Part shown: piece by piece, positions 1 through 64,000 of the stretch
Position numbering within the stretch: position 1 is the stretch's first letter
How the letters are laid out: every line of letters begins with the position of its first letter
Assembly: GCA_947628505.1 (NCBI GenBank)
Contig: CANRAD010000001.1
Coordinates: forward strand, 1 to 64,000
Direction of reading: 5' to 3'
DNA: 64,000 nt
Source: an uncultured Clostridia bacterium
GTDB lineage: Bacteria > Bacillota > Clostridia > Christensenellales > Borkfalkiaceae
Position numbers and translations under genes: made by a program
The notes under the pieces: generated by a model
Database searches by the model: none
What the model saw: only the letters and a program-made list of their open reading frames with translations
Told to the model about the DNA's origin: nothing

Positions 1-43
1 GCTGATTACAAATCAGCTGCTCTGCCAGTTGAGCTACACCAGC
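1..43 (-). tRNA. tRNA-Thr (UGU), 3' part cut off by window edge
   Basis: Reading the reverse strand from base 43 gives an acceptor 5' arm GCTGGTG, a D arm (GCTC...GAGC) and an anticodon stem GCTGA/TCAGC around loop TTTGTAA, so the anticodon is TGT (Thr). The variable loop, T arm and 3' end lie before base 1. It is the last visible gene of a four-tRNA reverse-strand cluster. Confidence 0.93.
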
Positions 44-62
44 GTGAACACCCGCGGGGTGG

Positions 63-135
63 TGCCTTGGGGTGGAATCGAACCGCCGACATATGGATTT
101 TCAGTCCACCGCTCTACCAACTGAGCTACCAAGGC
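63..135 (-). tRNA. tRNA-Phe (GAA)
   Basis: The reverse strand folds as a full cloverleaf. The acceptor is GCCTTGG pairing with CCAAGGC, the anticodon loop CTGAAAA gives anticodon GAA, and the T loop is TTCGATT. The discriminator base is A. No CCA is encoded: the base after the discriminator on the reverse strand begins CCACC, which belongs to the spacer. It sits 27 bp upstream of the Asp gene's 3' end, in the same transcription unit. Confidence 0.96.
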
Positions 136-162
136 GTTAACGCCTTTCGGCGTTTAAAAAAT

Positions 163-239
163 TGGCGACCCGAAACGGGCTCGAACCGTCGACCTCCAGC
201 GTGACAGGCTGGCGCTCTAACCAACTGAGCTATCGGGCC
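163..239 (-). tRNA. tRNA-Asp (GUC), CCA encoded
   Basis: The reverse strand shows acceptor GGCCCGA pairing with TCGGGTC, discriminator G and an encoded CCA (bases 163-165). The anticodon stem CCAGC/GCTGG encloses loop CTGTCAC, giving anticodon GTC. It is the second gene of the reverse-strand cluster. Confidence 0.96.
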
Positions 240-288
240 GTATCGTATCCATATTTACCCTATATGGAAAGGTTCCGCTATGCGGGAA

Positions 289-365
289 TGGTGGGACTTC
301 ACGGACTCGAACCGCGGACCAATCGGTTATGAGCCGACCGCTCTAACCAACTGAGCTAAAGTCCC
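289..365 (-). tRNA. tRNA with CAU anticodon (elongator Met, or Ile2)
   Basis: Acceptor GGGACTT pairs with AAGTCCC, followed by A and an encoded CCA (289-291). The anticodon stem GTCGG/CCGAT encloses loop CTCATAA, giving anticodon CAT. The perfect first acceptor pair and the absence of GGG/CCC pairs in the anticodon stem argue against initiator tRNA. Elongator Met and lysidine-modified Ile2 cannot be separated with certainty by eye. It is promoter-proximal in the cluster. Confidence 0.9.
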
Positions 366-401
366 TCAAAAAAGAAATGCGCCTTTGCACAACGCTTACA
401 T

Positions 402-430
402 ATAATAATATACCCTAAAAGTTTTGTCAA
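402..430 (-). promoter_or_regulatory. sigma-A promoter of the tRNA cluster
   Basis: On the reverse strand a perfect -35 TTGACA (425-430) is followed after exactly 17 bp by TATTAT (402-407). The predicted start is near base 395, about 30 bp before the first tRNA. Such strength fits a stable-RNA operon. Confidence 0.85.
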
Positions 431-574
431 GTGATTTTCCCCGTATTTTATTATTATTTTTTGCTCTTCCGTTAAAATAAAAGGCGACAAAAATATACTC
501 TTTTTTATGCTTTTTTACAATTTTTTCAACCGCCGTTAATGTAATATTTTTTAAAAAGCCACGGAGCGTAAAAT

Positions 575-886
575 ATGGTAGTTACGGGATATTTACGCGA
601 TAAAATATTGCACCTCGACCTTTCGGGCGAAATGGACGAGTGCTCTGCGCAGGATGCGCGCGCACGTTGCGATAAATTTATCGAAGACAATATATCTGCA
701 AAAAAAATAGTCATAAATCTCTCCGAAGTCGAGTTTATGGATTCGACGGGAATAGGTTTTTTAATAGGCAGATATAAAAAAGCCAACCGATACGGCGTAA
801 AGCTGTATATCGAAAAACCCAATTTTGCCGCGGATAAAATTTTAAATCTTAGCGGGATTTATTCGCTTATTCCGAAGGCGGAATAG
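575..886 (+). CDS. spoIIAA: Anti-sigma F factor antagonist SpoIIAA (STAS domain)
   Basis: This 103-residue protein is a single STAS domain, the usual size for SpoIIAA. The conserved MDSTGIG loop (about residues 56-62) carries the serine that SpoIIAB phosphorylates in the characterised B. subtilis system. In its unphosphorylated form the protein binds SpoIIAB and frees sigma F in the forespore. The start ATG follows GGAGCG at a normal distance. It is the first gene of a three-gene unit with spoIIAB and sigF, the canonical spoIIA operon order, which settles the identity over other STAS regulators. No convincing sigma-H or sigma-A promoter was recognised in the AT-rich 200 bp upstream. Confidence 0.95.
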   Translation: MVVTGYLRDKILHLDLSGEMDECSAQDARARCDKFIEDNISAKKIVINLSEVEFMDSTGIGFLIGRYKKANRYGVKLYIEKPNFAADKILNLSGIYSLIPKAE

Positions 887-896
887 AGGATTGATT

Positions 897-1334
897 ATGA
901 CGAAAAATTATTTGAAATTGCAATTTTATTCACTTCCGCGCAACCAGGCGTTCGCAAGGGACGCGGTGGCCGCATTTTGCCTCGAACTAAACCCGTCCTT
1001 GTCCGATTTGTCGGACGTCAAAACGGCTGTTTCCGAGGCCGTAACAAACTGCACCGTCCACGCGTACAGAGGTAATCTCGGGATAGTTACGGTTGAATGT
1101 GAAATTGAGGACAGCGAATTACATATAAAAATCAGCGATACCGGCAGAGGAATAGCCGATATCGGGAAAGCCGTACAGCCTTTCTTTACAACGATGCCGT
1201 CCGACGAACGAAGCGGTATGGGCTTTACCATAATGCAGACGTTTATGGACGAATTTACCGTAAATTCCATTCAGGGCGAGGGCACGGTGGTTTATATGTC
1301 AAAAAGTTTTAAAACGGAAGTGGAGAATGCTTGA
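897..1334 (+). CDS. spoIIAB: Anti-sigma F factor / serine kinase SpoIIAB
   Basis: This is a 145-residue GHKL/HATPase-fold protein that binds sigma F in the predivisional cell and phosphorylates SpoIIAA. Visible ATP-site motifs are the N-box-like EAVTNCTVHAY, the G1 motif DTGRGI and the later GMGFTIMQTF. I place the start at ATG 897 rather than the upstream TTG 891 because GAGGA at 886-890 gives six bases of spacing to 897 and none to 891. It overlaps sigF by 8 bp, suggesting translational coupling and balanced synthesis with its target. Confidence 0.95.
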   Translation: MTKNYLKLQFYSLPRNQAFARDAVAAFCLELNPSLSDLSDVKTAVSEAVTNCTVHAYRGNLGIVTVECEIEDSELHIKISDTGRGIADIGKAVQPFFTTMPSDERSGMGFTIMQTFMDEFTVNSIQGEGTVVYMSKSFKTEVENA

Positions 1335-2052
1335 CGTCGAAGAGACGAACGACCTCATACGGAAAGCAAAACAGGGAGACGGAAGCGCAAAGGAAAAATT
1401 GATACTTGAAAACAACAATTTAATTAAGAGCATAGTGCGGAGATATTTAAACAAGGGCGTCGAATACGACGACCTTTATCAGCTTGCAAGTATGGGGCTT
1501 TTAAAGGCAATAAACGGTTTTGACGAAAGTTTCAACGTCCGGTTTTCCACATACGCCGTGCCGATGATTGCCGGAGAAATAAAAAGATTTATGCGCGACG
1601 ACGGCTCGATTAAGGTGTCCAGAGCTTTGAAAAGCGCCGCCAAACAGATAAATGCGTTCATTGAAAAGTATTCTTTCGAACACGGGTTCCAGCCTTCCGT
1701 AAAAATGATTTCGGATGAATTCAATATGCCGGAAAGCGAAGTCGTGTTCACAATGGGCTCGTCGCGTATGCCGGTATCGATTTTCGACCGCGGCGACTAC
1801 AAAGACGAAAAGGGACAGGAGTTGCTCGATAAACTGCCGGTGGAAGACAGACAGGATGAGATTATAGATTCCCTTCAACTGAAAGCGGCGATAGATAATC
1901 TCGAAGAAAGAGACCGCAAAGTTATAATTCTCAGGTATTTTCGCGATATGACGCAGAGCGAAGTGGCCGCCATGCTCGGAGTTTCGCAAGTTCAGGTTTC
2001 GAGAATCGAAAACAGGATTATGAAAACTTTTCGCAAAGACCTTACCGTTTAG
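1327..2052 (+). CDS. sigF: RNA polymerase sigma-F factor
   Basis: The 241-residue sigma-70 family protein has region 2 (YDDLYQLASMGLLKAINGFD, about residues 46-65), region 3 and a region 4 helix-turn-helix (MTQSEVAAMLGVSQVQVSRIE). It directs early forespore transcription. Sigma F and sigma G are close paralogues, but the position directly behind spoIIAA and spoIIAB identifies this as sigma F. The start codon lies inside the end of spoIIAB. Confidence 0.95.
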   Translation: MLDVEETNDLIRKAKQGDGSAKEKLILENNNLIKSIVRRYLNKGVEYDDLYQLASMGLLKAINGFDESFNVRFSTYAVPMIAGEIKRFMRDDGSIKVSRALKSAAKQINAFIEKYSFEHGFQPSVKMISDEFNMPESEVVFTMGSSRMPVSIFDRGDYKDEKGQELLDKLPVEDRQDEIIDSLQLKAAIDNLEERDRKVIILRYFRDMTQSEVAAMLGVSQVQVSRIENRIMKTFRKDLTV

Positions 2053-2054
2053 CC

Positions 2055-2114
2055 TTGTCAAATTGCGCCCGTTGTGATATAATATCGCACGATAAAAAAA
2101 CGAAGGTGCGATAT
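2055..2114 (+). promoter_or_regulatory. Sigma-A promoter with overlapping inverted repeat
   Basis: TTGTCA (2055-2060), a 17-bp spacer and TATAAT (2078-2083) form a good promoter for the aminotransferase. A 9-bp perfect inverted repeat, ATATCGCAC (2082-2090) and GTGCGATAT (2106-2114), spans from the -10 to the start codon. Since transcription should start near 2090 the left arm is mostly not transcribed, so a DNA operator is more likely than an RNA hairpin. Confidence 0.65.
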
Positions 2115-3306
2115 GTTGAACGAAAAGAACGTACAACTCGGCAAAGTCCGTTCGTCTATACGCGAACTCTTTGAGTACGGGAAAAAACGTAAAGCGGAAA
2201 TAGGAGAGGAAAACGTTTTTGATTTTTCTCTCGGAAATCCGAGCGTTCCGGCGCCGCCCGAAGTAGGCGCCGCTTTAAAGGATATAGTCGAAAATACCGA
2301 TCCGGTTTTACTGCACGGCTATACTTCCGCTCAGGGCGATTTTTCCGTGCGCAAAACGCTTGCGGATTATATAAATTCACGCTTCGGGTTGAGCCTTACC
2401 GCGGATTGTCTGTATATGACGTGCGGCGCCGCGGCTTCCGTGTCAATCGTGCTTAACGCAATATTGAACGACGGGGAAGAGGTCATAACTTTTGCCCCTT
2501 ATTTCCCCGAATACAAAGTTTTTACCGAAAACGCCGGCGGCAAATTGACCGCGTTGAAGAGCGGCAAAGGTTTTTTACCCGATTTGGACTTGCTTGCTAA
2601 ATCTCTCAATCCGAAAGTAAGAGCTGTTCTGATAAATTCCCCCAACAACCCGTCAGGCGTGGTATATCCGCCCGATATCATCTCCCGCCTTGCCGCCGTT
2701 TTGGATGAGCACTTCAACAAGACGGGAAACCGTGTATTTCTCATCTCGGACGAGCCCTACCGCGAGCTTGTGTATGACAATAATACGGAAGTGCCCTTCA
2801 TAATGAATTACTACGCTCACAGCATGGTCTGCTATTCGTATTCAAAGAGTTTATCTCTTCCGGGCGAAAGAATAGGTTATATCGCGGTAAACAACGCAAT
2901 GGAAAATTACGGCGATGTATATGCGGGAATTTGCGGCGCCGGCAGAGCTTTGGGATATGTTTGCGCCCCGAGTTTGTTCCAGCAGCTTGTGAAAAGAGTA
3001 TATAATAAGACTTCCGATATTTCGGTTTATAAGCGAAATCGGGACAGACTTTTAAACGCGCTCGAAAGTTACGGTTATGAAGTAGTAAAGCCCGACGGCG
3101 CCTTTTATATGTTTGTGAAATCTTTGGAGCCGGATGCGAAAGCGTTCGCCGAGCGCGCCAAAGAGTATGAATTGTTGATTGTCGCCGGAGACGATTTCGG
3201 CGCTGGGGGATATGCGAGAATTTCCTATTGCGTGTCGCCGGAAATGATAGAACGCTCTCTGCCGGCCTTTAAAGCGCTTGCGGATAGTTATAAAACGGAA
3301 CGTTAA
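2113..3306 (+). CDS. Pyridoxal-phosphate aminotransferase, class I/II
   Basis: This 397-residue fold-type I PLP enzyme resembles the aspartate/aromatic aminotransferase group (COG0436). Visible signatures are NSPNNPSG (about 175-182; Asn179), SDEPY (212-216; the Asp contacts the PLP ring nitrogen and the Tyr its hydroxyl) and the Schiff-base lysine K245 in SYSKSLSLPGERIGY. The amino-group donor cannot be read from sequence. It has its own promoter and ends in a bidirectional terminator shared with argH. The start ATG follows GAAGG. Confidence 0.85.
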   Translation: MLNEKNVQLGKVRSSIRELFEYGKKRKAEIGEENVFDFSLGNPSVPAPPEVGAALKDIVENTDPVLLHGYTSAQGDFSVRKTLADYINSRFGLSLTADCLYMTCGAAASVSIVLNAILNDGEEVITFAPYFPEYKVFTENAGGKLTALKSGKGFLPDLDLLAKSLNPKVRAVLINSPNNPSGVVYPPDIISRLAAVLDEHFNKTGNRVFLISDEPYRELVYDNNTEVPFIMNYYAHSMVCYSYSKSLSLPGERIGYIAVNNAMENYGDVYAGICGAGRALGYVCAPSLFQQLVKRVYNKTSDISVYKRNRDRLLNALESYGYEVVKPDGAFYMFVKSLEPDAKAFAERAKEYELLIVAGDDFGAGGYARISYCVSPEMIERSLPAFKALADSYKTER

Positions 3307-3340
3307 AAAAGCCGCCCGCGTAAATTCGCGGGCGGCTTTT
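3307..3340. terminator. Bidirectional Rho-independent terminator
   Basis: A perfect 10-bp GC-rich stem (3311-3320 with 3327-3336, loop TAAATT) is flanked by AAAA and TTTT. It therefore serves both the converging aminotransferase gene and argH. Confidence 0.93.
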
Positions 3341-3345
3341 GCACG

Positions 3346-4719
3346 TCAATATTTTTTGAGTCTTGCTTTTATTGATTTTATGTTTGCCTTTACGGAAGAC
3401 GGCGAAGCTCCGCCGAACGAAGTTCTCGCTTTTGCGCAGTTTTTCGCTTTGACTACTTCGCATATATCGGGCTCGAAGAGCTCGCTGAAACTTTTAAACT
3501 CGTTTGCCGTCATATTCTGCAACGTGCGGTTGTTTTGTATGCATTGGCGCACGATTTTTCCGGTAACGGCGTGAGCGTTTCTGAAAGGCATGCCTTTTTT
3601 CGCGAGATAGTCGGCCACGTCCGTCGCGCAACAGAATTCGCTTTCGGCGGCTTTCGACATTTTTGCGGGTTTTAACGATATGTTGGCAAGCAACTCGCTC
3701 ATTATGGAAAGGCATGAATTTACCTGAGTTTCCGCGTCGAACAGCCCTTCTTTGTCTTCCTGCAAATCTTTGTTATATGCGAGCGGTATTGCTTTTATCG
3801 TAGTGAGCATGGCCATAAGATGCCCGTAAATTCTCCCGGTTTTGCCGCGCATAAGTTCGGGGATATCGGGATTCTTTTTTTGCGGCATGATGGAAGAGCC
3901 GGTTGAATATTCGTCCGATATCTCAAAATATCCGAATTCTTCCGTACTGTATAGGATAATATCCTCGCATAGCCTTGAAAGGTGCGCCATTATCAGCGAA
4001 CAGCAGAAGAGGTATTCCGCAACGAAATCTCTGTCGGAAACCCCGTCGAGCGAGTTTTCGCAAGGGCGGATAAAACCGAGCAAATCGCTTGTCATTTTTC
4101 TGTCGATAGGATAGGAAGTGCCGGCAAGCGCTCCGCTGCCCAAAGGCAAAACGGCCGCGCGCTCGCGTGCTTGAACCACTCTCTCTATGTCTCTTAAAAA
4201 CATTTCCGAGTATGCGTTGAAAAAATGCCCCGCGCATATCGGTTGCGCTTTTCTAAGATGAGTATATCCGGGCATAACGTATTTGAGACCTTCGGCGGCG
4301 CGGTCGAGAAGGGAAGATATTACTTTTTTGAGATTATTCACGAGTTCCGAATACGCTTCCGATACGTAAATTCTGAAATCGGTGGCGACCTGGTCGTTGC
4401 GGCTGCGAGCTGTATGCAGTTTTTTGCCCGTTTCGCCTATGCGGCGGATGAGTTCGTTTTCTATAAAAGAATGAATGTCTTCGGCCCCGGCGATTTCGGT
4501 TTTTCCGCTTTCGATATCGGCATATATGGCGTCGAGACCGCCTGATATCTCGTCGGCTTCGCTTTGGGAAATTATCCCGCACGCGCCAAGCATTTTTACG
4601 TGCGCAACCGAGCCGCGGATATCCGCGCGCCAAAGTTTTTTATCGAAAGAGAGCGAATCGTTGAATTCTTCGAGGCTTTTGGCCGAAGGTTTATCGAAAC
4701 GACCTTCCCACAGTTTCAT
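3346..4719 (-). CDS. argH: Argininosuccinate lyase
   Basis: This 457-residue member of the fumarase/aspartase superfamily cleaves argininosuccinate to arginine and fumarate, the last step of arginine synthesis. The family signature GSSIMPQKKNPD (about 274-285) holds the catalytic serine of the flexible loop. HTARSRNDQ (about 102-110) and the YTHLRKAQP segment (152-160) contribute substrate binding. The length is standard. The start is ATG 4719, preceded by AAAGGA. It is alone on the reverse strand; argG is not nearby, so other arginine genes must lie elsewhere. Confidence 0.96.
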   Translation of the reverse strand: MKLWEGRFDKPSAKSLEEFNDSLSFDKKLWRADIRGSVAHVKMLGACGIISQSEADEISGGLDAIYADIESGKTEIAGAEDIHSFIENELIRRIGETGKKLHTARSRNDQVATDFRIYVSEAYSELVNNLKKVISSLLDRAAEGLKYVMPGYTHLRKAQPICAGHFFNAYSEMFLRDIERVVQARERAAVLPLGSGALAGTSYPIDRKMTSDLLGFIRPCENSLDGVSDRDFVAEYLFCCSLIMAHLSRLCEDIILYSTEEFGYFEISDEYSTGSSIMPQKKNPDIPELMRGKTGRIYGHLMAMLTTIKAIPLAYNKDLQEDKEGLFDAETQVNSCLSIMSELLANISLKPAKMSKAAESEFCCATDVADYLAKKGMPFRNAHAVTGKIVRQCIQNNRTLQNMTANEFKSFSELFEPDICEVVKAKNCAKARTSFGGASPSSVKANIKSIKARLKKY

Positions 4720-4742
4720 AGATAATCCCGTCCTTTAATAAG

Positions 4743-4771
4743 TTGACTTATTGTAAAAATTTAATTACAAT
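4743..4771 (+). promoter_or_regulatory. ruvCAB promoter overlapped by a palindrome
   Basis: TTGACT (4743-4748), 17 bp, then TACAAT (4766-4771) gives a forward promoter upstream of ruvC. A perfect 7-bp inverted repeat, ATTGTAA (4750-4756) and TTACAAT (4765-4771) with an 8-bp centre, fills the spacer and the -10. It is a candidate operator in the argH-ruvC divergent region. It does not resemble an ArgR box or a Firmicute LexA box. Confidence 0.65.
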
Positions 4772-4825
4772 ATAATTATAAATAATAACTGCCGACAAAT
4801 CAAGTTTTTTGGCATCGGATTTGCA

Positions 4826-5323
4826 ATGATTATTCTGGGCCTCGATCCCGGGCTTGCCACAATGGGCTACGGAGTGATAGAAAAACTTAAAAACGACGAC
4901 ACGGTGGCGGTGGATTACGGCGTTGTGCTTACGCCGAAAGACGAAAGTTTGCCCGTGCGGCTCGCCATGCTCGAAGAGGGGATAAATAAAATTCTCTTAA
5001 AATATAAGCCCGAAGAGATTGCCGTGGAAGAGCTGTTTTTCTCGAAGAATATCACCACGGGCATACCCGTAGCGCATGCAAGGGGAGTAATGTTGCTCAC
5101 GTGCATTAAATATTGCGGGAAGTTATATGAATACACTCCCAATCAGATAAAGCAGTCGCTGACAGGTTACGGGAAAGCTGACAAGGTGCAGATGATGCAT
5201 GTGGTAACGTCGCTTTTGCATCTTCAGAAGATTCCCCGTCCGGACGACGCCGCCGACGCCCTCGCCGTTGCGCTGTGCCACGCGCATACTTCGCGTTTCG
5301 GAAAAATGTTCGGTATAAGGTAG
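4826..5323 (+). CDS. ruvC: Holliday junction endonuclease RuvC
   Basis: This 165-residue resolvase of the RNase H-like fold nicks Holliday junctions symmetrically with RuvAB. The four acidic metal ligands of the family are visible at D7 (GLDPG), E68, D141 and D144 (DDAADAL). It is the first gene of a ruvC-ruvA-ruvB-queA unit; the ruvA start follows after 3 bp. Its ribosome binding site (ATCGGA) is weak. Confidence 0.96.
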   Translation: MIILGLDPGLATMGYGVIEKLKNDDTVAVDYGVVLTPKDESLPVRLAMLEEGINKILLKYKPEEIAVEELFFSKNITTGIPVAHARGVMLLTCIKYCGKLYEYTPNQIKQSLTGYGKADKVQMMHVVTSLLHLQKIPRPDDAADALAVALCHAHTSRFGKMFGIR

Positions 5324-5326
5324 TAT

Positions 5327-5917
5327 ATGATCGGTTATATAAAAGGTAAAATTTTATCTCTTTCTCCTGACGTCGCACTCATAGAAACGTCTTCCGGAGT
5401 GGGTTTCGAGGCGTTTATCTCCGGCGCGGCGTATGATAGCCTTGCGGGCAAATCGGATGGCGCGCTTTACACGTATATGCAGGTTCGCGAAGACGGCGTG
5501 TCTCTTTTCGGATTTGATTCCAAAGAGGAAAAGGAGATGTTCCTAAAACTCATTTCCGTTTCCGGAGTGGGCCCCAAGATGGGCATAGCCGTGCTTGCGG
5601 CCATGCGTCCGTCTGAAATCGCCGCCGCCATCGCCACGAACGACGTAAAACGTCTTTCGGCCGTCAAGGGAATGGGCAAGAAGACGGCGGAGAGAATTAT
5701 CCTCGAATTGCGGGAAAAGGTGTCCGCGGTTTCAACCGAAGACGGAATTAAAGTCGCGCCGTCCGTCGACGTGTCGGCGGGGGACGAAGACGCGGTGGTC
5801 GCGCTCATGACGTTGGGATTTACCCGTCAGGAGAGCATGAGAGCCATTTCGCGGGCAAAAGCGTCGGGCGCGGTTTCCGTCGAAGATATCATCATGCTCG
5901 CGTTGAAAGGCATGTGA
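5327..5917 (+). CDS. ruvA: Holliday junction branch migration protein RuvA
   Basis: This 196-residue protein has an N-terminal OB fold (MIGYIKGKI...), a central helix-hairpin-helix region with ISVSGVGPKMG and VKGMGKKTAERI, and a C-terminal RuvB-binding three-helix domain after an acidic linker (about 146-196). It binds four-way junctions and positions RuvB. The order ruvC-ruvA-ruvB is standard. Confidence 0.96.
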   Translation: MIGYIKGKILSLSPDVALIETSSGVGFEAFISGAAYDSLAGKSDGALYTYMQVREDGVSLFGFDSKEEKEMFLKLISVSGVGPKMGIAVLAAMRPSEIAAAIATNDVKRLSAVKGMGKKTAERIILELREKVSAVSTEDGIKVAPSVDVSAGDEDAVVALMTLGFTRQESMRAISRAKASGAVSVEDIIMLALKGM

Positions 5918-5956
5918 TAAAATCGATTTATACGCAAAAAACAACGGGTGCTTATT

Positions 5957-7024
5957 ATGTTTTTTGAAGACGAAGAATACGGCGAAGAAGAGAACAGGCT
6001 TGTTCAGAGCACAAAGGGCGAATATGATTTCGAAGAGAATATCTTGCGCCCCAAAACGCTTGAAGCCTACGTCGGTCAGACAAAGGTCAAAGAAAACTTA
6101 AAAGTTTATATGAACGCCGCAAAACAGCGCGGCGAAGTTTTGGAGCACGTTCTTTTATACGGCGCGCCCGGCCTCGGCAAAACAACGCTTGCGCACATAA
6201 TCGCCAACGAAATGGGCGGACAGCTCAAACTTACAAGCGCGCCCGCGATAGAACGCAGCGGCGATCTCGCCGCCATATTGACAAATCTGAACGAGGGCGA
6301 CGTCTTGTTCATAGACGAAATTCACAGGCTTAATCACAGCGTGGAAGAAATTCTATATTCTTCCATGGAGGATTATGCTCTCGATATCATAGTGGGAAAG
6401 GGCCCGAGCGCGAGGAATATACGCTTTTCTCTTAAAAAATTCACGCTTATCGGCGCAACGACGCGTGCCGGGATGATAGCCAATCCCTTGCGCGACAGGT
6501 TCGGCATACTTTGCCGCCTTGATATTTACTCGCCGGACGAGCTCAAAGAGATAGTCCTTCGGAGCGCAAAAACTCTCGGAATAAACATTGCCGACAGCGC
6601 GGCGGCGGAGATTGCAAAGAGAAGCCGCGGCACGCCGAGAATAGCCAATCGCCTTTTAAAACGCGTAAGGGATTTCTCAACGATAAACGGCAATTCGGAA
6701 GTAACCTTGGGAGACGCGAAATTTGCGCTTTCGAAGATGGAAGTGGACGAACTCGGTCTCGACGAAGTAGACAGAGCGCTTTTGCGCGCCATGATAGAAA
6801 AATTCGACGGCAAACCGGTTGGGCTCGAAACGCTTGCGGCCACCATAAACGAGGACGCCGGCACAATCGAAGACGTATATGAGCCATATCTTTTGCAATT
6901 GGGATTTATTGCCCGCACGCCCCGCGGAAGAATGATTATGCGAGGCGGTTATGAACATCTGGGCTACAAGATGACCGAAAGCCAACGCGAACAGGTCTCC
7001 ATGTTCGATAAAGACGAAAATTGA
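5957..7024 (+). CDS. ruvB: Holliday junction helicase motor RuvB
   Basis: This 355-residue AAA+ ATPase drives branch migration. Walker [10 protein letters not shown], Walker [10 protein letters not shown], sensor 1 GATTRAG and the C-terminal winged helix ending in PRGRMI are all present. The reading frame is open from GTG 5948, but the GGGTG at 5945-5950 fits better as a ribosome binding site for ATG 5957, which I use. queA begins 1 bp after its stop region, implying coupling. Confidence 0.96.
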
Positions 7025-7025
7025 A

Positions 7026-8051
7026 ATGCAATATAAAAAGAGCGATTTCTATTATGAACTTCCCCCGGAGTTGATAGCGCAATCTCCGGCAACCCCGCGC
7101 GACAGCTCGCGTCTTTTGGTATACGACAGAAAGACGGGCGCCGTCGAGCACAGGATATTCAGGGATATATGCGACTATTTGCGCGCGGGCGACGTCCTCG
7201 TCGTAAACAACACAAAAGTTTTGCCCGCGCGTCTTTATGCTCACACAAAAAACGGAGGAGCGGTTGAAATTCTGCTTCTCAAAAGGCTCGATCTCGAAAG
7301 GTGGGAAGTCCTTGTAAAACCCGGACGCAAATGTCGCGTCGGCACGGTTTTGAAGGTGTCCGACGAGCTCTCTTTAACCGTCGAAGACATAACCGAAAGC
7401 GGAGAGAGAATAGTCAGGTTCATATACTCCGGAGTATTCGAGGATATTCTCGAAAGAGTGGGGAATATGCCTTTGCCTCCGTACATAAAGGAAAAACTTG
7501 CCGATAAGAACAGGTATCAGACCGTATATGCGAAATACGACGGCTCGGCGGCGGCGCCTACGGCAGGGTTGCATTTCACTCCCGAACTGCTTCAAAAAAT
7601 AAAAGGAATGGGAGTCGAGGTGGCGGAAGTTCTTCTGCATGTCGGATTGGGCACTTTCCGTCCCGTAAAGGAAGATATTATAACCGACCACAAAATGCAC
7701 TCGGAATACTTCGAAGTGTCTCGGGCGGCGGCGGATATAATAAATTCCGCAAAATCGGAGGGCAGGCGGATAATCGCCGTGGGCACTACTTCGGTACGCA
7801 CTTTGGAAAGCGCAACCGACGAAAACGGTATAGTGGTTCCCCAAAAAGGCAATACGCAGATATTTATATATCCGCCGTATAAATTCAAGTGCGTCGACGC
7901 TTTAATAACGAATTTTCATCTGCCGGAAAGCACTTTGATAATGCTCGTTGCGGCGTTTACGGGAAGAGAAGAAATTCTCAGAATATATGAAACTGCCGTA
8001 GGGGAGAGGTATCGGTTTTTTTCATTCGGCGACGCTATGCTCGTCTTATAG
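7026..8051 (+). CDS. queA: S-adenosylmethionine:tRNA ribosyltransferase-isomerase QueA
   Basis: This 341-residue enzyme transfers and isomerises the ribosyl moiety of SAM onto preQ1 at the wobble position of GUN-anticodon tRNAs, making epoxyqueuosine. Family segments include [30 protein letters not shown] and [10 protein letters not shown], and the protein ends in [11 protein letters not shown]. It is separated from its pathway partner tgt by a 640-bp gene-free region that includes a diverged copy of the queA 3' end. tRNA-Asp (GUC), one of its substrates, is also in the window. Confidence 0.96.
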
Positions 8052-8111
8052 CCGTCGAAATATTGTGTCGCGTTGCGGCAACCCTCAGTCATTTACGTCT
8101 TAGTAAACTCC
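8025..8111. repeat. Direct repeat, copy A (queA 3' end and downstream)
   Basis: These 87 bp, covering the last codons of queA and its 3' flank, recur at 8333-8419 at a constant offset of 308 bp with about ten mismatches by eye. Both copies encode FGDAM(L/F)VL followed by a stop in the same register. Confidence 0.85.
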
Positions 8112-8510
8112 TTCGGGTTTTCCTCGCGCTCCTTGTCTTTCTCGGCTCTAAGCCGAGCAGTCTTGCCTCCCGTAAGTATCGGGAACGTGTGCCTCTTTTT
8201 ATAAACTTCTCAATACGGTGTCGGACTTGCGCGCTCCTCGGTTGCGTACGTCATAGTACGCTCCCGTCGTCGCTTACGCGTTCTCCTTGTCTTGCTCGTT
8301 TTTATAAACAAGCAATCCTATCTCCCGTTAGGTTTGGGGATGCTATGTTCGTCTTATAGCCGTCGAAATATTGTGTTGCGTTGCGGCAACCCTCAGTCAT
8401 TTGCGTCATAGTACGCTCCCTATGGTCAAATCCTCGCACTTTTTGTCTTACTTGCTTCTGAAAAGAGACGTTGTGTTCATTTCTTAAATTTATTATTTTT
8501 TAAAATTTGC
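8052..8510. other. Gene-free repeat-rich region downstream of queA
   Basis: No credible coding sequence is seen here. The stretch contains three variants of the word TACGTCATAGTACGCTCC (at 8094-8111, 8245-8262 and 8401-8418), two copies of CTCCTTGTCTT followed by CTCG (around 8129 and 8282), and small hairpins at 8141-8157 (CTCGGCT/AGCCGAG) and 8168-8184 (TCCCG/CGGGA). It looks like a decayed intergenic repeat family. No clear T-tailed terminator for queA was found. Confidence 0.6.
8333..8419. repeat. Direct repeat, copy B (displaced queA 3' end)
   Basis: This is the second copy of the 8025-8111 sequence, 308 bp downstream. It preserves the queA stop-codon context (GTCTTATAGCC) although no queA reading frame precedes it, so it is best read as a duplication remnant. 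Confidence 0.85.
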
Positions 8511-8539
8511 TTGACAATGACAAATTTATATGTTAGACT
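8511..8539 (+). promoter_or_regulatory. Sigma-A promoter upstream of candidate structured RNA and tgt
   Basis: TTGACA (8511-8516), a 17-bp spacer and TAGACT (8534-8539) predict a transcription start near 8546. That is exactly where the structured segment before tgt begins. Confidence 0.8.
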
Positions 8540-8545
8540 TCCTAT

Positions 8546-8617
8546 CGGTAACGGCGATTTCCTTGCGGAATCTGGGCTAATGCTCTTTGTAGTGTTTGGC
8601 ACCCGTTACTTTTTTTT
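8546..8617 (+). ncRNA. Candidate structured leader or small RNA upstream of tgt
   Basis: A closing stem GTAACGG (8548-8554) with CCGTTAC (8603-8609) is followed by eight T residues. It encloses a hairpin at 8556-8572 (six pairs with one bulged T, loop TTGC) and a second arm GCTAA/TTGGC (8576-8580 with 8596-8600). The result is a compact three-way junction that ends as an intrinsic terminator, starting at the predicted start site of a strong promoter. It could be an independent RNA of about 70 nt or an attenuating leader for the queuosine gene tgt. I do not recognise it as preQ1-I, T-box, SRP RNA or 6S RNA. Confidence 0.55.
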
Positions 8618-8682
8618 GTTCTTTTGCTCTATGTACTTTTGTTGGGTAGTTTCGCCGTAGTATAAGCGACGTTAAAACATAA

Positions 8683-9810
<1,128 letters not shown>

Positions 9811-9862
9811 AATGAATAAAAACCGCAAATTTGACATAAAGATTTCAATATATTAAAATCGC

Positions 9863-9891
9863 TTGCCAAAGCGATAAAAAAAGGTTATAGT
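9863..9891 (+). promoter_or_regulatory. yajC promoter
   Basis: TTGCCA (9863-9868), a 17-bp spacer and TATAGT (9886-9891) lie 29 bp before the yajC start codon, and GGAGG follows at a normal position. Confidence 0.8.
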
Positions 9892-9920
9892 ATTATTTGA
9901 AAATATCGGAGGTTTAATAT

Positions 9921-10316
9921 ATGTTATTAGCTACTTTGCCGGAATGGGTTCCCTGGGTTGTTATAGGAGCTTTGATTTTGCTCCTCATCGTGTGGATGTT
10001 TTTCACCAGCAAAAAACGCAAAAAACAGGAGCAGGACGCTCAGGATCTTATCAATGCGGTAAAGCCGGGCAATAAGGTTAAAACTATCGGCGGCGTATGC
10101 GGCATCGTTGTGGAAGTCGATAACGAAGAAAATACTTTCGTTCTCGAAACGGGTACGGAGCAATCCGGCAAAAGTTATATCAAATTCGACAGACAAGCTA
10201 TATATCAAACCGACGCGGTAGTCGAGAAGCCCGTCAGCGGAAAAGATAAAGAGAAGCCGTTCGAAGGAACGGAAGAAAAGTCGGACGAAGAGCAAACCGC
10301 AGACGACGAAAACTGA
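9921..10316 (+). CDS. yajC: Preprotein translocase accessory subunit YajC
   Basis: This 131-residue protein has one N-terminal transmembrane helix (about 10-29), a basic KKRKKQEQ stretch and the family core VKPGNKVKTIGGVCGIVVEV. It associates with SecDF-YidC at the Sec translocon. The C terminus is a highly acidic tail (EGTEEKSDEEQTADDEN), longer than the conserved domain. It lies upstream of secD and secF, separated by the SCIFF genes, which is a common Clostridia arrangement. Confidence 0.93.
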   Translation: MLLATLPEWVPWVVIGALILLLIVWMFFTSKKRKKQEQDAQDLINAVKPGNKVKTIGGVCGIVVEVDNEENTFVLETGTEQSGKSYIKFDRQAIYQTDAVVEKPVSGKDKEKPFEGTEEKSDEEQTADDEN

Positions 10317-10335
10317 GAAAACAAATAATAATTTT

Positions 10336-10369
10336 ATAAACCTTCGCATAGATTAAAGCGGAGGTTTAT
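10336..10369 (+). promoter_or_regulatory. Hairpin hiding the ribosome binding site of the next gene
   Basis: ATAAACCTTCGC (10336-10347) pairs with GCGGAGGTTTAT (10358-10369): 12 pairs including one G-U, with a 10-nt loop. The GCGGAGG ribosome binding site of the gene at 10372 lies entirely in the right arm. No T tract follows, so occlusion of translation is more likely than termination. Confidence 0.6.
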
Positions 10370-10371
10370 TT

Positions 10372-10740
10372 ATGCGTACACATATCTTGCAGATAGCAAA
10401 AGCGGCGTTTATAGCGGTTTGCGTTTCGCTTGTATTCGTGCTTGTATTTACGGTGATAATCGAGCTTTTCAATCTTCCGATGGAAGTAGTCAAGCCGGTG
10501 AATCAGGCTTTCAAAATCATATCGATTTTTGTCGGCGGACTGATTTTTATCCGCGGAGAGAAGGGGTTGATAAAAGGCGCAATATACGGAGTTGCGGCGG
10601 TTATTCTCACGTTTTTGCTTTTTGGAATTATCTCGTCAACGCTTTCCGCCGATTGGAAATTTCTTGTAGAAATACTTCTTGGCGCGGTTGCCGGAGCGAT
10701 TTCCGGCATAATAGGCGTCAACCTTAAAAGAAACGTTTAA
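10372..10740 (+). CDS. TIGR04086 family membrane protein
   Basis: This 122-residue protein is almost entirely membrane-embedded, with four predicted helices (about 8-31, 44-60, 64-88 and 97-117). Size, topology and position between yajC and scfA match the TIGR04086 family of Clostridia, whose function is unknown. The conserved linkage to SCIFF genes makes an ancillary role in that system conceivable, but nothing in the sequence shows it. Confidence 0.75.
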   Translation: MRTHILQIAKAAFIAVCVSLVFVLVFTVIIELFNLPMEVVKPVNQAFKIISIFVGGLIFIRGEKGLIKGAIYGVAAVILTFLLFGIISSTLSADWKFLVEILLGAVAGAISGIIGVNLKRNV

Positions 10741-10746
10741 AATCGC

Positions 10747-10775
10747 TTGATTTTTTGTTTTCGTTATTTTATAAT
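10747..10775 (+). promoter_or_regulatory. scfA promoter
   Basis: TTGATT (10747-10752), a 17-bp spacer and TATAAT (10770-10775) sit 37 bp before the scfA start codon. Confidence 0.78.
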
Positions 10776-10812
10776 AATGTTATAAACAATCAATACTCCA
10801 AGGAGATTTATT

Positions 10813-10968
10813 ATGATAAAGACGGTGGCGAAACCCATTGAAAGGAAAATAACGGGTTGCGGCGAATGCAGAAGCACATGTCAGTCGGCTTGCAAAACGA
10901 GTTGCACGGTCGGCAACCAAAGTTGCGAAAGAATAACAAGAGAACAGAACCCTGAAAAAGTTAAGTAA
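10813..10968 (+). CDS. scfA: SCIFF ribosomally made peptide precursor ScfA
   Basis: This 51-residue ORF starts at ATG 10813 behind AGGAGA. It contains exactly six cysteines within a short stretch (C16, C19, C23, C27, C31, C38), the defining feature of SCIFF (six cysteines in forty-five residues) peptides. The next gene is the radical SAM SPASM enzyme ScfB, which in studied members makes a Cys-Thr thioether bond in this precursor. Candidate acceptor Thr residues lie between the cysteines (ACKTSCTVG). The final role of the peptide is unknown in the family. A hairpin terminator follows immediately. Confidence 0.95.
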   Translation: MIKTVAKPIERKITGCGECRSTCQSACKTSCTVGNQSCERITREQNPEKVK

Positions 10969-10981
10969 TAAAGGATTTTTA

Positions 10982-11017
10982 AAGGAGCAGAAAATTCTCT
11001 GCTCCTTAAATTATTTT
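10982..11017 (+). terminator. Hairpin terminator/attenuator between scfA and scfB
   Basis: AAGGAGCAGA (10982-10991) pairs perfectly with TCTGCTCCTT (10998-11007) over a 6-nt loop, followed by AAATTATTTTT. It would allow much more scfA than scfB mRNA, fitting a peptide substrate and its enzyme. Confidence 0.82.
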
Positions 11018-11018
11018 T

Positions 11019-12347
11019 ATGGTACACGCGTTTTCATGTCTCGGCAAAAATTACATATACGATTCCGGCAGCGGCAGTCTGCATGAGTGCGACGAAGAAC
11101 TCAAAGACTACGTCGCGGCGCAATACGAGGGAGTCGGCGATAAGTCTCGCTTTTCGGAAGAGCGCATTTCCGAAATGGAAGAGGAATTATCCGTCCTTCG
11201 GTGTCAGGGGCTGTTTCTTGCGGAAGAAGTAAAAACTTATCCCTTGAAATCGAACGAAATAAAGGCGCTGTGTCTGCATATATGCCACGATTGCAATCTG
11301 AGATGCAGATATTGCTTTGCCGACGAAGGCGCTTATCATTCGGAACGCGAGTTCATGAGTGAAAAAACGGCCGAAAAGGCCATAGATTTTCTCATTGCGA
11401 ACAGCGGCAAAAGGAAAGTCCTCGAAGTCGATTTTTTCGGTGGCGAACCTCTCATGTGCTTGCCGACAATCAAAAAAGTTGTCGCTTACGCCAGACAAAA
11501 AGGCGCGGATGCAGGCAAAAAATTTCTGTTTACCACAACCACCAACGCGCTTCTTCTCGACGACGATGCGATAGATTTCTTCAATCGTGAAATGGAGAAC
11601 GTCGTTTTGAGCGTAGACGGCAGAAAGGAAGTGCACGACGCCATAAGAAAAACCGTGAACGGCAAAGGCAGTTTCGACCTTATAATCGATAAAATAAAGA
11701 AATTCGTAAGGTTGCGCGGGGAGAAGTCGTACTATGTTCGCGGCACGTTTACCGCAAAAAATCTCGATTTTTCCAAAGACGTTATTTTTCTTGCGGATAA
11801 CGGTTTCGACAGTATTTCGATGGAGCCCGTGGTAACTGATATTCCCGATCTCAAAATAGGCGAAGAACATATTTCGGAGATATGCGGAGAATACGAGAAT
11901 CTGCTTTCGAAGTATATCGAAAAGTACGATAATGGAGAGGGCTTCAATTTTTTTCATTTCAATGTCGACCTCGAAGGCGGCGTTTGTCTCAGCAAAAAGG
12001 TTTCGGCTTGCGGAGCCGGGAACGAGTATTTTTCCGTCGTTCCGAACGGGGATATATATCCTTGCCATCAGTTTGCGGGAGACAAGAATTTTCTGATGGG
12101 CAACGTGTACGAAGGGAAACTTGACGCGTCGATACGCGAAAAATTCGCTTCGTCGTGTCTCTTTACTCGCGAAAAGTGCGGCGATTGTTTCGCCAAGTTC
12201 ATATGCAGCGGCGGATGCGCGGCGAACAATTATCATTTCGAGGGCGATATCAACAAACCCTACGAAATAACGTGCGCGATGATGAAAAAGCGCATAGAGT
12301 GCGGAATGTATGCGCTCGCGCATAAAAAAGAGAGAAAAAACGTCTGA
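11019..12347 (+). CDS. scfB: SCIFF radical SAM maturase ScfB (SPASM domain)
   Basis: This 442-residue enzyme forms thioether crosslinks in the ScfA peptide. The N-terminal ~85 residues form a peptide-recognition-like region. The radical SAM cluster motif CxxxCxxC is C92, C96 and C99, within HDCNLRCRYCF. The C-terminal SPASM region has many cysteines (SACGAG, YPCHQF, CGDCFAKFICSGGCAAN) for two auxiliary clusters. The start ATG 11019 is supported by the family-like N terminus (MVHAFSCLGKNYIYD), yet no ribosome binding site precedes it: the only AAGGAG is in the terminator hairpin about 30 bp upstream. Confidence 0.94.
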   Translation: MVHAFSCLGKNYIYDSGSGSLHECDEELKDYVAAQYEGVGDKSRFSEERISEMEEELSVLRCQGLFLAEEVKTYPLKSNEIKALCLHICHDCNLRCRYCFADEGAYHSEREFMSEKTAEKAIDFLIANSGKRKVLEVDFFGGEPLMCLPTIKKVVAYARQKGADAGKKFLFTTTTNALLLDDDAIDFFNREMENVVLSVDGRKEVHDAIRKTVNGKGSFDLIIDKIKKFVRLRGEKSYYVRGTFTAKNLDFSKDVIFLADNGFDSISMEPVVTDIPDLKIGEEHISEICGEYENLLSKYIEKYDNGEGFNFFHFNVDLEGGVCLSKKVSACGAGNEYFSVVPNGDIYPCHQFAGDKNFLMGNVYEGKLDASIREKFASSCLFTREKCGDCFAKFICSGGCAANNYHFEGDINKPYEITCAMMKKRIECGMYALAHKKERKNV

Positions 12348-12394
12348 ATTAAATCTTTTCTGCGTTTAAAATAGATATAATTAACGATAAATAA

Positions 12395-12423
12395 TTGACG
12401 GCTTTGTTTTTTTTATATATAAT
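12395..12423 (+). promoter_or_regulatory. secDF promoter
   Basis: TTGACG (12395-12400), a 17-bp spacer and TATAAT (12418-12423) precede secD by about 50 bp. Confidence 0.85.
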
Positions 12424-12474
12424 AAAATAGTTAAGTCAATATAAGCATTTGCAATTCAATGAAGGAGTAAATTG

Positions 12475-13986
12475 ATGGGCAAAATAAAATCGGCGATAAT
12501 AACGGCTTTACTTGTGGCCGCAATATTGGTTTTAGCGCTGTTTGCCACAATTTCAATACCGGAACTTCCCGGCAGTAACGGCGTGGTTCGCTATAATTCA
12601 TTTATTTCCGGCGGTATTCACCTCGGAAGCGACTTTACCGGCGAGGCTTACGCCATGCTTTATCCGGAAGGAGTTATTACTTCCGCGGATTATTATCTCG
12701 TAGTGAACGACGACGAGGCCGAGAACAAGCAGGAATATATCGATAAATATACTTCCCGCGGCGGCTATTTTGTGGACAACGAGAAGCTGGAAGACGAAAA
12801 AGCGTTTAAAGAGAGTATTTTAAAGGACGCGGAAATAATTTCGGACAGGCTTTCGCAAAAGGGCTATTCGAGCTATTCGGTTACGGTAGTAGACGGATAT
12901 GCCATCAAAATGAGCGTGCCCACAAACTTTACTTATGCGGCGTATAAATCGTACGATAACGTAAAAAGAAGCGAAGAGTTGACAAAGATAAGCACTACCA
13001 TGACGGTAGTTAAACTCTCCGGCAAACTCGGTTTGAGAGACGGCGCGGATTTTAAAACTTCGAAATCGCTCGTATCGATTAACGACGATTTCGGAAGCTT
13101 TTTCAAGGGCGCGAGCATGGGCGGCGTGGCCGGCACGTATTTCTTCAATATCGACCTTACCGACGAGGGATACGAGAGTCTCAACGAAATTCTTCTTTCT
13201 CAGGATTCCGGTAACGCTTATATCTATATAGGCGAAACCAGCCTTTCAAGCGCCATCAATTTCCCCACGCTTTCGCTCGGATCGCCTCTCAGCGGAAAAA
13301 TTCTTCAATATTCTTCAAGCGAAAACTTTGCGCAGGACGCCTCGATAATATTCAGCTCTGTGATAGCGGGGAACGTGCTTACCAATAAATACAATAACGA
13401 CGACGTAAACACCACCACGCAGATAGTAACCGTAAATTCCGTATTCGGCGATATGGCGGCGGTTTATCTTGCGGTTGCGGTATTGCTGGTTATCGTTGCG
13501 GCTATAGTTTGTTCCGTAATAAAATACAAACTTCTCGGGCTCGTGAACGCGCTCATGATTTTGATATATGCGCTGTCGCTCATAACGTCCATTATGCTGT
13601 TGAATATTCAGCTTACGATAGCGGGAGCGTTTACGGCCATATTGGGACTTGCGCTTCTGTGTTTCACGAACTTCTATGTGTTCGAGACCGTAAGGAGAGA
13701 AACGCAGGCCGGACGAACCGTTCAGGCTTCTGTCAAGCTCGGTTATAAAAAGACGCTTGCCGGCGTGCTCGATTTGCATATACTGCTCGTGTTGGCGTCT
13801 CTCATACTTTCGCTTGTCGGCGTAGGCGAACTTGCCGCATGCGGCTTGATATTCTTTATCGGTTCTCTTGCTTCGTATATACTCTATTGGTTTACGAGAT
13901 TTATGTGGTATGTAATTTCTTCGCCCGTAAAGGATAAATTCAAATTCGGCGGTTTCGCCAGGGAGGAAGACGACGATGAAGACTGA
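12475..13986 (+). CDS. secD: Protein translocase subunit SecD (divergent)
   Basis: This 503-residue membrane protein has an N-terminal helix (about 8-27), a large external region (about 35-320) and five clustered C-terminal helices. Paired with SecF it would use proton motive force to pull exported proteins outward. The usual GLDLxGG motif after helix 1 is replaced by GIHLGSDFTGEA, and the helix 4 signature with DANVLIFERI is reduced to CFTNFYVFETVRRE, so the protein is a diverged member. The start ATG 12475 follows GAAGGAG. It overlaps secF by 11 bp. Confidence 0.87.
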   Translation: MGKIKSAIITALLVAAILVLALFATISIPELPGSNGVVRYNSFISGGIHLGSDFTGEAYAMLYPEGVITSADYYLVVNDDEAENKQEYIDKYTSRGGYFVDNEKLEDEKAFKESILKDAEIISDRLSQKGYSSYSVTVVDGYAIKMSVPTNFTYAAYKSYDNVKRSEELTKISTTMTVVKLSGKLGLRDGADFKTSKSLVSINDDFGSFFKGASMGGVAGTYFFNIDLTDEGYESLNEILLSQDSGNAYIYIGETSLSSAINFPTLSLGSPLSGKILQYSSSENFAQDASIIFSSVIAGNVLTNKYNNDDVNTTTQIVTVNSVFGDMAAVYLAVAVLLVIVAAIVCSVIKYKLLGLVNALMILIYALSLITSIMLLNIQLTIAGAFTAILGLALLCFTNFYVFETVRRETQAGRTVQASVKLGYKKTLAGVLDLHILLVLASLILSLVGVGELAACGLIFFIGSLASYILYWFTRFMWYVISSPVKDKFKFGGFAREEDDDED

Positions 13987-14977
13987 GTTTCGTTTTTCCG
14001 AAAAAATGCGGATATTCGCGATAGTTTCCGCATGCCTTATATTTATCGGCCTTATTCTCGGAACGGTTTTCCATTTTACTATCGGCGGATTCTTTAATTA
14101 CGGTGGCGAGTATTCGAGTTATAACACAATAACCGTTTCTTATAAATACGTCGAATTCGGAAGCGAAGAAGAAGTGGATAAACTCTGCAAAGACGTGTTT
14201 GCGGAAAACGGAGTTTCAAGTTATGCCTATACTTCCGGTACCACAAACGTCGGAGGCGAAATAGAATACAGATTTACTTGCGATACGGCGTTTTCTAAAC
14301 TTAACGGCGTCGTGGACGGCATTAACACAAAAATCGCCACCGTCGCGGCGGAGACGAGTTCCGTAAATCAATCGTATGCGGCCGCGCACGAACACAAAGC
14401 CTTGCTTGGCGGCGAAAGAGTTCTCATGATGGGCTCGATTGCGTTGGCGACGGTGGTTGCGCTTCAACTTATATACTGTGCCATAAGATTCAAGTTGTCG
14501 GGTTTGATGATTGCGCTTCTCGCCGATGCCCATAATATAGGAATAATTGTCGCATTGCTTGCGATAACGCGCGTTCCCGTAACTTCTTCGCTTTTGGTGT
14601 TCGGAGTTATAGCCGTAATAGCCACGGCGATAGGTACGACGCTCATGCTCGACAGAATACGCAGAAACGCAAAGGATAACAGCGAGAAGAAACTCTCTCC
14701 GAGCGAAATTTCCGATATGAGCGCGCGTCAGAATTTCAAGTCGAATATCTGCTTCAACGCGTTTCTTGCGATTATCGCAGCCTTGCTGTTTGCGCTTATG
14801 TCGATAAGTTCGCTTTCGCCGATAGCCATAATTTCGCCGGTATTGACGGCGCTTGTAGTGTTTATCGCTTGCGGATACGGCTCAACGTTTTTTGTTCCGG
14901 CTGTATATCCGTATCTTACCCAAGCGGACGGCAAGATAATAAAATTAATAAAGCCCTCGCAAAAGAAGGCAAAATGA
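13976..14977 (+). CDS. secF: Protein translocase subunit SecF (divergent)
   Basis: This 333-residue protein has the SecF plan: one N-terminal helix (about 11-34), a short external domain and five further helices. The canonical GIDFxGG after the first helix appears only as FFNYGGEYSS. The helix carrying the usual (V/I)FDRIRE motif reads GTTLMLDRIRRNA. It overlaps secD and ends in a strong terminator. The position after secD makes the assignment secure despite low conservation. Confidence 0.87.
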   Translation: MKTEFRFSEKMRIFAIVSACLIFIGLILGTVFHFTIGGFFNYGGEYSSYNTITVSYKYVEFGSEEEVDKLCKDVFAENGVSSYAYTSGTTNVGGEIEYRFTCDTAFSKLNGVVDGINTKIATVAAETSSVNQSYAAAHEHKALLGGERVLMMGSIALATVVALQLIYCAIRFKLSGLMIALLADAHNIGIIVALLAITRVPVTSSLLVFGVIAVIATAIGTTLMLDRIRRNAKDNSEKKLSPSEISDMSARQNFKSNICFNAFLAIIAALLFALMSISSLSPIAIISPVLTALVVFIACGYGSTFFVPAVYPYLTQADGKIIKLIKPSQKKAK

Positions 14978-14989
14978 CCTTTAATTCAT

Positions 14990-15013
14990 AAGGCGGGGCA
15001 ACCCGCCTTTTTG
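14990..15013 (+). terminator. Rho-independent terminator after secF
   Basis: AGGCGGG (14991-14997) and CCCGCCT (15002-15008) form a 7-bp stem around a GCAA tetraloop, followed by TTTTG. It ends only about 10 bp before the recJ start codon. Confidence 0.9.
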
Positions 15014-15021
15014 TCTATCTT

Positions 15022-17334
15022 ATGAAAAGAATTTTACCGGAATTCGAATTTTCGACGGAACAACTCAATAACATACGCAATCTTGCCGCCGAATGCGGTT
15101 TGTGCGAAGATACGGTTAAAATTCTCTATGGCCGCGGGATTTGCACGGGCGGAGAGATAATGCGCTTTATCAATCCTTCGTTCAAGCATTTTATAGATCC
15201 GTTTAAAATGGGCGGTATGGATAAGGCCGCAGAGCTCATAAAACGCGCGCGTGACGAGGAGTGGTGCGTGCTTGTTTACGGAGATTACGACGCGGACGGC
15301 GTATGCGCGGCTACGATAATGGGCAACGCTTTAAGGGATTTCGGCATCGAGCCTATTCTCGCGATTCCCGAACGCGCAGACGGTTACGGACTTTCGATAC
15401 CGCTTCTCGACAATATTTTCGAGGAGTATTATCCACAACTCGTCATAACGGTCGACTGCGGGATTTCATGCGCGGAAGAGGTTGAATACATAAAGGAGTC
15501 GGGCGCGGAAATTATTGTAACCGATCATCATGAACTTCCGGAAAAAATACCCGATTGCATCTGTATAAATCCCAAATTTTCCGACGATTATCCTTATGAT
15601 AATCTCTGCGGGGCGGGCGTTGCGTTTAAAGTGGCGTGCGCATTGCTCGGCGAAAAAGCATATAAATATCTTGATTTTGCGGCAATAGCAACGGTGGCGG
15701 ACAGCGTTCCGCTTACGGGCGAGAACAGAGATATAGTATACGAGGGATTAAAACTTATAAATTCCAAACCCAAACTGTGCTATTCTCAGTTTTTCAAACA
15801 GGACGCTCAGATAAATTCACAGTCGCTTGCCTTTTCCGTTGCTCCGAAAATCAACGCGGCCGGCAGAATGGGGGACGCCAAGGCGGCGCTCGACCTTTTC
15901 AACGAGCAGGATGAGAATATTATTTTCGACCTTGCGGCAAAACTTACGGCTTATAATCTTGAAAGACAGAAGTATTGCGACGAGCTTTATGCCTCCGCAA
16001 AGAAAGCGATTGTCGATAAAGGAACGCTCGGCAAAATAATTCTGCTGTGCAACGAGGGTTGGAACGCCGGATTTGTGGGCATAGTCGCCGCAAGGCTTGC
16101 CGATGAATTTTGTCGTCCGGCAATTTTGTTCGTAAAACACGGCGATATGCTTCGCGGTTCAGCACGTTCGGTAGAGGGCGTGAATATCTACGAGGCTCTG
16201 AGGGCATGCTCCGACTATATAGAAGAATTCGGCGGCCACTCACAGGCGGCCGGGGTGAATATAACGGCGGATAATTTCGAGCCTCTGAGAGCCGCGCTCG
16301 AAAAATATATGGCGGAAACTTACAGCGAAGAAGATTTTATTCCTACGGTCTATATCAGCGGCCGTCTCAAAGGAGAATATTCCCAGCGTTTTGCCCGTGA
16401 ACTCGAAATGCTTGAACCGTTCGGCGTAGGCAACCGCCGCCCCGTTTTCCTTGTGGAAAGCGGCGCGTCAGACGTGCGCCCCGTCAAGCAGTCCACGCAT
16501 TTATCGATAAAGAGCAAGGGCATAGAGCTCATGTATTTCGGCGGCGGGAAATATCTGAAACTTATAGAAAGCGCCGCTCCCAAGAAATTCATATTCGAAT
16601 ACAATGTTTCCTCATACCGCGGCAAGGAATACGTAAAAGGGTTTGTGCGCGATATCCTGTATGAGAACAATGCGGGGGCGTTCGCATCCGAAGAGATAGC
16701 GATAAACGGCATTACTTCGTTATCTTTGCCGGAAGTAAAATGCGACATAAAAACCGTTTCGCAAGAGGATATATCCGCGTTAATCGAGAATTGCCCGTCT
16801 TTCGGCACACTGTTTATAGCGTACGATTATTCGACGATCGCAAAGTATCCGGAGTTGAATAAGATGGAAGTCGACCTTTTCGTCCCTTCCGCGAAAAATT
16901 TTGTTTCGTCCGTCTTGATTTCGCCGCAACCGGACTGTGATCTGAGCGGTTACAAAACAATTGTCATTCTTGAAAAGACCGAAGCCGTTCATATACGGTC
17001 GCTCGAAGGTAAAACCGTTTACGTGAGCGACAGCGGGAGTTTGAGTTTCGTAAAAAAACTTTCGGTAGTCCGCGAAGAGCTTCTTTTCACTTATTCGAAG
17101 TTGATATCGAACTGCAATTCGATTAAGGGCGCGGATGTGGCGGAGGCGGCAAAAAATAATTATTTCGGGTGCTCAACCGAACAAGCTGTTTTTGCGCTCA
17201 GCGTATTCCGACAGCTTTCTTTGATTTCTTTCGAGGGCGGTAAGTTTACTGTTTTCCGCGGCGTTAAAACGGATCTCAATGCGTCTTCCGTGTATACGAC
17301 CGTAAAACAACTTATTGCGGAGGCATGCAAATGA
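15022..17334 (+). CDS. recJ: Single-stranded-DNA-specific exonuclease RecJ
   Basis: This 770-residue DHH-family 5'-3' exonuclease acts in recombination and repair. Motif I DYDADG (88-93), motif III DHH (168-170) and the DHHA1 nucleic-acid region with GGHSQAAG (about 410-417) are present. The length exceeds the E. coli enzyme because of a C-terminal extension (about 560-770), common in Firmicutes. No ribosome binding site precedes ATG 15022, which follows a terminator hairpin. The stop overlaps the rel start as ATGA. Confidence 0.94.
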   Translation: MKRILPEFEFSTEQLNNIRNLAAECGLCEDTVKILYGRGICTGGEIMRFINPSFKHFIDPFKMGGMDKAAELIKRARDEEWCVLVYGDYDADGVCAATIMGNALRDFGIEPILAIPERADGYGLSIPLLDNIFEEYYPQLVITVDCGISCAEEVEYIKESGAEIIVTDHHELPEKIPDCICINPKFSDDYPYDNLCGAGVAFKVACALLGEKAYKYLDFAAIATVADSVPLTGENRDIVYEGLKLINSKPKLCYSQFFKQDAQINSQSLAFSVAPKINAAGRMGDAKAALDLFNEQDENIIFDLAAKLTAYNLERQKYCDELYASAKKAIVDKGTLGKIILLCNEGWNAGFVGIVAARLADEFCRPAILFVKHGDMLRGSARSVEGVNIYEALRACSDYIEEFGGHSQAAGVNITADNFEPLRAALEKYMAETYSEEDFIPTVYISGRLKGEYSQRFARELEMLEPFGVGNRRPVFLVESGASDVRPVKQSTHLSIKSKGIELMYFGGGKYLKLIESAAPKKFIFEYNVSSYRGKEYVKGFVRDILYENNAGAFASEEIAINGITSLSLPEVKCDIKTVSQEDISALIENCPSFGTLFIAYDYSTIAKYPELNKMEVDLFVPSAKNFVSSVLISPQPDCDLSGYKTIVILEKTEAVHIRSLEGKTVYVSDSGSLSFVKKLSVVREELLFTYSKLISNCNSIKGADVAEAAKNNYFGCSTEQAVFALSVFRQLSLISFEGGKFTVFRGVKTDLNASSVYTTVKQLIAEACK

Positions 17335-19463
17335 CGGTGCTTGATAAAATTCACAACAATTACAGCGAAACCGACAGGGAGCTGTTGCTCTCTGCATATA
17401 GCTATGCCGAACAGATGCACGAGGGACAGAAGCGCGCTTCCGGCGAGCCTTATTTCACTCATCCGTGCGCAGTCGCCGAAATTCTTATCGATCTCGGATT
17501 GGACACTCCTACCGTGGCGGCCGCGTTTTTGCACGACGTCGTGGAAGATACGCCCGCTACCGAAGAGGATATAAGAAAGCGTTTCGGCACTGAGATTATG
17601 ACGCTTGTCGATGGCGTAACGAAACTCGACAAGATAAATTACCACTCTCACGAAGAAGAGGACGCGGAGAATTTCAGGAAAATTTTCGTGGCAATGGCGA
17701 AAGACGTGCGCGTTATAATCATAAAACTCGCCGACAGGTTGCATAATATGCGCTCTTTGAATTTCCTTTCCAATGAACGGCAACAGAGAATTGCGAAAGA
17801 GACGCTCGAAGTGTTTGCGCCGATTGCCGGCAGATTGGGAATTTCGCAGATAAAGTGCGAACTCGAAGACCTTTGCCTTAAATACCTCGATCCGGAGGCA
17901 TACGAATATCTCGTAACGAATATTCATCAGGAGTTGAACGAAAGAAAAGAGTTCGTTGATTTTGTAGTTGACCAAATTAAGGATATTCTCAAAGAAAGCG
18001 GCATAGAAGGCGAAGTTATAGGCCGTCCAAAGCATTTCTATTCGATTTACCGCAAGATGAAAAATCAAGGTAAATCTCTCGACCAGATATATGATTTGAC
18101 GGCGGTCCGCGTAATAGTCGACACTACCGAAGAATGTTATGAAATTTTGGGCAAAATTCATAAGCAGTGGAAACCCGTTCCGGGGCGTATTAAAGATTAT
18201 ATTGCAACGCCCAAACGCAATATGTATCAATCTCTGCATACAACGGTCGTAACGAATTTCGGGCAATTTTTCGAAATACAGATAAGAACCACCGAGATGC
18301 ATCGGATGGCCGAATACGGCATTGCCGCCCATTGGAAATATAAAGAGCAGAAGACCAGCGAGACAAATTTCGACGCCCGCCTTTCATGGATACGCGACGT
18401 AATGGATTGGCAAGGCAGTATGGGTGAGAGCAAGGAGTTCGTCGACAGTCTGAAAAACGATTTGTACGACAGTGAATTGCTTGTGTTCACGCCCAAGGGC
18501 AAAGTACTGTCGTTGCCGCTTGAAGCAACGCCGGTCGATTTTGCCTATGCCATTCACTCCGAAGTCGGCAACAAGTGCGTCGGAGCGAAGGTAAACGGTA
18601 AAATCGTCGCGCTCAATTCCACTTTAAAGACGGGGGACGTCGTCGAAATTTTAACGCAGGCCAACGGCAAGGGACCTTCGTGGGATTGGCTCAAATTCGT
18701 AAAATCAGGTTCCGCTCGCGCAAAGATAAGACAGTTTTTCAAGCGCGAGATGAAAGAGGAAAACGTAAAAACCGGTAAGATGATGCTTGAAGCCGAAGCT
18801 AAGCGCCGCGGATTTGATCTCAACGATATCTTAACGGAAAGCTCTTTCAAAAAACTCTCAAACAAGTTGGTATTCAGTTCGGTGAACGAGATGATGGCTT
18901 CCGTGGGCTATGGCGCCGTAAGCGTAAACCAGATAATTTTCAAGCTCATCGATTATTATAAAAAGGAGATCCCCAAAACGGCGGAGGATCTCGATAACAT
19001 CAATCTCAAACACACTCCGGCGGGAAGCGTGGTGGTAAAGGGCGTTGGCGGCTTGCTCGTTTCGTTCGCCAATTGTTGCAATCCCGTGCCCGGCGACGAA
19101 ATAGTCGGCTTTGTTTCCCGCGGACGCGGCATAATCGTCCACAGATGCGATTGTCCGAATCTTGTGAATATAGATAAAAACAGACTTCAACCGGCGCAGT
19201 GGACGGGCGATATCGAGACGGAATTTATTGCGGGCATTGTCGTCATTGCAACCAACGACAACGGCGTTATAGCGTATATTACGGCGGAAATATCCGCAAT
19301 GCAGCTATCTATGACGCAAATCAACGGCAGAGTCAACAAGGATAAACATGCCGAATTCGAAATCAAAATCAAGCTCAACAAGCGCTCGGATATCGATTTG
19401 CTCATAAACCGTTTAAAGCGCGACGGCAGAATAATAGACGTATACAGAACCACAAACGGATGA
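17331..19463 (+). CDS. rel: Bifunctional (p)ppGpp synthetase/hydrolase
   Basis: This 710-residue Rel/SpoT-type enzyme makes and degrades the stringent-response alarmone. Domains in order are an HD hydrolase (H44, H68, D69 in FLHDVVED), a synthetase with YDLTAVRVIV and the RIKD motif typical of bifunctional enzymes, a TGS domain (about 385-445) and a C-terminal ACT domain. The start ATG 17331 is preferred over ATG 17325 because GCGGAGG at 17317-17323 is spaced seven bases from it. It is translationally coupled to recJ. Confidence 0.95.
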   Translation: MTVLDKIHNNYSETDRELLLSAYSYAEQMHEGQKRASGEPYFTHPCAVAEILIDLGLDTPTVAAAFLHDVVEDTPATEEDIRKRFGTEIMTLVDGVTKLDKINYHSHEEEDAENFRKIFVAMAKDVRVIIIKLADRLHNMRSLNFLSNERQQRIAKETLEVFAPIAGRLGISQIKCELEDLCLKYLDPEAYEYLVTNIHQELNERKEFVDFVVDQIKDILKESGIEGEVIGRPKHFYSIYRKMKNQGKSLDQIYDLTAVRVIVDTTEECYEILGKIHKQWKPVPGRIKDYIATPKRNMYQSLHTTVVTNFGQFFEIQIRTTEMHRMAEYGIAAHWKYKEQKTSETNFDARLSWIRDVMDWQGSMGESKEFVDSLKNDLYDSELLVFTPKGKVLSLPLEATPVDFAYAIHSEVGNKCVGAKVNGKIVALNSTLKTGDVVEILTQANGKGPSWDWLKFVKSGSARAKIRQFFKREMKEENVKTGKMMLEAEAKRRGFDLNDILTESSFKKLSNKLVFSSVNEMMASVGYGAVSVNQIIFKLIDYYKKEIPKTAEDLDNINLKHTPAGSVVVKGVGGLLVSFANCCNPVPGDEIVGFVSRGRGIIVHRCDCPNLVNIDKNRLQPAQWTGDIETEFIAGIVVIATNDNGVIAYITAEISAMQLSMTQINGRVNKDKHAEFEIKIKLNKRSDIDLLINRLKRDGRIIDVYRTTNG

Positions 19464-20068
19464 AAATAATAAAAATCGAACCTTACGGCTTTGCAAGCAA
19501 TTCATATCTTATTACCGCCGACGGAAAAACGGCCGTCGCGGTAGATCCGTCCGAGCCGCGTATTCTCGATATATGCCGTCGGAACAATCTGAAATGCGAA
19601 TACGTTATTCTCACTCACGGCCATTTCGATCATGTCGGCGGTTGCGCGGCGCTTCAAAATACAGGCGCGCGTATATTGTGCGGCGAAGCGGAGAAAGAGC
19701 TCATCTTCGGCGACGACTATCTCGGAATGTTCGGCGGAGTTTCGTTTCCCCGTTTTAAAATCGACGATACGCTTTCCGACGGCGAGAACTTTTCGCTGTG
19801 CAGAATAGACTTCACCGCTGTTCATACTCCCGGACATTCGGCAGGCAGTATGTGTTATGCGTCCGAAAATAATCTTTTTTCGGGCGACACACTTTTCAGA
19901 CTGAGCGTGGGACGAACCGACCTTCCGACAGGCGATATGAAAGCGCTCGGCAAAAGCCTTGCCAAAATTGCGGCATTGTCCGCGAAAAACGTCTATCCCG
20001 GACACGGCGAAAATACCGAGCTCGATTTCGAAAGGCAAAACAACCCTTATTTGAAATATATATGTTGA
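19460..20068 (+). CDS. MBL-fold metallohydrolase (glyoxalase II-like)
   Basis: This 202-residue metallo-beta-lactamase fold protein has the metal motif THGHFDHVGG (about 53-62), a later His in HTPGHSAGS, an Asp in FSGDTLF and a C-terminal His in YPGHGENTE. It resembles the short YcbL/YqgX hydroxyacylglutathione-hydrolase-like group. Its true substrate is unknown. Its ATG overlaps the rel stop and its end overlaps hemZ by 7 bp, so the genes are co-translated. Confidence 0.88.
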   Translation: MKIIKIEPYGFASNSYLITADGKTAVAVDPSEPRILDICRRNNLKCEYVILTHGHFDHVGGCAALQNTGARILCGEAEKELIFGDDYLGMFGGVSFPRFKIDDTLSDGENFSLCRIDFTAVHTPGHSAGSMCYASENNLFSGDTLFRLSVGRTDLPTGDMKALGKSLAKIAALSAKNVYPGHGENTELDFERQNNPYLKYIC

Positions 20069-21420
20069 ATACAAATTGCGAGTATCTGCGGCAGGAAATA
20101 ATGGAAGTGCTCCGCGCTTTCGGCAAAGAGGAAGATGAGCTCACCCATTATTTTTCCTATTCGGGCGGCAGATTTTTAAATTCAATCGAGTACAATTCGA
20201 AATTTTACGATTTCGAAGATGATTTCGAACCTCGGAACGATATAGAGTACAAGCGCTATGCCAAGCGGTTTGCCAAGCTCGCCGTATACTCGGTTTTGTC
20301 CGCCGTTACGGGCGTAAGTCTGCCTTGGGGCGCGCTTACGGGTATACGCCCTACCAAACTCGCATATATGGAGCGTGAAGCGGGCAGAGATTTCGTAACT
20401 TTGTTCCGGAAAATGCAGGTATCCGCAGACAATATCGAGCTCGTATCGCGGGTTCTTGCCGAGCAGGAGCCCTATCGTTCGGGCGGCAAATCATTGTATG
20501 TTTCTCTTCCGTTTTGCCCTACGAAATGCGACTACTGTTCGTTTATAACCGCTCCGATTGATAAAACTCGCGAATACGTCGGCGAATATCTTGATTGCGT
20601 GATAAAAGAGATAACTTCGTCCGCGGGAATTGCGGCGGGCGCGCGCAGCGTTTATGTCGGCGGAGGAACGCCTTTTGTGCTGGGAGCAAAAGAATTGGGC
20701 CGCATATATGCCACAATCAACGCCGTTTTGCCCGATTGCGAAGAATTTACGGTTGAGGCAGGCAGACCGGATACTTTCAGCGAAGAAAAATTGTCGGTGT
20801 CCAAAGAGCACAAGGTTACGCGCATATGCGTCAATCCGCAGTCTTTCAACGATTCCACGCTTGCGGCTATCGGAAGAAAACACACGGCAGAGCAGACGTT
20901 GAGGGCTTACGAGCAGGCGGAAAAGTTCGGTTTCGATATAAATATCGACCTTATAGCGGGGCTTGCCGAAGAAACGCCGGAAGATTTCGCGTATTCGTTG
21001 CGTAAAGCAATCGAGCTTTCTCCCGCCGATATAACCGTTCACACGCTTTCGCTCAAAGCGGGGGCAAAACTTAAAGAAAACGTAAAAAGGCTCAATATCG
21101 CGGGAATAGAGGAGATGATTTCCCTTTCGCGCGAGTTGCTCACGGCGGCAGGTTACCGTCCATATTATCTTTACCGTCAGAAATATCAGGCCGGCGGGCT
21201 TGAAAACGTCGGTTGGTGCAAAAAGGGCAAAGCATGTCTGTATAATATCGATGTTATGGAGGAATTTGCCGACAACATAGCAGTCGGCGCAAATGCCGTT
21301 TCCAAGCGGATTTTTGCAAAGGATGAGAGGATAGAACGTTGCGCCTCGCCGAAAGACATACCTACTTATCTTTCCAAAATAGACGGGATAATATCAAGAC
21401 GTATTGAGTTTTTCAAATAA
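20062..21420 (+). CDS. hemZ: HemZ-like radical SAM coproporphyrinogen dehydrogenase family protein
   Basis: This 452-residue protein has an N-terminal domain of about 135 residues specific to HemZ, then a radical SAM core with cluster cysteines C152, C156 and C159 (FCPTKCDYCSF) and the HemN-like GGGTPFVL and DLIAGLAEETPEDF segments. Position after rel and the MBL gene is typical for clostridial hemZ. Its role in haem synthesis is not firmly proven in the family, and no other haem genes are in the window. Confidence 0.85.
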   Translation: MLNTNCEYLRQEIMEVLRAFGKEEDELTHYFSYSGGRFLNSIEYNSKFYDFEDDFEPRNDIEYKRYAKRFAKLAVYSVLSAVTGVSLPWGALTGIRPTKLAYMEREAGRDFVTLFRKMQVSADNIELVSRVLAEQEPYRSGGKSLYVSLPFCPTKCDYCSFITAPIDKTREYVGEYLDCVIKEITSSAGIAAGARSVYVGGGTPFVLGAKELGRIYATINAVLPDCEEFTVEAGRPDTFSEEKLSVSKEHKVTRICVNPQSFNDSTLAAIGRKHTAEQTLRAYEQAEKFGFDINIDLIAGLAEETPEDFAYSLRKAIELSPADITVHTLSLKAGAKLKENVKRLNIAGIEEMISLSRELLTAAGYRPYYLYRQKYQAGGLENVGWCKKGKACLYNIDVMEEFADNIAVGANAVSKRIFAKDERIERCASPKDIPTYLSKIDGIISRRIEFFK

Positions 21421-21437
21421 TTTGACAAGCAAAGTAA

Positions 21438-21470
21438 AAGCACGGCTGAATAAACCGTGCTTATATTTTT
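21438..21470. terminator. Terminator between hemZ and the XRE regulator
   Basis: AAGCACGG (21438-21445) pairs with CCGTGCTT (21455-21462), followed by ATATTTTT. It ends hemZ. On the reverse strand the same stem lies at the end of the regulator gene and is followed by TTTTACTTTG, so it may act both ways. Confidence 0.85.
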
Positions 21471-21706
21471 ACGTTTTTATTGAATTTTATCTTTGCTCCC
21501 GTTTCGTCCTCCAACCCGACAAGGTAGTCTGTCGAAACATTGAAATAGTTTGCAATCATAATCAACTCGTCCAAACTCGGTTCGTTATAGCCAGTTTTCC
21601 AGCGCGTCATTTTCTGCTTGGGTATCTGTAATTCATTGCAGATATCTTTTTGCATTTTTCCGCTTTCCGATAAAAGCTCGCTTATTCTTTCGGTAAATAA
21701 ATTCAA
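21461..21706 (-). CDS. XRE-family transcriptional regulator (module 1)
   Basis: This 81-residue Cro/CI-type helix-turn-helix protein has its recognition region around MQKDICNELQIPKQKMTRWKT, followed by NEPSLDELIMIANYFNVSTDYLVG. Translation starts at TTG 21706 behind GAGGTGG. It has no dimerisation or ligand domain beyond the HTH fold, and a basic tail ends it. It is divergent from the lipoprotein gene at 21828, and three copies of one palindrome lie in the shared region. It is probably an autoregulated repressor of that gene (inference). Confidence 0.85.
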   Translation of the reverse strand: MNLFTERISELLSESGKMQKDICNELQIPKQKMTRWKTGYNEPSLDELIMIANYFNVSTDYLVGLEDETGAKIKFNKNVKI

Positions 21707-21726
21707 TTTTCCACCTCAAAAAAATA

Positions 21727-21804
21727 GTATCAAAAATAGTAACTATATTATTGACAATTACTAAAATAGTAATTATAATGGATTTTAGTTTCTAAAATAG
21801 TAAC
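21727..21804 (+). promoter_or_regulatory. Promoter with three palindromic operators (module 1)
   Basis: A perfect promoter TTGACA (21751-21756) and TATAAT (21774-21779) has a 17-bp spacer that is the palindrome ATTACTAAAATAGTAAT. Related 17-mers are GTATCAAAAATAGTAAC (21727-21743) and GTTTCTAAAATAGTAAC (21788-21804). Centres lie 30 and 31 bp apart, about three helical turns. A partial copy (AAAATAGTAT) is at 21721-21730, next to the regulator's ribosome binding site. Confidence 0.82.
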
Positions 21805-21827
21805 TGATTTGATTATGTGAGGTAGAG

Positions 21828-22628
21828 ATGAAAAACAAACTTTTAGCGCTTATCTTGGGCGCGGCGATGGCATTTGGCGGTCTTTTTGCATTTTCCGCAT
21901 GCGCGGACGGTAACGGTGAAAACGGCGGCAGCGGAAGTCAAGGCGGAGGCGGTGGACAAGGCGGCAGTGGCAGCGACAAGACGACTGTCGACAATTTCGA
22001 CGAGTGGTACGCGGCTATAATGGACACGATCCACAGCGACAACTATTCCTATGAGTTAATTGTGGCTAACGGTTCACAGCAGCAACAGCCGATTACTGTT
22101 AAAAGACAGGGCGCCAATGTGGGCGCCTCTGTGACAGACATATACATGCTGTACGGGTTGGTAGGCGAACACACATTCAGATATTATGATAATTTTGATG
22201 AGTCGTGGCAGTGCACCGAGTATTCCGATAGCGAAACAAGCGAAAAGGGTACATATTATGCTCGGCTCCAATTTGAATTGGGTTGTTTCGCACTGAGGGA
22301 TGAAGGATTGTGTTCGGCTTTCGGGGATGCATTGATGTATTCCGGCACGGATTTCTATATTGAAGACGAAGACGATTTGAAAGCGATTGCGGCGGAGAGA
22401 TACGATGACGTGGTTTATGACGCAACCGAGGGCACATATACCGTTGAATATGTAAGTCAAATATCCGGCGCCGATATTTATACTTATACGTTTAAATTCC
22501 TCAACGGCAAGGTATCGAGCGTCGTGGCTAAAAACGGAGAACACGTCAGAACATATAGAAATTTCAATTACGGCAATGCAAGCATTACAATTCCCGACGA
22601 AGTCCTCGCGATAATGCCTTCCGATTAA
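21828..22628 (+). CDS. Predicted lipoprotein of unknown function
   Basis: This 266-residue protein has a lipoprotein signal peptide with lipobox FSAC (Cys about 25). A 25-residue Gly/Ser-rich linker follows, then a domain of about 215 residues rich in Tyr, Asp and Glu. I do not recognise the domain; the late segment (TYTVEYVSQISGADIYTYTF) suggests a beta-rich fold. It is the only evident target of the divergent XRE regulator and has a near-perfect promoter with an operator in its spacer, so its expression is probably tightly repressed and strong when released. The start follows GAGGTAGAG. Confidence 0.8.
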   Translation: MKNKLLALILGAAMAFGGLFAFSACADGNGENGGSGSQGGGGGQGGSGSDKTTVDNFDEWYAAIMDTIHSDNYSYELIVANGSQQQQPITVKRQGANVGASVTDIYMLYGLVGEHTFRYYDNFDESWQCTEYSDSETSEKGTYYARLQFELGCFALRDEGLCSAFGDALMYSGTDFYIEDEDDLKAIAAERYDDVVYDATEGTYTVEYVSQISGADIYTYTFKFLNGKVSSVVAKNGEHVRTYRNFNYGNASITIPDEVLAIMPSD

Positions 22629-22697
22629 TCTTACTGAGATTTGTTCAAAAGCGGATTAAATAACTCCATACTTTTTACGATTTTTCCTTAAAAACGT

Positions 22698-22726
22698 TTG
22701 CTATTTTCGCGCGCGTATGTTAAAAT
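22698..22726 (+). promoter_or_regulatory. rpsO promoter
   Basis: TTGCTA (22698-22703), a 17-bp spacer and TAAAAT (22721-22726) predict an mRNA leader of about 80 nt before rpsO. Confidence 0.78.
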
Positions 22727-22742
22727 ACTGTCCGTTACGGAT

Positions 22743-22777
22743 ACAAAGGGGTGCGAACACTCAACGGCCTTCTTTGT
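22743..22777 (+). promoter_or_regulatory. Candidate rpsO leader hairpin
   Basis: In the predicted rpsO leader ACAAAG (22743-22748) can pair with CTTTGT (22772-22777) across a long loop, upstream of the AGGAGG site. S15 represses its own translation through leader structures in several bacteria, so this is a place to look. The structure itself is only modestly supported. Confidence 0.35.
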
Positions 22778-22811
22778 TTGCCGCGAATATTTCCATAGGA
22801 GGATAAAGCAA

Positions 22812-23066
22812 ATGGAAAAGTCCGAAATCATCGCAAAGTATGCATTAAAGGAGGGCGACACGGGTTCGCCCGAAGTGCAGATTGCTCTTCTCACCGAGAG
22901 AATCAATCACCTTAACGAGCACCTTAAAGAGCACATACACGATAATCATTCGCGTCGTGGCCTTTTGAAAATGGTAGGCCGCCGCCGTGGTCTTTTGGAC
23001 TATCTCAAATCCAAGGATATCGAAAGATATCGTGCAATCGTTGCGGCTTTGGGATTGAGAAAGTAA
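22812..23066 (+). CDS. rpsO: 30S ribosomal protein S15
   Basis: This 84-residue protein has the S15 core ([44 protein letters not shown]) that binds the 16S rRNA central domain. It is a few residues shorter at the N terminus than typical S15. The upstream reading frame is open, but ATG 22812 is set by AGGAGG 12 bases before it. It is followed by pnp, the usual bacterial order. Confidence 0.97.
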
Positions 23067-23079
23067 ATATTAAAAAATT

Positions 23080-23109
23080 TGAGCGGGGTGGTATATTCCG
23101 CTCATTTTT
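23080..23109 (+). terminator. Terminator after rpsO
   Basis: TGAGCGG (23080-23086) pairs with CCGCTCA (23098-23104) and is followed by five T residues. Some readthrough into pnp is likely because no promoter was found between them. Confidence 0.85.
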
Positions 23110-23116
23110 CATAAGT

Positions 23117-23134
23117 CCGCGGCGGGCGCCGCGG
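23117..23134 (+). promoter_or_regulatory. GC-rich hairpin in the pnp leader
   Basis: CCGCGGC (23117-23123) and GCCGCGG (23128-23134) form a perfect 7-bp stem with loop GGGC, 29 bp before pnp. In E. coli the pnp leader hairpin is cut by RNase III for PNPase autoregulation. An analogous role here is inference only. Confidence 0.5.
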
Positions 23135-23163
23135 GCATAAGGAAAGAAAAGGAGTATAGGATA

Positions 23164-25260
23164 ATGACAAATTTCAAACAATTCACAACAACAATAGGCG
23201 GCAGAGAAGTCGTCGTCGAAACAGGCAAATACGCCGAACAGACGAACGGCTCGTGCGTGGTCCGTTGCGGCGATACTGCCGTAATGGTTTCGGTATGTAT
23301 GTCTCCCGCTCCCCGCGAAGGTATGGATTTCTTCCCCCTTCAAGTGGACTATGACGAGAAGATGTACGCCGTAGGCAAAATTCCCGGCGGTTTCAAAAAA
23401 CGCGAAGGAAGAGCAAGCGACAAAGCTATTTTGACTGCAAGGCTCATAGACAGACCTCTTCGCCCGCTGTTCCCCAAAGGACTTTATAACGACGTAGTGG
23501 TAACGGCGCAGGCAATCTCGGTAGAGCCCGACGTCTCTCCCGAACCTCTCGCCATGATAGGTTCATCCGTAGCTCTTGCCATTTCCGATATCCCTTGGGC
23601 AGGCCCCACGGGTTCGGTGGTAGTAGGCATGGTAGACGGCAAATATGTAATAAATCCCGACCTTGCGCAGAGACAGCAGAGCGCCATTCATTTAAATCTT
23701 GCGGGCACTAAGGACGCGATTTTAATGATAGAGGCGGGCGCCAACGAAGTTACTAACGAGGAAATGGTCGGCGCCATAATGTTCGGTCATAAAGAAATTC
23801 AGAAAATCTGCGCGTTTATCGAGGACGAGATTGTTCCCGCGGTAGGCAAGCCCAAACTCGAAATCGAACTTTATCATATTCCCGAGGAATTGGATAAAGA
23901 AGTGCGCGCTTATGCTTCGGAAAAAATCGATTGGGCTATCGATACTTTTGACAGACAGGAGAGAGAAAGAAGACAAAACGAAGCGGAAGCCGAAGTGCTC
24001 GCTCATTTTGCGGAGATTTATCCCGAAAATACGCGTGAGATAAAGGACAGCCTTTACTATCTCACAAAAGAAAAGGTTCGCGCCAAGATATTCGACAAGG
24101 GAATACGTCCCGACGGCAGAGGGTTGAAGGATGTTCGCCCCATCTGGTGCGAACGCCATGTTCTCCCCCGCGTGCACGGCTCGGCCGTGTTTACCCGCGG
24201 ACAAACTCAAACCTTAACGACTTGTACGCTTGCGATGCTCACCGAAGCACAGAAACTCGAAGGTCTTGACGAGGAAACTTCAAAAAGATATATGCACCAA
24301 TATAACTTCCCCGGCTATTGCACGGGCGAGGCAAAGGCGCTTCGTTCTCCCGGCAGACGTGAAATAGGGCACGGCGCACTTGCGGAACGCGCTCTTATTC
24401 CCGTACTTCCCGACGAGGAGAGCTTCCCCTATGCGATAAGAGTAGTCAACGACATAATGTCGTCCAACGGTTCGTCGTCAATGGCTTCGGTATGCGGCTC
24501 AACAATGGCGCTTATGGACGCGGGCGTGCCCATAAAGGCTCCCGTCGCCGGCGTGGCAATGGGCCTTATCAAAAACCAGGAGACGGGCGAGTTCAAAGTT
24601 CTCACCGATATTCAGGGCCTCGAAGATTTCCTCGGCGATATGGACTTTAAAGTGGCGGGCACCACAAAGGGCATAACCGCCATTCAGATGGATATAAAGA
24701 TTAAGGGCATTTCCGAAGAGATAATGCACACCGCCATAGATCAGGCAAACGAGGGCAGACAGTTCATTCTCTCCAAGATGCTCGAATGTGTTCCCGAAGT
24801 TGCGCCTCAGCTTTCCGTATACGCGCCCAAGATAATAAGTTTCGAAATCGATCCCGAAAAAATCGGCGACGTAATAGGCAAGCAGGGTTGCGTAATCAAG
24901 AAGATAATGGAAGAGACCGGCACGGAAATCGAATTCAACGACGACGACAGCGGCAGAGGCTATATTTCATGCACGGGCCCCATAGAGAATGCCGAGCGCG
25001 CCAAGTCTATCGTTCTTTCGATTGCTCACGATCCCGAAGTGGGAGATATGTTCGTCGGCACGGTAGTGAGAATTTTGAATTTCGGCGCTTTCGTCGAATT
25101 TGCTCCCGGCAAAGACGGCATGATTCACATCTCCAAACTTTCCGACAAGCGCGTCGACAAGGTTGAGGACGTGGTAAAAATCGGCGATACGGTCAAAGTT
25201 GAAATAATCAAAATCGGCGATAAGGGCATAGATTTGAAGTTGCTCGAAAAACTTTCTTGA
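23164..25260 (+). CDS. pnp: Polyribonucleotide nucleotidyltransferase (PNPase)
   Basis: This 698-residue phosphorolytic 3'-5' exoribonuclease has two RNase PH-like halves joined by a helical linker, a KH domain (IGDVIGKQGCVIKKIMEETGTEIEF, about 563-590) and a C-terminal S1 domain (about 620-692; FVGTVVRILNFGAFVEF). The start ATG follows AAGGAG. It stands after rpsO and its own terminator follows at 25273. Confidence 0.97.
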   Translation: MTNFKQFTTTIGGREVVVETGKYAEQTNGSCVVRCGDTAVMVSVCMSPAPREGMDFFPLQVDYDEKMYAVGKIPGGFKKREGRASDKAILTARLIDRPLRPLFPKGLYNDVVVTAQAISVEPDVSPEPLAMIGSSVALAISDIPWAGPTGSVVVGMVDGKYVINPDLAQRQQSAIHLNLAGTKDAILMIEAGANEVTNEEMVGAIMFGHKEIQKICAFIEDEIVPAVGKPKLEIELYHIPEELDKEVRAYASEKIDWAIDTFDRQERERRQNEAEAEVLAHFAEIYPENTREIKDSLYYLTKEKVRAKIFDKGIRPDGRGLKDVRPIWCERHVLPRVHGSAVFTRGQTQTLTTCTLAMLTEAQKLEGLDEETSKRYMHQYNFPGYCTGEAKALRSPGRREIGHGALAERALIPVLPDEESFPYAIRVVNDIMSSNGSSSMASVCGSTMALMDAGVPIKAPVAGVAMGLIKNQETGEFKVLTDIQGLEDFLGDMDFKVAGTTKGITAIQMDIKIKGISEEIMHTAIDQANEGRQFILSKMLECVPEVAPQLSVYAPKIISFEIDPEKIGDVIGKQGCVIKKIMEETGTEIEFNDDDSGRGYISCTGPIENAERAKSIVLSIAHDPEVGDMFVGTVVRILNFGAFVEFAPGKDGMIHISKLSDKRVDKVEDVVKIGDTVKVEIIKIGDKGIDLKLLEKLS

Positions 25261-25272
25261 TTAAAGTATGAT

Positions 25273-25310
25273 AAACGGCGCGGCCATTATCGGTTGCGCC
25301 GTTTTAATTT
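25273..25310 (+). terminator. Terminator after pnp
   Basis: AAACGGCGC (25273-25281) pairs with GCGCCGTTT (25296-25304), followed by TAATTTT. Confidence 0.88.
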
Positions 25311-25370
25311 TACAGCTTATAAAACGCGTTTGCGCACGGCTTTGCAACGGTGCGCCGACGGTTCAAATGC

Positions 25371-25399
25371 TTGACTTTGACGGACGAAAATACTATAAT
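25371..25399 (+). promoter_or_regulatory. uvrBA promoter
   Basis: TTGACT (25371-25376), a 17-bp spacer and TATAAT (25394-25399) lie 77 bp before uvrB. No GAAC-N4-GTTC type Firmicute LexA box is visible at the promoter, so SOS control is not supported by the sequence. Confidence 0.85.
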
Positions 25400-25476
25400 C
25401 AAACAAAAGTTTTTATTGTTTATGCATTGCAATTTGTTGTAATCATTCGGTTTAAGGGATATACTTTTTTAAGAAT

Positions 25477-27444
25477 ATGAAATTTGAACTTCACTCTAAA
25501 TTTCAGCCTACGGGAGATCAGCCGCAGGCAATAGAGAGTTTAACAGAGGGCGTTTTGGACGGAATACGCACGCAGGTGCTTGTTGGCGTTACCGGCAGCG
25601 GAAAGACGTTTACCATGGCAAACGTCATAAAAAACATAAACCGCCCTACTCTCGTAATAGCGCATAACAAAACGCTCGCCGCGCAGCTCTGCAATGAGTT
25701 TAAGGAGTTTTTCCCCAACAACCGCGTTGAGTATTTTGTGTCTTATTACGACTATTATCAGCCCGAAAGCTATATACCGTCAACCGACACTTATATAGAA
25801 AAGGATATGAGCTTAAACGACGAAATAGATAAGCTCAGAAATTCCGCCACGAGCTCTCTCGGCGAACGTGAGGACGTAATAGTGGTTGCGTCCGTAAGCT
25901 GTATATATGGGTTGGGCGCGCCCGAAGAGTATTTTCGTCTTGCCATTTCCTTGCGGCCGGGCATGGAACTCGAAAGAGACGCGCTTTTAAGGCGACTTGT
26001 AGAGATACAATATGCGAGGAGAGACATAGATTTCCAGCGTTCTTCGTTCCGCGTCCGCGGAGATACGGTCGAGATTTTCCCCGCTTCGAACTCGGAAATA
26101 GCGATACGCGTCGAATTTTTCGGCGATGAGATAGACAGGATATGCGAAGAGGACGCGTTGACGGGCAATATTGTTTCCGAATTGAAACACGTGCTTATCT
26201 TTCCGGCTTCGCAATATGCCGTTGGCACAGAAAAGATGCAATCGGCGCTTGCGATGATTGAAAGAGATATGCGCGACGAAGTTAAGGCGTTTCGCGACGA
26301 GGGTAAACTTTTGGAAGCTCAGCGCCTTGAACAGCGCACGACGTTTGATTTGGAAATGATGCGCGAGATAGGCTATTGCAGCGGCATAGAAAATTACAGC
26401 AGATATTTTGACGGAAGATTTCCGGGCGAACCATCGTTTACGCTCCTCGATTATTTCCCGTCCGGGAAATTTTTGGTGTTTATAGACGAAAGTCATATGA
26501 CTATTCCGCAAATCGGCGCAATGTATCACGGGGACCGTTCCAGAAAGGAAAACCTTGTAAATTACGGTTTTCGTTTAAAGTCGGCTTACGACAACCGACC
26601 GTTGACGTTCGAAGAATTCGACGAAAGAGTGCCCCAGATGATTTGCGTGTCGGCCACTCCCGCGCAGTATGAGCTCGAACAGGCGGGCAACGTCGTGGAA
26701 CAGTTGATTCGCCCCACAGGCCTTTTGGATCCCGAAGTTGAGGTTCGTCCCACGAGAACTCAGATAGACGATTTGCTCGGGGAAATCAAAAAAGTAGTTT
26801 CATCGGGCGGCAGAGTGCTTGTTACTACCATGACGAAACGCCTTGCCGAAAGCCTTACCGACTTTTTAAAAGAGCACGGAACCAAAGTGCGGTATATGCA
26901 CAGCGATATAGACGCGCTCGAACGCATAGATATTATCAACGGATTGCGCGGCGGCGAATTCGACGTGTTGTGCGGCATAAATCTTTTGCGGGAAGGGCTT
27001 GATTTGCCGGAAGTAAAACTTGTTGCCATTCTCGACGCGGATAAAGAAGGATTTCTGAGGAGCGAAACTTCGCTCGTTCAGACGATAGGCAGAGCCGCAA
27101 GAAACGCCGAGGGCAGAGTAATTATGTACGCCGACGTTATAACGGGCAGTATGCGCAGAGCCATCGATGAGACGAACCGCCGCAGAAAGATTCAGGACGA
27201 ATACAATAAAGCGCACGGAATAGTGCCGAAAACCATTATAAAAGAAGTCAGGAACACTATTGGCATAACGGGTAAAAAGAGCGTAGGCGACGATTTGAAA
27301 TTTGCCGATATCCCGGCCGAAATAGAGAAGTTGAAGGCTCTGATGAAAGTTGCCTCGGCTCAGCTTGATTTCGAAAAGGCAATTGAAATAAGAGATACGA
27401 TAACTCAGCTTAAAAAGAAACTTCTTAAGAGTAAAAAACAATGA
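25477..27444 (+). CDS. uvrB: Excinuclease ABC subunit B
   Basis: This 655-residue helicase-like subunit verifies DNA damage in nucleotide excision repair. Walker [10 protein letters not shown], the damage-probing beta-hairpin region [20 protein letters not shown], helicase motifs ([15 protein letters not shown]) and the C-terminal UVR motif that contacts UvrC are present. Four bases overlap uvrA (ATGA), giving coupled synthesis. Confidence 0.97.
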
Positions 27445-30254
27445 AAGAAGAGATTTTCGTTAAGGGTGCAAAAGAAAACAACCTTAAAAATATAGACGTG
27501 CACATTCCCCGCAATTCTCTGACGGTATTCACGGGGCTTTCCGGAAGCGGGAAATCTACTCTCGCTTTCGATACCATTTTCGCCGAAGGACAGAGAAGAT
27601 ATATAGAAAGTCTGTCTTCTTATGCCCGGCAGTTCTTGGGACAGATGGAAAAACCGGACGTCGAATCCATAGACGGGCTTTCGCCGGCCATTTCGATAGA
27701 TCAGAAAACAACGTCGCATAACCCGCGCTCCACCGTCGGAACGGTTACGGAAATTTACGATTATTTCAGGCTTTTATTCGCCCGCGTGGGGATTCCGCAT
27801 TGTCCGAATTGCGGCAGAGAAATCAGAAAGCAATCCGTAGACGAAATATGCGACAGAGTTATGTTGATGCCGGAGGGCAGCAAGATAATCGTCGAAGCTC
27901 CCGTAGTAAGGGGCAAAAAAGGCGAATTTCAAAAGGAACTCGCAGGTTGGAAAAAGAGCGGTTACGGCAGAGTAAAAGTCGACGGCATAATTTACGACTT
28001 GCAGGAGGAAATTCACCCAGAAAAGAATATCCGCCACAATATTTCCGTCGTTATTGACAGACTTGTAATAAAAGACGGCGTGTTAAAGCGCTTGACCGAC
28101 AGCGTGGAAAGCGCTCTCAATCTTGCCAACGGTCTTGTCGTAATAGATGAAGACGGTTCGGAAGAACTCTATTCGTCCAATTACGCATGTCCCGACTGCG
28201 GAATTTCCATAGAAGAGATAGAGCCTCGTCTGTTTTCTTTCAATACGCCGTGGGGAGCATGTCCGGAGTGTTCCGGGCTCGGATTCAAACAAATAGTGGA
28301 TCCGGACCTTATTTGTCCGGATAAAACGAAAACGCTCAGAGAGGGCGCCATAAAGATAAGCGGCTGGAATCTCGATTCCTCCACGATAACGCAGATGTAT
28401 CTGAATTCCCTTTCGAGGCATTACGGCTTTTCTATGGATGTTCCCGTCAAGGATTTGCCCGCAGAAGTCTATGACCTTCTGATGTACGGCAACGGCGGTG
28501 AAAAAATCGATTTGGAATATCATGCGTATAATTTTTCGGGAAGTTACAAAAAAGAATGGGAAGGTTTTGTAACCAATCTCCAACGCAGGTATAACAATAC
28601 TTCGTCCGAAGGAGTAAAATGGGATATCGAGCGGTATATGCGCACGTCCGATTGTCCGCTCTGTCATGGCAAAAGACTTAAAAAAGAGGCGTTGGCCGTA
28701 ACCGTCGGAGGCAAAAATATCGCGGAAGTGTGCGATATGTCCGTCGATGATTTAAAAGCGTTTGCGGATTTTTCGTTTTTCAATAAAACGGAACACCTTA
28801 TAGCAGACAGCATTATAAAGGAAATCGACAACAGAATCAGCTTTCTCGAAAACGTCGGGCTCGGTTATCTTACGCTTTCCCGTTCCGCGGCCACGCTTTC
28901 AGGCGGGGAGAGCCAGCGTATTCGTCTTGCAACGCAGATAGGCAGCGCTTTAACCGGCGTTTTGTATATTCTCGACGAGCCGAGTATCGGGTTGCATCAA
29001 AGAGATAACAGAAAACTTCTTGCTTCGCTTTTGGGACTGAGGGATTTGGGAAACACTCTGATAGTGGTGGAACACGACGAAAATACCATACGCGCCGCGG
29101 ATTATATCGTAGATATCGGTCCGAAAGCAGGCGTCAACGGCGGAGAAGTCGTTGCTTGCGGAACGCAAGAGGATATTATGAACGAACCGCGGTCGATAAC
29201 GGGCGATTATCTTGCGGGGCGCAGAAAAATAGCTGTTCCCGACGTGCGCTTGGAACCGGGCGACAAGTGGCTTGAAGTTTACGGTTGCAGACAGAACAAT
29301 CTGAAAAATATCGGAGTTCGCGTGCCGGCCGGACTGATAACCGTTGTAACCGGCGTTTCCGGAAGCGGGAAGTCGAGCTTGGTCAACGAAATAATTTATC
29401 CGTATCTCGCAAATAAATTGAACGGCGCTCGCCAACCGCTTGGAAAGTGCGAAAGAATAGACGGCGTTGAATATTTCGACAAAGTAATAGCAATAGACCA
29501 ACAGCCCATAGGCAGAACGCCGAGAAGCAATCCCGCAACTTACACCGGAGTGTTCACTATGATACGCGATATTTTCGCGGCGACTGCGGACGCAAAGGAA
29601 AGAGGCTATAAGAGCGGAAGATTCTCGTTTAACGTTGCGGGAGGGAGGTGCGAGCACTGTCAGGGCGACGGAATAATTCAAATCGAAATGCATTTCCTCC
29701 CGGATATTTACGTGCCTTGCGAAGTGTGCGGAGGTAAGCGATATAACCGTGAAACATTGGAAGTGAAATATAAAGGCAAATCAATATCCGATGTGCTTGA
29801 AATGACGGTTGCGGAAGCATGCGAATTCTTTAAACCGGTGACTTCCATATACAATAAACTTTCCACTTTAAACGATGTCGGGCTCGGTTATATTAAACTC
29901 GGACAGAGCGCGACCACTCTTTCGGGAGGAGAGGCCCAAAGGGTGAAACTTGCAACCGAGCTGTCCAAAAGAAGCACGGGCAAAACATTTTATATACTTG
30001 ACGAACCCACGACGGGCTTGCACAGTTACGACGTGGACAAACTCATAAAAATACTTTCGAGATTGCGTGCCGGAGGCAATACGGTGCTTGTCATCGAACA
30101 TAATCTTGACGTTATCAAATGCGCGGATTGGATAATAGACCTCGGCCCCGAGGGCGGAGATAAAGGCGGAGAAGTGGTTGCCGCCGGTAATCCGGAGTAT
30201 ATAGCGAGCGTCGGCAAGAGTTACACAGGACAATTCCTCAAAGAAATTCTGTAA
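27441..30254 (+). CDS. uvrA: Excinuclease ABC subunit A
   Basis: This 937-residue ABC-type damage sensor has two nucleotide-binding halves ([15 protein letters not shown] near the N terminus; [15 protein letters not shown] near residue 640) and two LSGGE signatures. Zinc-binding cysteine groups are CPNCG, CPDCG...CPECSGLG and CEHCQGDG...CEVCGGKRY. It loads UvrB at lesions. A terminator follows 5 bp after the stop. Confidence 0.97.
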
Positions 30255-30258
30255 GATA

Positions 30259-30285
30259 AAAACGGCATAATCAATGCCGTTTTTG
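30259..30285 (+). terminator. Terminator after uvrA
   Basis: AAAACGGCAT (30260-30269) pairs with ATGCCGTTTT (30275-30284) around a 5-nt loop, with a T tract in the right arm. Confidence 0.93.
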
Positions 30286-30347
30286 CCTATTTTAATGGCT
30301 TTAAACAGTACTATGTCAGGCATAATTACCGATTTTAACTGACAATT

Positions 30348-30376
30348 CACTAATTTTGCTCCTTTTTCATATTGTA
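30348..30376 (+). promoter_or_regulatory. Candidate mother-cell sigma-K/E type promoter
   Basis: CATATTGTA (30368-30376) matches the sigma-K -10 form CATANNNTA exactly. CACT (30348-30351), 16 bp upstream, fits the short -35 (ACC/CAC type) loosely. The predicted start near 30383 leaves a 20-nt leader containing AAAGGAG. The short consensus makes chance matches common, but the spore-type product downstream supports it. Confidence 0.4.
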
Positions 30377-30403
30377 TGTTAATGTCATAAAGGAGCGCTA
30401 AAA

Positions 30404-30913
30404 ATGCCAAGTGCAATAACATCAACAACGCCTTTCCCGTCTGTCGACGGAATAGGGCATGACGCTTTGAGCCTCAGAATCATTGCTCCGGCGTATGCTT
30501 CGCCCACGGGCGAGCTCAATGCCGTTTTGCAGTATATTTACCATTCCTTCTATTTTGAAAAATGCGGTAAAGAAAAAACTGGAGAGACGCTTGTGGGAAT
30601 AGCCGTTGCCGAAATGCTGCATCTCAGACTTTTGGGCAAGACCGTTCTCGCTCTCGGCGCGCCGCCCGTTTATTGTCAGTGTCCGTATTCATGTTTCAAT
30701 TTTTACAGCGCAAAATACGTATCGTATTCTCGTTCGTTGAAAGAGATGATAGAGGACGATCTGATAGGCGAGAGGCGGACGGCGTCGTCGTATGAGGGTA
30801 TGCTCAGAAAACTCAAAAACGACAGAGTAAAGGAAATTGTTTCACGGATTCTCGAAGATGAAAAGATGCACATTTGCATTCTCGAAGAAATATTGAGGGA
30901 TTTCAGCGGTTGA
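30404..30913 (+). CDS. Ferritin-like diiron/dimanganese protein (CotJC/catalase-like group)
   Basis: This 169-residue four-helix-bundle protein has the full carboxylate metal set: E37, E70xxH73, E123 and E153xxH156, the pattern of ferritin-like and manganese-catalase proteins. The segment after the first ExxH (LRLLGKTVLALGAPP) resembles bacterioferritin and CotJC relatives from spore-formers. A cysteine cluster CQCPYSC (91-97) is unusual for a ferritin. A role in peroxide defence or metal handling in the spore is inference. The ribosome binding site AAAGGAG could pair with GCTCCTTT at 30358-30365. Confidence 0.75.
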   Translation: MPSAITSTTPFPSVDGIGHDALSLRIIAPAYASPTGELNAVLQYIYHSFYFEKCGKEKTGETLVGIAVAEMLHLRLLGKTVLALGAPPVYCQCPYSCFNFYSAKYVSYSRSLKEMIEDDLIGERRTASSYEGMLRKLKNDRVKEIVSRILEDEKMHICILEEILRDFSG

Positions 30914-30938
30914 CAGAATCGTATCGATTTAGTAAAAT
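30910..30938 (+). promoter_or_regulatory. Promoter for the flavoprotein pair
   Basis: TTGACA (30910-30915), a 17-bp spacer and TAAAAT (30933-30938) straddle the end of the ferritin-like gene. Transcription would begin about 8 bases before the ATG of the next gene, leaving just the GAGG site in the leader. Confidence 0.7.
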
Positions 30939-30952
30939 TCCGTTGAGGTAAC

Positions 30953-32125
30953 ATGGAAAATTACGATGTGATAATAATCGGCGGCGGCGCGTCCGGATTG
31001 GCATGCGCCGTCCGCCTTACTGAAAAAAGCGGTTTGCGCGTTTTAATCGTGGATTCGGGGAAGCGCGTCGGCAAGAAACTTGCGGCTACGGGCAACGGAC
31101 AAGGCAATATATCCAATTCGAATATTTCCGCCGACAATTATCGTTCGGGTAATAAAGCCTTGCTCGGAAAAATAATAGGCGCAGATTGCGCGTGCGGATT
31201 ACAGGTATTCAAAGATACGCTCTTCACCGAGGACGACAGGGGAAGGATATATCCGGCTTCGAGACAAGCCTCCTCGCTCGTCGATATGCTTTTGAGCGCG
31301 CTGTCCGGCAGGTGCGATATCGTGCTTGGTGAAAAGGTTACTTTTGTCGAAAGTGGATTTAAGGTAAAAACCGCAACGGGCAAAACTTTTTGTTCCGATT
31401 GCGTAGTCCTCGCCGCGGGAGGCAAAGCGCAGAAGCAGTTCGGTACGGACGGAACGTCGTATGCGCTTGCGGAGGCCTTCGGACACACTGTTACAAGGCT
31501 TTCCCCGTCGCTCGTACAGCTCAGAACCGATACGTTCGATATCAAAGGTCTGAAAGGAATACGCGCCGATTGCTCCGTAAAGGCGATTGCGGAGGGTGAA
31601 GAGCCGAAAGAATATCGCGGCGACGTGATTTTTACCGATTACGGGGTTTCCGGCAACGCCGTGTTCTCCGTATCTCCCGTGTTTTCGAGGAAAACGGGCA
31701 TTCTCGAAATAGATTTTCTCCCCGATTTCGGCGAAGAGGAGATAATGTCGGTACTGCAAAGACGGCTTTATGTAAAATCGGATTTTGATACGTTGCTCTG
31801 CGGGCTTGTGCACAATCAAATCGGCAGAGCCGTAATAAAGCGCGCCGGAAACGACGTGAAATCCGTTGTCGGCGTTCTTAAAAAGTTTACCCTCTCCGTT
31901 CAGGGGACGTTGGGCTTCGACTACGCGCAAGTAACGCACGGCGGAATAGATATGAACGGCGTAAAAGACAATCTCGAAAGCAAATTCTGCCCGAATCTGT
32001 ATTTTGCCGGCGAAATTTTAGACGTCGACGGCGATTGCGGCGGATATAATCTTCATTGGGCTTTTGCAAGCGGCGTTTACGTCGCCGACGATATATTGAA
32101 GAAAACAGATAATGGAACGACTTGA
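30953..32125 (+). CDS. NAD(P)/FAD-dependent oxidoreductase, BaiN/HI0933 family
   Basis: This 390-residue flavoprotein has an N-terminal dinucleotide-binding motif (DVIIIGGGASGLACAVRL), an internal VVLAAGGKAQKQFGTDG segment and a C-terminal FAD site (YFAGEILDVDGDCGGYNLHWAFASG) typical of the HI0933-like family. Some clostridial members reduce bile-acid intermediates (BaiN), but most are uncharacterised and no bile-acid genes are near. It overlaps the next flavoprotein gene by 14 bp. Confidence 0.85.
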   Translation: MENYDVIIIGGGASGLACAVRLTEKSGLRVLIVDSGKRVGKKLAATGNGQGNISNSNISADNYRSGNKALLGKIIGADCACGLQVFKDTLFTEDDRGRIYPASRQASSLVDMLLSALSGRCDIVLGEKVTFVESGFKVKTATGKTFCSDCVVLAAGGKAQKQFGTDGTSYALAEAFGHTVTRLSPSLVQLRTDTFDIKGLKGIRADCSVKAIAEGEEPKEYRGDVIFTDYGVSGNAVFSVSPVFSRKTGILEIDFLPDFGEEEIMSVLQRRLYVKSDFDTLLCGLVHNQIGRAVIKRAGNDVKSVVGVLKKFTLSVQGTLGFDYAQVTHGGIDMNGVKDNLESKFCPNLYFAGEILDVDGDCGGYNLHWAFASGVYVADDILKKTDNGTT

Positions 32126-33644
32126 CAACATAAAGCTCGGGTTAGACGAGAGCGAAGAAAAATTAATGGAATTGGCCCGCAGAAAACTCGGAAAACCGCC
32201 GAAATTTTTCAGAATTTTGCGCAAATCGCTTGACGCACGCGACAAAAACAATATTTTCTGGGTTTATTCCGTCGCGTTCTCTTCGGAAGAGTACGAGGAG
32301 AAAAGGGAGTATGAGAAACTTAAAGCTCCGCCCAAGGTCGTAATAGTCGGAAGCGGTCCGGCGGGGCTCATGTGCGCGTTGAGGCTCGTCGAACACGGCG
32401 TCCGTCCGATAATAGTCGAACGCGGCGAACCCGTCGAAGAACGGGTTGGGCGGATTTCGGAATTTATCAAAAACCGCAGTCTGAACGAAAACTCCAACGT
32501 GCAGTTCGGAGAGGGCGGCGCCGGCACGTTTTCCGACGGAAAACTCAACACGCAAACGCACGACAGCCTCAATAAAGACGTGCTTGAATATTTTGTCCGT
32601 TTCGGCGCTCCCGAAGAGATTTTATACCTTAATAAACCGCATATCGGCAGCGACAATTTGCGCGTAATCCTCTCAAAAATGCGCGAATATATTATAAATT
32701 CGGGCGGAGAATATCTTTTCAACACTCTTTTTACGGGCTTTGAAAGCAAAGACGGAAAACTCACGGGTATTTGCTTTAAAAATGTGAAGACGGGCGTTTC
32801 GGGCGCTGTGCAAGCCGATTGCGCCGTTATTGCTCTCGGACATTCGGCACGAGATACTTTCGAGGCGCTCGCTTCTTCGGGAATATATATGACGCCTCGC
32901 GATTTTGCGTTGGGATTGCGCATAGAGCATCTCGCCGAAAATATAAGTTTTTCTCAATACGGTGTGAAATTTTCGCGACTTCCCGCCGCGGATTACAAGT
33001 TGGTCAGCCGCGTTCACGAGCGCAGAGTATTTACTTTCTGCATGTGCCCCGGCGGCGTGGTTATTCCGGCGGCAAGCGAGCGAGGAGGAGTAGTCGTCAA
33101 CGGCATGAGCGAATATAAACGCAACGGCGTAAATTCCAATGCCGCGTTGATGGTGCAGATGCGCGCAGAAGATTTCGGCGGCGGACTTTTCGACGGAATG
33201 GAGTTCCAGCGTTCGGTAGAGCGCAGGGCGTTTGTTGCCGGCGGAAGCGATTATCGCGCTCCCGTTCAACTCGTCGGCGATTTTTTAAAGGACAGAGTTT
33301 CTTCGTCGTTTAAAGATGTCAAGCCCACTTATTCCGCGGGCACGTCGTTCGCTCCGCTTTCGGAAGTTCTTCCCCGAGTGGCGGCGGAGGCCTTGAAAGC
33401 GGCGATTCCCGATATGGACAGGCGTTTGAAGGGGTTTGCGGACGAAAGCGCGGTTCTTACGGGAGTAGAGAGCAGGTTTTCGTCCCCGATACGCATCGAA
33501 AGGGATGAAAACTGTGAGAGTTTAAGTTTAAAAGGCCTGTATCCGTGCGGCGAAGGCTCGGGTTATTCGGGCGGAATAACGAGTTCCGCTGCGGACGGGA
33601 TAAAAGTTGCGATAAAAATATTTGAAAAATATAAAAATCATTGA
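32112..33644 (+). CDS. FAD-dependent dehydrogenase (COG2509 type)
   Basis: This 510-residue flavoprotein has an N-terminal ~75-residue extension with a GVRP/ferredoxin-like look, an FAD motif VVIVGSGPAGLMCALRLVEHG, a VQFGEGGAGTFSDGKLNT signature and the C-terminal GLYPCGEGSGYSGGITSSAADG FAD contact. These mark the widespread but poorly characterised COG2509 family. It is co-transcribed with the BaiN-like gene. The substrate is unknown. Confidence 0.83.
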   Translation: MERLDNIKLGLDESEEKLMELARRKLGKPPKFFRILRKSLDARDKNNIFWVYSVAFSSEEYEEKREYEKLKAPPKVVIVGSGPAGLMCALRLVEHGVRPIIVERGEPVEERVGRISEFIKNRSLNENSNVQFGEGGAGTFSDGKLNTQTHDSLNKDVLEYFVRFGAPEEILYLNKPHIGSDNLRVILSKMREYIINSGGEYLFNTLFTGFESKDGKLTGICFKNVKTGVSGAVQADCAVIALGHSARDTFEALASSGIYMTPRDFALGLRIEHLAENISFSQYGVKFSRLPAADYKLVSRVHERRVFTFCMCPGGVVIPAASERGGVVVNGMSEYKRNGVNSNAALMVQMRAEDFGGGLFDGMEFQRSVERRAFVAGGSDYRAPVQLVGDFLKDRVSSSFKDVKPTYSAGTSFAPLSEVLPRVAAEALKAAIPDMDRRLKGFADESAVLTGVESRFSSPIRIERDENCESLSLKGLYPCGEGSGYSGGITSSAADGIKVAIKIFEKYKNH

Positions 33645-33736
33645 ATTTTCATATGGCTTACACAATTCTTTGTTATAATCCGACTGAAAAAAATGAACGT
33701 ACTTACACATAACTTTTTTTCATATTCTCTCTGAGA

Positions 33737-33771
33737 CGACGGCGCATAACTGCGCCGTCGCCTTAATTTTT
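33737..33771 (+). terminator. Terminator after the flavoprotein pair
   Basis: CGACGGCGCA (33737-33746) and TGCGCCGTCG (33751-33760) form a perfect 10-bp stem with loop TAAC, then CCTTAATTTTT. It lies about 93 bp past the stop codon. Confidence 0.9.
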
Positions 33772-33987
33772 GCATATATTTTTTGAATAAATTTATAATT
33801 TAATTTCTGTCCGGTTTTTTCGGCGCAAATCGGAGGGAAATATTAAAAAATAAAAATATTCAAAAAATTTCGATTATTTATGCGTATCCGAGCTGCAAAT
33901 TCCGCGATACGGAATATTTTTATAATTTTTACTTATGGAATAATGTTTTTTTGTTATGACAAATCGTCAAAAATCCGTCAAAATCAG

Positions 33988-34017
33988 TTGCCTTTTTATT
34001 ATAGAGTATTGTATAAT
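33988..34017 (+). promoter_or_regulatory. Promoter of the surface-protease/Opp operon
   Basis: TTGCCT (33988-33993), an 18-bp spacer and TATAAT (34012-34017) lie about 78 bp before the first start codon. No other promoter or terminator was recognised until 54700. Confidence 0.6.
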
Positions 34018-34094
34018 CAGTTTTGTATATTTGATATAAATCTATTTGCTTTAAAATCTTAAAGCGCTTGACGAAAGCGATAAAGAGGACTTTA

Positions 34095-37000
34095 ATGAAA
34101 AAAATTTTCACTTCGGTGCTGGTTGCCGTCTGCATAATATGCTCGCTTATAGCCGTTTGTCTCGGCGTAGGCTGTCAATGCGGCGAAACCGAACATAAAC
34201 CCGGCGTAACGCACACCGTTAATCTGACGGCTTCGGAGGGCATAGAATACAGATTGGTGTCGCCTTCCGGCCAATTTTCCGGCACACGGCCTTCTTTCGA
34301 AACGCGTATGGAAAGCGGCACGAAAGTTGTACTCGAAATCGTTGTGGATGAAGGTTATATTGGCACGCCCCAAGTCGCCGTTAACGGTTCGTCGGACAAT
34401 GTAACGTTTTCTGACGCTGACGGTTATTTCCGGTTCACAGTCGAAGGAGACAGTATAGTAACTGTAAAGGGCGTTTATATCGGTAGGTCGTCGATGCAGG
34501 GTAACGGTACTTCCGCTTCGCCCTATCTTGTAACTTCTCCCGCCGACCTTTTATACATTGCGTCGCAGGTTAACTCAAACAACGAAGCGTATCTCGAGAG
34601 TTATTATCGCTTGGAAAACGATATCGACGTCGGCGGCGGCAATCTCTCGGTTATAGGCTCCGGCGTTGACGACAGCTATTTCGGCGGATCGTTTGACGGC
34701 AACGGACATACGATATCGAACTTTACGATAAAGAGCAATTCTTACGAATACGTAGGTCTGTTCGGGCAGGTTACCGCCAACATCATGGATGAAAATCTCG
34801 GAGTGATAACTTCGCTCACTTTGGATAATTTTACGATTGAGGCGCAGGCCGCTTCGGGCGCTAATTTGTATGTAGGCGCATTTGCCGGATACGGTATCGG
34901 CGCAAACGTCTTTAATTGCAGAGCCTCGAACGGCACGATAAACGTATTCGCCGATTATAATTCGTTTGCTTTTGCCGGCGGCGTTTTCGGCATGCAGCAG
35001 TCGGCCTATGTCGAGAGCTTCGGCATGAGTTGTTTTTCCGGCGTAAACTATTGCAGTACGGATTTGGAACTCAATTGCATGAAAGGCAAAGTTCTGTGCG
35101 CCGGCGGCATAAGCGGTTATCTTCTTTCCGGCTATGAACAGTCAACGGCCTATATCGCAAACAGCTATTCCGAAGGTAAAGTGTTCGGCGCCATAAGGTC
35201 GGGCGGTATAGTGGGAACTTGCTCCATATACAGTTCTGTGGCAAGCTGTTATTCGACTTGCGACGTTTCCGCGTATTCGGACGTATGGGACAGCAATATG
35301 CTTCAATATGCCGTTGCATACGCAGGCGGTATCTGCGGCTATTCCGAAGCCGATACGGTTATAAGCGACAGTTTTTCGACGAGCGCTCTCGGCGCGGATT
35401 CGCTTTTGGGAAGCAGCTATGAAAAAACCGGCGGCATATGTGCGGGCACGGTGGAAAATGCGGGAGATCCCTACGTGGATTCACAGCCGCTTGTCGTGTT
35501 CAATTGCTATTCGGTTGCGGATAAATCTGCAACGGTTTCGCAGTTGCAATCGGTTGACTTTTTAAAGAATACGTTAAAGTGGAAGGATTGCGATTGGCTG
35601 TTTGCCGAGGGTTCGTATCCCACGATAAACGCCGCTGAAAACGAGATTGATTTTTACGTTAACCTCGAACTCGACGGCGAAACCGTAAACACGGGCACGG
35701 ATAATTTCCGTTTGGAAATTTCCAGCATGTATATGCCCATCTGCTATTGGTACAACGTAAGTAATTCGGCGAGCCTTACGGGTTCTTCCGAAGGTCTGCC
35801 CGAGCTGTTCATCGCAGATAGCGGCAAAGTTTCATACGGATATTATTTCGACGAAGAACTTAAAGAACGCGTTCCGTATGGCTATATTTTCACGAGAGAT
35901 GTCGATCTCTATGTCGGTTTCGCAGATTATTCCGAAGTTGCGGGCAATTACTATATTAATAATAGTGGTACATCGCGCAAGATAACGCTAAATCTTACTT
36001 CGCGCGCCAATTTCACTTATACTGACGGCGGAATAACCGTTAACGGCATTTACCGTTACGACGGAACTGATGTATATTTCCTTTATGCTCCTTTTGCAAG
36101 ATTGTCCGACCATGTCGAAACCGACAATGAAGAGAATCCTATGCTTTCATGGAATTATGATATGTATAATTTCAAAGGCAAAAAGACATCCGAAGGTTTT
36201 GAAATATTCGATAACGTTTACTTCACCGAAGACGCTCCTCTCAAAGCGAGCAAAAACGCCGCCATATACGGTTCGTATTACGTAAAGGAAGACGGCGAAG
36301 AATATAACTTTAATGCCGATTACACCGGCACAATCAAAAAAGACGGCGTAACGCGCAGGTTCAGTTACACCCTTGACGGAGAAACGCTTACTTTGAAAGT
36401 TCTCACCGCCGCCGACGACGAAGTGTTGACGGGCACGTATTCCGCCGATGCAATAACCGTGAGCGGGAAGAGCCTTTCCGCATACGATTCTTTCAAAGGC
36501 GCGTGGGAAAAATCCGCTACGATACCCAAGCGGTATGTCTTTGACGGTAAAGGCGGCTGGTCGTACAGCTACAAGGGAGAAAAGAAGTCGGGCACTTATG
36601 TGGAAGCCGAAGGCGTTTTGACGCTGTCGTCCGGCGGAAGCGAATACGGCACTGCGAAATTCGACGCGAGCGGCGCACTTTCGCTTGATCTTGTAAGCGG
36701 TGAAAAAGCGCTCTATTATCGCGAAAACAGCTATGTGGGCGTCTGGATGCTTTCCGGAAGCGACGGAACGGTAATAACTCTCGAACTGCACGGCATAGGA
36801 AGCAACGGAATGGGCACGGGCGTATGCTCGTACTCCGACGGCAGCTATTACGACATAACTTACGTGGCGGACAATATGTTCGCAAGCGCGCAATCCGGCG
36901 ATGCAACGGTGGTAACGCTCTATCAGGACGCGCTCCTTTTCGGTAATTTCTATGTTTTGCAAAGCTCCGGCCGAATGGTTGCGGCTCTCTATAATGCAAC

Positions 37001-38396
37001 GCTGAGCGCGATAGTCGAGGGCATTTCTCTCGACCTTACCGATGAACTCGCGGGAGAGTGGATAAGCGGAAACGCGGATTTCGAACTTGTTGAGCTTAAC
37101 GGCCTCGGCGCTTACAGCTCGGACGAAACGCTCGAAAACAGCCGCGGAGAGATAACCATCAACGGAGAGACTATAAAATACTATAATTATCAATTCGCTT
37201 ACAAGGGAAAGAATTATGTGCTTTCCTACGACGATGTGAAAACGATGCTCACGATCACCGGCGGCGATGACGAAAGGATAGAGCTTATCCGTAAAGATAA
37301 AATGTACGGTTTAACGCTCACCGACCGCACAAACAACAGCGATACCGATTACAATACGTATACGTTCAACGGCGGCGGTAACCTTGAAAGCGGCGGCAAA
37401 CTTACAGAACTTTCTACGGCAGGCGTCGAAAAGGTTTACGGATATAAACTTGTCGGCGATGAAATAAAGGTATATTCCGACGCGACGACATGCTTGGAGG
37501 AATACGGCAATATCGTATTCAATTCCGACAAAAATACCTATGACATAACGCTTGGCGAAACTCAGGCCGTCAGCCTTACTCTTGACAATCCCTTTACCGG
37601 CAGATGGGCGGTCAGTGGATTTTCGAGCAATATTACCATCAACACTATAGATTTCAGCTATTTGAACGGCGGCACGAGTACGGTAACGGGAACTTTCATG
37701 GATATGAGAACGACAAGCTACGTATACCATGCCGCAGAGGGATATCTCACCGTCGATTATCTGAGCGGCGAAATGACGTTTGCCGTAACGTTGTATATTA
37801 TTTCGGTAGACGGCGGCGAAATAGTGTTGTCGAGTTATCCCTATCTTGTAACGGGAGACTACATTCCGTGCGCGAAAGTCGACGATTTCTTCTCGGTAAG
37901 CTGGACGAGAAACAACGGAAGCGAGAGTATTCAGTTCGACGGAATGTCGGAGAGTAAACTTGTTTACGGCGTGGCGTATTACAGCGCGCATGACGGGAAT
38001 ACGACTTATCTGTACACTTTGCGGTTCGGAAAAGTTTATGTATGGAATTACGTTCCGTTGAACGGAGAAACGTTATTTTACAGCCTTGAAATGGGCACGG
38101 GCACGACCACGGAAGAAGAAGGCGAAATGGTGTTCACCGGAGGCAGAAACAGATGGTTGAAATTGTCTCCGCTTGAAAACGATACGGCTCTCGTAGCCAA
38201 AACGACGGAAGGAAAACAATATACTTTCACGTTCAGGGGAGAAGTTACCTCCTCCGACGGCGACAAATATACTTATGTAGTAAGGGAAAGGGATGGACAG
38301 ACCACAAAAGTGCAGTTGACCGACGAATCCGGAGAAGTTTTGACTGCAATCGTGGATTATTCCTCCGCCGAAGCTACCATAACGTTTGAAGACTAA
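34095..38396 (+). CDS. Giant lipoprotein with GLUG-like and InlB-like repeats
   Basis: This 1433-residue secreted lipoprotein has a signal peptide with lipobox GVGC (Cys about 27). Residues ~136-500 read like GLUG/adhesin repeats (SPADLLYIASQVN, LENDIDVGG, FGGSFDGNGHTISNFTI, then many GG(I/V)(C/S)GY segments). Residues ~520-615 resemble an InlB B-repeat (GYYFDEELKERVPYGYIFT, VDLYVGFAD). The remaining ~800 residues are repeated beta-rich modules (KSGTYVEAEGVLTLSSGG, GTYSADAITVSGKSL). The start ATG 34095 behind AAGAGGA is preferred over the upstream in-frame TTG 34068. It is the first gene of the operon; adhesion or substrate binding is inferred. Confidence 0.78.
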   Translation: MKKIFTSVLVAVCIICSLIAVCLGVGCQCGETEHKPGVTHTVNLTASEGIEYRLVSPSGQFSGTRPSFETRMESGTKVVLEIVVDEGYIGTPQVAVNGSSDNVTFSDADGYFRFTVEGDSIVTVKGVYIGRSSMQGNGTSASPYLVTSPADLLYIASQVNSNNEAYLESYYRLENDIDVGGGNLSVIGSGVDDSYFGGSFDGNGHTISNFTIKSNSYEYVGLFGQVTANIMDENLGVITSLTLDNFTIEAQAASGANLYVGAFAGYGIGANVFNCRASNGTINVFADYNSFAFAGGVFGMQQSAYVESFGMSCFSGVNYCSTDLELNCMKGKVLCAGGISGYLLSGYEQSTAYIANSYSEGKVFGAIRSGGIVGTCSIYSSVASCYSTCDVSAYSDVWDSNMLQYAVAYAGGICGYSEADTVISDSFSTSALGADSLLGSSYEKTGGICAGTVENAGDPYVDSQPLVVFNCYSVADKSATVSQLQSVDFLKNTLKWKDCDWLFAEGSYPTINAAENEIDFYVNLELDGETVNTGTDNFRLEISSMYMPICYWYNVSNSASLTGSSEGLPELFIADSGKVSYGYYFDEELKERVPYGYIFTRDVDLYVGFADYSEVAGNYYINNSGTSRKITLNLTSRANFTYTDGGITVNGIYRYDGTDVYFLYAPFARLSDHVETDNEENPMLSWNYDMYNFKGKKTSEGFEIFDNVYFTEDAPLKASKNAAIYGSYYVKEDGEEYNFNADYTGTIKKDGVTRRFSYTLDGETLTLKVLTAADDEVLTGTYSADAITVSGKSLSAYDSFKGAWEKSATIPKRYVFDGKGGWSYSYKGEKKSGTYVEAEGVLTLSSGGSEYGTAKFDASGALSLDLVSGEKALYYRENSYVGVWMLSGSDGTVITLELHGIGSNGMGTGVCSYSDGSYYDITYVADNMFASAQSGDATVVTLYQDALLFGNFYVLQSSGRMVAALYNATLSAIVEGISLDLTDELAGEWISGNADFELVELNGLGAYSSDETLENSRGEITINGETIKYYNYQFAYKGKNYVLSYDDVKTMLTITGGDDERIELIRKDKMYGLTLTDRTNNSDTDYNTYTFNGGGNLESGGKLTELSTAGVEKVYGYKLVGDEIKVYSDATTCLEEYGNIVFNSDKNTYDITLGETQAVSLTLDNPFTGRWAVSGFSSNITINTIDFSYLNGGTSTVTGTFMDMRTTSYVYHAAEGYLTVDYLSGEMTFAVTLYIISVDGGEIVLSSYPYLVTGDYIPCAKVDDFFSVSWTRNNGSESIQFDGMSESKLVYGVAYYSAHDGNTTYLYTLRFGKVYVWNYVPLNGETLFYSLEMGTGTTTEEEGEMVFTGGRNRWLKLSPLENDTALVAKTTEGKQYTFTFRGEVTSSDGDKYTYVVRERDGQTTKVQLTDESGEVLTAIVDYSSAEATITFED

Positions 38397-38425
38397 AACA
38401 CGAGTAACACTGAACGAGGTTGATA

Positions 38426-41400
38426 ATGAAAAGCAAATTGAGACGCGTAATTTACGCATGTTTATCGATGACGCTGTGCGCTTCGCTTACGGCAGGCACG
38501 GTGCTTATATCGCATGCGCAAGAAAGCGTGAGCAGCAACAACGTTTCCGCGACCGAAAGCGTCAGATTCGAAGACGTAACGAGGCAGGTCGACACTTCGA
38601 AAATCGTTGAAGAAAATCTTAATAAAACGGTTATGGCGGCGCCCAAAGCCTCATATGAAACGCGTACGGTTATAGTTACGCTCGACGGCGATGGCATCAT
38701 ATCTTCGAAGAAAAGAGACCAATCCGTCAACGAATATATCAATACCGCCGAGGGCAGAGCCAGATATACAAGCATAGTAAAATCCCAGAATGCCTTTTTG
38801 GATAAGCTCGAAACTTACGGCATTCCTTATAAGGTGGAGTATAATTATCGAACCGTCGCCAACGCGCTTGCGATAACTTTGAACACTTCATACGTATCTA
38901 AAATCAAGAGACTCAGCGGCGTTCAAAGCGCGGCGATTGCGAGAACTTATTCCGTTCCCGAAACATATAGTTCGACGACGAAATCAATATATGTTCAGGA
39001 TAACGATACCAATGTGTACGCAACGGGTATTTACGATTCGAGCAAATATAAAGAAGAGGCATGGGGCACCGGCGACGGAATGCTTGTGGCAATTCTCGAT
39101 ACGGGCCTCGATTACACGCACGACGCCTTTAAAACCATGCCCGAGCATCCTTCGTTGACGAAAGATGAGGTTGAAAGGGTTTTGGGAGAGACGACGGCGT
39201 TTTCGATAATGTCCAACGCAAACCGCACGCTCACCGTTGACGACGTATATATAAATGCAAAAGTTCCTTTTGCTTTCGATTATGCCGACAGCGACGCCGA
39301 AGTTTATCCTTCGTATTCCAATCACGGTACGCACGTCGCGGGTATAGTTGCAGGTAGCGACGACAGCTATAACGATAAAGACGGCAATGTGGTAAAAGAT
39401 CAGGAAGGCAATAACGTTCCCTTCGTGGGAGTGGCGCCTTCGGCGCAGCTTATGATTTGCAAAGTGTTTACCGATGACCTCGAAAGCGAAGACCTCGGCG
39501 GTTCCGACACCGATGAATTGGTAGCCGCTCTCGAAGACTGCGTCAATGTCGGAGCGGACGTAATAAACATGAGCCTCGGCACTTCGGCTGGCTTCTCCAC
39601 GACCGACGACGGCGATGACGAGGGTGCACTGTTGAAAAGCGTTATGGACAGCATAACGGAAGCCGGCATATCTTTGGTGTGCGCGGCGAGCAACGAGTTC
39701 AGCTCCGGTTACGGCTCGGATTTCGGTACTAACCTTGCCACAAATCCCGATTCCGGCACCGTGGGCTCGCCCTCCACATATTATCCCGCACTCTCGGTTG
39801 CAAGTATAAGCGGCCAGCAGTCAAAATACCTTATAGGCAATCCCGACACGGAGAACGAGATAGCCGTTTATTATAACGAATCGAGCGACGGCAACGCCGT
39901 TCAATACGATTTTGCAAAATTGCTCCTTCCGGAAGACGAGACGAGCGTGGAATACGAATATGTCGTGATTCCGGGCGTAGGTCAGCCGGCCGATTATTCG
40001 ACTTCTATAAGGTCGAAATTAAGAGAGGGCAACAGAATAGCGCTTATTAAGCGTGGTAAAACGACGTTCAAGGAAAAAGTCGAAACCGCCAAAGCAATGG
40101 GCGCGATAGCAATTATAGTTTACAATAACGTGTCCGGTAAAATCAGAATGACGCTCGGCGATGTTGAAAATCCGCTTCCGGCAATTTCGATTGATATGGA
40201 TACCGGTATGGCGCTTGTCAGAAACGCGGTAAACAGCATAGGAAAGATAAAAATAGACACTTCGCTCCTTGCAGGACCTTTCATGAGCGATTTCTCGTCT
40301 TGGGGAACGACGCCGGATCTCAAAATCAAACCCGAGATAACGGCGCACGGCGGCGAAATAACTTCAACCGTGCCCGGCGGTTACGACGAGCAGAGCGGTA
40401 CTTCAATGGCCTCGCCCAATATGGCAGGGCTTGCGGCGCTCGTTCGCAATTACGTTCGTCTCAACAACGAGAAGTTCGGAATTTCTTCGCAGGACGATAA
40501 CAAATCAATAACCCAGATTTCAAACCAACTTATAATGAGCACGGCCACAACGGTATACGACGAGACGGGCTTGGCCTATTCGCCGAGGAAACAAGGCTCC
40601 GGACAGGCAAATCTCGATAGCATCGTAACTACAAACGCGCTCCTTTATACAGACGATACGACGGGATATTGGTATGTGGGAAAAGACAAGCGCCCCAAGG
40701 TTGAGTTGGGCGAAGACGAGGAACGCAAAGGAGAGTATAAATTCTCGTTCAAGGTAAAGAATTTCGGCAGTACGCAACTTGTATTCAATCTCAGATCAAT
40801 ATTTATGACCGAGACGCTTTCAAGCGACAAAATCGCGGTTGCGGAAAAGGCATATATGCTTGACGATATTCCCGCCGTGTTTGAGGGAAACGGCGTCGAG
40901 GACGGCGTTCTCACGCTTTCAAACGGAACCGAAACCACCGTAAGCGTAACGCTCAAACTTTCTCAGGAAGAGAAAGATTACATCGACGAGAGCTTCAAAA
41001 ACGGTATGTTCGTCGAAGGGTTTATTCAGCTTGAAAGCGAAAGCGGAGATCAGTGTTCGTTGACGCTTCCGTTCATGGCTTTCTACGGCGATTGGGAAGA
41101 CGCTCCCATGCTTGACTACGACGCTTTCGATATAGCGGCGAGCGAGCAGGACGCTTCCGTGCCGGACGATGAAAAAATCAAGCCGAGAGTATGGGCTACG
41201 CAGGCATATACCACTTACTATAACGACAGATACGTTCTTCCCATGGGCGGATATATGTATATCCTTCCGGACGACGCGGATGAGATGTATACCAACGAAG
41301 AATATAGTTCCGTGTCTCGGTTCAATGAATACGTCAGCGAAGACGGCATAGGCAATTACATGACGTCCACGGGCATAAAAGCGGTTTATGCCGGCCTTTT

Positions 41401-44400
41401 GAGAAACGCAAGGCAAGTGGATTACAAATTATATAACAGCTATACGGGCGAAGTCGTTAAAACGGACACGGTTTGGCGCGTAAGCAAGGCGTATTCCGGC
41501 GGCGGCGCGGCTCGTCCCGCATATCTGGAACTCAAAATTTCCCCCGAAGACCTCGGACTTTTGGCCAACGGCAAATATACGATGGATTTTGAGTTCTTCT
41601 TCCATACAAGGCAAGATGGCGAGGAGTGCCCCGAAGAGAACAAATTCTCGTTTGATTTCTATGTGGACTACGAGGCGCCCGTTTTGCAGGACGCGCGTGT
41701 GCGATACTATAATTATAAAGAGGGAAATAAGGACAAACAGCGCATCTATCTCGATTTCGACGTGTTTGACAACCACTATCCGCAGTCCGTAATGCTCTGC
41801 TATTCGAACAGCAATTCCCAAACGAACCAATCGGAAATAGTGCTCGCCACCGACTATGTAACGCCGGTAAGAAATCCCGTCAAAAACGGCGTAACCACCG
41901 TTTCCATAGAGGTAACGGATATTTACGAAAGATATAAGGATTGTTTGTACGTTCAGGTTGACGACTATTCGTTGAATCACACGACTTATTATCTCGGCTA
42001 TCTCGGTCAGGATATAGTTGCCGTTGACGACTCGCTCAACGAGTCGGTGTTGCCGGATACTTTCGAGCTCGCGGAAGGCGAAGATGAAATCACGGTAGAC
42101 GTTTACGGCACGCACAAAGTCAAACTCGAATACGAGGGCAATGCGGATCTTTCCAATTTCGAATGGATGGACGCTTCGTCGAGCTATGTCGCCGTAAAGA
42201 ACGGAGAAATAGTCGGCTTAAAGCCCACCGGCGGCAACCCGGTAACCATAGCCGTAGGCAACCGCAAGGGCGTGATAAGATATATTAAAGTAAACGTAAC
42301 AGACACGGGAAAGAGACTTTCGCTGCCTTCGCTTTCATTCGGCGCGATAAAGAACAGCACGGACGCTCTTCAAAAGGCGTCGGGTTCCGTTAAGGTCAAC
42401 CCCGGCGAAACATTCGAGTTGGAGATAATATCCGATCCTTGGTATTATCCTCTTGTTTTGTCGGATTTCACATGGACGAGCGATAGGCCGGACGTTGCTA
42501 CGGTTGACCAAAGCGGAGTAGTGCGCACAATCAAAAAGGGCTCCGCGGTAATAAAGGCGACCTCAAAGGTTTCTCAGCTTATGACGGCCGTTGTATCGCT
42601 TGTCGTTCAGGATCCGTTCACAATCAGCGATATGACGTTGACGGAGTTCCACGGCGGCGACGCGGCAGATGGCGAAGATGACGGCGTGGTTACGATTCCT
42701 TCCGATAAAAACATAATGACTATCGGTTCGGAGGCTTTCAAAGACAATAATCAGATGACGGCTGTAATCATACCCAAAACGGTTACGCAGATAGACGAGA
42801 GAGCGTTTATAAACTGCACCTCGCTCAAAGCCATTTACTTCATACAGAAAGATCCGATGGAAATTGCCGACGCGTCGCTTACTCTTATAAACAGAAAAGC
42901 TTTCTATAACTGTACAAGTTTGGAAACTTTGGATTTGAGCAACGTCAAAGTTATAAGCGTCGCAAGCGAAGCGTTTGCGGGCTGTACGGCTCTTAAAGAA
43001 ATAAAGAAAATGACGGCGATAGGAACGGCGTACGATTCGGCGTTCTCGGGTTGTTCGTCTCTCGTCGGAACGATGCAAAGCGACGGCAAACCGATGCTCG
43101 ATTTGACAGGTTTACATTCGAGCGGGAACAACGTATTTGAAAACTGCACGTCTTTGCAGAGAATACTTACGGGCGGATATACGGCTATCGGGGCTCGGAT
43201 GTTTGCGGGTTGCACTGCGTTGAAGAGCTTAACGCTCAAATCGGAAATCATAGGCGAAAGCGCGTTCTCGGGTTGCTCTTCGCTCGTCAGCGTAAAGTTC
43301 GAAACCGACGATGTGGCGGCGGATGACTTCGGATTCCAGATCGGTAACCGGGCGTTTGCCGATTGCAACATTCTGTCCTCCGTGGATTTCGGAACGTCAA
43401 TCGTAAAAAGCATAGGGGACGAGGCGTTTGCAAATACGTCTCTCGCAACCTTTAAATATCCTTCGGGACTTACCGACTTCGGAACGGACGTGTTTAAAGG
43501 AACGGACGTCAGAACGGTAACGGGAGACGAGTGCGCTATCGTAGGTAATGCCGTCTACAACCAAACTCAAAGTAAACTTTTGCTGTATTTCGGCAATGAC
43601 AGCACTTTCAATATTCCTTCGGAAGTAACCCAAATAGGCGAAAATGCTTTCTCCGGCAGCGCTATAACGGAAATAACAATCCCGGAAGGAGTAACAAAGA
43701 TAGGCGACGGCGCATTTAAGAACAGCGCGCTTGAAAGCATAACTTTCAACTGCACGGCGCTCGAAGAGATTGGAGCGGAAGCCTTTATGGGCTCGCGCCT
43801 CGGCGAAATAACCGTGCCCGAAACCGTTGTCAAAATCGGGGACAGAGCGTTCAGCGGAACGCCTTTAACCGAATTTTCGTTCACGCCTTCAACCGCCGCT
43901 TCGTTGGGCTCGGGAGTATTTAGTTATTGCGTTAATTTGACAAACATTTCATTAGATGATAAAATAACTGATATCGGTATGAATACTTTTGCCGGCTCAA
44001 CGAGACTTCTCACCGTTGAATTGCCTTCGACGGTTACCGAGATTCCCGATATGACATTCAGCGGTTGCGTAAGACTTACGTCTGTTACGGGCGCCGAATT
44101 CACAAAAGTCGGAGCAATGGCGTTCAACGGTTGCTCCGCGCTCAAAACAATCGACTTGTCGAAAGTTACGAGCGTCGATATGCTGGCGTTCAATCGTTGC
44201 TCCGGGTTGGAGTCGGTTGACCTTACCGCGCTTGAAACCGTCGGCATGAACGCTTTTGCCGAATGTACGGATATGGCCGTAACGGGACTTGAAAACCTCG
44301 TAACAGTGGGCAGGATGGCGTTCTATAACTGCAACGGCATATCCTCGTTGAATCTTCTCAAAGCCAAACAAATAGATTACGGCGCGTTTGCCGTGGATAA

Positions 44401-45727
44401 CGGCGGCACGAGTTTCTCTGAGCTCAACATTCCGGTAGCGGAAGACATAGGAGAATTGGCGTTCTTCGGCGGCAGCGAAACCGCGGTAACCATACCGGAA
44501 ACCGTGAAAACGATAGGCGACGGCGCGTTTGCGGCCTCTGTTAAACTTGCGGCGTTTACCGCGTCGGGCAGCGCGTTTACGGCGTTGGACGGAGTTCTGT
44601 ATGAAAATCTTTCCGACGGAACGAAAGTGCTCGTAGCCTACCCGGGAGCAAAGACTTCCGCAAGCAGTTATACGGTTGCGGACGGCACGATAAAAGTTCA
44701 GGGCTATGCTTTCAATGGGCTTTCAGGCGGTTCGCTCAAAAAGGTCGAATTGCCTTACAGCGTTCGAGTGATAGGCAAAGGAGCATTCTTTAACAGCGGT
44801 ATCACCGAATATACTTTCAGAAGTATTCAGGCGCCGGTGCTCGAAGTCGAATACGATTCTCAGATTGATGACATAATCGAGGAGACCGAGAACACCTATA
44901 AAGGTTACTATTACAACAACTTCGAGTCTCAAATAGTTTATTTCAGCGAGATATTCGGAGATGAGAGTACGCTTGTCATCAATTGCCCCGAAAACGGCAA
45001 GGGATACGACAATCACATTTATTCCATATATTTCGGAACAAAGAATTCTCTCGGCGTTCTTATGGACGACGATGCGAGAAGCGTTTTAAACGCCATAAAC
45101 GAAATTTCGCAAACCGATATCTCTGGATGGGCGTCGCTTGAAGTAAACGACGGCAACAAGCAGATGGTCGAGGAGTATGCCGAACGCGTCATTAACGCCA
45201 GAAGGCTTCTCAATAACATTGTGGACGATATCCAGCTTGATTTCATCGGCGAAGCAAACATAGAGAAACTTACTCAAATCGAAACGCAGATGCGTACTAT
45301 TAAGCAACATTTCGGCATTGTGGTAAGCGTAACGAGCGTAACTTACGACAGAGACAGCTATAAAAGGGATTACGTGGCAGGTGAAGAATTCGATCCCACG
45401 GGATTGAAGTTCTATGTTCAATACAGCGATTATTCAGTTGCCGAAGCCGATATGTCTCAGATGCAGAGGCTCGATAATTCCCCTCTCACGGAGTTAACCA
45501 ATTACGTCAGATACCAAGGTTACGGCAAGACCGTCTATGTCGAAGTAAGAGTAAGCGCCGGCAGAAGCGCGAATACCGAGTCCGTAATTACGGCTAAACC
45601 CGAAACTCCTTCGGATAACGCAAGCGGTTTCGTATGGATAGCTGTCGGAATAACTTCGGCGGTCGTACTTGCCTTCGGCATTGCGGCGGGAGCGATAATC
45701 GTGCGCAGGAAAACAAGAGGACACTGA
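38426..45727 (+). CDS. Giant cell-surface subtilase with PA, Ig-like and BspA leucine-rich repeats
   Basis: This 2433-residue S8 serine protease has a signal peptide (about 1-30), an inhibitor-I9-like propeptide (~75-175) and the catalytic triad D225 (LDTGLDYTHD), H300 (NHGTHVAG) and S660 (GTSMASPNMAG). A PA insert lies at ~532-605, an Fn3-like region of the C5a-peptidase type at ~775-900, and two BIG2-like Ig domains at ~1225-1395. About 20 BspA-type LRR_5 repeats follow (~1418-2130), then a further Ig-like domain. A C-terminal helix (~2400-2425) with RRKTRGH anchors it; no LPXTG is present. Start ATG 38426 follows GAGGT, 29 bp after the previous stop. It is predicted to degrade extracellular protein at the cell surface. 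Confidence 0.9.
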   Translation: MKSKLRRVIYACLSMTLCASLTAGTVLISHAQESVSSNNVSATESVRFEDVTRQVDTSKIVEENLNKTVMAAPKASYETRTVIVTLDGDGIISSKKRDQSVNEYINTAEGRARYTSIVKSQNAFLDKLETYGIPYKVEYNYRTVANALAITLNTSYVSKIKRLSGVQSAAIARTYSVPETYSSTTKSIYVQDNDTNVYATGIYDSSKYKEEAWGTGDGMLVAILDTGLDYTHDAFKTMPEHPSLTKDEVERVLGETTAFSIMSNANRTLTVDDVYINAKVPFAFDYADSDAEVYPSYSNHGTHVAGIVAGSDDSYNDKDGNVVKDQEGNNVPFVGVAPSAQLMICKVFTDDLESEDLGGSDTDELVAALEDCVNVGADVINMSLGTSAGFSTTDDGDDEGALLKSVMDSITEAGISLVCAASNEFSSGYGSDFGTNLATNPDSGTVGSPSTYYPALSVASISGQQSKYLIGNPDTENEIAVYYNESSDGNAVQYDFAKLLLPEDETSVEYEYVVIPGVGQPADYSTSIRSKLREGNRIALIKRGKTTFKEKVETAKAMGAIAIIVYNNVSGKIRMTLGDVENPLPAISIDMDTGMALVRNAVNSIGKIKIDTSLLAGPFMSDFSSWGTTPDLKIKPEITAHGGEITSTVPGGYDEQSGTSMASPNMAGLAALVRNYVRLNNEKFGISSQDDNKSITQISNQLIMSTATTVYDETGLAYSPRKQGSGQANLDSIVTTNALLYTDDTTGYWYVGKDKRPKVELGEDEERKGEYKFSFKVKNFGSTQLVFNLRSIFMTETLSSDKIAVAEKAYMLDDIPAVFEGNGVEDGVLTLSNGTETTVSVTLKLSQEEKDYIDESFKNGMFVEGFIQLESESGDQCSLTLPFMAFYGDWEDAPMLDYDAFDIAASEQDASVPDDEKIKPRVWATQAYTTYYNDRYVLPMGGYMYILPDDADEMYTNEEYSSVSRFNEYVSEDGIGNYMTSTGIKAVYAGLLRNARQVDYKLYNSYTGEVVKTDTVWRVSKAYSGGGAARPAYLELKISPEDLGLLANGKYTMDFEFFFHTRQDGEECPEENKFSFDFYVDYEAPVLQDARVRYYNYKEGNKDKQRIYLDFDVFDNHYPQSVMLCYSNSNSQTNQSEIVLATDYVTPVRNPVKNGVTTVSIEVTDIYERYKDCLYVQVDDYSLNHTTYYLGYLGQDIVAVDDSLNESVLPDTFELAEGEDEITVDVYGTHKVKLEYEGNADLSNFEWMDASSSYVAVKNGEIVGLKPTGGNPVTIAVGNRKGVIRYIKVNVTDTGKRLSLPSLSFGAIKNSTDALQKASGSVKVNPGETFELEIISDPWYYPLVLSDFTWTSDRPDVATVDQSGVVRTIKKGSAVIKATSKVSQLMTAVVSLVVQDPFTISDMTLTEFHGGDAADGEDDGVVTIPSDKNIMTIGSEAFKDNNQMTAVIIPKTVTQIDERAFINCTSLKAIYFIQKDPMEIADASLTLINRKAFYNCTSLETLDLSNVKVISVASEAFAGCTALKEIKKMTAIGTAYDSAFSGCSSLVGTMQSDGKPMLDLTGLHSSGNNVFENCTSLQRILTGGYTAIGARMFAGCTALKSLTLKSEIIGESAFSGCSSLVSVKFETDDVAADDFGFQIGNRAFADCNILSSVDFGTSIVKSIGDEAFANTSLATFKYPSGLTDFGTDVFKGTDVRTVTGDECAIVGNAVYNQTQSKLLLYFGNDSTFNIPSEVTQIGENAFSGSAITEITIPEGVTKIGDGAFKNSALESITFNCTALEEIGAEAFMGSRLGEITVPETVVKIGDRAFSGTPLTEFSFTPSTAASLGSGVFSYCVNLTNISLDDKITDIGMNTFAGSTRLLTVELPSTVTEIPDMTFSGCVRLTSVTGAEFTKVGAMAFNGCSALKTIDLSKVTSVDMLAFNRCSGLESVDLTALETVGMNAFAECTDMAVTGLENLVTVGRMAFYNCNGISSLNLLKAKQIDYGAFAVDNGGTSFSELNIPVAEDIGELAFFGGSETAVTIPETVKTIGDGAFAASVKLAAFTASGSAFTALDGVLYENLSDGTKVLVAYPGAKTSASSYTVADGTIKVQGYAFNGLSGGSLKKVELPYSVRVIGKGAFFNSGITEYTFRSIQAPVLEVEYDSQIDDIIEETENTYKGYYYNNFESQIVYFSEIFGDESTLVINCPENGKGYDNHIYSIYFGTKNSLGVLMDDDARSVLNAINEISQTDISGWASLEVNDGNKQMVEEYAERVINARRLLNNIVDDIQLDFIGEANIEKLTQIETQMRTIKQHFGIVVSVTSVTYDRDSYKRDYVAGEEFDPTGLKFYVQYSDYSVAEADMSQMQRLDNSPLTELTNYVRYQGYGKTVYVEVRVSAGRSANTESVITAKPETPSDNASGFVWIAVGITSAVVLAFGIAAGAIIVRRKTRGH

Positions 45728-47013
45728 TGAGTAAAAGAAGAACAGCACTTTTCGTAATTTGCATAATAACGTTCATAACTGCGATTTGTATGTTCGCGGG
45801 TTGTAAACTGAACGAAACGCTTGACGACATTATAGCGGCAAACAACCTTAAAGCGCGCGTAACTTATTTTTCGAACGGCGGCAACTTCGGCAACGAAGAA
45901 CTGCATGTAAAAGAAATGTACTTCCGCGATCAATCCAAGGCGCTCAATATCGGTTTTACCAATCTCACAAGCGGCTCTTTGGAAATCGCTCGCGACGATT
46001 ATGCCCTTATCGGCTGGTATAAAGCCGAACTCAACGATGACGGCAAAGTTGTCTATGAGGACGGCACCGTCTATGAAGACGGCGCGGATTATGATTTGAC
46101 GAAGAATATCAAGGCGAGCGACGAGCTGTTTGATTTTTCCAAACCATTGTCCAAAGGCGAACACCATTATCTGTGCGCAAAGTGGCAAAAGGACGTAAAA
46201 CTTCTTGTCAAAGCGGCGCTTGAAAGCGGGGAGACCATAACTTATAATTCGGGCGGCACAACGATAACGTATTCGTCCGGCGACGAATTGGGGCAATTCG
46301 GCTTCGGTGTTTCAGGTACGGTTTCCAGGCCCGGCGATATTCTTTCGGCGAGCAATATGACCGAGAGGTTTACGTTCGTTGAATATTATCTCGAACCCGA
46401 ATGTGAGAACATAGTTACGTTCCCGCTGAGTATGCCCGAAGGCGACGAAGATTTGGTTATTTACGCCAAATACATAAAAGGCGTATGGAGTATAGTGAAA
46501 ACGCCTAACGACGTTGCCAATATGTTCACAAGCCAATCGTTGAACTCATATTTCATACGCGATATAGACTGCTCCGGCATCTCCGCCGTAAACAACATGA
46601 ATTATTTCAGCGGAAAGATAGAGGGCAACGGCTATACCGTGCGCAATCTTAAAGTTAAAACAAACGGATATCTCCGTAGCGGCGAGGCCGCCGTATTCGG
46701 CGAAATAGCGCCCACCGCGGCAATCAAAAATATAACTTTCGAAAATCTTACGTTTAGCTGTCAGGTGGCGAACAATGCAAACTTGGAACTCTATTTCGTA
46801 TTTAAAAAGTTAAACGAAGGCGCAGTTATATCGGACGTTACCGTCGGCGGCAAGCTCAGCATAGTAAATCTCGGAACAGGCGCCTTGGTAACAAACCTTT
46901 ATAAGAACGACGAATATTCCGGTTCGGATCATTGGTTGTTCGGAGGTTTCGAAACCGACAGCTTATATACGGATATAACCATAAGTCCGGGAACAACTTA
47001 CGAAAAACTTTAA
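45727..47013 (+). CDS. Repeat lipoprotein, InlB/GLUG type
   Basis: This 428-residue lipoprotein has lipobox FAGC (Cys about 27). Residues ~45-160 and ~160-255 resemble two InlB B-like repeats (DDYALIGWYKAELNDDGKV, HHYLCAKWQKDV; FTFVEYYLEPECENIVTFP). A GLUG-like C-terminal part follows (MNYFSGKIEGNGYTVRNLKV, AAVFGEIAPTAAIKNITFENLTF). The start ATG 45727 shares one base with the stop of the protease gene and has AAGAGGA upstream, so the two are translationally coupled. Accessory function for the protease or peptide capture is inferred from this only. Confidence 0.75.
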   Translation: MSKRRTALFVICIITFITAICMFAGCKLNETLDDIIAANNLKARVTYFSNGGNFGNEELHVKEMYFRDQSKALNIGFTNLTSGSLEIARDDYALIGWYKAELNDDGKVVYEDGTVYEDGADYDLTKNIKASDELFDFSKPLSKGEHHYLCAKWQKDVKLLVKAALESGETITYNSGGTTITYSSGDELGQFGFGVSGTVSRPGDILSASNMTERFTFVEYYLEPECENIVTFPLSMPEGDEDLVIYAKYIKGVWSIVKTPNDVANMFTSQSLNSYFIRDIDCSGISAVNNMNYFSGKIEGNGYTVRNLKVKTNGYLRSGEAAVFGEIAPTAAIKNITFENLTFSCQVANNANLELYFVFKKLNEGAVISDVTVGGKLSIVNLGTGALVTNLYKNDEYSGSDHWLFGGFETDSLYTDITISPGTTYEKL

Positions 47014-47043
47014 AAAATAAACTACTCTATCGGAGGATTAACA

Positions 47044-49698
47044 ATGAAAAAAATATTTCGCGGCATTTTTTGCGGATCGCTTTGCGCCGTAATGGCTTTC
47101 GGTTTTGCCGGTTGCGGCGACGGTGAAGGCGCCGGTGGCGGCGGAGGAGGCGGCGGTGGCGGCGGGAATAATGAAAGCGGCACCTACGTCGTAAATCCCG
47201 AGACGCGCCCTCTCGTGCTTTCGGTAAGCGCTTGCGACGGCAATTTCAGTCCGTTCTATTCAACTTCCGCTTCGGACAGCGAAGTCGTTGCGAATACGCA
47301 GATTGCAATGCTCACTACAAATTCGGACGGCGAGCCCGTATGCGGTCAAAACGAGGCCACTGTTGCCGAGTCATATAAAATTACTTATTACGATGCGCCT
47401 TCGGGTGGCAATATAATTCCCGAGGGCTCGATGGACGGCAGATCGGAATATGAATTTGTCATAAAGAAAGGCATAAAATTCAGTAACGGCAGCGAACTTA
47501 CCATTAAAGACGTGCTGTTCAATTTGTATGTCTATCTCGATCCTATGTATTTTGGTTCGTCTACGATTTATTCTACCGATATTCAGGGGCTTGCGCAATA
47601 CAGAGCGCAGTCAATGGACGCGGACAGCGACTCGGACTACACCGCTCAATTTACGGCGATTGCCATGCAGAGAGTTCAGGATATTCTGGATTATGACGAT
47701 GATCCCGTTTCGAATCCTATTAACGAACAGATAACCGCAGACATTGAAACCGTTAAAAAACTCTTCCGCGAAGAGCTTGAGAGCGATTGGTCGAATAATG
47801 TAGGCACCCTTAGCAGTTATGAAGAGAACTATAGCTTCACGGAAGATTGGGAAGTTTATTATCTGAACGAGGGAATCATTCAGATACAGACTGAACTCGA
47901 TCCCTCAACAGGCTCTTATAAGAGGAAGAAAGACGCAAACGGAAAATATCTTACTACTCTTGACGAAGAGGGTAACCAGCTTGCCCAGGATATCCACGAT
48001 GCAATGAACGATCCGGCAAAAATTGCCGAAGCTCAGGCTCAGAACGGCAATTGCACCGAAGCCGAAGCAAAGGCTTTTATCATGCGTGATTACGCTATAG
48101 ATACTCTGTACGGCAACTATTTCAATGAAGGCGAACCGCTCCCCGGCGCGCTCACGACTATTCTTACTCAGTGGGCTACCGCAGGCACGGCAAGACAGGA
48201 TTTCAAAAACGACGCAATGAGTAGGTACTATGATGGTATTACCCAGAGCGGCGGTCTTGCGGTAAGTTCCGTTTCCGGCATAACAACTTACAAAAACAGC
48301 AACGGCAACGACGTATTGAAAATAGTTGTAAACGGCGTCGATCCCAAAGCTATATGGAACTTCGGCTTCACTGTTGCGCCCATGTATTATTATTCGGGCA
48401 CTTACGGCGGAGTGAACTATATCGAACTTTGCAATCAGACAGATCCTTCGAACAGCAGCGTATCCAACAGATTCGGCGTAAAATTCGGCGATAAGAACTT
48501 CTTCGATACGATTGTCGGTTCAACCGAAAAGAGTAAAAAACCGATGGGGGCCGGCGTATATAAGGCTACGGATTCGAACGGTAGCGATAACTCTTCCGGT
48601 TCGAATTTCCGTACCAACGGTTGGGTTTACTATAAACGCAACGAATATTTCAATACGGTAGGCAGCGGACTTTGCAACGCGAAAATCAAATATATGAGAT
48701 ACAGGGAAGTAAAGGACGACGACCTTATAAACTTCCTCAAAACGAAATCGATAGATTTTGGTTCTCCTCAATGCACGCCGGATAATATAAACGAACTCAA
48801 CGGCATATCGTATCTTTCCACTCAAAGCTATAAGTCGAACGGTTACGGCTATGTCGGCATCAACCCCAAGTATGTACCGGACGTAGCTGTAAGGCGCGCA
48901 ATAATGCGAGCTATGGAGACTACGAAAATAGTAAGCGACTATTACACAACGCAGTATGCCGAGACTATTTATCGCCCCATGTCGAAACTTTCTTTCGCTT
49001 ATCCGAAAGGATGTACGGTTTATGACGGAGGAGTTGATCCTAACGCTACGCTTGCATTCACAAGGGACGGGGATGTAATTGAAGGTTTGCTCAGAAGCGC
49101 CGGATACAGTGATCCCGGCGACGGAGTATGGACTAACGATAAAGGCAATAAGTTGAAATATACTTTCACGATAGCGGGCGAAGAGACAAATCACCCTGCG
49201 GCAACGATGTTCAGAGAAGCCGCGGATTTCCTCAACCAGCACGGCTTTGATATAACCGTTCAGAACGATATACAGGCTTTGCAGAAACTTGCAACGGGCA
49301 AACTTGCCGTTTGGGCGGCTGCTTGGACGCTCGGTATAGATCCGGACCTTTATCAGGTTTATCACAAGGATAGCACTGCAACTTCCGTAAAGAACTGGGG
49401 CTACGACGTAATAGTGGGCAACGAAAACGATTATCCCTACGAGGCTCCGAAGGTTGATACGTTGAGCTCATTGATTATGGAAGCCAGAACGATGAATAAC
49501 GAGGATTCGCGCGCGGCTATATATGAAGACGCTCTCAATATAATTATGGACCTTGCGGTTGAACTGCCCACTTATCAGAGAATGGATCTTGCCGTATACA
49601 ACAACGATGTTCTCAATATTAACAGCCTCAATAAAAACGCCAACGCTTATAACGGCGTGCTCAGCAGATTGTGGGAAGTAGATTACAGAAAAGCATAA
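47044..49698 (+). CDS. oppA: Oligopeptide ABC transporter substrate-binding lipoprotein, enlarged
   Basis: This 884-residue family 5 extracellular binding protein has a lipobox ending FAGC (Cys about 23) and an 11-residue Gly run after it. The N-terminal lobe (VIKKGIKFSNGSELTIKDVLFNL) and the later SBP_bac_5 core (KYVPDVAVRRAIMRAMETTKIV; YTFTIAGEETNHPAATMFREAADFLNQ) are clear. Family members are usually about 540-600 residues; here some 220 extra acidic residues are inserted after the first lobe motif (~185-400). Neighbouring oppBCDF genes identify peptides as the probable ligand. RBS CGGAGG. Confidence 0.88.
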   Translation: MKKIFRGIFCGSLCAVMAFGFAGCGDGEGAGGGGGGGGGGGNNESGTYVVNPETRPLVLSVSACDGNFSPFYSTSASDSEVVANTQIAMLTTNSDGEPVCGQNEATVAESYKITYYDAPSGGNIIPEGSMDGRSEYEFVIKKGIKFSNGSELTIKDVLFNLYVYLDPMYFGSSTIYSTDIQGLAQYRAQSMDADSDSDYTAQFTAIAMQRVQDILDYDDDPVSNPINEQITADIETVKKLFREELESDWSNNVGTLSSYEENYSFTEDWEVYYLNEGIIQIQTELDPSTGSYKRKKDANGKYLTTLDEEGNQLAQDIHDAMNDPAKIAEAQAQNGNCTEAEAKAFIMRDYAIDTLYGNYFNEGEPLPGALTTILTQWATAGTARQDFKNDAMSRYYDGITQSGGLAVSSVSGITTYKNSNGNDVLKIVVNGVDPKAIWNFGFTVAPMYYYSGTYGGVNYIELCNQTDPSNSSVSNRFGVKFGDKNFFDTIVGSTEKSKKPMGAGVYKATDSNGSDNSSGSNFRTNGWVYYKRNEYFNTVGSGLCNAKIKYMRYREVKDDDLINFLKTKSIDFGSPQCTPDNINELNGISYLSTQSYKSNGYGYVGINPKYVPDVAVRRAIMRAMETTKIVSDYYTTQYAETIYRPMSKLSFAYPKGCTVYDGGVDPNATLAFTRDGDVIEGLLRSAGYSDPGDGVWTNDKGNKLKYTFTIAGEETNHPAATMFREAADFLNQHGFDITVQNDIQALQKLATGKLAVWAAAWTLGIDPDLYQVYHKDSTATSVKNWGYDVIVGNENDYPYEAPKVDTLSSLIMEARTMNNEDSRAAIYEDALNIIMDLAVELPTYQRMDLAVYNNDVLNINSLNKNANAYNGVLSRLWEVDYRKA

Positions 49699-49721
49699 AT
49701 ATTAAACCACGGAGCAATTAG

Positions 49722-50738
49722 ATGGTTAAGTACGTAATAAAAAGATTGCTTCAGGCAGTGTTCATTCTGCTGTGCGTTTCGATAATATTGTACGCATTGG
49801 TAAGGGTAATGCCCGTAAACCTTTTGCGCGACAGATATTTTCAAACGCACCAGCAGAGCCCTGCGCAAGAAGAAGAACTCAATAAAATCCTTGCAATGTA
49901 TAATTTGCAGGATTTGAGCACTATGAGTTTCGGCGACGCTTTTGCCAACGTGATTACGGGTTGGTGGAAGTGGCTTACAAGTTTTTTGAGGGGAGATCTC
50001 GGAACTTCTTTCAAATACAACATGAAAGTAGAAGAAAAGATTTTCCAGGATATGGGCGTTTCCTTTATAGTTTCGTTCATATCTCTGATTCTCGAACTCA
50101 TTATCGCCATACCGCTCGGCATCAAGTGCGCATGCAATCAATACGGGAAACTCGACTACACCGTTACGGTATTGACGATGATAGGCATTTCATTCCCGAC
50201 GTTCTTCTTCGGAAGCATAATGATAAAATGGTTTGCCGTCGATCTCGGGTGGTTCGAACCGGGCTCGTTGCTTTCCAATCTTCCGGTTGACGCAACGCCA
50301 TGGCAAGTGTTCTGCGATGAGGCATGGCACTTGGTATTACCTATTTTCGTGTTGGTAATTCTCTCCATAGGTTCTATGATGAGATACACCCGCACGAATA
50401 CGCTCGAAGTGCTCAACGCCGATTACATAAGAACGGCCCGCGCAAAAGGCTTGTCCGAAAATAAGGTTATTTATAAGCACGTTTTCAGAAACACAATGAT
50501 TCCGCTTGTAACAACGCTTGCGGGCGTTCTCCCGGGACTGTTCGGCGGCTCTATGATAATAGAGCAGGTATTCAACCTTCCCGGTATCGGCAACACCGCG
50601 TATCTTGCGATGCGCGAGGGCGACGTGCCGTTTATTATGGGCTATAATATGTTTATTGCCGTGCTTACGGTTTTGGGCATATTGTTAACTGATATTATGT
50701 ACGCAGTGGTAGATCCGCGCGTTAAACTCGGTAAGTAG
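49722..50738 (+). CDS. oppB: Oligopeptide ABC transporter permease OppB
   Basis: This 338-residue inner-membrane subunit has an N-terminal helix (YVIKRLLQAVFILLCVSIILYAL), an external loop and five further helices. The cytoplasmic EAA loop (YIRTARAKGLSENKVIYKHVFRNTMIPLV) that docks the ATPases is present. It follows oppA by 23 bp and has GGAG upstream. Confidence 0.94.
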   Translation: MVKYVIKRLLQAVFILLCVSIILYALVRVMPVNLLRDRYFQTHQQSPAQEEELNKILAMYNLQDLSTMSFGDAFANVITGWWKWLTSFLRGDLGTSFKYNMKVEEKIFQDMGVSFIVSFISLILELIIAIPLGIKCACNQYGKLDYTVTVLTMIGISFPTFFFGSIMIKWFAVDLGWFEPGSLLSNLPVDATPWQVFCDEAWHLVLPIFVLVILSIGSMMRYTRTNTLEVLNADYIRTARAKGLSENKVIYKHVFRNTMIPLVTTLAGVLPGLFGGSMIIEQVFNLPGIGNTAYLAMREGDVPFIMGYNMFIAVLTVLGILLTDIMYAVVDPRVKLGK

Positions 50739-50747
50739 GAGGAAAGT

Positions 50748-51842
50748 ATGGAAGAAGAAGTTATTTCTCCCGAAGAAACGGAAACCTTGCAGACCGAAGT
50801 TGTGCCGGAAACGCCCGCTCCCGAAGAGCCCTCTTCCGATGATTTGCACGGAGAAAATCTCGGGGACAGAGTGAAAGTTCTTTCGCCTATGCGCACGGTT
50901 ATGAAGAGGTTTTTCCGCTCAAAACTGTCCATAGTCGGCCTTGTTATAATAATAGCTTTGTTTTTGATTTCGTTTTTCGGACCGCTGTTCTCGCCTTGGG
51001 GCGAAATGGAGCCCGATAAAACTCCCAAGACCATGGTAACGGCTCAGGAGATACGTTACACCGACGATGAAGGCAATTCGTATTCGGCTTACGATATCCT
51101 TGTGAGCGAGAGCCTTACGAATATCCGCGGAGAAATCAGTTGGCAGCATTGGCTCGGCACTGACGAAAACGGTTACGATGTATTCACGCGCCTTATGTAC
51201 GGCGGCAGAATTTCGCTTACGATAGGATTTATCGTCGTAATTCTGGAAACTATTCTTGGCGTTATTCTGGGAGGTATAGCCGGTTATTTCGGCGGCAAAG
51301 TCGATAACGTGATAATGCGTATAGTCGACGTCCTATATTGCATACCGCAGTTGCCGATAATGCTTATTATATCTGCGATATACGATACTATGGGGCTGAC
51401 AAGCATTATCCGACTATACTATATGATGGGTATTCTGACTTTGATAGGATGGGCCGGCACCGCAAGATTGGTGCGAGGGCAGATTCTATCATTGCGAGAG
51501 CAGGAATTTATGCTTGCGGCAACGGCTTCGGGACTTTCGGCGCGCAAGAAGATTTTCAAGCATCTGATTCCGAACGTAATGCCGCAGCTTATAGTTTCCA
51601 TGACGCTTGGCCTCGGCAGTATCATCTTAACCGAAGCCACTTTGGGTTTCCTCGGAATAGGCGCGCCCATGGGCACGGCTACGTGGGGAGCAATGATAAA
51701 TTATGCGACCAACATGAACTATTTGCAGAATTTCCCCAATTGGTGGATTCCGCCCGGCATATGTATTACGCTTGCGATTCTTGCGTTTAACTTTGTCGGC
51801 GACGGCTTGCGCGACGCGTTCGATCCCAAGATGAAGAGGTAA
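50748..51842 (+). CDS. oppC: Oligopeptide ABC transporter permease OppC
   Basis: This 364-residue permease has an acidic cytoplasmic N-terminal tail of about 45 residues (EEEVISPEETETLQTEVVPE), then the OppC_N helix (SIVGLVIIIALFLISFFGPLF) and the core domain with the EAA loop (FMLAATASGLSARKKIFKHLIPNVMPQLI). The acidic tail is longer than in most OppC proteins. RBS AGGAGG. Partner of OppB. Confidence 0.94.
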   Translation: MEEEVISPEETETLQTEVVPETPAPEEPSSDDLHGENLGDRVKVLSPMRTVMKRFFRSKLSIVGLVIIIALFLISFFGPLFSPWGEMEPDKTPKTMVTAQEIRYTDDEGNSYSAYDILVSESLTNIRGEISWQHWLGTDENGYDVFTRLMYGGRISLTIGFIVVILETILGVILGGIAGYFGGKVDNVIMRIVDVLYCIPQLPIMLIISAIYDTMGLTSIIRLYYMMGILTLIGWAGTARLVRGQILSLREQEFMLAATASGLSARKKIFKHLIPNVMPQLIVSMTLGLGSIILTEATLGFLGIGAPMGTATWGAMINYATNMNYLQNFPNWWIPPGICITLAILAFNFVGDGLRDAFDPKMKR

Positions 51843-51845
51843 ACA

Positions 51846-53225
51846 ATGTCGGATACCAACAACGAAACGAAAAAGGAACTACAAAAAGAAAAGAAGTCCC
51901 ATTATATTACCAGAGCCGAATCCCGCAGAATTGCAAAGGAAAACATAAAGGCGACAAAATTCTACGAGAAGCGCAAAAAGCGCAAAGTCGTAGAAAGCGA
52001 ATATGTTACCGAAATGAAGGATCCGCAAAACGTTGTGGAGTTCGACGATTTGCATACATATTTCTTTACCGACGCAGGCGTAGTAAAAGCTGTAAACGGG
52101 GTAACTTTTTCCATTCCCGAGGGCTCAACAGTAGGCGTCGTCGGCGAGAGCGGTTGCGGCAAAAGCGTAACTTCGCTTTCGCTCATGCAACTTGTGCAAG
52201 GACCGGTGGGGCAGATTGTAGATGGTTCTATACGTTTTAAATCTTACGATTATAAGCGCGACGCTCATGGCCGCAAGATTCCCGTTTATAAAAAGGAAAA
52301 GGACGAAAACGGCGAAGAAAAAGTTGTTCTCAATAAGTATGGGAAGCCGATAATAGAGAAAAATTCCCTCGGCGGAAATCTCTATGAAATGGAAGAGAAA
52401 GTTGTCGATATAGCAAAGATGCCCACAGAGGCCATGCGCGCCATTCGCGGCAGAGAAATAGCGATGATTTTCCAGGAACCCATGACGTCGCTCAATCCCG
52501 TATTCACGATAGGAAATCAGCTCAACGAAGTCGCTTTTCTGCACATTGAAGGCATTTCCAAAGCAAAGGCCAAAGAGCGCAGTATCGAAATGTTGTCGCT
52601 TGTCGGTATGGCGGATTCGGAGGGAGTGTATAAAAAATACCCTCACGAACTTTCCGGCGGTATGCGCCAAAGAGTTATGATTGCCATGGCTCTTTTGTGC
52701 AATCCTAAACTGATAATCGCCGACGAACCCACAACGGCGCTTGACGTTACGATACAGGCGCAGATTCTTGATTTGCTCAGAAATATAAAGCAGAAAATCA
52801 ACGGCAGCATAATGTTGATTACGCACGATTTGGGCGTGGTAGCCGAGATGGCGGACTACGTAGTGGTTATGTATGCCGGAAAGATAATAGAAATGGGCAC
52901 TGCCGAAGATATTTTCGATCATCCGCTGCATCCTTACACGATAGGTTTGCAGAAAAGCAAACCCACTGTAGAGGGCGAAGTGGAATCGCTTTATAATATC
53001 CCCGGCTTTGTTCCCAATCCCATAGATATGCCGGATTATTGCTATTTCCGCGACAGATGCGAAATGTGCAAAAAGGAATGTGCCGGAGAATATCCCAAAC
53101 TTGTCAAAGTTTCGAGTACGCACAGTGTTTCATGTTATCTTTATAATGAGGGAGAATTTGATAAGAAGGAGGTAAAGTCAAGTGCAGGCAGAAAACGCAG
53201 AACAACAAAACGCGCTTCCGAATGA
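51846..53225 (+). CDS. oppD: Oligopeptide ABC transporter ATPase OppD, with insert
   Basis: This 459-residue ATPase has Walker A GESGCGKS, Q-loop IFQEPMTSL, signature LSGGMRQRVMIAMAL, Walker B LIIADEPTTALD and the C-terminal cysteine cluster (CYFRDRCEMCKKEC) of oligopeptide ATPases. It is about 110 residues longer than typical OppD. There is a basic N-terminal extension (~1-60) and a ~65-residue lysine-rich insert between Walker A and the Q-loop (GRKIPVYKKEKDENGEEKV region). Its stop lies 44 bp inside oppF. Confidence 0.93.
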   Translation: MSDTNNETKKELQKEKKSHYITRAESRRIAKENIKATKFYEKRKKRKVVESEYVTEMKDPQNVVEFDDLHTYFFTDAGVVKAVNGVTFSIPEGSTVGVVGESGCGKSVTSLSLMQLVQGPVGQIVDGSIRFKSYDYKRDAHGRKIPVYKKEKDENGEEKVVLNKYGKPIIEKNSLGGNLYEMEEKVVDIAKMPTEAMRAIRGREIAMIFQEPMTSLNPVFTIGNQLNEVAFLHIEGISKAKAKERSIEMLSLVGMADSEGVYKKYPHELSGGMRQRVMIAMALLCNPKLIIADEPTTALDVTIQAQILDLLRNIKQKINGSIMLITHDLGVVAEMADYVVVMYAGKIIEMGTAEDIFDHPLHPYTIGLQKSKPTVEGEVESLYNIPGFVPNPIDMPDYCYFRDRCEMCKKECAGEYPKLVKVSSTHSVSCYLYNEGEFDKKEVKSSAGRKRRTTKRASE

Positions 53226-54453
53226 CGTTGTCGAAGAAAAAACGGACGTCGCCGCACCGACTCCCGCAGAAGAAACTGCGGAAGAGTTAAACGCGCCTCT
53301 TCTTGAAGTCAAGAACTTAAAGAAATATTTTGTCGTGGATAAAACCCTTTTGGGCAAGCCGTGTGCCTTTTTAAAAGCTGTGGACGGGGTGTCGTTTAAA
53401 CTTGAAAGAGGTAAAACGTTGGGAATAGTCGGCGAAAGCGGCTGCGGCAAAACTACTATGGGCAGAACCATATTGCGCCTTTACGATATAACCGACGGCG
53501 AAATATGGTTTAAAGGCAGAGAAGTTTCCAGACTCAAACCTCGCGAATTCAATAAATTGCGCCCTCATATGCAAATGATCTTTCAGGATCCTTATGCAAG
53601 CCTTTCACCCAGATTGACGGTAGGCGAGATAATCGGCGAGGCGGCGCTTGAACACGGAATAGTCGATAAAGCGCATTACAGAGAATATATCCTTCAAATT
53701 ATGAAGATGTGCGGGTTACAGCCTCATTATTTCGAGAGATATCCGCACGAATTTTCGGGCGGCCAGCGCCAGAGGATATGCATCGCCCGTGCGCTTGCGC
53801 TTAAACCCGAGCTTGTAATATGCGACGAACCCGTTTCCGCGCTTGACGTTTCCATTCAGGCTCAGATTATAAATATGCTCAAAGACTTGCAAAAATCATT
53901 GCAGTTGACCTATGTGTTTATATCCCATGATTTGTCGGTCGTAAAGCATATATCCGATTCCGTCGGCGTAATGTATTTGGGAAGTATGGTTGAGTACGGC
54001 GTTAAATCCGATATTTTCGAGCATACCCTTCATCCATACACAAAGGCGCTTTTTTCCGCTGTTCCGGTGCCCAATCCGCACGTAAAAATGAACAGGATTA
54101 TCTTAAAAGGCGATATTCCTTCGCCCGTTAATCCTCCGGCGGGTTGTAAATTCCATACGCGTTGCGAATATTGCATGGACATATGCGAGGATATTCCGCC
54201 GGAATACAGAGAAGTGGAAGAAGGTCATTATTGCGCTTGCCATCTGTATAACTCTCCCGAGGACAATTTGAAATATAAAGAGCAGATGGAAGAGTTGTTG
54301 CGTAAAAAGCGCGAAGAAGATCAGAAGAAACTTGAAAAATCTTTGAAATACAGGTTATTCAAAGCAGATAAAAAGAAAGAATCGGCGCCCGACGAAAACA
54401 AAGCGGAAGCCGAATCCCCGAAAGAGGAAAAAAATGGCGAAGAGGAAGCCTGA
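53182..54453 (+). CDS. oppF: Oligopeptide ABC transporter ATPase OppF
   Basis: This 423-residue ATPase has Walker A GESGCGKT, Q-loop IFQDPYASL, signature FSGGQRQRICIARAL, Walker B LVICDEPVSALD and a C-terminal cysteine cluster (CKFHTRCEYCMDIC). A charged Lys/Glu tail of about 60 residues extends past the family domain. Translation starts at GTG 53182 behind AGAAGGAGGT, overlapping oppD by 44 bp. It pairs with OppD to power OppBC. Confidence 0.94.
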   Translation: MQAENAEQQNALPNDVVEEKTDVAAPTPAEETAEELNAPLLEVKNLKKYFVVDKTLLGKPCAFLKAVDGVSFKLERGKTLGIVGESGCGKTTMGRTILRLYDITDGEIWFKGREVSRLKPREFNKLRPHMQMIFQDPYASLSPRLTVGEIIGEAALEHGIVDKAHYREYILQIMKMCGLQPHYFERYPHEFSGGQRQRICIARALALKPELVICDEPVSALDVSIQAQIINMLKDLQKSLQLTYVFISHDLSVVKHISDSVGVMYLGSMVEYGVKSDIFEHTLHPYTKALFSAVPVPNPHVKMNRIILKGDIPSPVNPPAGCKFHTRCEYCMDICEDIPPEYREVEEGHYCACHLYNSPEDNLKYKEQMEELLRKKREEDQKKLEKSLKYRLFKADKKKESAPDENKAEAESPKEEKNGEEEA

Positions 54454-54685
54454 GGACGATCTCGATACCGAAACTACTTTTGCCAATATGAACGTCGAGG
54501 GTTTCCGTTGGTATGATCCGCACAAGAAACCTAAAAACGAAAAAACCAAAAAGCAAAAAGTATCAAAGAAAGAATATAGAGCTATGGTTAAAGGCGCTTT
54601 TCTCGCAATGTTTCCTTTCATTGTCGGCGCCGTAATCATTATGGGTATTCTGTTTCTGTTGTGTTGGGTTTGGTTGGGAAGTTGA
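54434..54685 (+). CDS. Small single-pass membrane protein
   Basis: This 83-residue protein has a charged N-terminal half rich in Lys and Asp (about 1-50) and one C-terminal transmembrane helix (about 54-80; FLAMFPFIVGAVIIMGILFLLCWVW). It overlaps the oppF end by 20 bp and has GAGG upstream, so it belongs to the operon. I recognise no family. The topology would put the charged part in the cytoplasm, where it could contact OppD/OppF, but this is conjecture. Confidence 0.75.
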   Translation: MAKRKPEDDLDTETTFANMNVEGFRWYDPHKKPKNEKTKKQKVSKKEYRAMVKGAFLAMFPFIVGAVIIMGILFLLCWVWLGS

Positions 54686-54699
54686 ATGAATAATATGTA

Positions 54700-54733
54700 G
54701 AGGTCTGCGCATTTGAAGCGCAGACCTCGTTTT
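54700..54733. terminator. Terminator ending the 20-kb operon
   Basis: GAGGTCTGCGC (54700-54710) pairs perfectly with GCGCAGACCTC (54718-54728) over a 7-nt loop, followed by GTTTT. It is the first strong terminator after the promoter at 33988. Confidence 0.9.
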
Positions 54734-54739
54734 ATAAGC

Positions 54740-54779
54740 GCGCTGTGCCCGCAATCAATTTTGATTGCGGGCACAGCGC
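54740..54779. repeat. 19-bp perfect inverted repeat
   Basis: Bases 54740-54758 are the exact reverse complement of 54761-54779, with a 2-bp centre (core GTGCCCGCAATC/GATTGCGGGCAC). It lies 7 bp after another terminator stem and no T tract follows on either strand. It could back up termination between the converging genes or be a remnant of a mobile or REP-like element. Confidence 0.75.
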
Positions 54780-54805
54780 TTGATTTAATATCGATTTTCA
54801 ATAAG

Positions 54806-55138
54806 TCAATAGTAGTAATACGGTGCGATTTCAACAATGTATGATGCAAATCCTACGAAAGCTATTATCAAAACTATATCGAGAATGATGGCTAACCAGC
54901 TTATAATAATTCATGCGAGCGCAAACCCCTCTCCGTCGAGATTCTCTTTGCGGCACTTTTTACGCGCTATAATACTGCAAATAAGGCCGGCAATGGAAAA
55001 AAAGAACGAAAGTATAAATCCCACAACAGCCAGCGAGCATGTCTGCTTCTTTTTCTCGATTTCTTTTATTTGCACTCCGCAATAAGGGCAAATCACGGCA
55101 TTATCGCCGACTTCTCTTCCGCAATTTTTGCAAAACAT
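54806..55138 (-). pseudogene. Zinc-ribbon membrane protein interrupted by in-frame TGA
   Basis: From ATG 55138 (RBS AGGAG) the frame encodes a zinc ribbon CKNCGREVGDNAVICPYCG, then a hydrophobic helix (SLAVVGFILSFFFSIAGLICSI) and a short linker ending DGEGFALA. It then stops at TGA (54911-54913) after 75 codons. The same frame continues for 34 codons as a second hydrophobic helix (IIISWLAIILDIVLIIAFVG) to the stop at 54806. Related zinc-ribbon/DUF4190-like proteins have two helices joined by ALAG-type sequence, so TGA probably replaces GGA (Gly). It is module 2's target, divergent from an XRE regulator. Confidence 0.72.
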
Positions 55139-55168
55139 ATGAAATTTTCTCCTTTGCATTCTGTGCAT

Positions 55169-55221
55169 ATTATATTCCCATTATAATGGGGAGTCAAGTA
55201 TTTTTCCCATTAATATGGGAA
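55169..55221 (-). promoter_or_regulatory. Promoter with two palindromic operators (module 2)
   Basis: The reverse-strand promoter TTGACT (55192-55197) and TATAAT (55169-55174) has a 17-bp spacer (55175-55191) that is the near-perfect palindrome TTCCCATTATAATGGGG. A second copy, TTCCCATTAATATGGGAA, is at 55204-55221 close to the start of the divergent regulator gene. Centres are about 30 bp apart. Confidence 0.82.
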
Positions 55222-55230
55222 AATATTAGT

Positions 55231-55434
55231 ATGAAGGAATTCGGAGAACGCTTGCGCGCATTGCGTCTTGAAAAGGGGATGGGACAAATACAGCTTGCAA
55301 AAGAGCTTGAAGTCGGTAAATCTGTTATAAGTTTGTGGGAGCTCGGGAAATGCGAACCTACTCTTTCCAAGCTCGTTGCGATTTCGAAATTTTTCGGAGT
55401 TACGATAGATTATCTCGTAGGACTTGAAGACTGA
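55231..55434 (+). CDS. XRE-family transcriptional regulator (module 2)
   Basis: This 67-residue minimal Cro/CI helix-turn-helix protein (GQIQLAKELEVGKSVISLWEL as the HTH; PTLSKLVAISKFFGVTIDYLVG after it) closely resembles the module 1 regulator except in the recognition helix. The upstream frame is open, but ATG 55231 gives the family length. Only a weak GGGA lies upstream, inside the second operator, so operator binding could also hinder its own expression. A hairpin follows 5 bp after the stop. Confidence 0.85.
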   Translation: MKEFGERLRALRLEKGMGQIQLAKELEVGKSVISLWELGKCEPTLSKLVAISKFFGVTIDYLVGLED

Positions 55435-55438
55435 AAAG

Positions 55439-55463
55439 CGCCCGCGGCATATTGCCGCGGGCG
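55439..55463 (+). terminator. Hairpin after the module 2 regulator
   Basis: CGCCCGCGGCA (55439-55449) pairs with TGCCGCGGGCG (55453-55463) over a 3-nt loop. The following TCTGTTT is a weak T tract. It may also contribute to ending pyk from the other side. Confidence 0.7.
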
Positions 55464-55524
55464 TCTGTTTGAATTATCTGTTTTGATTTGTATCGTGCAA
55501 TTAAACTGCGGTCGGGCGTTACGG

Positions 55525-56943
55525 TTATACCGTTTCAACGTTTATAAGGTTGGAATTGCCGCTCTTGCCGTTAGGCGTTCCGCCGGTAAGTACGATTTTA
55601 TCGCCTTTCTGAACAAGTCCGGAATCGATAGCCGCGCGTTTGGCATAGTGGAAGAGGACGTCGACGGAATAGAACTCGTCGCTCATAACGGGAATAACTC
55701 CCCAGCTCAAAGCCAATTTTCTGTATGCGCGTTCATCGGTAGTCATTCCTATAATATCTATCATAGGTCTGAATCTCGATACGGTTCTTGCGGTACCGCC
55801 GGTTCTTGTGCAGACAACTATAACTTTTGCCCCTATATCCTGAGCCAAGGTGCAAGCGGAATGTGAAAGCGCTTCGGCAAGATTTTTGATTTGATAAGAG
55901 CTGTCGTCTATATGAGCTATGTATTGAGTGTTTGATTCGGCTTGCTGAGCTATTTTTGCCATTGCTCTGACCGCTTCAACGGGATATGCTCCCGCGGCGG
56001 TCTCGCCGGAAAGCATAATGGCGGAGGAGCCGTCGTAAACGGCGTTTGCAACGTCCGAAATTTCCGCACGGGTGGGGCGTGGTTGCTTTATCATCGATTC
56101 GAGCATTTCGGTTGCCGTAACGCTTCTCTTTCCTTTTATGCGGCAGGAGTTTATTATTTTTTTCTGAATACCGGGCAGCTCTTCGAAAGGAACTTCAACG
56201 CCCAAATCGCCGCGCGCAACCATAATTCCATCCGAAACGGCCAATATTTCCTCTAAATTATTGACTCCGGCCCGGCTTTCAATTTTAGCGATAAGCTCTA
56301 TTTCTTTTTCGGGCGAACCGCACATTTTGAGCCAATTTCTCACGTCTATAACGTCCTGAGCCTTTGAAACAAATGAGAGCGCTATAAAGTCAATGCCTTG
56401 TTCGACGCCGAATTTTATGTCCGCTTTATCTTGTTCGGAAAGATATATCATATCCAGCTCTTTATCGGGGAAGAACATACTCTTTCTGTTGGAGAGTTCG
56501 CCTCCGACTACGGTTTTGCAGATAACGTCTGGCTTTTCAACGCGCACGACTTCGAATATCATCAGTCCGTTGTTCAGAAGAATTTTATCCCCGGGGAACA
56601 TTTGCTCGCATAACCCCTCGAAAGAAACGGAAACGCGATTTTTGTCGCCTATTATATCGTCGGTGGTAAAAGTGAATGTGTCGCCGTCTTTTAAGGTGAT
56701 TTTTCCGTCCGCAAACGTCTTGATTCTGAATTCCGGTCCTTTTGTATCGAGCATAATGGGGAGAGGAACTTTTTTGCGCTCTCTGATCCGCTTTATCATA
56801 GCGATTTTTGCGGCATGCTCTTCATGCGTGCCGTGCGAAAAATTGAGCCTTGCAACGTTCATTCCGGCGTCAATCATCTCCGAGAGCACGATTTCGTTAT
56901 CGCTCGCGGGGCCTAATGTGCAAATAATCTTTGTTTTTTTCAT
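55525..56943 (-). CDS. pyk: Pyruvate kinase
   Basis: This 472-residue glycolytic enzyme makes pyruvate and ATP from phosphoenolpyruvate. KIICTLGPAS, the active-site region LIAKIESRAGVNNLEEI with IMVARGDLGVEVP, and the C-terminal regulatory domain (IVCTRTGGTARTVSRFRP) are present. It lacks the extra phosphotransferase-like C-terminal domain found in Bacillus enzymes. Start ATG 56943 has GAGGAG upstream. It is a single-gene unit, divergent from rnpB. Confidence 0.97.
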   Translation of the reverse strand: MKKTKIICTLGPASDNEIVLSEMIDAGMNVARLNFSHGTHEEHAAKIAMIKRIRERKKVPLPIMLDTKGPEFRIKTFADGKITLKDGDTFTFTTDDIIGDKNRVSVSFEGLCEQMFPGDKILLNNGLMIFEVVRVEKPDVICKTVVGGELSNRKSMFFPDKELDMIYLSEQDKADIKFGVEQGIDFIALSFVSKAQDVIDVRNWLKMCGSPEKEIELIAKIESRAGVNNLEEILAVSDGIMVARGDLGVEVPFEELPGIQKKIINSCRIKGKRSVTATEMLESMIKQPRPTRAEISDVANAVYDGSSAIMLSGETAAGAYPVEAVRAMAKIAQQAESNTQYIAHIDDSSYQIKNLAEALSHSACTLAQDIGAKVIVVCTRTGGTARTVSRFRPMIDIIGMTTDERAYRKLALSWGVIPVMSDEFYSVDVLFHYAKRAAIDSGLVQKGDKIVLTGGTPNGKSGNSNLINVETV

Positions 56944-56978
56944 AATAAGCTCCTCAAATGTATTTTATATCAGTATCT

Positions 56979-57007
56979 ATTCTAAATTAAATTTAATCAA
57001 AAATCAA
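56979..57007 (-). promoter_or_regulatory. pyk promoter
   Basis: On the reverse strand TTGATT (57002-57007), a 17-bp spacer and TAGAAT (56979-56984) precede pyk by about 35 bp. Confidence 0.7.
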
Positions 57008-57025
57008 TATCAAACTCAAAAATAG

Positions 57026-57055
57026 TTGTTTTTATTTTAAATAAAGTGCTAAAAT
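57026..57055 (+). promoter_or_regulatory. rnpB promoter
   Basis: TTGTTT (57026-57031), an 18-bp spacer and TAAAAT (57050-57055) place transcription start near 57062, where the RNase P RNA begins. Confidence 0.65.
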
Positions 57056-57062
57056 ATAACCG

Positions 57063-57421
57063 ATTTGAGTTAATCATACGGTCGCGGGTTGCGCAAGCAA
57101 CGTGAGGAAAGTCCGAGCATCGAAGGGCAGGGTGCCTGTTAACGGCAGGTGGAGGCGACTTCAAGGAAAGTGAACAGAAATATACCGCCGTGCGTTTTGC
57201 GCGGTAAGGTTGGAATGGCGAGGCAAGAGCTCACCGTTGTCCCGGTAACGGGACAAGCCAATTAAACCCCACCCGATGCAAGATTGGGCTTGCGGCTTAC
57301 TTAAATGTAAAGGACGGCCCGTCCGCCGCACGCCGTGAATATCGCTTGAGCTTGCAGGTGACTGCAAGATTAGATAGATGACCGTACACGACAGAACTCG
57401 GCTTACAGATTAATCTCAAAT
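57063..57421 (+). ncRNA. rnpB: RNase P RNA
   Basis: The catalytic RNA that matures tRNA 5' ends. Conserved bacterial blocks are present in order: GAGGAAAGTCCGAGC (about 57102-57116), GGTAAGGTTGGAATGGCGAG with CAAGAGCTCACCG, TAAACCCCACCCGATG, TAGATAGATGACCG and the 3' ACAGAACTCGGCTTACAG. The ends (TTTGAGTTAATC and GATTAATCTCAAA) pair to form P1. A terminator follows. Confidence 0.96.
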
Positions 57422-57437
57422 TGTTTTCATATGGCGG

Positions 57438-57469
57438 CTCTGCGGCTTATGTCGCGGAGTTGTCTTTTT
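57438..57469 (+). terminator. rnpB terminator
   Basis: CTCTGCG (57438-57444) pairs with CGCGGAG (57453-57459, one G-T pair), followed by TTGTCTTTTTG. Confidence 0.78.
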
Positions 57470-57483
57470 GTTTCCGGGTAGTA

Positions 57484-57514
57484 AGCGGCGGCGCCTTAAA
57501 TAGGCGCCGCCGCT
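57484..57514. terminator. 12-bp hairpin at the end of the module 3 regulator
   Basis: AGCGGCGGCGCC (57484-57495) pairs perfectly with GGCGCCGCCGCT (57503-57514) over loop TTAAATA, 7 bp past the regulator stop on the reverse strand. No T run follows, so termination is probable but not certain. Confidence 0.65.
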
Positions 57515-57520
57515 CGATTT

Positions 57521-57730
57521 CTATTCCCAACCGAAGAGCTCATTTGGCGTTACGTCGAATCTCTTGCACAGATAAACTATTTTTTCGTAGTCGAGCTGTA
57601 TTTTGCCCGTTTCATACTCACTGTAATCTGATTGATATTTCTTCAACTCCGCCGCAATCTGTTTTTGGGTTATTCCTTTTTCCGTCCTCGCACGTTTCAG
57701 GTTTTCACCTACGATTTTACTTATGTCCAT
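57521..57730 (-). CDS. XRE-family transcriptional regulator (module 3)
   Basis: This 69-residue helix-turn-helix protein (GITQKQIAAELKKYQSDYSEYE; IVYLCKRFDVTPNELFGWE) is again a bare HTH domain. The frame is open further upstream, but ATG 57730 behind GGAGG is the start and gives family length. It is more diverged than the module 1 and 2 regulators. It is transcribed away from the LRR lipoprotein gene, with palindromes between them. Confidence 0.85.
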   Translation of the reverse strand: MDISKIVGENLKRARTEKGITQKQIAAELKKYQSDYSEYETGKIQLDYEKIVYLCKRFDVTPNELFGWE

Positions 57731-57751
57731 ATTGACGCCTCCTTTATTAAT

Positions 57752-57804
57752 ATAGGAAAAAATACTATATTTCTGTTGACATATAGGAAATTTTCCTATA
57801 TAAT
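57752..57804 (+). promoter_or_regulatory. Promoter with two palindromic operators (module 3)
   Basis: TTGACA (57776-57781) and TATAAT (57799-57804) are separated by 17 bp, TATAGGAAATTTTCCTA, which is palindromic (ATAGGAAA/TTTCCTAT form at 57783-57799). A degenerate copy, ATAGGAAAAAATACTAT (57752-57768), is centred 31 bp upstream, next to the regulator's ribosome binding site. Confidence 0.82.
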
Positions 57805-57833
57805 TATCAATGAATTTAAGGAGGAGTTTTAAA

Positions 57834-59414
57834 ATGAAAAAATTTAAAAGGTTGGTTTTTGCTGTTTTGTGTGCGTGTTTTACGTTAATGTTTGCCGCGT
57901 GCACGGTAAAGAGCGGAGGAAACGGACACGTACATTCATGGGGCGAGTGGCAATATACTCACACCGAACATTGGCGTGAATGTCAAAATTGCAACGAAGA
58001 GCAACGTGCGCAACATAGCATGGAAAACGGCGTATGCAATGTTTGCGGATATAACGGGCATGTGCACGAATGGAGCGCATGGGAGTATTCCGAAACCGAG
58101 CATTGGCGCGAATGCAGAAGTTGCGAAGGAAAACAACGTGCAAGCCATAGTTTGAAAAACGGACGGTGCGACATATGCGATTATGTAATAAATTCCATAC
58201 CCGGCCTTATTTTCTCGGACGACGGCACGGGGAAAGGATGGGCAGTCGCTTCGGATAAAGATAACGAACAGTCATCTGTTACCGTTCCGAAAAGTTATTT
58301 CGAAAAACCGGTTACTACGGTTAAAAGCGGCGGGTTCAGAAATAACAAAACTCTTTTGTCAATAAATTTGCCGTCGTCTTTGATTAAGATAGGTTCGTCG
58401 GCGTTTGCCGGATGCACTTCACTGTCGCGTATAAGTATCCCTAATTCCGTAGAGGTAATAGAAGGTCTTGCATTTTCCGGGTGTTCCGAGCTTTCCGCTT
58501 TACAATTGAACGCAGGTCTCAAAGTAATAGAGCACAATGCTTTCGAGGATTGCGGTTTGACTTCCGTAAAAATTCCGCAGGGCGTAACAACCATAGGCAA
58601 ATCCGCTTTCTACGGTTGTAAAAATTTGTCGGATGTTGAGTTTCCGTCAACTCTCACTTCCGTAGTCGGCGATTGTTTATTCGATACAGCTTACTATAAC
58701 GAAAGCGGCAATTGGCAGAACGACGTTCTTTATGTGGGTGAATATTGCTTGTTTGTAAAAAAGAGGGCGGGAAGCGCACCGAGCAGTATAAATGTAAAAG
58801 CAGGTACCGTGCTTATTGCCGATTCCGTTTTCAATAATTCGGATATCAAAAACGTAACTTTACCTTCTGGGTTGAAATACATAGGTGAAATGGCGTTTAA
58901 CAGCGCGGGCATAAGCAGCATAAATTTGCCGTCGTCTTTGATTAAGATAGGTTCGTCGGCGTTTGCCGGATGCAAAGATTTAACTTCGATAACGGGCGGA
59001 GGCTCTCATTACACGGTCAGGAATAATTGCGTTATCGAAAAATCCACGGGCATTTTGGCTGCGGTTTGCAAAGATTGCATTATACCCGACGACGGTTCGG
59101 TAAAATCGATAGGCAGAGGAGCTTTTGTAAGCATGAAGATTACTGCCGTAATTCTTCCCGTAAGCGTAACGGTAATCGAGGACGGAGCGTTTGGGTTTGA
59201 ACCTTTCGGCGGACTTAGCAAGATATATTATCTCGGCAACGAAACGCAATTCGAAAATATAACAGTGGGTGAAGATAATGCAAGTTTTACGGGCGCAACA
59301 AAATACTATTATTCCGCTTCCGAGCCGCCCAAAACCGCCGATCAAACGGCATATGACGGGAATTGGTGGAAATACGGAGAAGGTGATTCGCCGGAAATAT
59401 GGAAACTTGCATAA
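57834..59414 (+). CDS. BspA-like leucine-rich repeat lipoprotein
   Basis: This 526-residue lipoprotein has lipobox FAAC (Cys about 23). Two tandem copies of a Cys/His module follow (~30-118; HxWxEW.YT.TEHWRECxxC...H...GxCxxCxY), which may bind zinc. Then come BspA-type LRR_5 repeats (~150-500; LIKIGSSAFAGC pattern). Such proteins mediate adhesion or host contact in other bacteria; no function is known here. Start ATG 57834 follows AAGGAGGAG. Expression is probably controlled by the divergent XRE regulator. It carries an exact 55-bp internal repeat. Confidence 0.85.
   Translation: MKKFKRLVFAVLCACFTLMFAACTVKSGGNGHVHSWGEWQYTHTEHWRECQNCNEEQRAQHSMENGVCNVCGYNGHVHEWSAWEYSETEHWRECRSCEGKQRASHSLKNGRCDICDYVINSIPGLIFSDDGTGKGWAVASDKDNEQSSVTVPKSYFEKPVTTVKSGGFRNNKTLLSINLPSSLIKIGSSAFAGCTSLSRISIPNSVEVIEGLAFSGCSELSALQLNAGLKVIEHNAFEDCGLTSVKIPQGVTTIGKSAFYGCKNLSDVEFPSTLTSVVGDCLFDTAYYNESGNWQNDVLYVGEYCLFVKKRAGSAPSSINVKAGTVLIADSVFNNSDIKNVTLPSGLKYIGEMAFNSAGISSINLPSSLIKIGSSAFAGCKDLTSITGGGSHYTVRNNCVIEKSTGILAAVCKDCIIPDDGSVKSIGRGAFVSMKITAVILPVSVTVIEDGAFGFEPFGGLSKIYYLGNETQFENITVGEDNASFTGATKYYYSASEPPKTADQTAYDGNWWKYGEGDSPEIWKLA
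58362..58416. repeat. 55-bp exact direct repeat within the LRR gene, copy 1
   Basis: Identical over 55 bp to 58920-58974 at an offset of 558 bp (186 codons), encoding INLPSSLIKIGSSAFAGC in both. Nearby repeats of the same family differ, so nucleotide identity points to recent duplication or gene conversion. Confidence 0.93.
58920..58974. repeat. 55-bp exact direct repeat within the LRR gene, copy 2
   Basis: Second copy of 58362-58416, in the same reading frame. Recombination between the copies would remove or add 186 codons without a frameshift. Confidence 0.93.
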
Positions 59415-59438
59415 AGTTGAATAAATATATTTTTCTCC

Positions 59439-59478
59439 TTACTGCGGCGCATTCTACAATGCGCCGCAGTAAATTTTT
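59439..59478 (+). terminator. Terminator after the LRR lipoprotein gene
   Basis: TTACTGCGGCGCATT (59439-59453) pairs perfectly with AATGCGCCGCAGTAA (59458-59472) over loop CTAC, followed by ATTTTT. A 15-bp stem. Confidence 0.95.
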
Positions 59479-59488
59479 CGGTTATTGC

Positions 59489-59546
59489 TTGACAGATTTA
59501 TTTTATTATGATAAAATAACAATTGTTATTAATAACAAATGTTATT
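59489..59546 (+). promoter_or_regulatory. tetR promoter with two tandem palindromic operators
   Basis: TTGACA (59489-59494), 17 bp, TAAAAT (59512-59517). The perfect palindrome AATAACAATTGTTATT (59515-59530) overlaps the -10 and start site, and a near copy AATAACAAATGTTATT (59531-59546) abuts it. This is the classic layout for an autorepressing TetR regulator. Confidence 0.82.
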
Positions 59547-59560
59547 AAACAAGGAGAATT

Positions 59561-60118
59561 ATGCCTGCGAGAAAGGTTTTTGAGAGGGACAGAATTTTGA
59601 AAAACGCCCTTAAAATAGTTAAAAAAGACGGAATGGAGGGGCTCAACATGCGCTCGCTCGCAAAGGTATGCAACTGCTCGACGCAGCCCGTTTACAACAG
59701 TTTTTCCGGAATGACTGAGCTCAAAAGAGCCGTAGCCCGGGAGATTATTGAAATTTATCACGGCTATATCCGGGCGGAACTCGCCTTGAAAGCCTATCCG
59801 GACTATAAGGCAACGGGCATGGGGTATATCCGTTTTGCCAGGGAAGAGCCACAGCTCTTTAAATATCTGTTTATGCGCGACAGGTTTGGCGCGGAAAACA
59901 TTGACGAGGACTCCGGTTTTAACGACGAGGTGATAAACATAGTGCAAAGCATGGGTATTCCGCGCGACAAGGCTGAGGAATTACACGTGCACATGTGGAT
60001 ATGGGTGCATGGCATTGCTACGATGTACGCTACGGGCTATCTTGCGTGGGATTGGCAAACGGTAAGCCGAATGCTGACGGACGCCTTTATGGGCATAAAA
60101 CAACGGCTTGGAATTTAA
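59561..60118 (+). CDS. TetR-family regulator of the adjacent ABC exporter
   Basis: This 185-residue protein has an N-terminal TetR DNA-binding domain (about 8-55; ILKNALKIVKKDGMEGLNMRSLAKVCNCSTQPVYNSF) and a C-terminal ligand/dimer domain resembling the WHG group (FAREEPQLFKYLFMRDR; WIWVHGIATMYATGYL). The inducer is unknown. The two ABC transporter genes follow directly, so it probably represses the three-gene operon including itself. RBS AAGGAG. Confidence 0.88.
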   Translation: MPARKVFERDRILKNALKIVKKDGMEGLNMRSLAKVCNCSTQPVYNSFSGMTELKRAVAREIIEIYHGYIRAELALKAYPDYKATGMGYIRFAREEPQLFKYLFMRDRFGAENIDEDSGFNDEVINIVQSMGIPRDKAEELHVHMWIWVHGIATMYATGYLAWDWQTVSRMLTDAFMGIKQRLGI

Positions 60119-60133
60119 ATTCGCGGAGAGCAT

Positions 60134-61042
60134 ATGATAATCGAAATCGAAAATCTCAAAAAATCCTTTAAAGAAGTAAAAGCGGTGGACGATTTGTCCT
60201 TTTCGGTAAAAGAGGGGGAACTTTTCGCTTTTTTAGGCGTAAACGGAGCGGGCAAATCCACCACAATCAACATAATAAGCGGCATTTTAAAGCGCGACGG
60301 CGGCAAAGTGCTCGTCTGCGGCGAGGATATATCCGTCGCGCCGGAAAAGGTCAAAAACAAAATAGGAGTGGTATTCCAGAACTCCGTGCTCGACAAGCGG
60401 CTTTCGGCATATGACAATCTTAAAAGCCGCGCGGCAATGTACGGAATATTCGGCGAAAAGTTTTCATTGCGGCTTAAAGAACTTAACGACCTTTTGGATT
60501 TAAACGACATTCTGAAAAGACCTCTCGTCAAGCTCTCGGGCGGGCAGAAAAGGCGTATAGACATTGCACGCGCGCTCATTCACGAGCCGGAACTTCTCAT
60601 TTTGGACGAACCCACAACTGGACTCGATCCCAAAACGCGGCAAGTTGTATGGAACGTAATCGAAAAATATCGCAAAGAGAGAGGGCTTACGGTGCTCTTG
60701 ACCACTCATTATATGGAGGAATCTGCCGTCGCCGACAACGTCGTGATAATAGACGGCGGCAAAAAAGTTGCTGCCGGAACGCCGCACGAGCTTAAAAAGA
60801 AATACGCAAGCGACTTTATCCGCTTTTATAATAACCTCGACAAAGCCGAAAAGGTATTAACGCCTCTCGGTTATGAATTGCGCCGCGAGCGGGACTTTAT
60901 GGAAGCCGAACTCAAAGGTACGGACGTTATTGCCGGGCTTATAAAAAAATTCCCCGAAATTTTTGACGACTTCGAAGTGTTGAAGGGCAATATGGACAAC
61001 GTATTTTTAAAGGTTACGGGCAAGGATATAAGAGAGGTGTAA
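60134..61042 (+). CDS. ABC-2 type exporter ATP-binding subunit
   Basis: This 302-residue ATPase has Walker A GVNGAGKSTT, signature LSGGQKRRIDIARAL, Walker [13 protein letters not shown] and an H-loop TTHYMEE. It belongs to the drug/lipid exporter (CcmA/DrrA-like) group, with a C-terminal accessory region of about 80 residues. It pairs with the permease that starts 4 bp after its stop. Substrate unknown; TetR control suggests a toxic compound or antibiotic (inference). Confidence 0.92.
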   Translation: MIIEIENLKKSFKEVKAVDDLSFSVKEGELFAFLGVNGAGKSTTINIISGILKRDGGKVLVCGEDISVAPEKVKNKIGVVFQNSVLDKRLSAYDNLKSRAAMYGIFGEKFSLRLKELNDLLDLNDILKRPLVKLSGGQKRRIDIARALIHEPELLILDEPTTGLDPKTRQVVWNVIEKYRKERGLTVLLTTHYMEESAVADNVVIIDGGKKVAAGTPHELKKKYASDFIRFYNNLDKAEKVLTPLGYELRRERDFMEAELKGTDVIAGLIKKFPEIFDDFEVLKGNMDNVFLKVTGKDIREV

Positions 61043-61045
61043 GTT

Positions 61046-61990
61046 ATGACCGAATTTAAAAAATTGGGCGCGCTCGTAAGCCGTAACATAAAATGCTATT
61101 TCAAAGATAAATTTCTCTTTTTCGTGTCATTGATAACGCCGCTTATTCTGCTTGTGCTCTATGTAACTTTTTTGCGCGGCGTATATCTTGACAGTTTCAA
61201 CGGCATTTTCAAGGCCTACGGCTTCGAATTAAAGGATAACCGTATTTTGGAAGGGCTTGCGGGGAGCTGGTTGTTGTCCTCAATTCTTGCCGTGAGCTCG
61301 GTTACCGTGGCAATCTGTTCCAACTCCGTTATGGTGAACGATAAGATTGAAAACAGCCTCAACGACTTTTTAACCACCCCCGTAAAGGGAACGACGCTTT
61401 CGATAAGCTATTTTATAGCCAATTTTATCGTAACTCTGCTCGTAATGCTCGCTGTACTTGCCGTCGGCTTTATATATCTTGCCGCCGTGGGTTGGTATCT
61501 GACCTTTTCAAGCGTCTGTATGATTTTGCTCGACATAATCTGTTCGGTGCTGTTCGGCACTCTGCTCGCGGGCGTTGTGGAGAGCTTTATATCCTCGCAA
61601 GGCGGCGTTTCTGCGGTTTCAACCTTGGTTTCGAGTATGTACGGTTTCATCTGCGGCGCGTATATGCCTCTTTCGCAATTTGCCGACGGAATGAGAAACG
61701 TCATCTGCTGTCTGCCGGGCACGCACGGCGTGGGTATTTTGAGAAACCACTTTATGAACGATTACGTAGATAAATTGATGTCTCTCGGGTTGTCCCAATC
61801 GGGCGCAAACTCGCTTAAAGACGGATTTGACTGTAATCTTACTTTCGGCGGCAAATTTAACCAGATAGCCTACGAGGGCGGCACTCAGATTCCCGTTTGG
61901 GCAATGTACGTTATATTGCTCGGCGCTTGCGCGCTCCTTTTGGCGGCGTATATTTCGATAGTATTTGTCAAAAACAAAAGGAAGAGTTAA
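61046..61990 (+). CDS. ABC-2 type exporter permease
   Basis: This 314-residue membrane protein has six predicted helices (about 27-47, 72-95, 118-146, 150-170, 188-205 and 285-308) of the ABC-2 family, with a long loop before the last helix. NSLNDFLTTPVKGTTLSISYFIAN is a family-like coupling segment. RBS GAGGTG. Partner of the preceding ATPase. Confidence 0.9.
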   Translation: MTEFKKLGALVSRNIKCYFKDKFLFFVSLITPLILLVLYVTFLRGVYLDSFNGIFKAYGFELKDNRILEGLAGSWLLSSILAVSSVTVAICSNSVMVNDKIENSLNDFLTTPVKGTTLSISYFIANFIVTLLVMLAVLAVGFIYLAAVGWYLTFSSVCMILLDIICSVLFGTLLAGVVESFISSQGGVSAVSTLVSSMYGFICGAYMPLSQFADGMRNVICCLPGTHGVGILRNHFMNDYVDKLMSLGLSQSGANSLKDGFDCNLTFGGKFNQIAYEGGTQIPVWAMYVILLGACALLLAAYISIVFVKNKRKS

Positions 61991-62015
61991 AATTAACTCG
62001 AAAGGTTATTTTTGA

Positions 62016-62044
62016 TTGCTAAAAACGGGTTGAATACTTATAAT
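62016..62044 (+). promoter_or_regulatory. Promoter of the aminopeptidase gene
   Basis: TTGCTA (62016-62021), a 17-bp spacer and TATAAT (62039-62044) lie 40 bp before the start codon. Confidence 0.75.
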
Positions 62045-62083
62045 ATAATTGACGGAAAAAAATTAATTTTAAAGGAATTTTTT

Positions 62084-63310
62084 ATGCAGAAAGAAAGATT
62101 ACAAAAATATGCGGAGCTTTTGGTAAAATGCGGCATCAATGTGCAAAAGGGGCAGGACGTGATAATACATTGCGGACTCGACCAGCCTGATTTTGTCGCC
62201 GCCGTCGTTGAGGAATGTTACAAAAACGGGGCGGATAGGGTGAGAGTCGATTGGTCGTATATGCCCGTTTCCAAATTGAACTTGAATTATCGTTCTCTCG
62301 AAACGCTTTCGGAGTTTACCGCGCTCGAAAAAGCCGAATACGATATGCGCCTTAATAAGCAGACTTGCATATTGTGGATTGATTCCGAGGATCCGGACGG
62401 TCTCAGCGGCACCGACAGCGCAAAAATAGCTCAGGCAAACAAAGCTCGGTTCCCCTATATCAAGCCGTTGCGCGACGCTCTTGAAAATAAATATCAGTGG
62501 TGCATCGCTTCCGTTCCGGGAGAAGCGTGGGCGCACAAGATATTCCCTTCGCTGCCCGTAGACGAGGCGGTCGAGAAGTTATGGGACGCAATTCTTTTGA
62601 CTTCGCGCGTCGACGACAATCCTATAGCGGCATGGGAAAAGCATAATAAAGAACTTTATAATCATTGTAAATTGCTTAACGATTTCAGATTTGACAGTCT
62701 TGAATATAAGAGTTCAAACGGCACCGATTTTAGGGTTTGGCTCAATCCGAAAGGCCTTTTCTGCGGCGGCGGCGAAACAACCGTTGGCAGTAAGATTTAC
62801 TTCAATCCGAATATCCCCAGCGAGGAGGTGTTCACAACGCCCATAAGGGGAAGAGCGGAGGGGAATGTAGTCTCTACAAAACCGCTCTCATATCAGGGCA
62901 AACTTATCGAGAATTTCTGGATACGTTTCGAAAACGGCAAAGTCGTCGAAGTCCATGCGGATAAAAATCAGGATCTCCTCGAAAAAATGGTAACGATGGA
63001 CGAGGGCGCTTCATATCTCGGCGAGGTAGCTCTGATTGGCTACGACAGCCCCATAAACAACACGGGAATACTGTTTTACAATACGCTGTTCGACGAGAAT
63101 GCAAGCTGTCATCTCGCCTTGGGAAGAGGATTTAATAATTGCCTTGAAAATTTCGAAAATTACACCGCGGAAGAGTGTAACAAACTCGGCGTAAACGACT
63201 CGATGATACATGTGGACTTTATGATAGGAAGCAAGGATTTATCGATAGTCGGAACAACGAAAGACGGCAAAAAAGTGCAAGTTTTCAAAAACGGCAATTG
63301 GGCAATTTGA
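62084..63310 (+). CDS. M29-family metal aminopeptidase (AmpS/PepS-like)
   Basis: This 408-residue cytosolic exopeptidase of the thermophilic-aminopeptidase family removes N-terminal residues from peptides using a two-metal site. Family features are QDVIIHCGLDQPDF near the N terminus, IPSEEVFTTPIRGRAEG, and the C-terminal ligand segments YLGEVALIG, NASCHLALGRGF and IHVDFMIGS. I use ATG 62084 (RBS AAAGGAA) although the frame is open from 62012, which lies inside the promoter. It could finish degradation of peptides imported by the Opp system upstream. Confidence 0.93.
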   Translation: MQKERLQKYAELLVKCGINVQKGQDVIIHCGLDQPDFVAAVVEECYKNGADRVRVDWSYMPVSKLNLNYRSLETLSEFTALEKAEYDMRLNKQTCILWIDSEDPDGLSGTDSAKIAQANKARFPYIKPLRDALENKYQWCIASVPGEAWAHKIFPSLPVDEAVEKLWDAILLTSRVDDNPIAAWEKHNKELYNHCKLLNDFRFDSLEYKSSNGTDFRVWLNPKGLFCGGGETTVGSKIYFNPNIPSEEVFTTPIRGRAEGNVVSTKPLSYQGKLIENFWIRFENGKVVEVHADKNQDLLEKMVTMDEGASYLGEVALIGYDSPINNTGILFYNTLFDENASCHLALGRGFNNCLENFENYTAEECNKLGVNDSMIHVDFMIGSKDLSIVGTTKDGKKVQVFKNGNWAI

Positions 63311-63335
63311 AATTCAACAAATTTATAGACACAAT

Positions 63336-63365
63336 AAAAAAGCGCGGTTTTTACCGCGCTTTTTG
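63336..63365. terminator. Bidirectional terminator
   Basis: AGCGCGGT (63341-63348) pairs with ACCGCGCT (63353-63360), loop TTTT, flanked by A5 and T5. It serves the aminopeptidase gene and possibly the converging methyltransferase gene. Confidence 0.92.
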
Positions 63366-63454
63366 CTGTTTTTGGATATATGTAAAGTACTATGTTACAC
63401 ATAAAAGCCTAATTATGTCGGCAAATTATCGAAATTTTGCAACTTACGGAAAAA

Positions 63455-64000
63455 TCAAATGATTTGCAGAACGTAAAATTTAAGATATGCCGTTTCATCA
63501 GCGCACAGTAAAGCCGGGTGGTCCGGCGACTGGGTTTTAATCTCCACGCACCTTGCCGCTCTGCCGCTATCTCTTGCCGCTTCTTTTAGCATCTTCTCGA
63601 ACAGGTTGGCCGTCATGTAATGAGAGCATGAGCAGGTTATGAGATAGCCGCCGCTTTTCAATATCTTCATGGCGTTGATATTAATGTCTTTATAGCCGCG
63701 GTATGCGTCGTTAACTTCGTCCGCGGTTTTGCAAAAGGCGGGAGGATCGAGTATTACAGCATCAAAGAATATCTTATCTCGTCTGAAATTTCTCAGAGTT
63801 TCGAAAGCGTCGCCGCATAATGTGCTTATATTTGTTATTCCGTTTAACTCTGCGTTTTTCCTTACGTTATCGAGCGCAGAAGAAGATATGTCGCATGAGA
63901 CGACTTTATGGGCCGTTTTTGCGGCGTTCAATGAAAATCCGCCGCTGTTGCAAAAACAATCGAGAACGTCGCCCCGGCAGTATCTTCTCACGGCGAATCG
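63455..64000 (-). CDS. RlmI-like 23S rRNA methyltransferase, C-terminal part
   Basis: About 181 C-terminal residues of a class I SAM-dependent methyltransferase; the gene continues beyond base 64000. The SAM-binding motif I is VLDCFCNSGGFSLNAA, an acidic motif follows in VVSCDISSSALD, and the catalytic motif ILDPPAFCK is the DPP(A/S)F type of the RlmI/RlmK (m5C) family. The frame is open to the window edge, so internal GTG 63991 is not a start. Confidence 0.88.
   Translation of the reverse strand, partial: RFAVRRYCRGDVLDCFCNSGGFSLNAAKTAHKVVSCDISSSALDNVRKNAELNGITNISTLCGDAFETLRNFRRDKIFFDAVILDPPAFCKTADEVNDAYRGYKDININAMKILKSGGYLITCSCSHYMTANLFEKMLKEAARDSGRAARCVEIKTQSPDHPALLCADETAYLKFYVLQII

Follow-up and report, generated by a model that had tools for sequence, protein, structure and literature searches.

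Three divergent modules in the window

The window, a stretch of 64,000 nucleotides, contains three modules in which a gene for a small helix-turn-helix (HTH) regulator is divergent from a target gene (Table 1). The initial annotation had described bare HTH regulators facing near-consensus target promoters with palindromic 17-bp spacers, and we observed this arrangement in all three modules; as it also stated, the three palindromes are completely different from each other. Each regulator (81, 67 and 69 aa) exceeds the Pfam cut-off for at least one of PF01381, PF12844 and PF13443 (in the 81-aa protein of module 1, PF13443 and PF01381 but not PF12844), and all three end after the HTH, without a C-terminal dimerisation or autocleavage domain. 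Pfam profiles revealed no sensor domain in the three regulators, and no HTH match that would indicate an opposing Cro-type regulator in the three targets. The further operator copy that had been placed near each regulator was found in modules 2 and 3, at 29 and 31 bp, respectively. Module 1 differs, with an imperfect copy on the regulator side and a better one on the target side; the offset of the latter (+31) is also the best second site in two modules that share the contact class of module 1.

Table 1. Predicted features of the three modules and of the genes bordering module 1, in window positions
Feature	Position	Strand	Description
Module 1 left flank gene	20062..21420	+	Exchange site; product presumably HemZ-like
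Module 1 regulator	21464..21706	-	81-aa bare Cro/C1-type HTH; TTG start; Shine-Dalgarno-like GAGGTGG
Module 1 imperfect operator copy, regulator side	21726..21744	.	Centre 21735, 30 bp off O1; by eye
Module 1 target promoter, predicted	21751..21779	+	TTGACA-17-TATAAT
Module 1 candidate operator O1, inside spacer	21756..21774	.	AATTACTAAAATAGTAATT
Module 1 extra operator copy, target leader	21787..21805	.	AGTTTCTAAAATAGTAACT; centre 21796, 31 bp off O1; by eye
Module 1 target	21828..22628	+	266-aa putative lipoprotein, without Pfam family
Module 1 right border gene	22812..23066	+	Exchange site; presumably rpsO-like (ribosomal protein S15)
Module 1 right flank gene	23164..25260	+	Exchange site; presumably pnp (polynucleotide phosphorylase)
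Module 2 target	54911..55138	-	75-aa zinc-ribbon membrane protein; DUF4190 below cut-off
Module 2 target promoter, predicted	55169..55197	-	TTGACT-17-TATAAT
Module 2 candidate operator O1, in spacer	55177..55190	.	CCCATTATAATGGG; centre 55183.5
Module 2 candidate operator O2	55206..55219	.	CCCATTAATATGGG; centre 55212.5, 29 bp closer to regulator; spacing that of contact class GKSL
Module 2 regulator	55231..55434	+	67-aa bare HTH; no Shine-Dalgarno seen, possibly leaderless
Module 3 regulator	57521..57730	-	69-aa bare HTH; Shine-Dalgarno-like GGAGG
Module 3 candidate operator O2	57751..57769	.	TATAGGAAAAAATACTATA; centre 57760, 31 bp closer to regulator
Module 3 target promoter, predicted	57776..57804	+	TTGACA-17-TATAAT
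Module 3 candidate operator O1, in spacer	57782..57800	.	TATAGGAAATTTTCCTATA; centre 57791
Module 3 target	57834..59414	+	Putative lipoprotein with LRR_5 (BspA-type) repeats; start at ATG after AGGAGG

The promoter design recurs in the genome and its relatives

When both window strands were scanned, five sites combined a promoter penalty of at most 2.5 with a spacer palindrome score of at least 5; the three modules rank at the top with scores of 8, 7 and 9, and the remaining two score 5. Among 35 other window genes chosen from the list of open reading frames, only one has such a site when either strand is counted. Eleven of the 29 XRE genes (PF12844 hits) in the genome satisfy a strict rule for the design, where shuffles predict 0.11, and 18 fail it. 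Perfect promoters in this genome number 77; spacer palindrome scores average 5.5 in the nine matched to XRE genes by position versus 3.0 in the 68 others (Mann-Whitney p = 2e-5). In this set, no XRE gene accompanies the promoter of two of the five top-scoring spacers. Of six stretches of the genome with palindromic spacers of this kind, we inspected three, which presumably adjoin an S10-like gene, the gene of a small membrane protein and a tRNA-like gene, and took these three for chance.

The genome and relatives provided 210 small XRE genes, gathered by similarity to the window regulators rather than at random and including related, non-independent sequences, of which 133 have an upstream palindrome with a score of at least 7. 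This palindrome is centred in the divergent spacer in 55 of the 133 and falls at each of 23 other registers 0-2 times (0 or 1 on the opposite strand). Modules were called at 140 of the 210 genes in the fetched loci, leaving 70 without one. Among module-2 relatives in named genomes, 40 of 66 carry the design under a slightly looser rule and 26 do not, one locus being too short. Together with the covariation described below, these counts strongly support the proposal that one design has been replicated with differing operators, and the family is wider than was claimed. It appears from these sequences that small switches of two genes are numerous in these gut bacteria: a tiny protein would sit on the DNA inside its neighbour's strong promoter and shut that promoter, mostly at an address that differs from switch to switch. 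Among the titles returned by literature searches, with most subscription journals outside their reach, none describes this family.

Operators follow the recognition helix

The covariation analysis suggested by the initial annotation indicated that the operator follows the recognition helix. In a set selected for having palindromes, whose related sequences are not independent, the partial Mantel r between helix and operator, given the rest of the protein, was 0.37, and with four contact positions it was 0.42; some operator distance is also explained by the remainder of the protein (partial r 0.16). Helix positions h1 and h6 were the best two columns for the operator, of at most 64. The operator distance was 0.07 for pairs with the same helix and less than 50% identity elsewhere (8 pairs), 0.51 when the helix differed and the bodies were similar (339 pairs), and 0.56 when everything differed (4188 pairs). 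The modules of the fetched loci include 55 different contact quadruples, a count that overstates the number of specificities because some quadruples have an operator in common. Quadruples were counted instead of single-linkage operator classes, which were dropped since they chain together.

The exact module-3 operator occurs in nine of 93 genomes, in eight of them adjoining a homologue of regulator 3, and of the 12 genomes whose homologue reaches 65% identity, 11 have an adjacent site with no more than one mismatch. With one mismatch allowed, the module-3 pattern is not commoner in the 93 genomes than its backwards control (41 versus 76 sites); we relied on the exact matches and on where they lie. 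The module-2 pattern TTCCCA-N6-TGGGAA, searched in the same way, is not selective, its backwards control giving a similar count, and we therefore claim no privacy for module 2. Within the genome, the operator of another module, C14 (ATTACC..GGTAAT), is close to that of module 1 (ATTACT..AGTAAT), and four of 11 operators, that of module 1 included, match better beside a foreign regulator than at their own second site, with one tie. Judged by sequence, the switches may be mutually orthogonal, but some operator pairs are similar.

The second operator and the regulator start

A good second site was found in 115 of the 140 modules, at an offset of −29 in 58 and −31 in 24. Upstream of the regulators, four-of-six matches to TATAAT are most frequent at a distance of 6 nt from the start codon (48 of 101; other distances, 5 to 28). 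When the same list of Shine-Dalgarno motifs was applied, a match was present in 17 of the 101 regulators, against 71 of the 93 targets, a contrast favoured by the preference for Shine-Dalgarno sequences with which the target starts were picked. Many regulators thus look leaderless, as a prediction. As far as sequence can tell, the modules share a trait of lambda-like immunity regions: the promoters of repressor and target diverge, and each is overlapped by a copy of a repeated operator.

A proposed minimal repressor cassette

Our reading is that each module is a minimal lambda-like region, in which an autorepressed bare HTH protein would silence one strong promoter. The regulator, a bare HTH protein of the Cro/C1 type with some 65-80 residues, would bind the spacer palindrome as a dimer, and with this palindrome lying exactly within the spacer of the near-consensus divergent promoter, repressor and RNA polymerase could not be bound together. 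The target, with its strong promoter and usually good Shine-Dalgarno sequence, would be on without the repressor. The second copy, usually 29 or 31 bp towards the regulator, would cover the regulator's own weaker promoter, often leaderless and with a −10 box that ends 6 nt before the ATG, so that the repressor would limit its own level. Since the recognition helix and the operator change together, many cassettes could coexist in a genome with limited cross-talk. Turnover of cassettes, by gain, loss and replacement, takes place at a fixed site between genes. We assign a probability of roughly 85% to this explanation as a whole, that is, self-contained repressor cassettes with a spacer operator, autorepression, co-change of helix and operator, coexistence and exchange at a fixed site.

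The closest parallel is the lambdoid immunity region (cI/cro PR-PRM; P22 c2; CP-933P PaaR2/YdaS), which also has divergent promoters and palindromic operators that overlap both; specificity differs between members of that group. P22 c2, whose HTH is related to regulator 2, is a phmmer match of it (E = 9e-6). The repressor mRNAs of cI and PaaR2 are reported to be leaderless (PMC8630535), a further likeness to the many module regulators predicted to be so. In contrast to lambdoid regions, the window modules have a single regulator that ends after the HTH and no Cro, and the modules usually have two operators, a target that is a single gene of varied kind, and many specificities within one chromosome.

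Exchange and inheritance of the cassettes

Across 63 genomes, cassettes are exchanged at the hemZ-rpsO-pnp site that holds module 1: the site is empty in 35, and such cassettes, with seven helix types, occupy it in 11. Close homologues of regulator 3 have different neighbouring genes. The modules may be mobile selfish or phage-like cassettes, with the repressor acting as immunity, entry into a cell without it causing a burst of target expression, and specificities corresponding to immunity groups. The alternation at this site favours such a view, as do XRE genes in tandem, several each, at three loci (L101, L123 and L135) and matches to PHROG families of unknown function among the targets. Against it, no integrase or boundary repeat was noticed in an incidental, not systematic, view of the loci, and module 2 looks vertically inherited: in its six closest loci the regulator is 83-91% and the target 67-71% identical, and pyk (91-94%) is present in five, in one case with another XRE-like gene in between. 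We consider this origin possible but improbable as an alternative to the repressor cassettes proposed above.

Target genes and the remaining alternatives

The expectation that the targets are surface or membrane proteins was partly borne out. Within the genome, the targets of the 11 strict modules include five putative lipoproteins (one, L013, by eye only) and three zinc-ribbon membrane proteins, but in the genus sample the commonest Pfam match among 93 targets is DUF6809 (21), whose function is unknown and which is a small family. Most of the 23 Pfam families listed for the targets are of lipoprotein, membrane, zinc-ribbon, LRR or unknown type, and in relatives 46 of 105 targets are small and have no predicted membrane segment. 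This last figure bears on the idea that the modules vary the cell surface as bistable or stochastic on/off switches, in which the low level of the autorepressed repressor would sometimes fail and individual cells would begin to express the target. As a rule, negative autoregulation by itself makes expression narrower, and no opposing Cro-like regulator was found at the window targets, both of which also weigh against it. In its favour are the weak, often leaderless and apparently autorepressed regulator opposite a consensus promoter, the absence of a sensory domain from all three regulators of the window, and the lipoprotein and membrane-protein targets of the genome. Moreover, a lambda-like region with a leaderless repressor is reported to be bistable in E. 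coli (PMC8630535). On balance, we regard such switching as unlikely.

Toxin-antitoxin modules with an XRE antitoxin would agree with small two-gene islands, an apparently self-regulating XRE gene and a TIR domain match in one of 93 targets; however, the gene pairs are divergent rather than co-transcribed as an operon, and no classical toxin is among the 23 families, which makes this explanation very improbable. That AT-rich palindromes merely happen to fall in promoters, as the palindromic spacers at promoters without an XRE gene might suggest, is contradicted by the register test, the shuffles and the helix covariation, and its probability is negligible.

Returning to repressor cassettes, a bolder and speculative extension, which we doubt, is a plug-and-play system: repressor-promoter cassettes would move as units from target to target and from one fixed chromosomal site to another, a few helix residues would provide dozens of largely insulated specificities, and each cell would control surface and accessory genes with some ten switches that are independent and possibly stochastic, with specificity groups equivalent to immunity groups.

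Implications and relation to other XRE proteins

The modules amount to a large collection, assembled by nature, of bare XRE repressors that each adjoin a likely operator in a fixed register, and the XRE recognition code may therefore be directly readable and testable. They also offer synthetic biology many small repressor-promoter pairs, and show a way for compact regulated genes to be swapped into a genome or out of it without much cross-regulation. The LacI, GntR, IclR and MerR families consist mostly of ligand-binding regulators with larger regulons, whereas the bare XRE proteins of the modules adjoin their own sites. For those families, earlier studies reportedly likewise tie the DNA-binding domain to its site by comparative genomics (PMC2978694, PMC4494728, PMC8222616, PMC5045206).

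The best PDB match of regulator 3 is C.BclI (E = 4e-4), a restriction-modification controller protein. Controller proteins are likewise small bare XRE proteins, which autoregulate through paired sites; in the modules, however, the operator sits inside a strong divergent promoter, and no restriction or modification gene was noticed adjoining those of the window. The PDB matches of regulator 2 include the Xre-family regulator of ICEBs1 (7t8i) and ComR, which share the XRE DNA-binding domain; ComR has, in addition, a peptide-sensing domain, whereas the window proteins end after the HTH.

Anatomy of the regulator-target modules

The promoters, palindromic spacers and regulators that the initial annotation described for the three modules at 21.7, 55.2 and 57.8 kb were all confirmed in the window sequence. 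When the whole window was scanned for promoters with a penalty of at most 2.5 from TTGACA-N(16-18)-TATAAT and a spacer palindrome score of at least 5, five sites were obtained; modules 1, 2 and 3 scored 8, 7 and 9, and the other two sites 5. Such a site was present at 1 of 35 other, hand-picked window genes. The Pfam matches of the three regulators were to HTH families only, with no sensor domain.

Each module is predicted to comprise a repressor that acts within the promoter core and feeds back on the promoter of its own gene, the whole being pared down to some 70 residues and 100 bp. As judged from sequence, the modules would work like the lambda immunity region; two defining features of that region are absent from the window modules, namely a C-terminal domain in the regulator and an opposing Cro. 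According to PMC4280137, repressors usually overlap the polymerase site, so that the geometry of a single module is ordinary. What is not ordinary here is the replication of the modules, their precise register, the covariation of helix and operator, and their exchange.

Coordinates and features of the window modules and selected loci
Feature	Position	Description
Module 1	21.7 kb	Regulator of 81 aa; target, putative lipoprotein
Module 2	55.2 kb	Regulator of 67 aa; target, zinc-ribbon membrane protein
Module 3	57.8 kb	Regulator of 69 aa; target, putative LRR_5 lipoprotein
RNase P RNA class A	57066-57422 (+)	Directly adjoins module 3 (Rfam RF00010, 256 bits)
L026, XRE gene	G000:C17:2264-2437	In-frame TAA, no good promoter, zinc-ribbon-like ORF alongside; probably a broken copy in a decaying cassette
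L030	G000:C7:49262-49411	Divergent promoter perfect; by eye, the stronger repeats (TTGCAC..GTGCAA) lie on either side of it and not in the spacer
L101	G068:C2:53500-57000	Four small XRE genes within 1.8 kb, two nearly identical; one target DUF6809-like, one lipoprotein-like

The design recurs in the genome and in its relatives

The source genome (1.71 Mb in 40 contigs) contains 77 perfect TTGACW-N17-TATAAT sites and 29 PF12844 matches. An XRE gene adjoins nine of these promoters, whose spacers had a mean palindrome score of 5.5 versus 3.0 for the other 68 (p 2e-5); two of the five top-scoring spacers belong to promoters without an XRE gene. The proposal that the design is replicated was borne out by the whole-genome search, in which 11 of the 29 XRE genes passed a strict rule (0.11 predicted from shuffles): 8 of 13 with at most 90 aa and 3 of 16 larger ones. 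The remaining 18 failed, and at two of the loci (L023 and L033) the divergent promoter is perfect and the spacer palindrome too weak.

Among the 93 species of the genus in our collection, homologues of regulators 1 and 3 were found in 88 and 60, respectively (E at most 1e-6, paralogues counted). A total of 240 XRE genes in 224 loci was obtained, including those of the source genome, of which 210 were small and had at least 120 bp upstream. The best upstream palindrome, located blind to promoters, scored at least 7 in 133 of the 210. In 55 of these 133 it was centred in the spacer of a divergent promoter (at most two mismatches), extending the proposed arrangement to the relatives; the 55 occupied two adjacent registers (34 and 21), the 23 other registers tested held 0 to 2, and counts on the strand of the regulator itself were 0 or 1. 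Large XRE genes showed no such peak, with one case at these registers among the 13 of 25 that had a palindrome. By a slightly looser rule, the design was present in 40 of 66 named genomes found via regulator 2. Candidatus Gallimonas and several uncultured Clostridia are among these genomes, some of which come from samples of deer and goats.

The operator follows the recognition helix

A module was called in 140 of the 210 small genes, leaving 100 once near-duplicates were collapsed. In the covariation analysis that the initial annotation called for, operator distance tracked recognition-helix distance when the remainder of the protein was corrected for (partial r 0.37; 0.42 for four contact positions), more closely than it tracked that remainder when the helix was corrected for (0.16). 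Each value exceeded all 2000 permutations; the p-values are only indicative, because presence of a palindrome was a condition for selecting modules and the sequences share ancestry. Pairs with an identical helix and less than 50% identity elsewhere had an operator distance of 0.07 (8 pairs), those with different helices on similar bodies 0.51 (339 pairs), and those differing in both 0.56 (4188 pairs). Among at most 64 columns, helix positions h1 and h6 ranked best, followed by T21, outside the helix, and h2; h1, h2 and h6 align to three P22 c2 residues that contact DNA.

Examples of recognition helices and their operators
Helix	Operator
QK(L/M)TRW	ATTACT
TQQQYSRF	TACATCA
YQSDYSEY	TATAGGA
GKSVISLW	TTCCCA
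SKGIISLW	TTCTTAC
SQRSISSW	TAGCTC
NQTTVSQW	TTAGGTC

A second operator and the regulator promoter

A second site scoring at least 0.70 was found in 115 of the 140 modules, offset towards the regulator by 29 bp in 58 and by 31 bp in 24. The mean score was 0.82 for the own operator versus 0.60 for a foreign one, and in 87 of the 140 modules the own operator scored higher than every foreign one compared with it (up to ten). The spacing goes with contact class: all 21 GKSL modules were at 29 bp, as were at 31 bp all nine of the 17 TQQR modules with a good second site. In 80 of the 140 modules, 33 or 34 bp separate the start of the target −35 box from that of the regulator. Matches of 4 of 6 to TATAAT peaked exactly 6 nt before the regulator start codon (48 of 101, versus 5 to 28 elsewhere between 0 and 27 nt). 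By a single motif list, a Shine-Dalgarno sequence preceded 17 of 101 regulators versus 71 of 93 targets, a comparison affected by some preference for this sequence in picking target starts. In 14 of those 17 regulators the promoter lies about 10 bp or more further off; modules 1 and 3, and not module 2, are of this kind.

Operator privacy and cross-matching

Of the 93 genomes, 9 contain the exact module 3 operator, TATAGGA-N5-TCCTATA, with a regulator 3 homologue alongside in eight; in the exception (G027) the site is near a contig end. Twelve genomes have a homologue of at least 65% identity; in 11 of them it is accompanied by a site that is exact or differs at a single position, and in the twelfth, G074, no such site was found. 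Both matches in the source genome, one exact and one with a mismatch, lie inside module 3. Since the pattern with one mismatch allowed was not commoner than its backwards control (41 versus 76 sites in the 93 genomes, counted manually), the argument for privacy rests on site placement rather than number.

For the 11 modules of the source genome, the own second site averaged 0.81 and the best foreign match 0.64. The own second site beat all foreign matches in six and tied in one; a foreign match was better in four, namely module 1 and those on contigs C14, C17 and C7. Module 1 and the C14 module cross-match at 0.83 both ways. On these matches, complete orthogonality cannot be taken for granted.

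Cassette exchange and targets

To survey the site between a HemZ-like gene and rpsO-pnp, pnp was identified in 77 of 93 genomes, 63 of which had both flanks. Of these, 35 were empty, 11 carried a cassette in the orientation of module 1, five a co-oriented XRE gene, and 12 other content. The 11 cassettes represent seven helix types, and in two (L243 and L283) the spacer palindrome was unclear. The left flank was missing from the stretch in 14 genomes, four of them with a cassette. The co-oriented gene (L271, L275, L280, L284 and L290) is of another kind (82 aa, ISYETYR), and none of these five loci showed a strong spacer palindrome for it.

Targets were proposed for 105 modules of the genus and for none of nine further ones. 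The 93 with a leader of at most 100 nt and at least 60 aa were scanned, and their Pfam matches included DUF6809 (21), Zn_Ribbon_1 (7), DUF4190 (5), and LRR_5, TM2 and bPH_2 (4 each). At seven regulator 3 homologues (73-89% identical, L069-L075), tblastn did not find the module 3 target, apart from one weak match on the regulator's other side in L072, and the proposed targets differ; thus, the same repressor-operator pair adjoins different genes. The module 2 target is kept in the six closest named loci, with pyk alongside in five. Three XRE genes apiece are present in loci L123 and L135.
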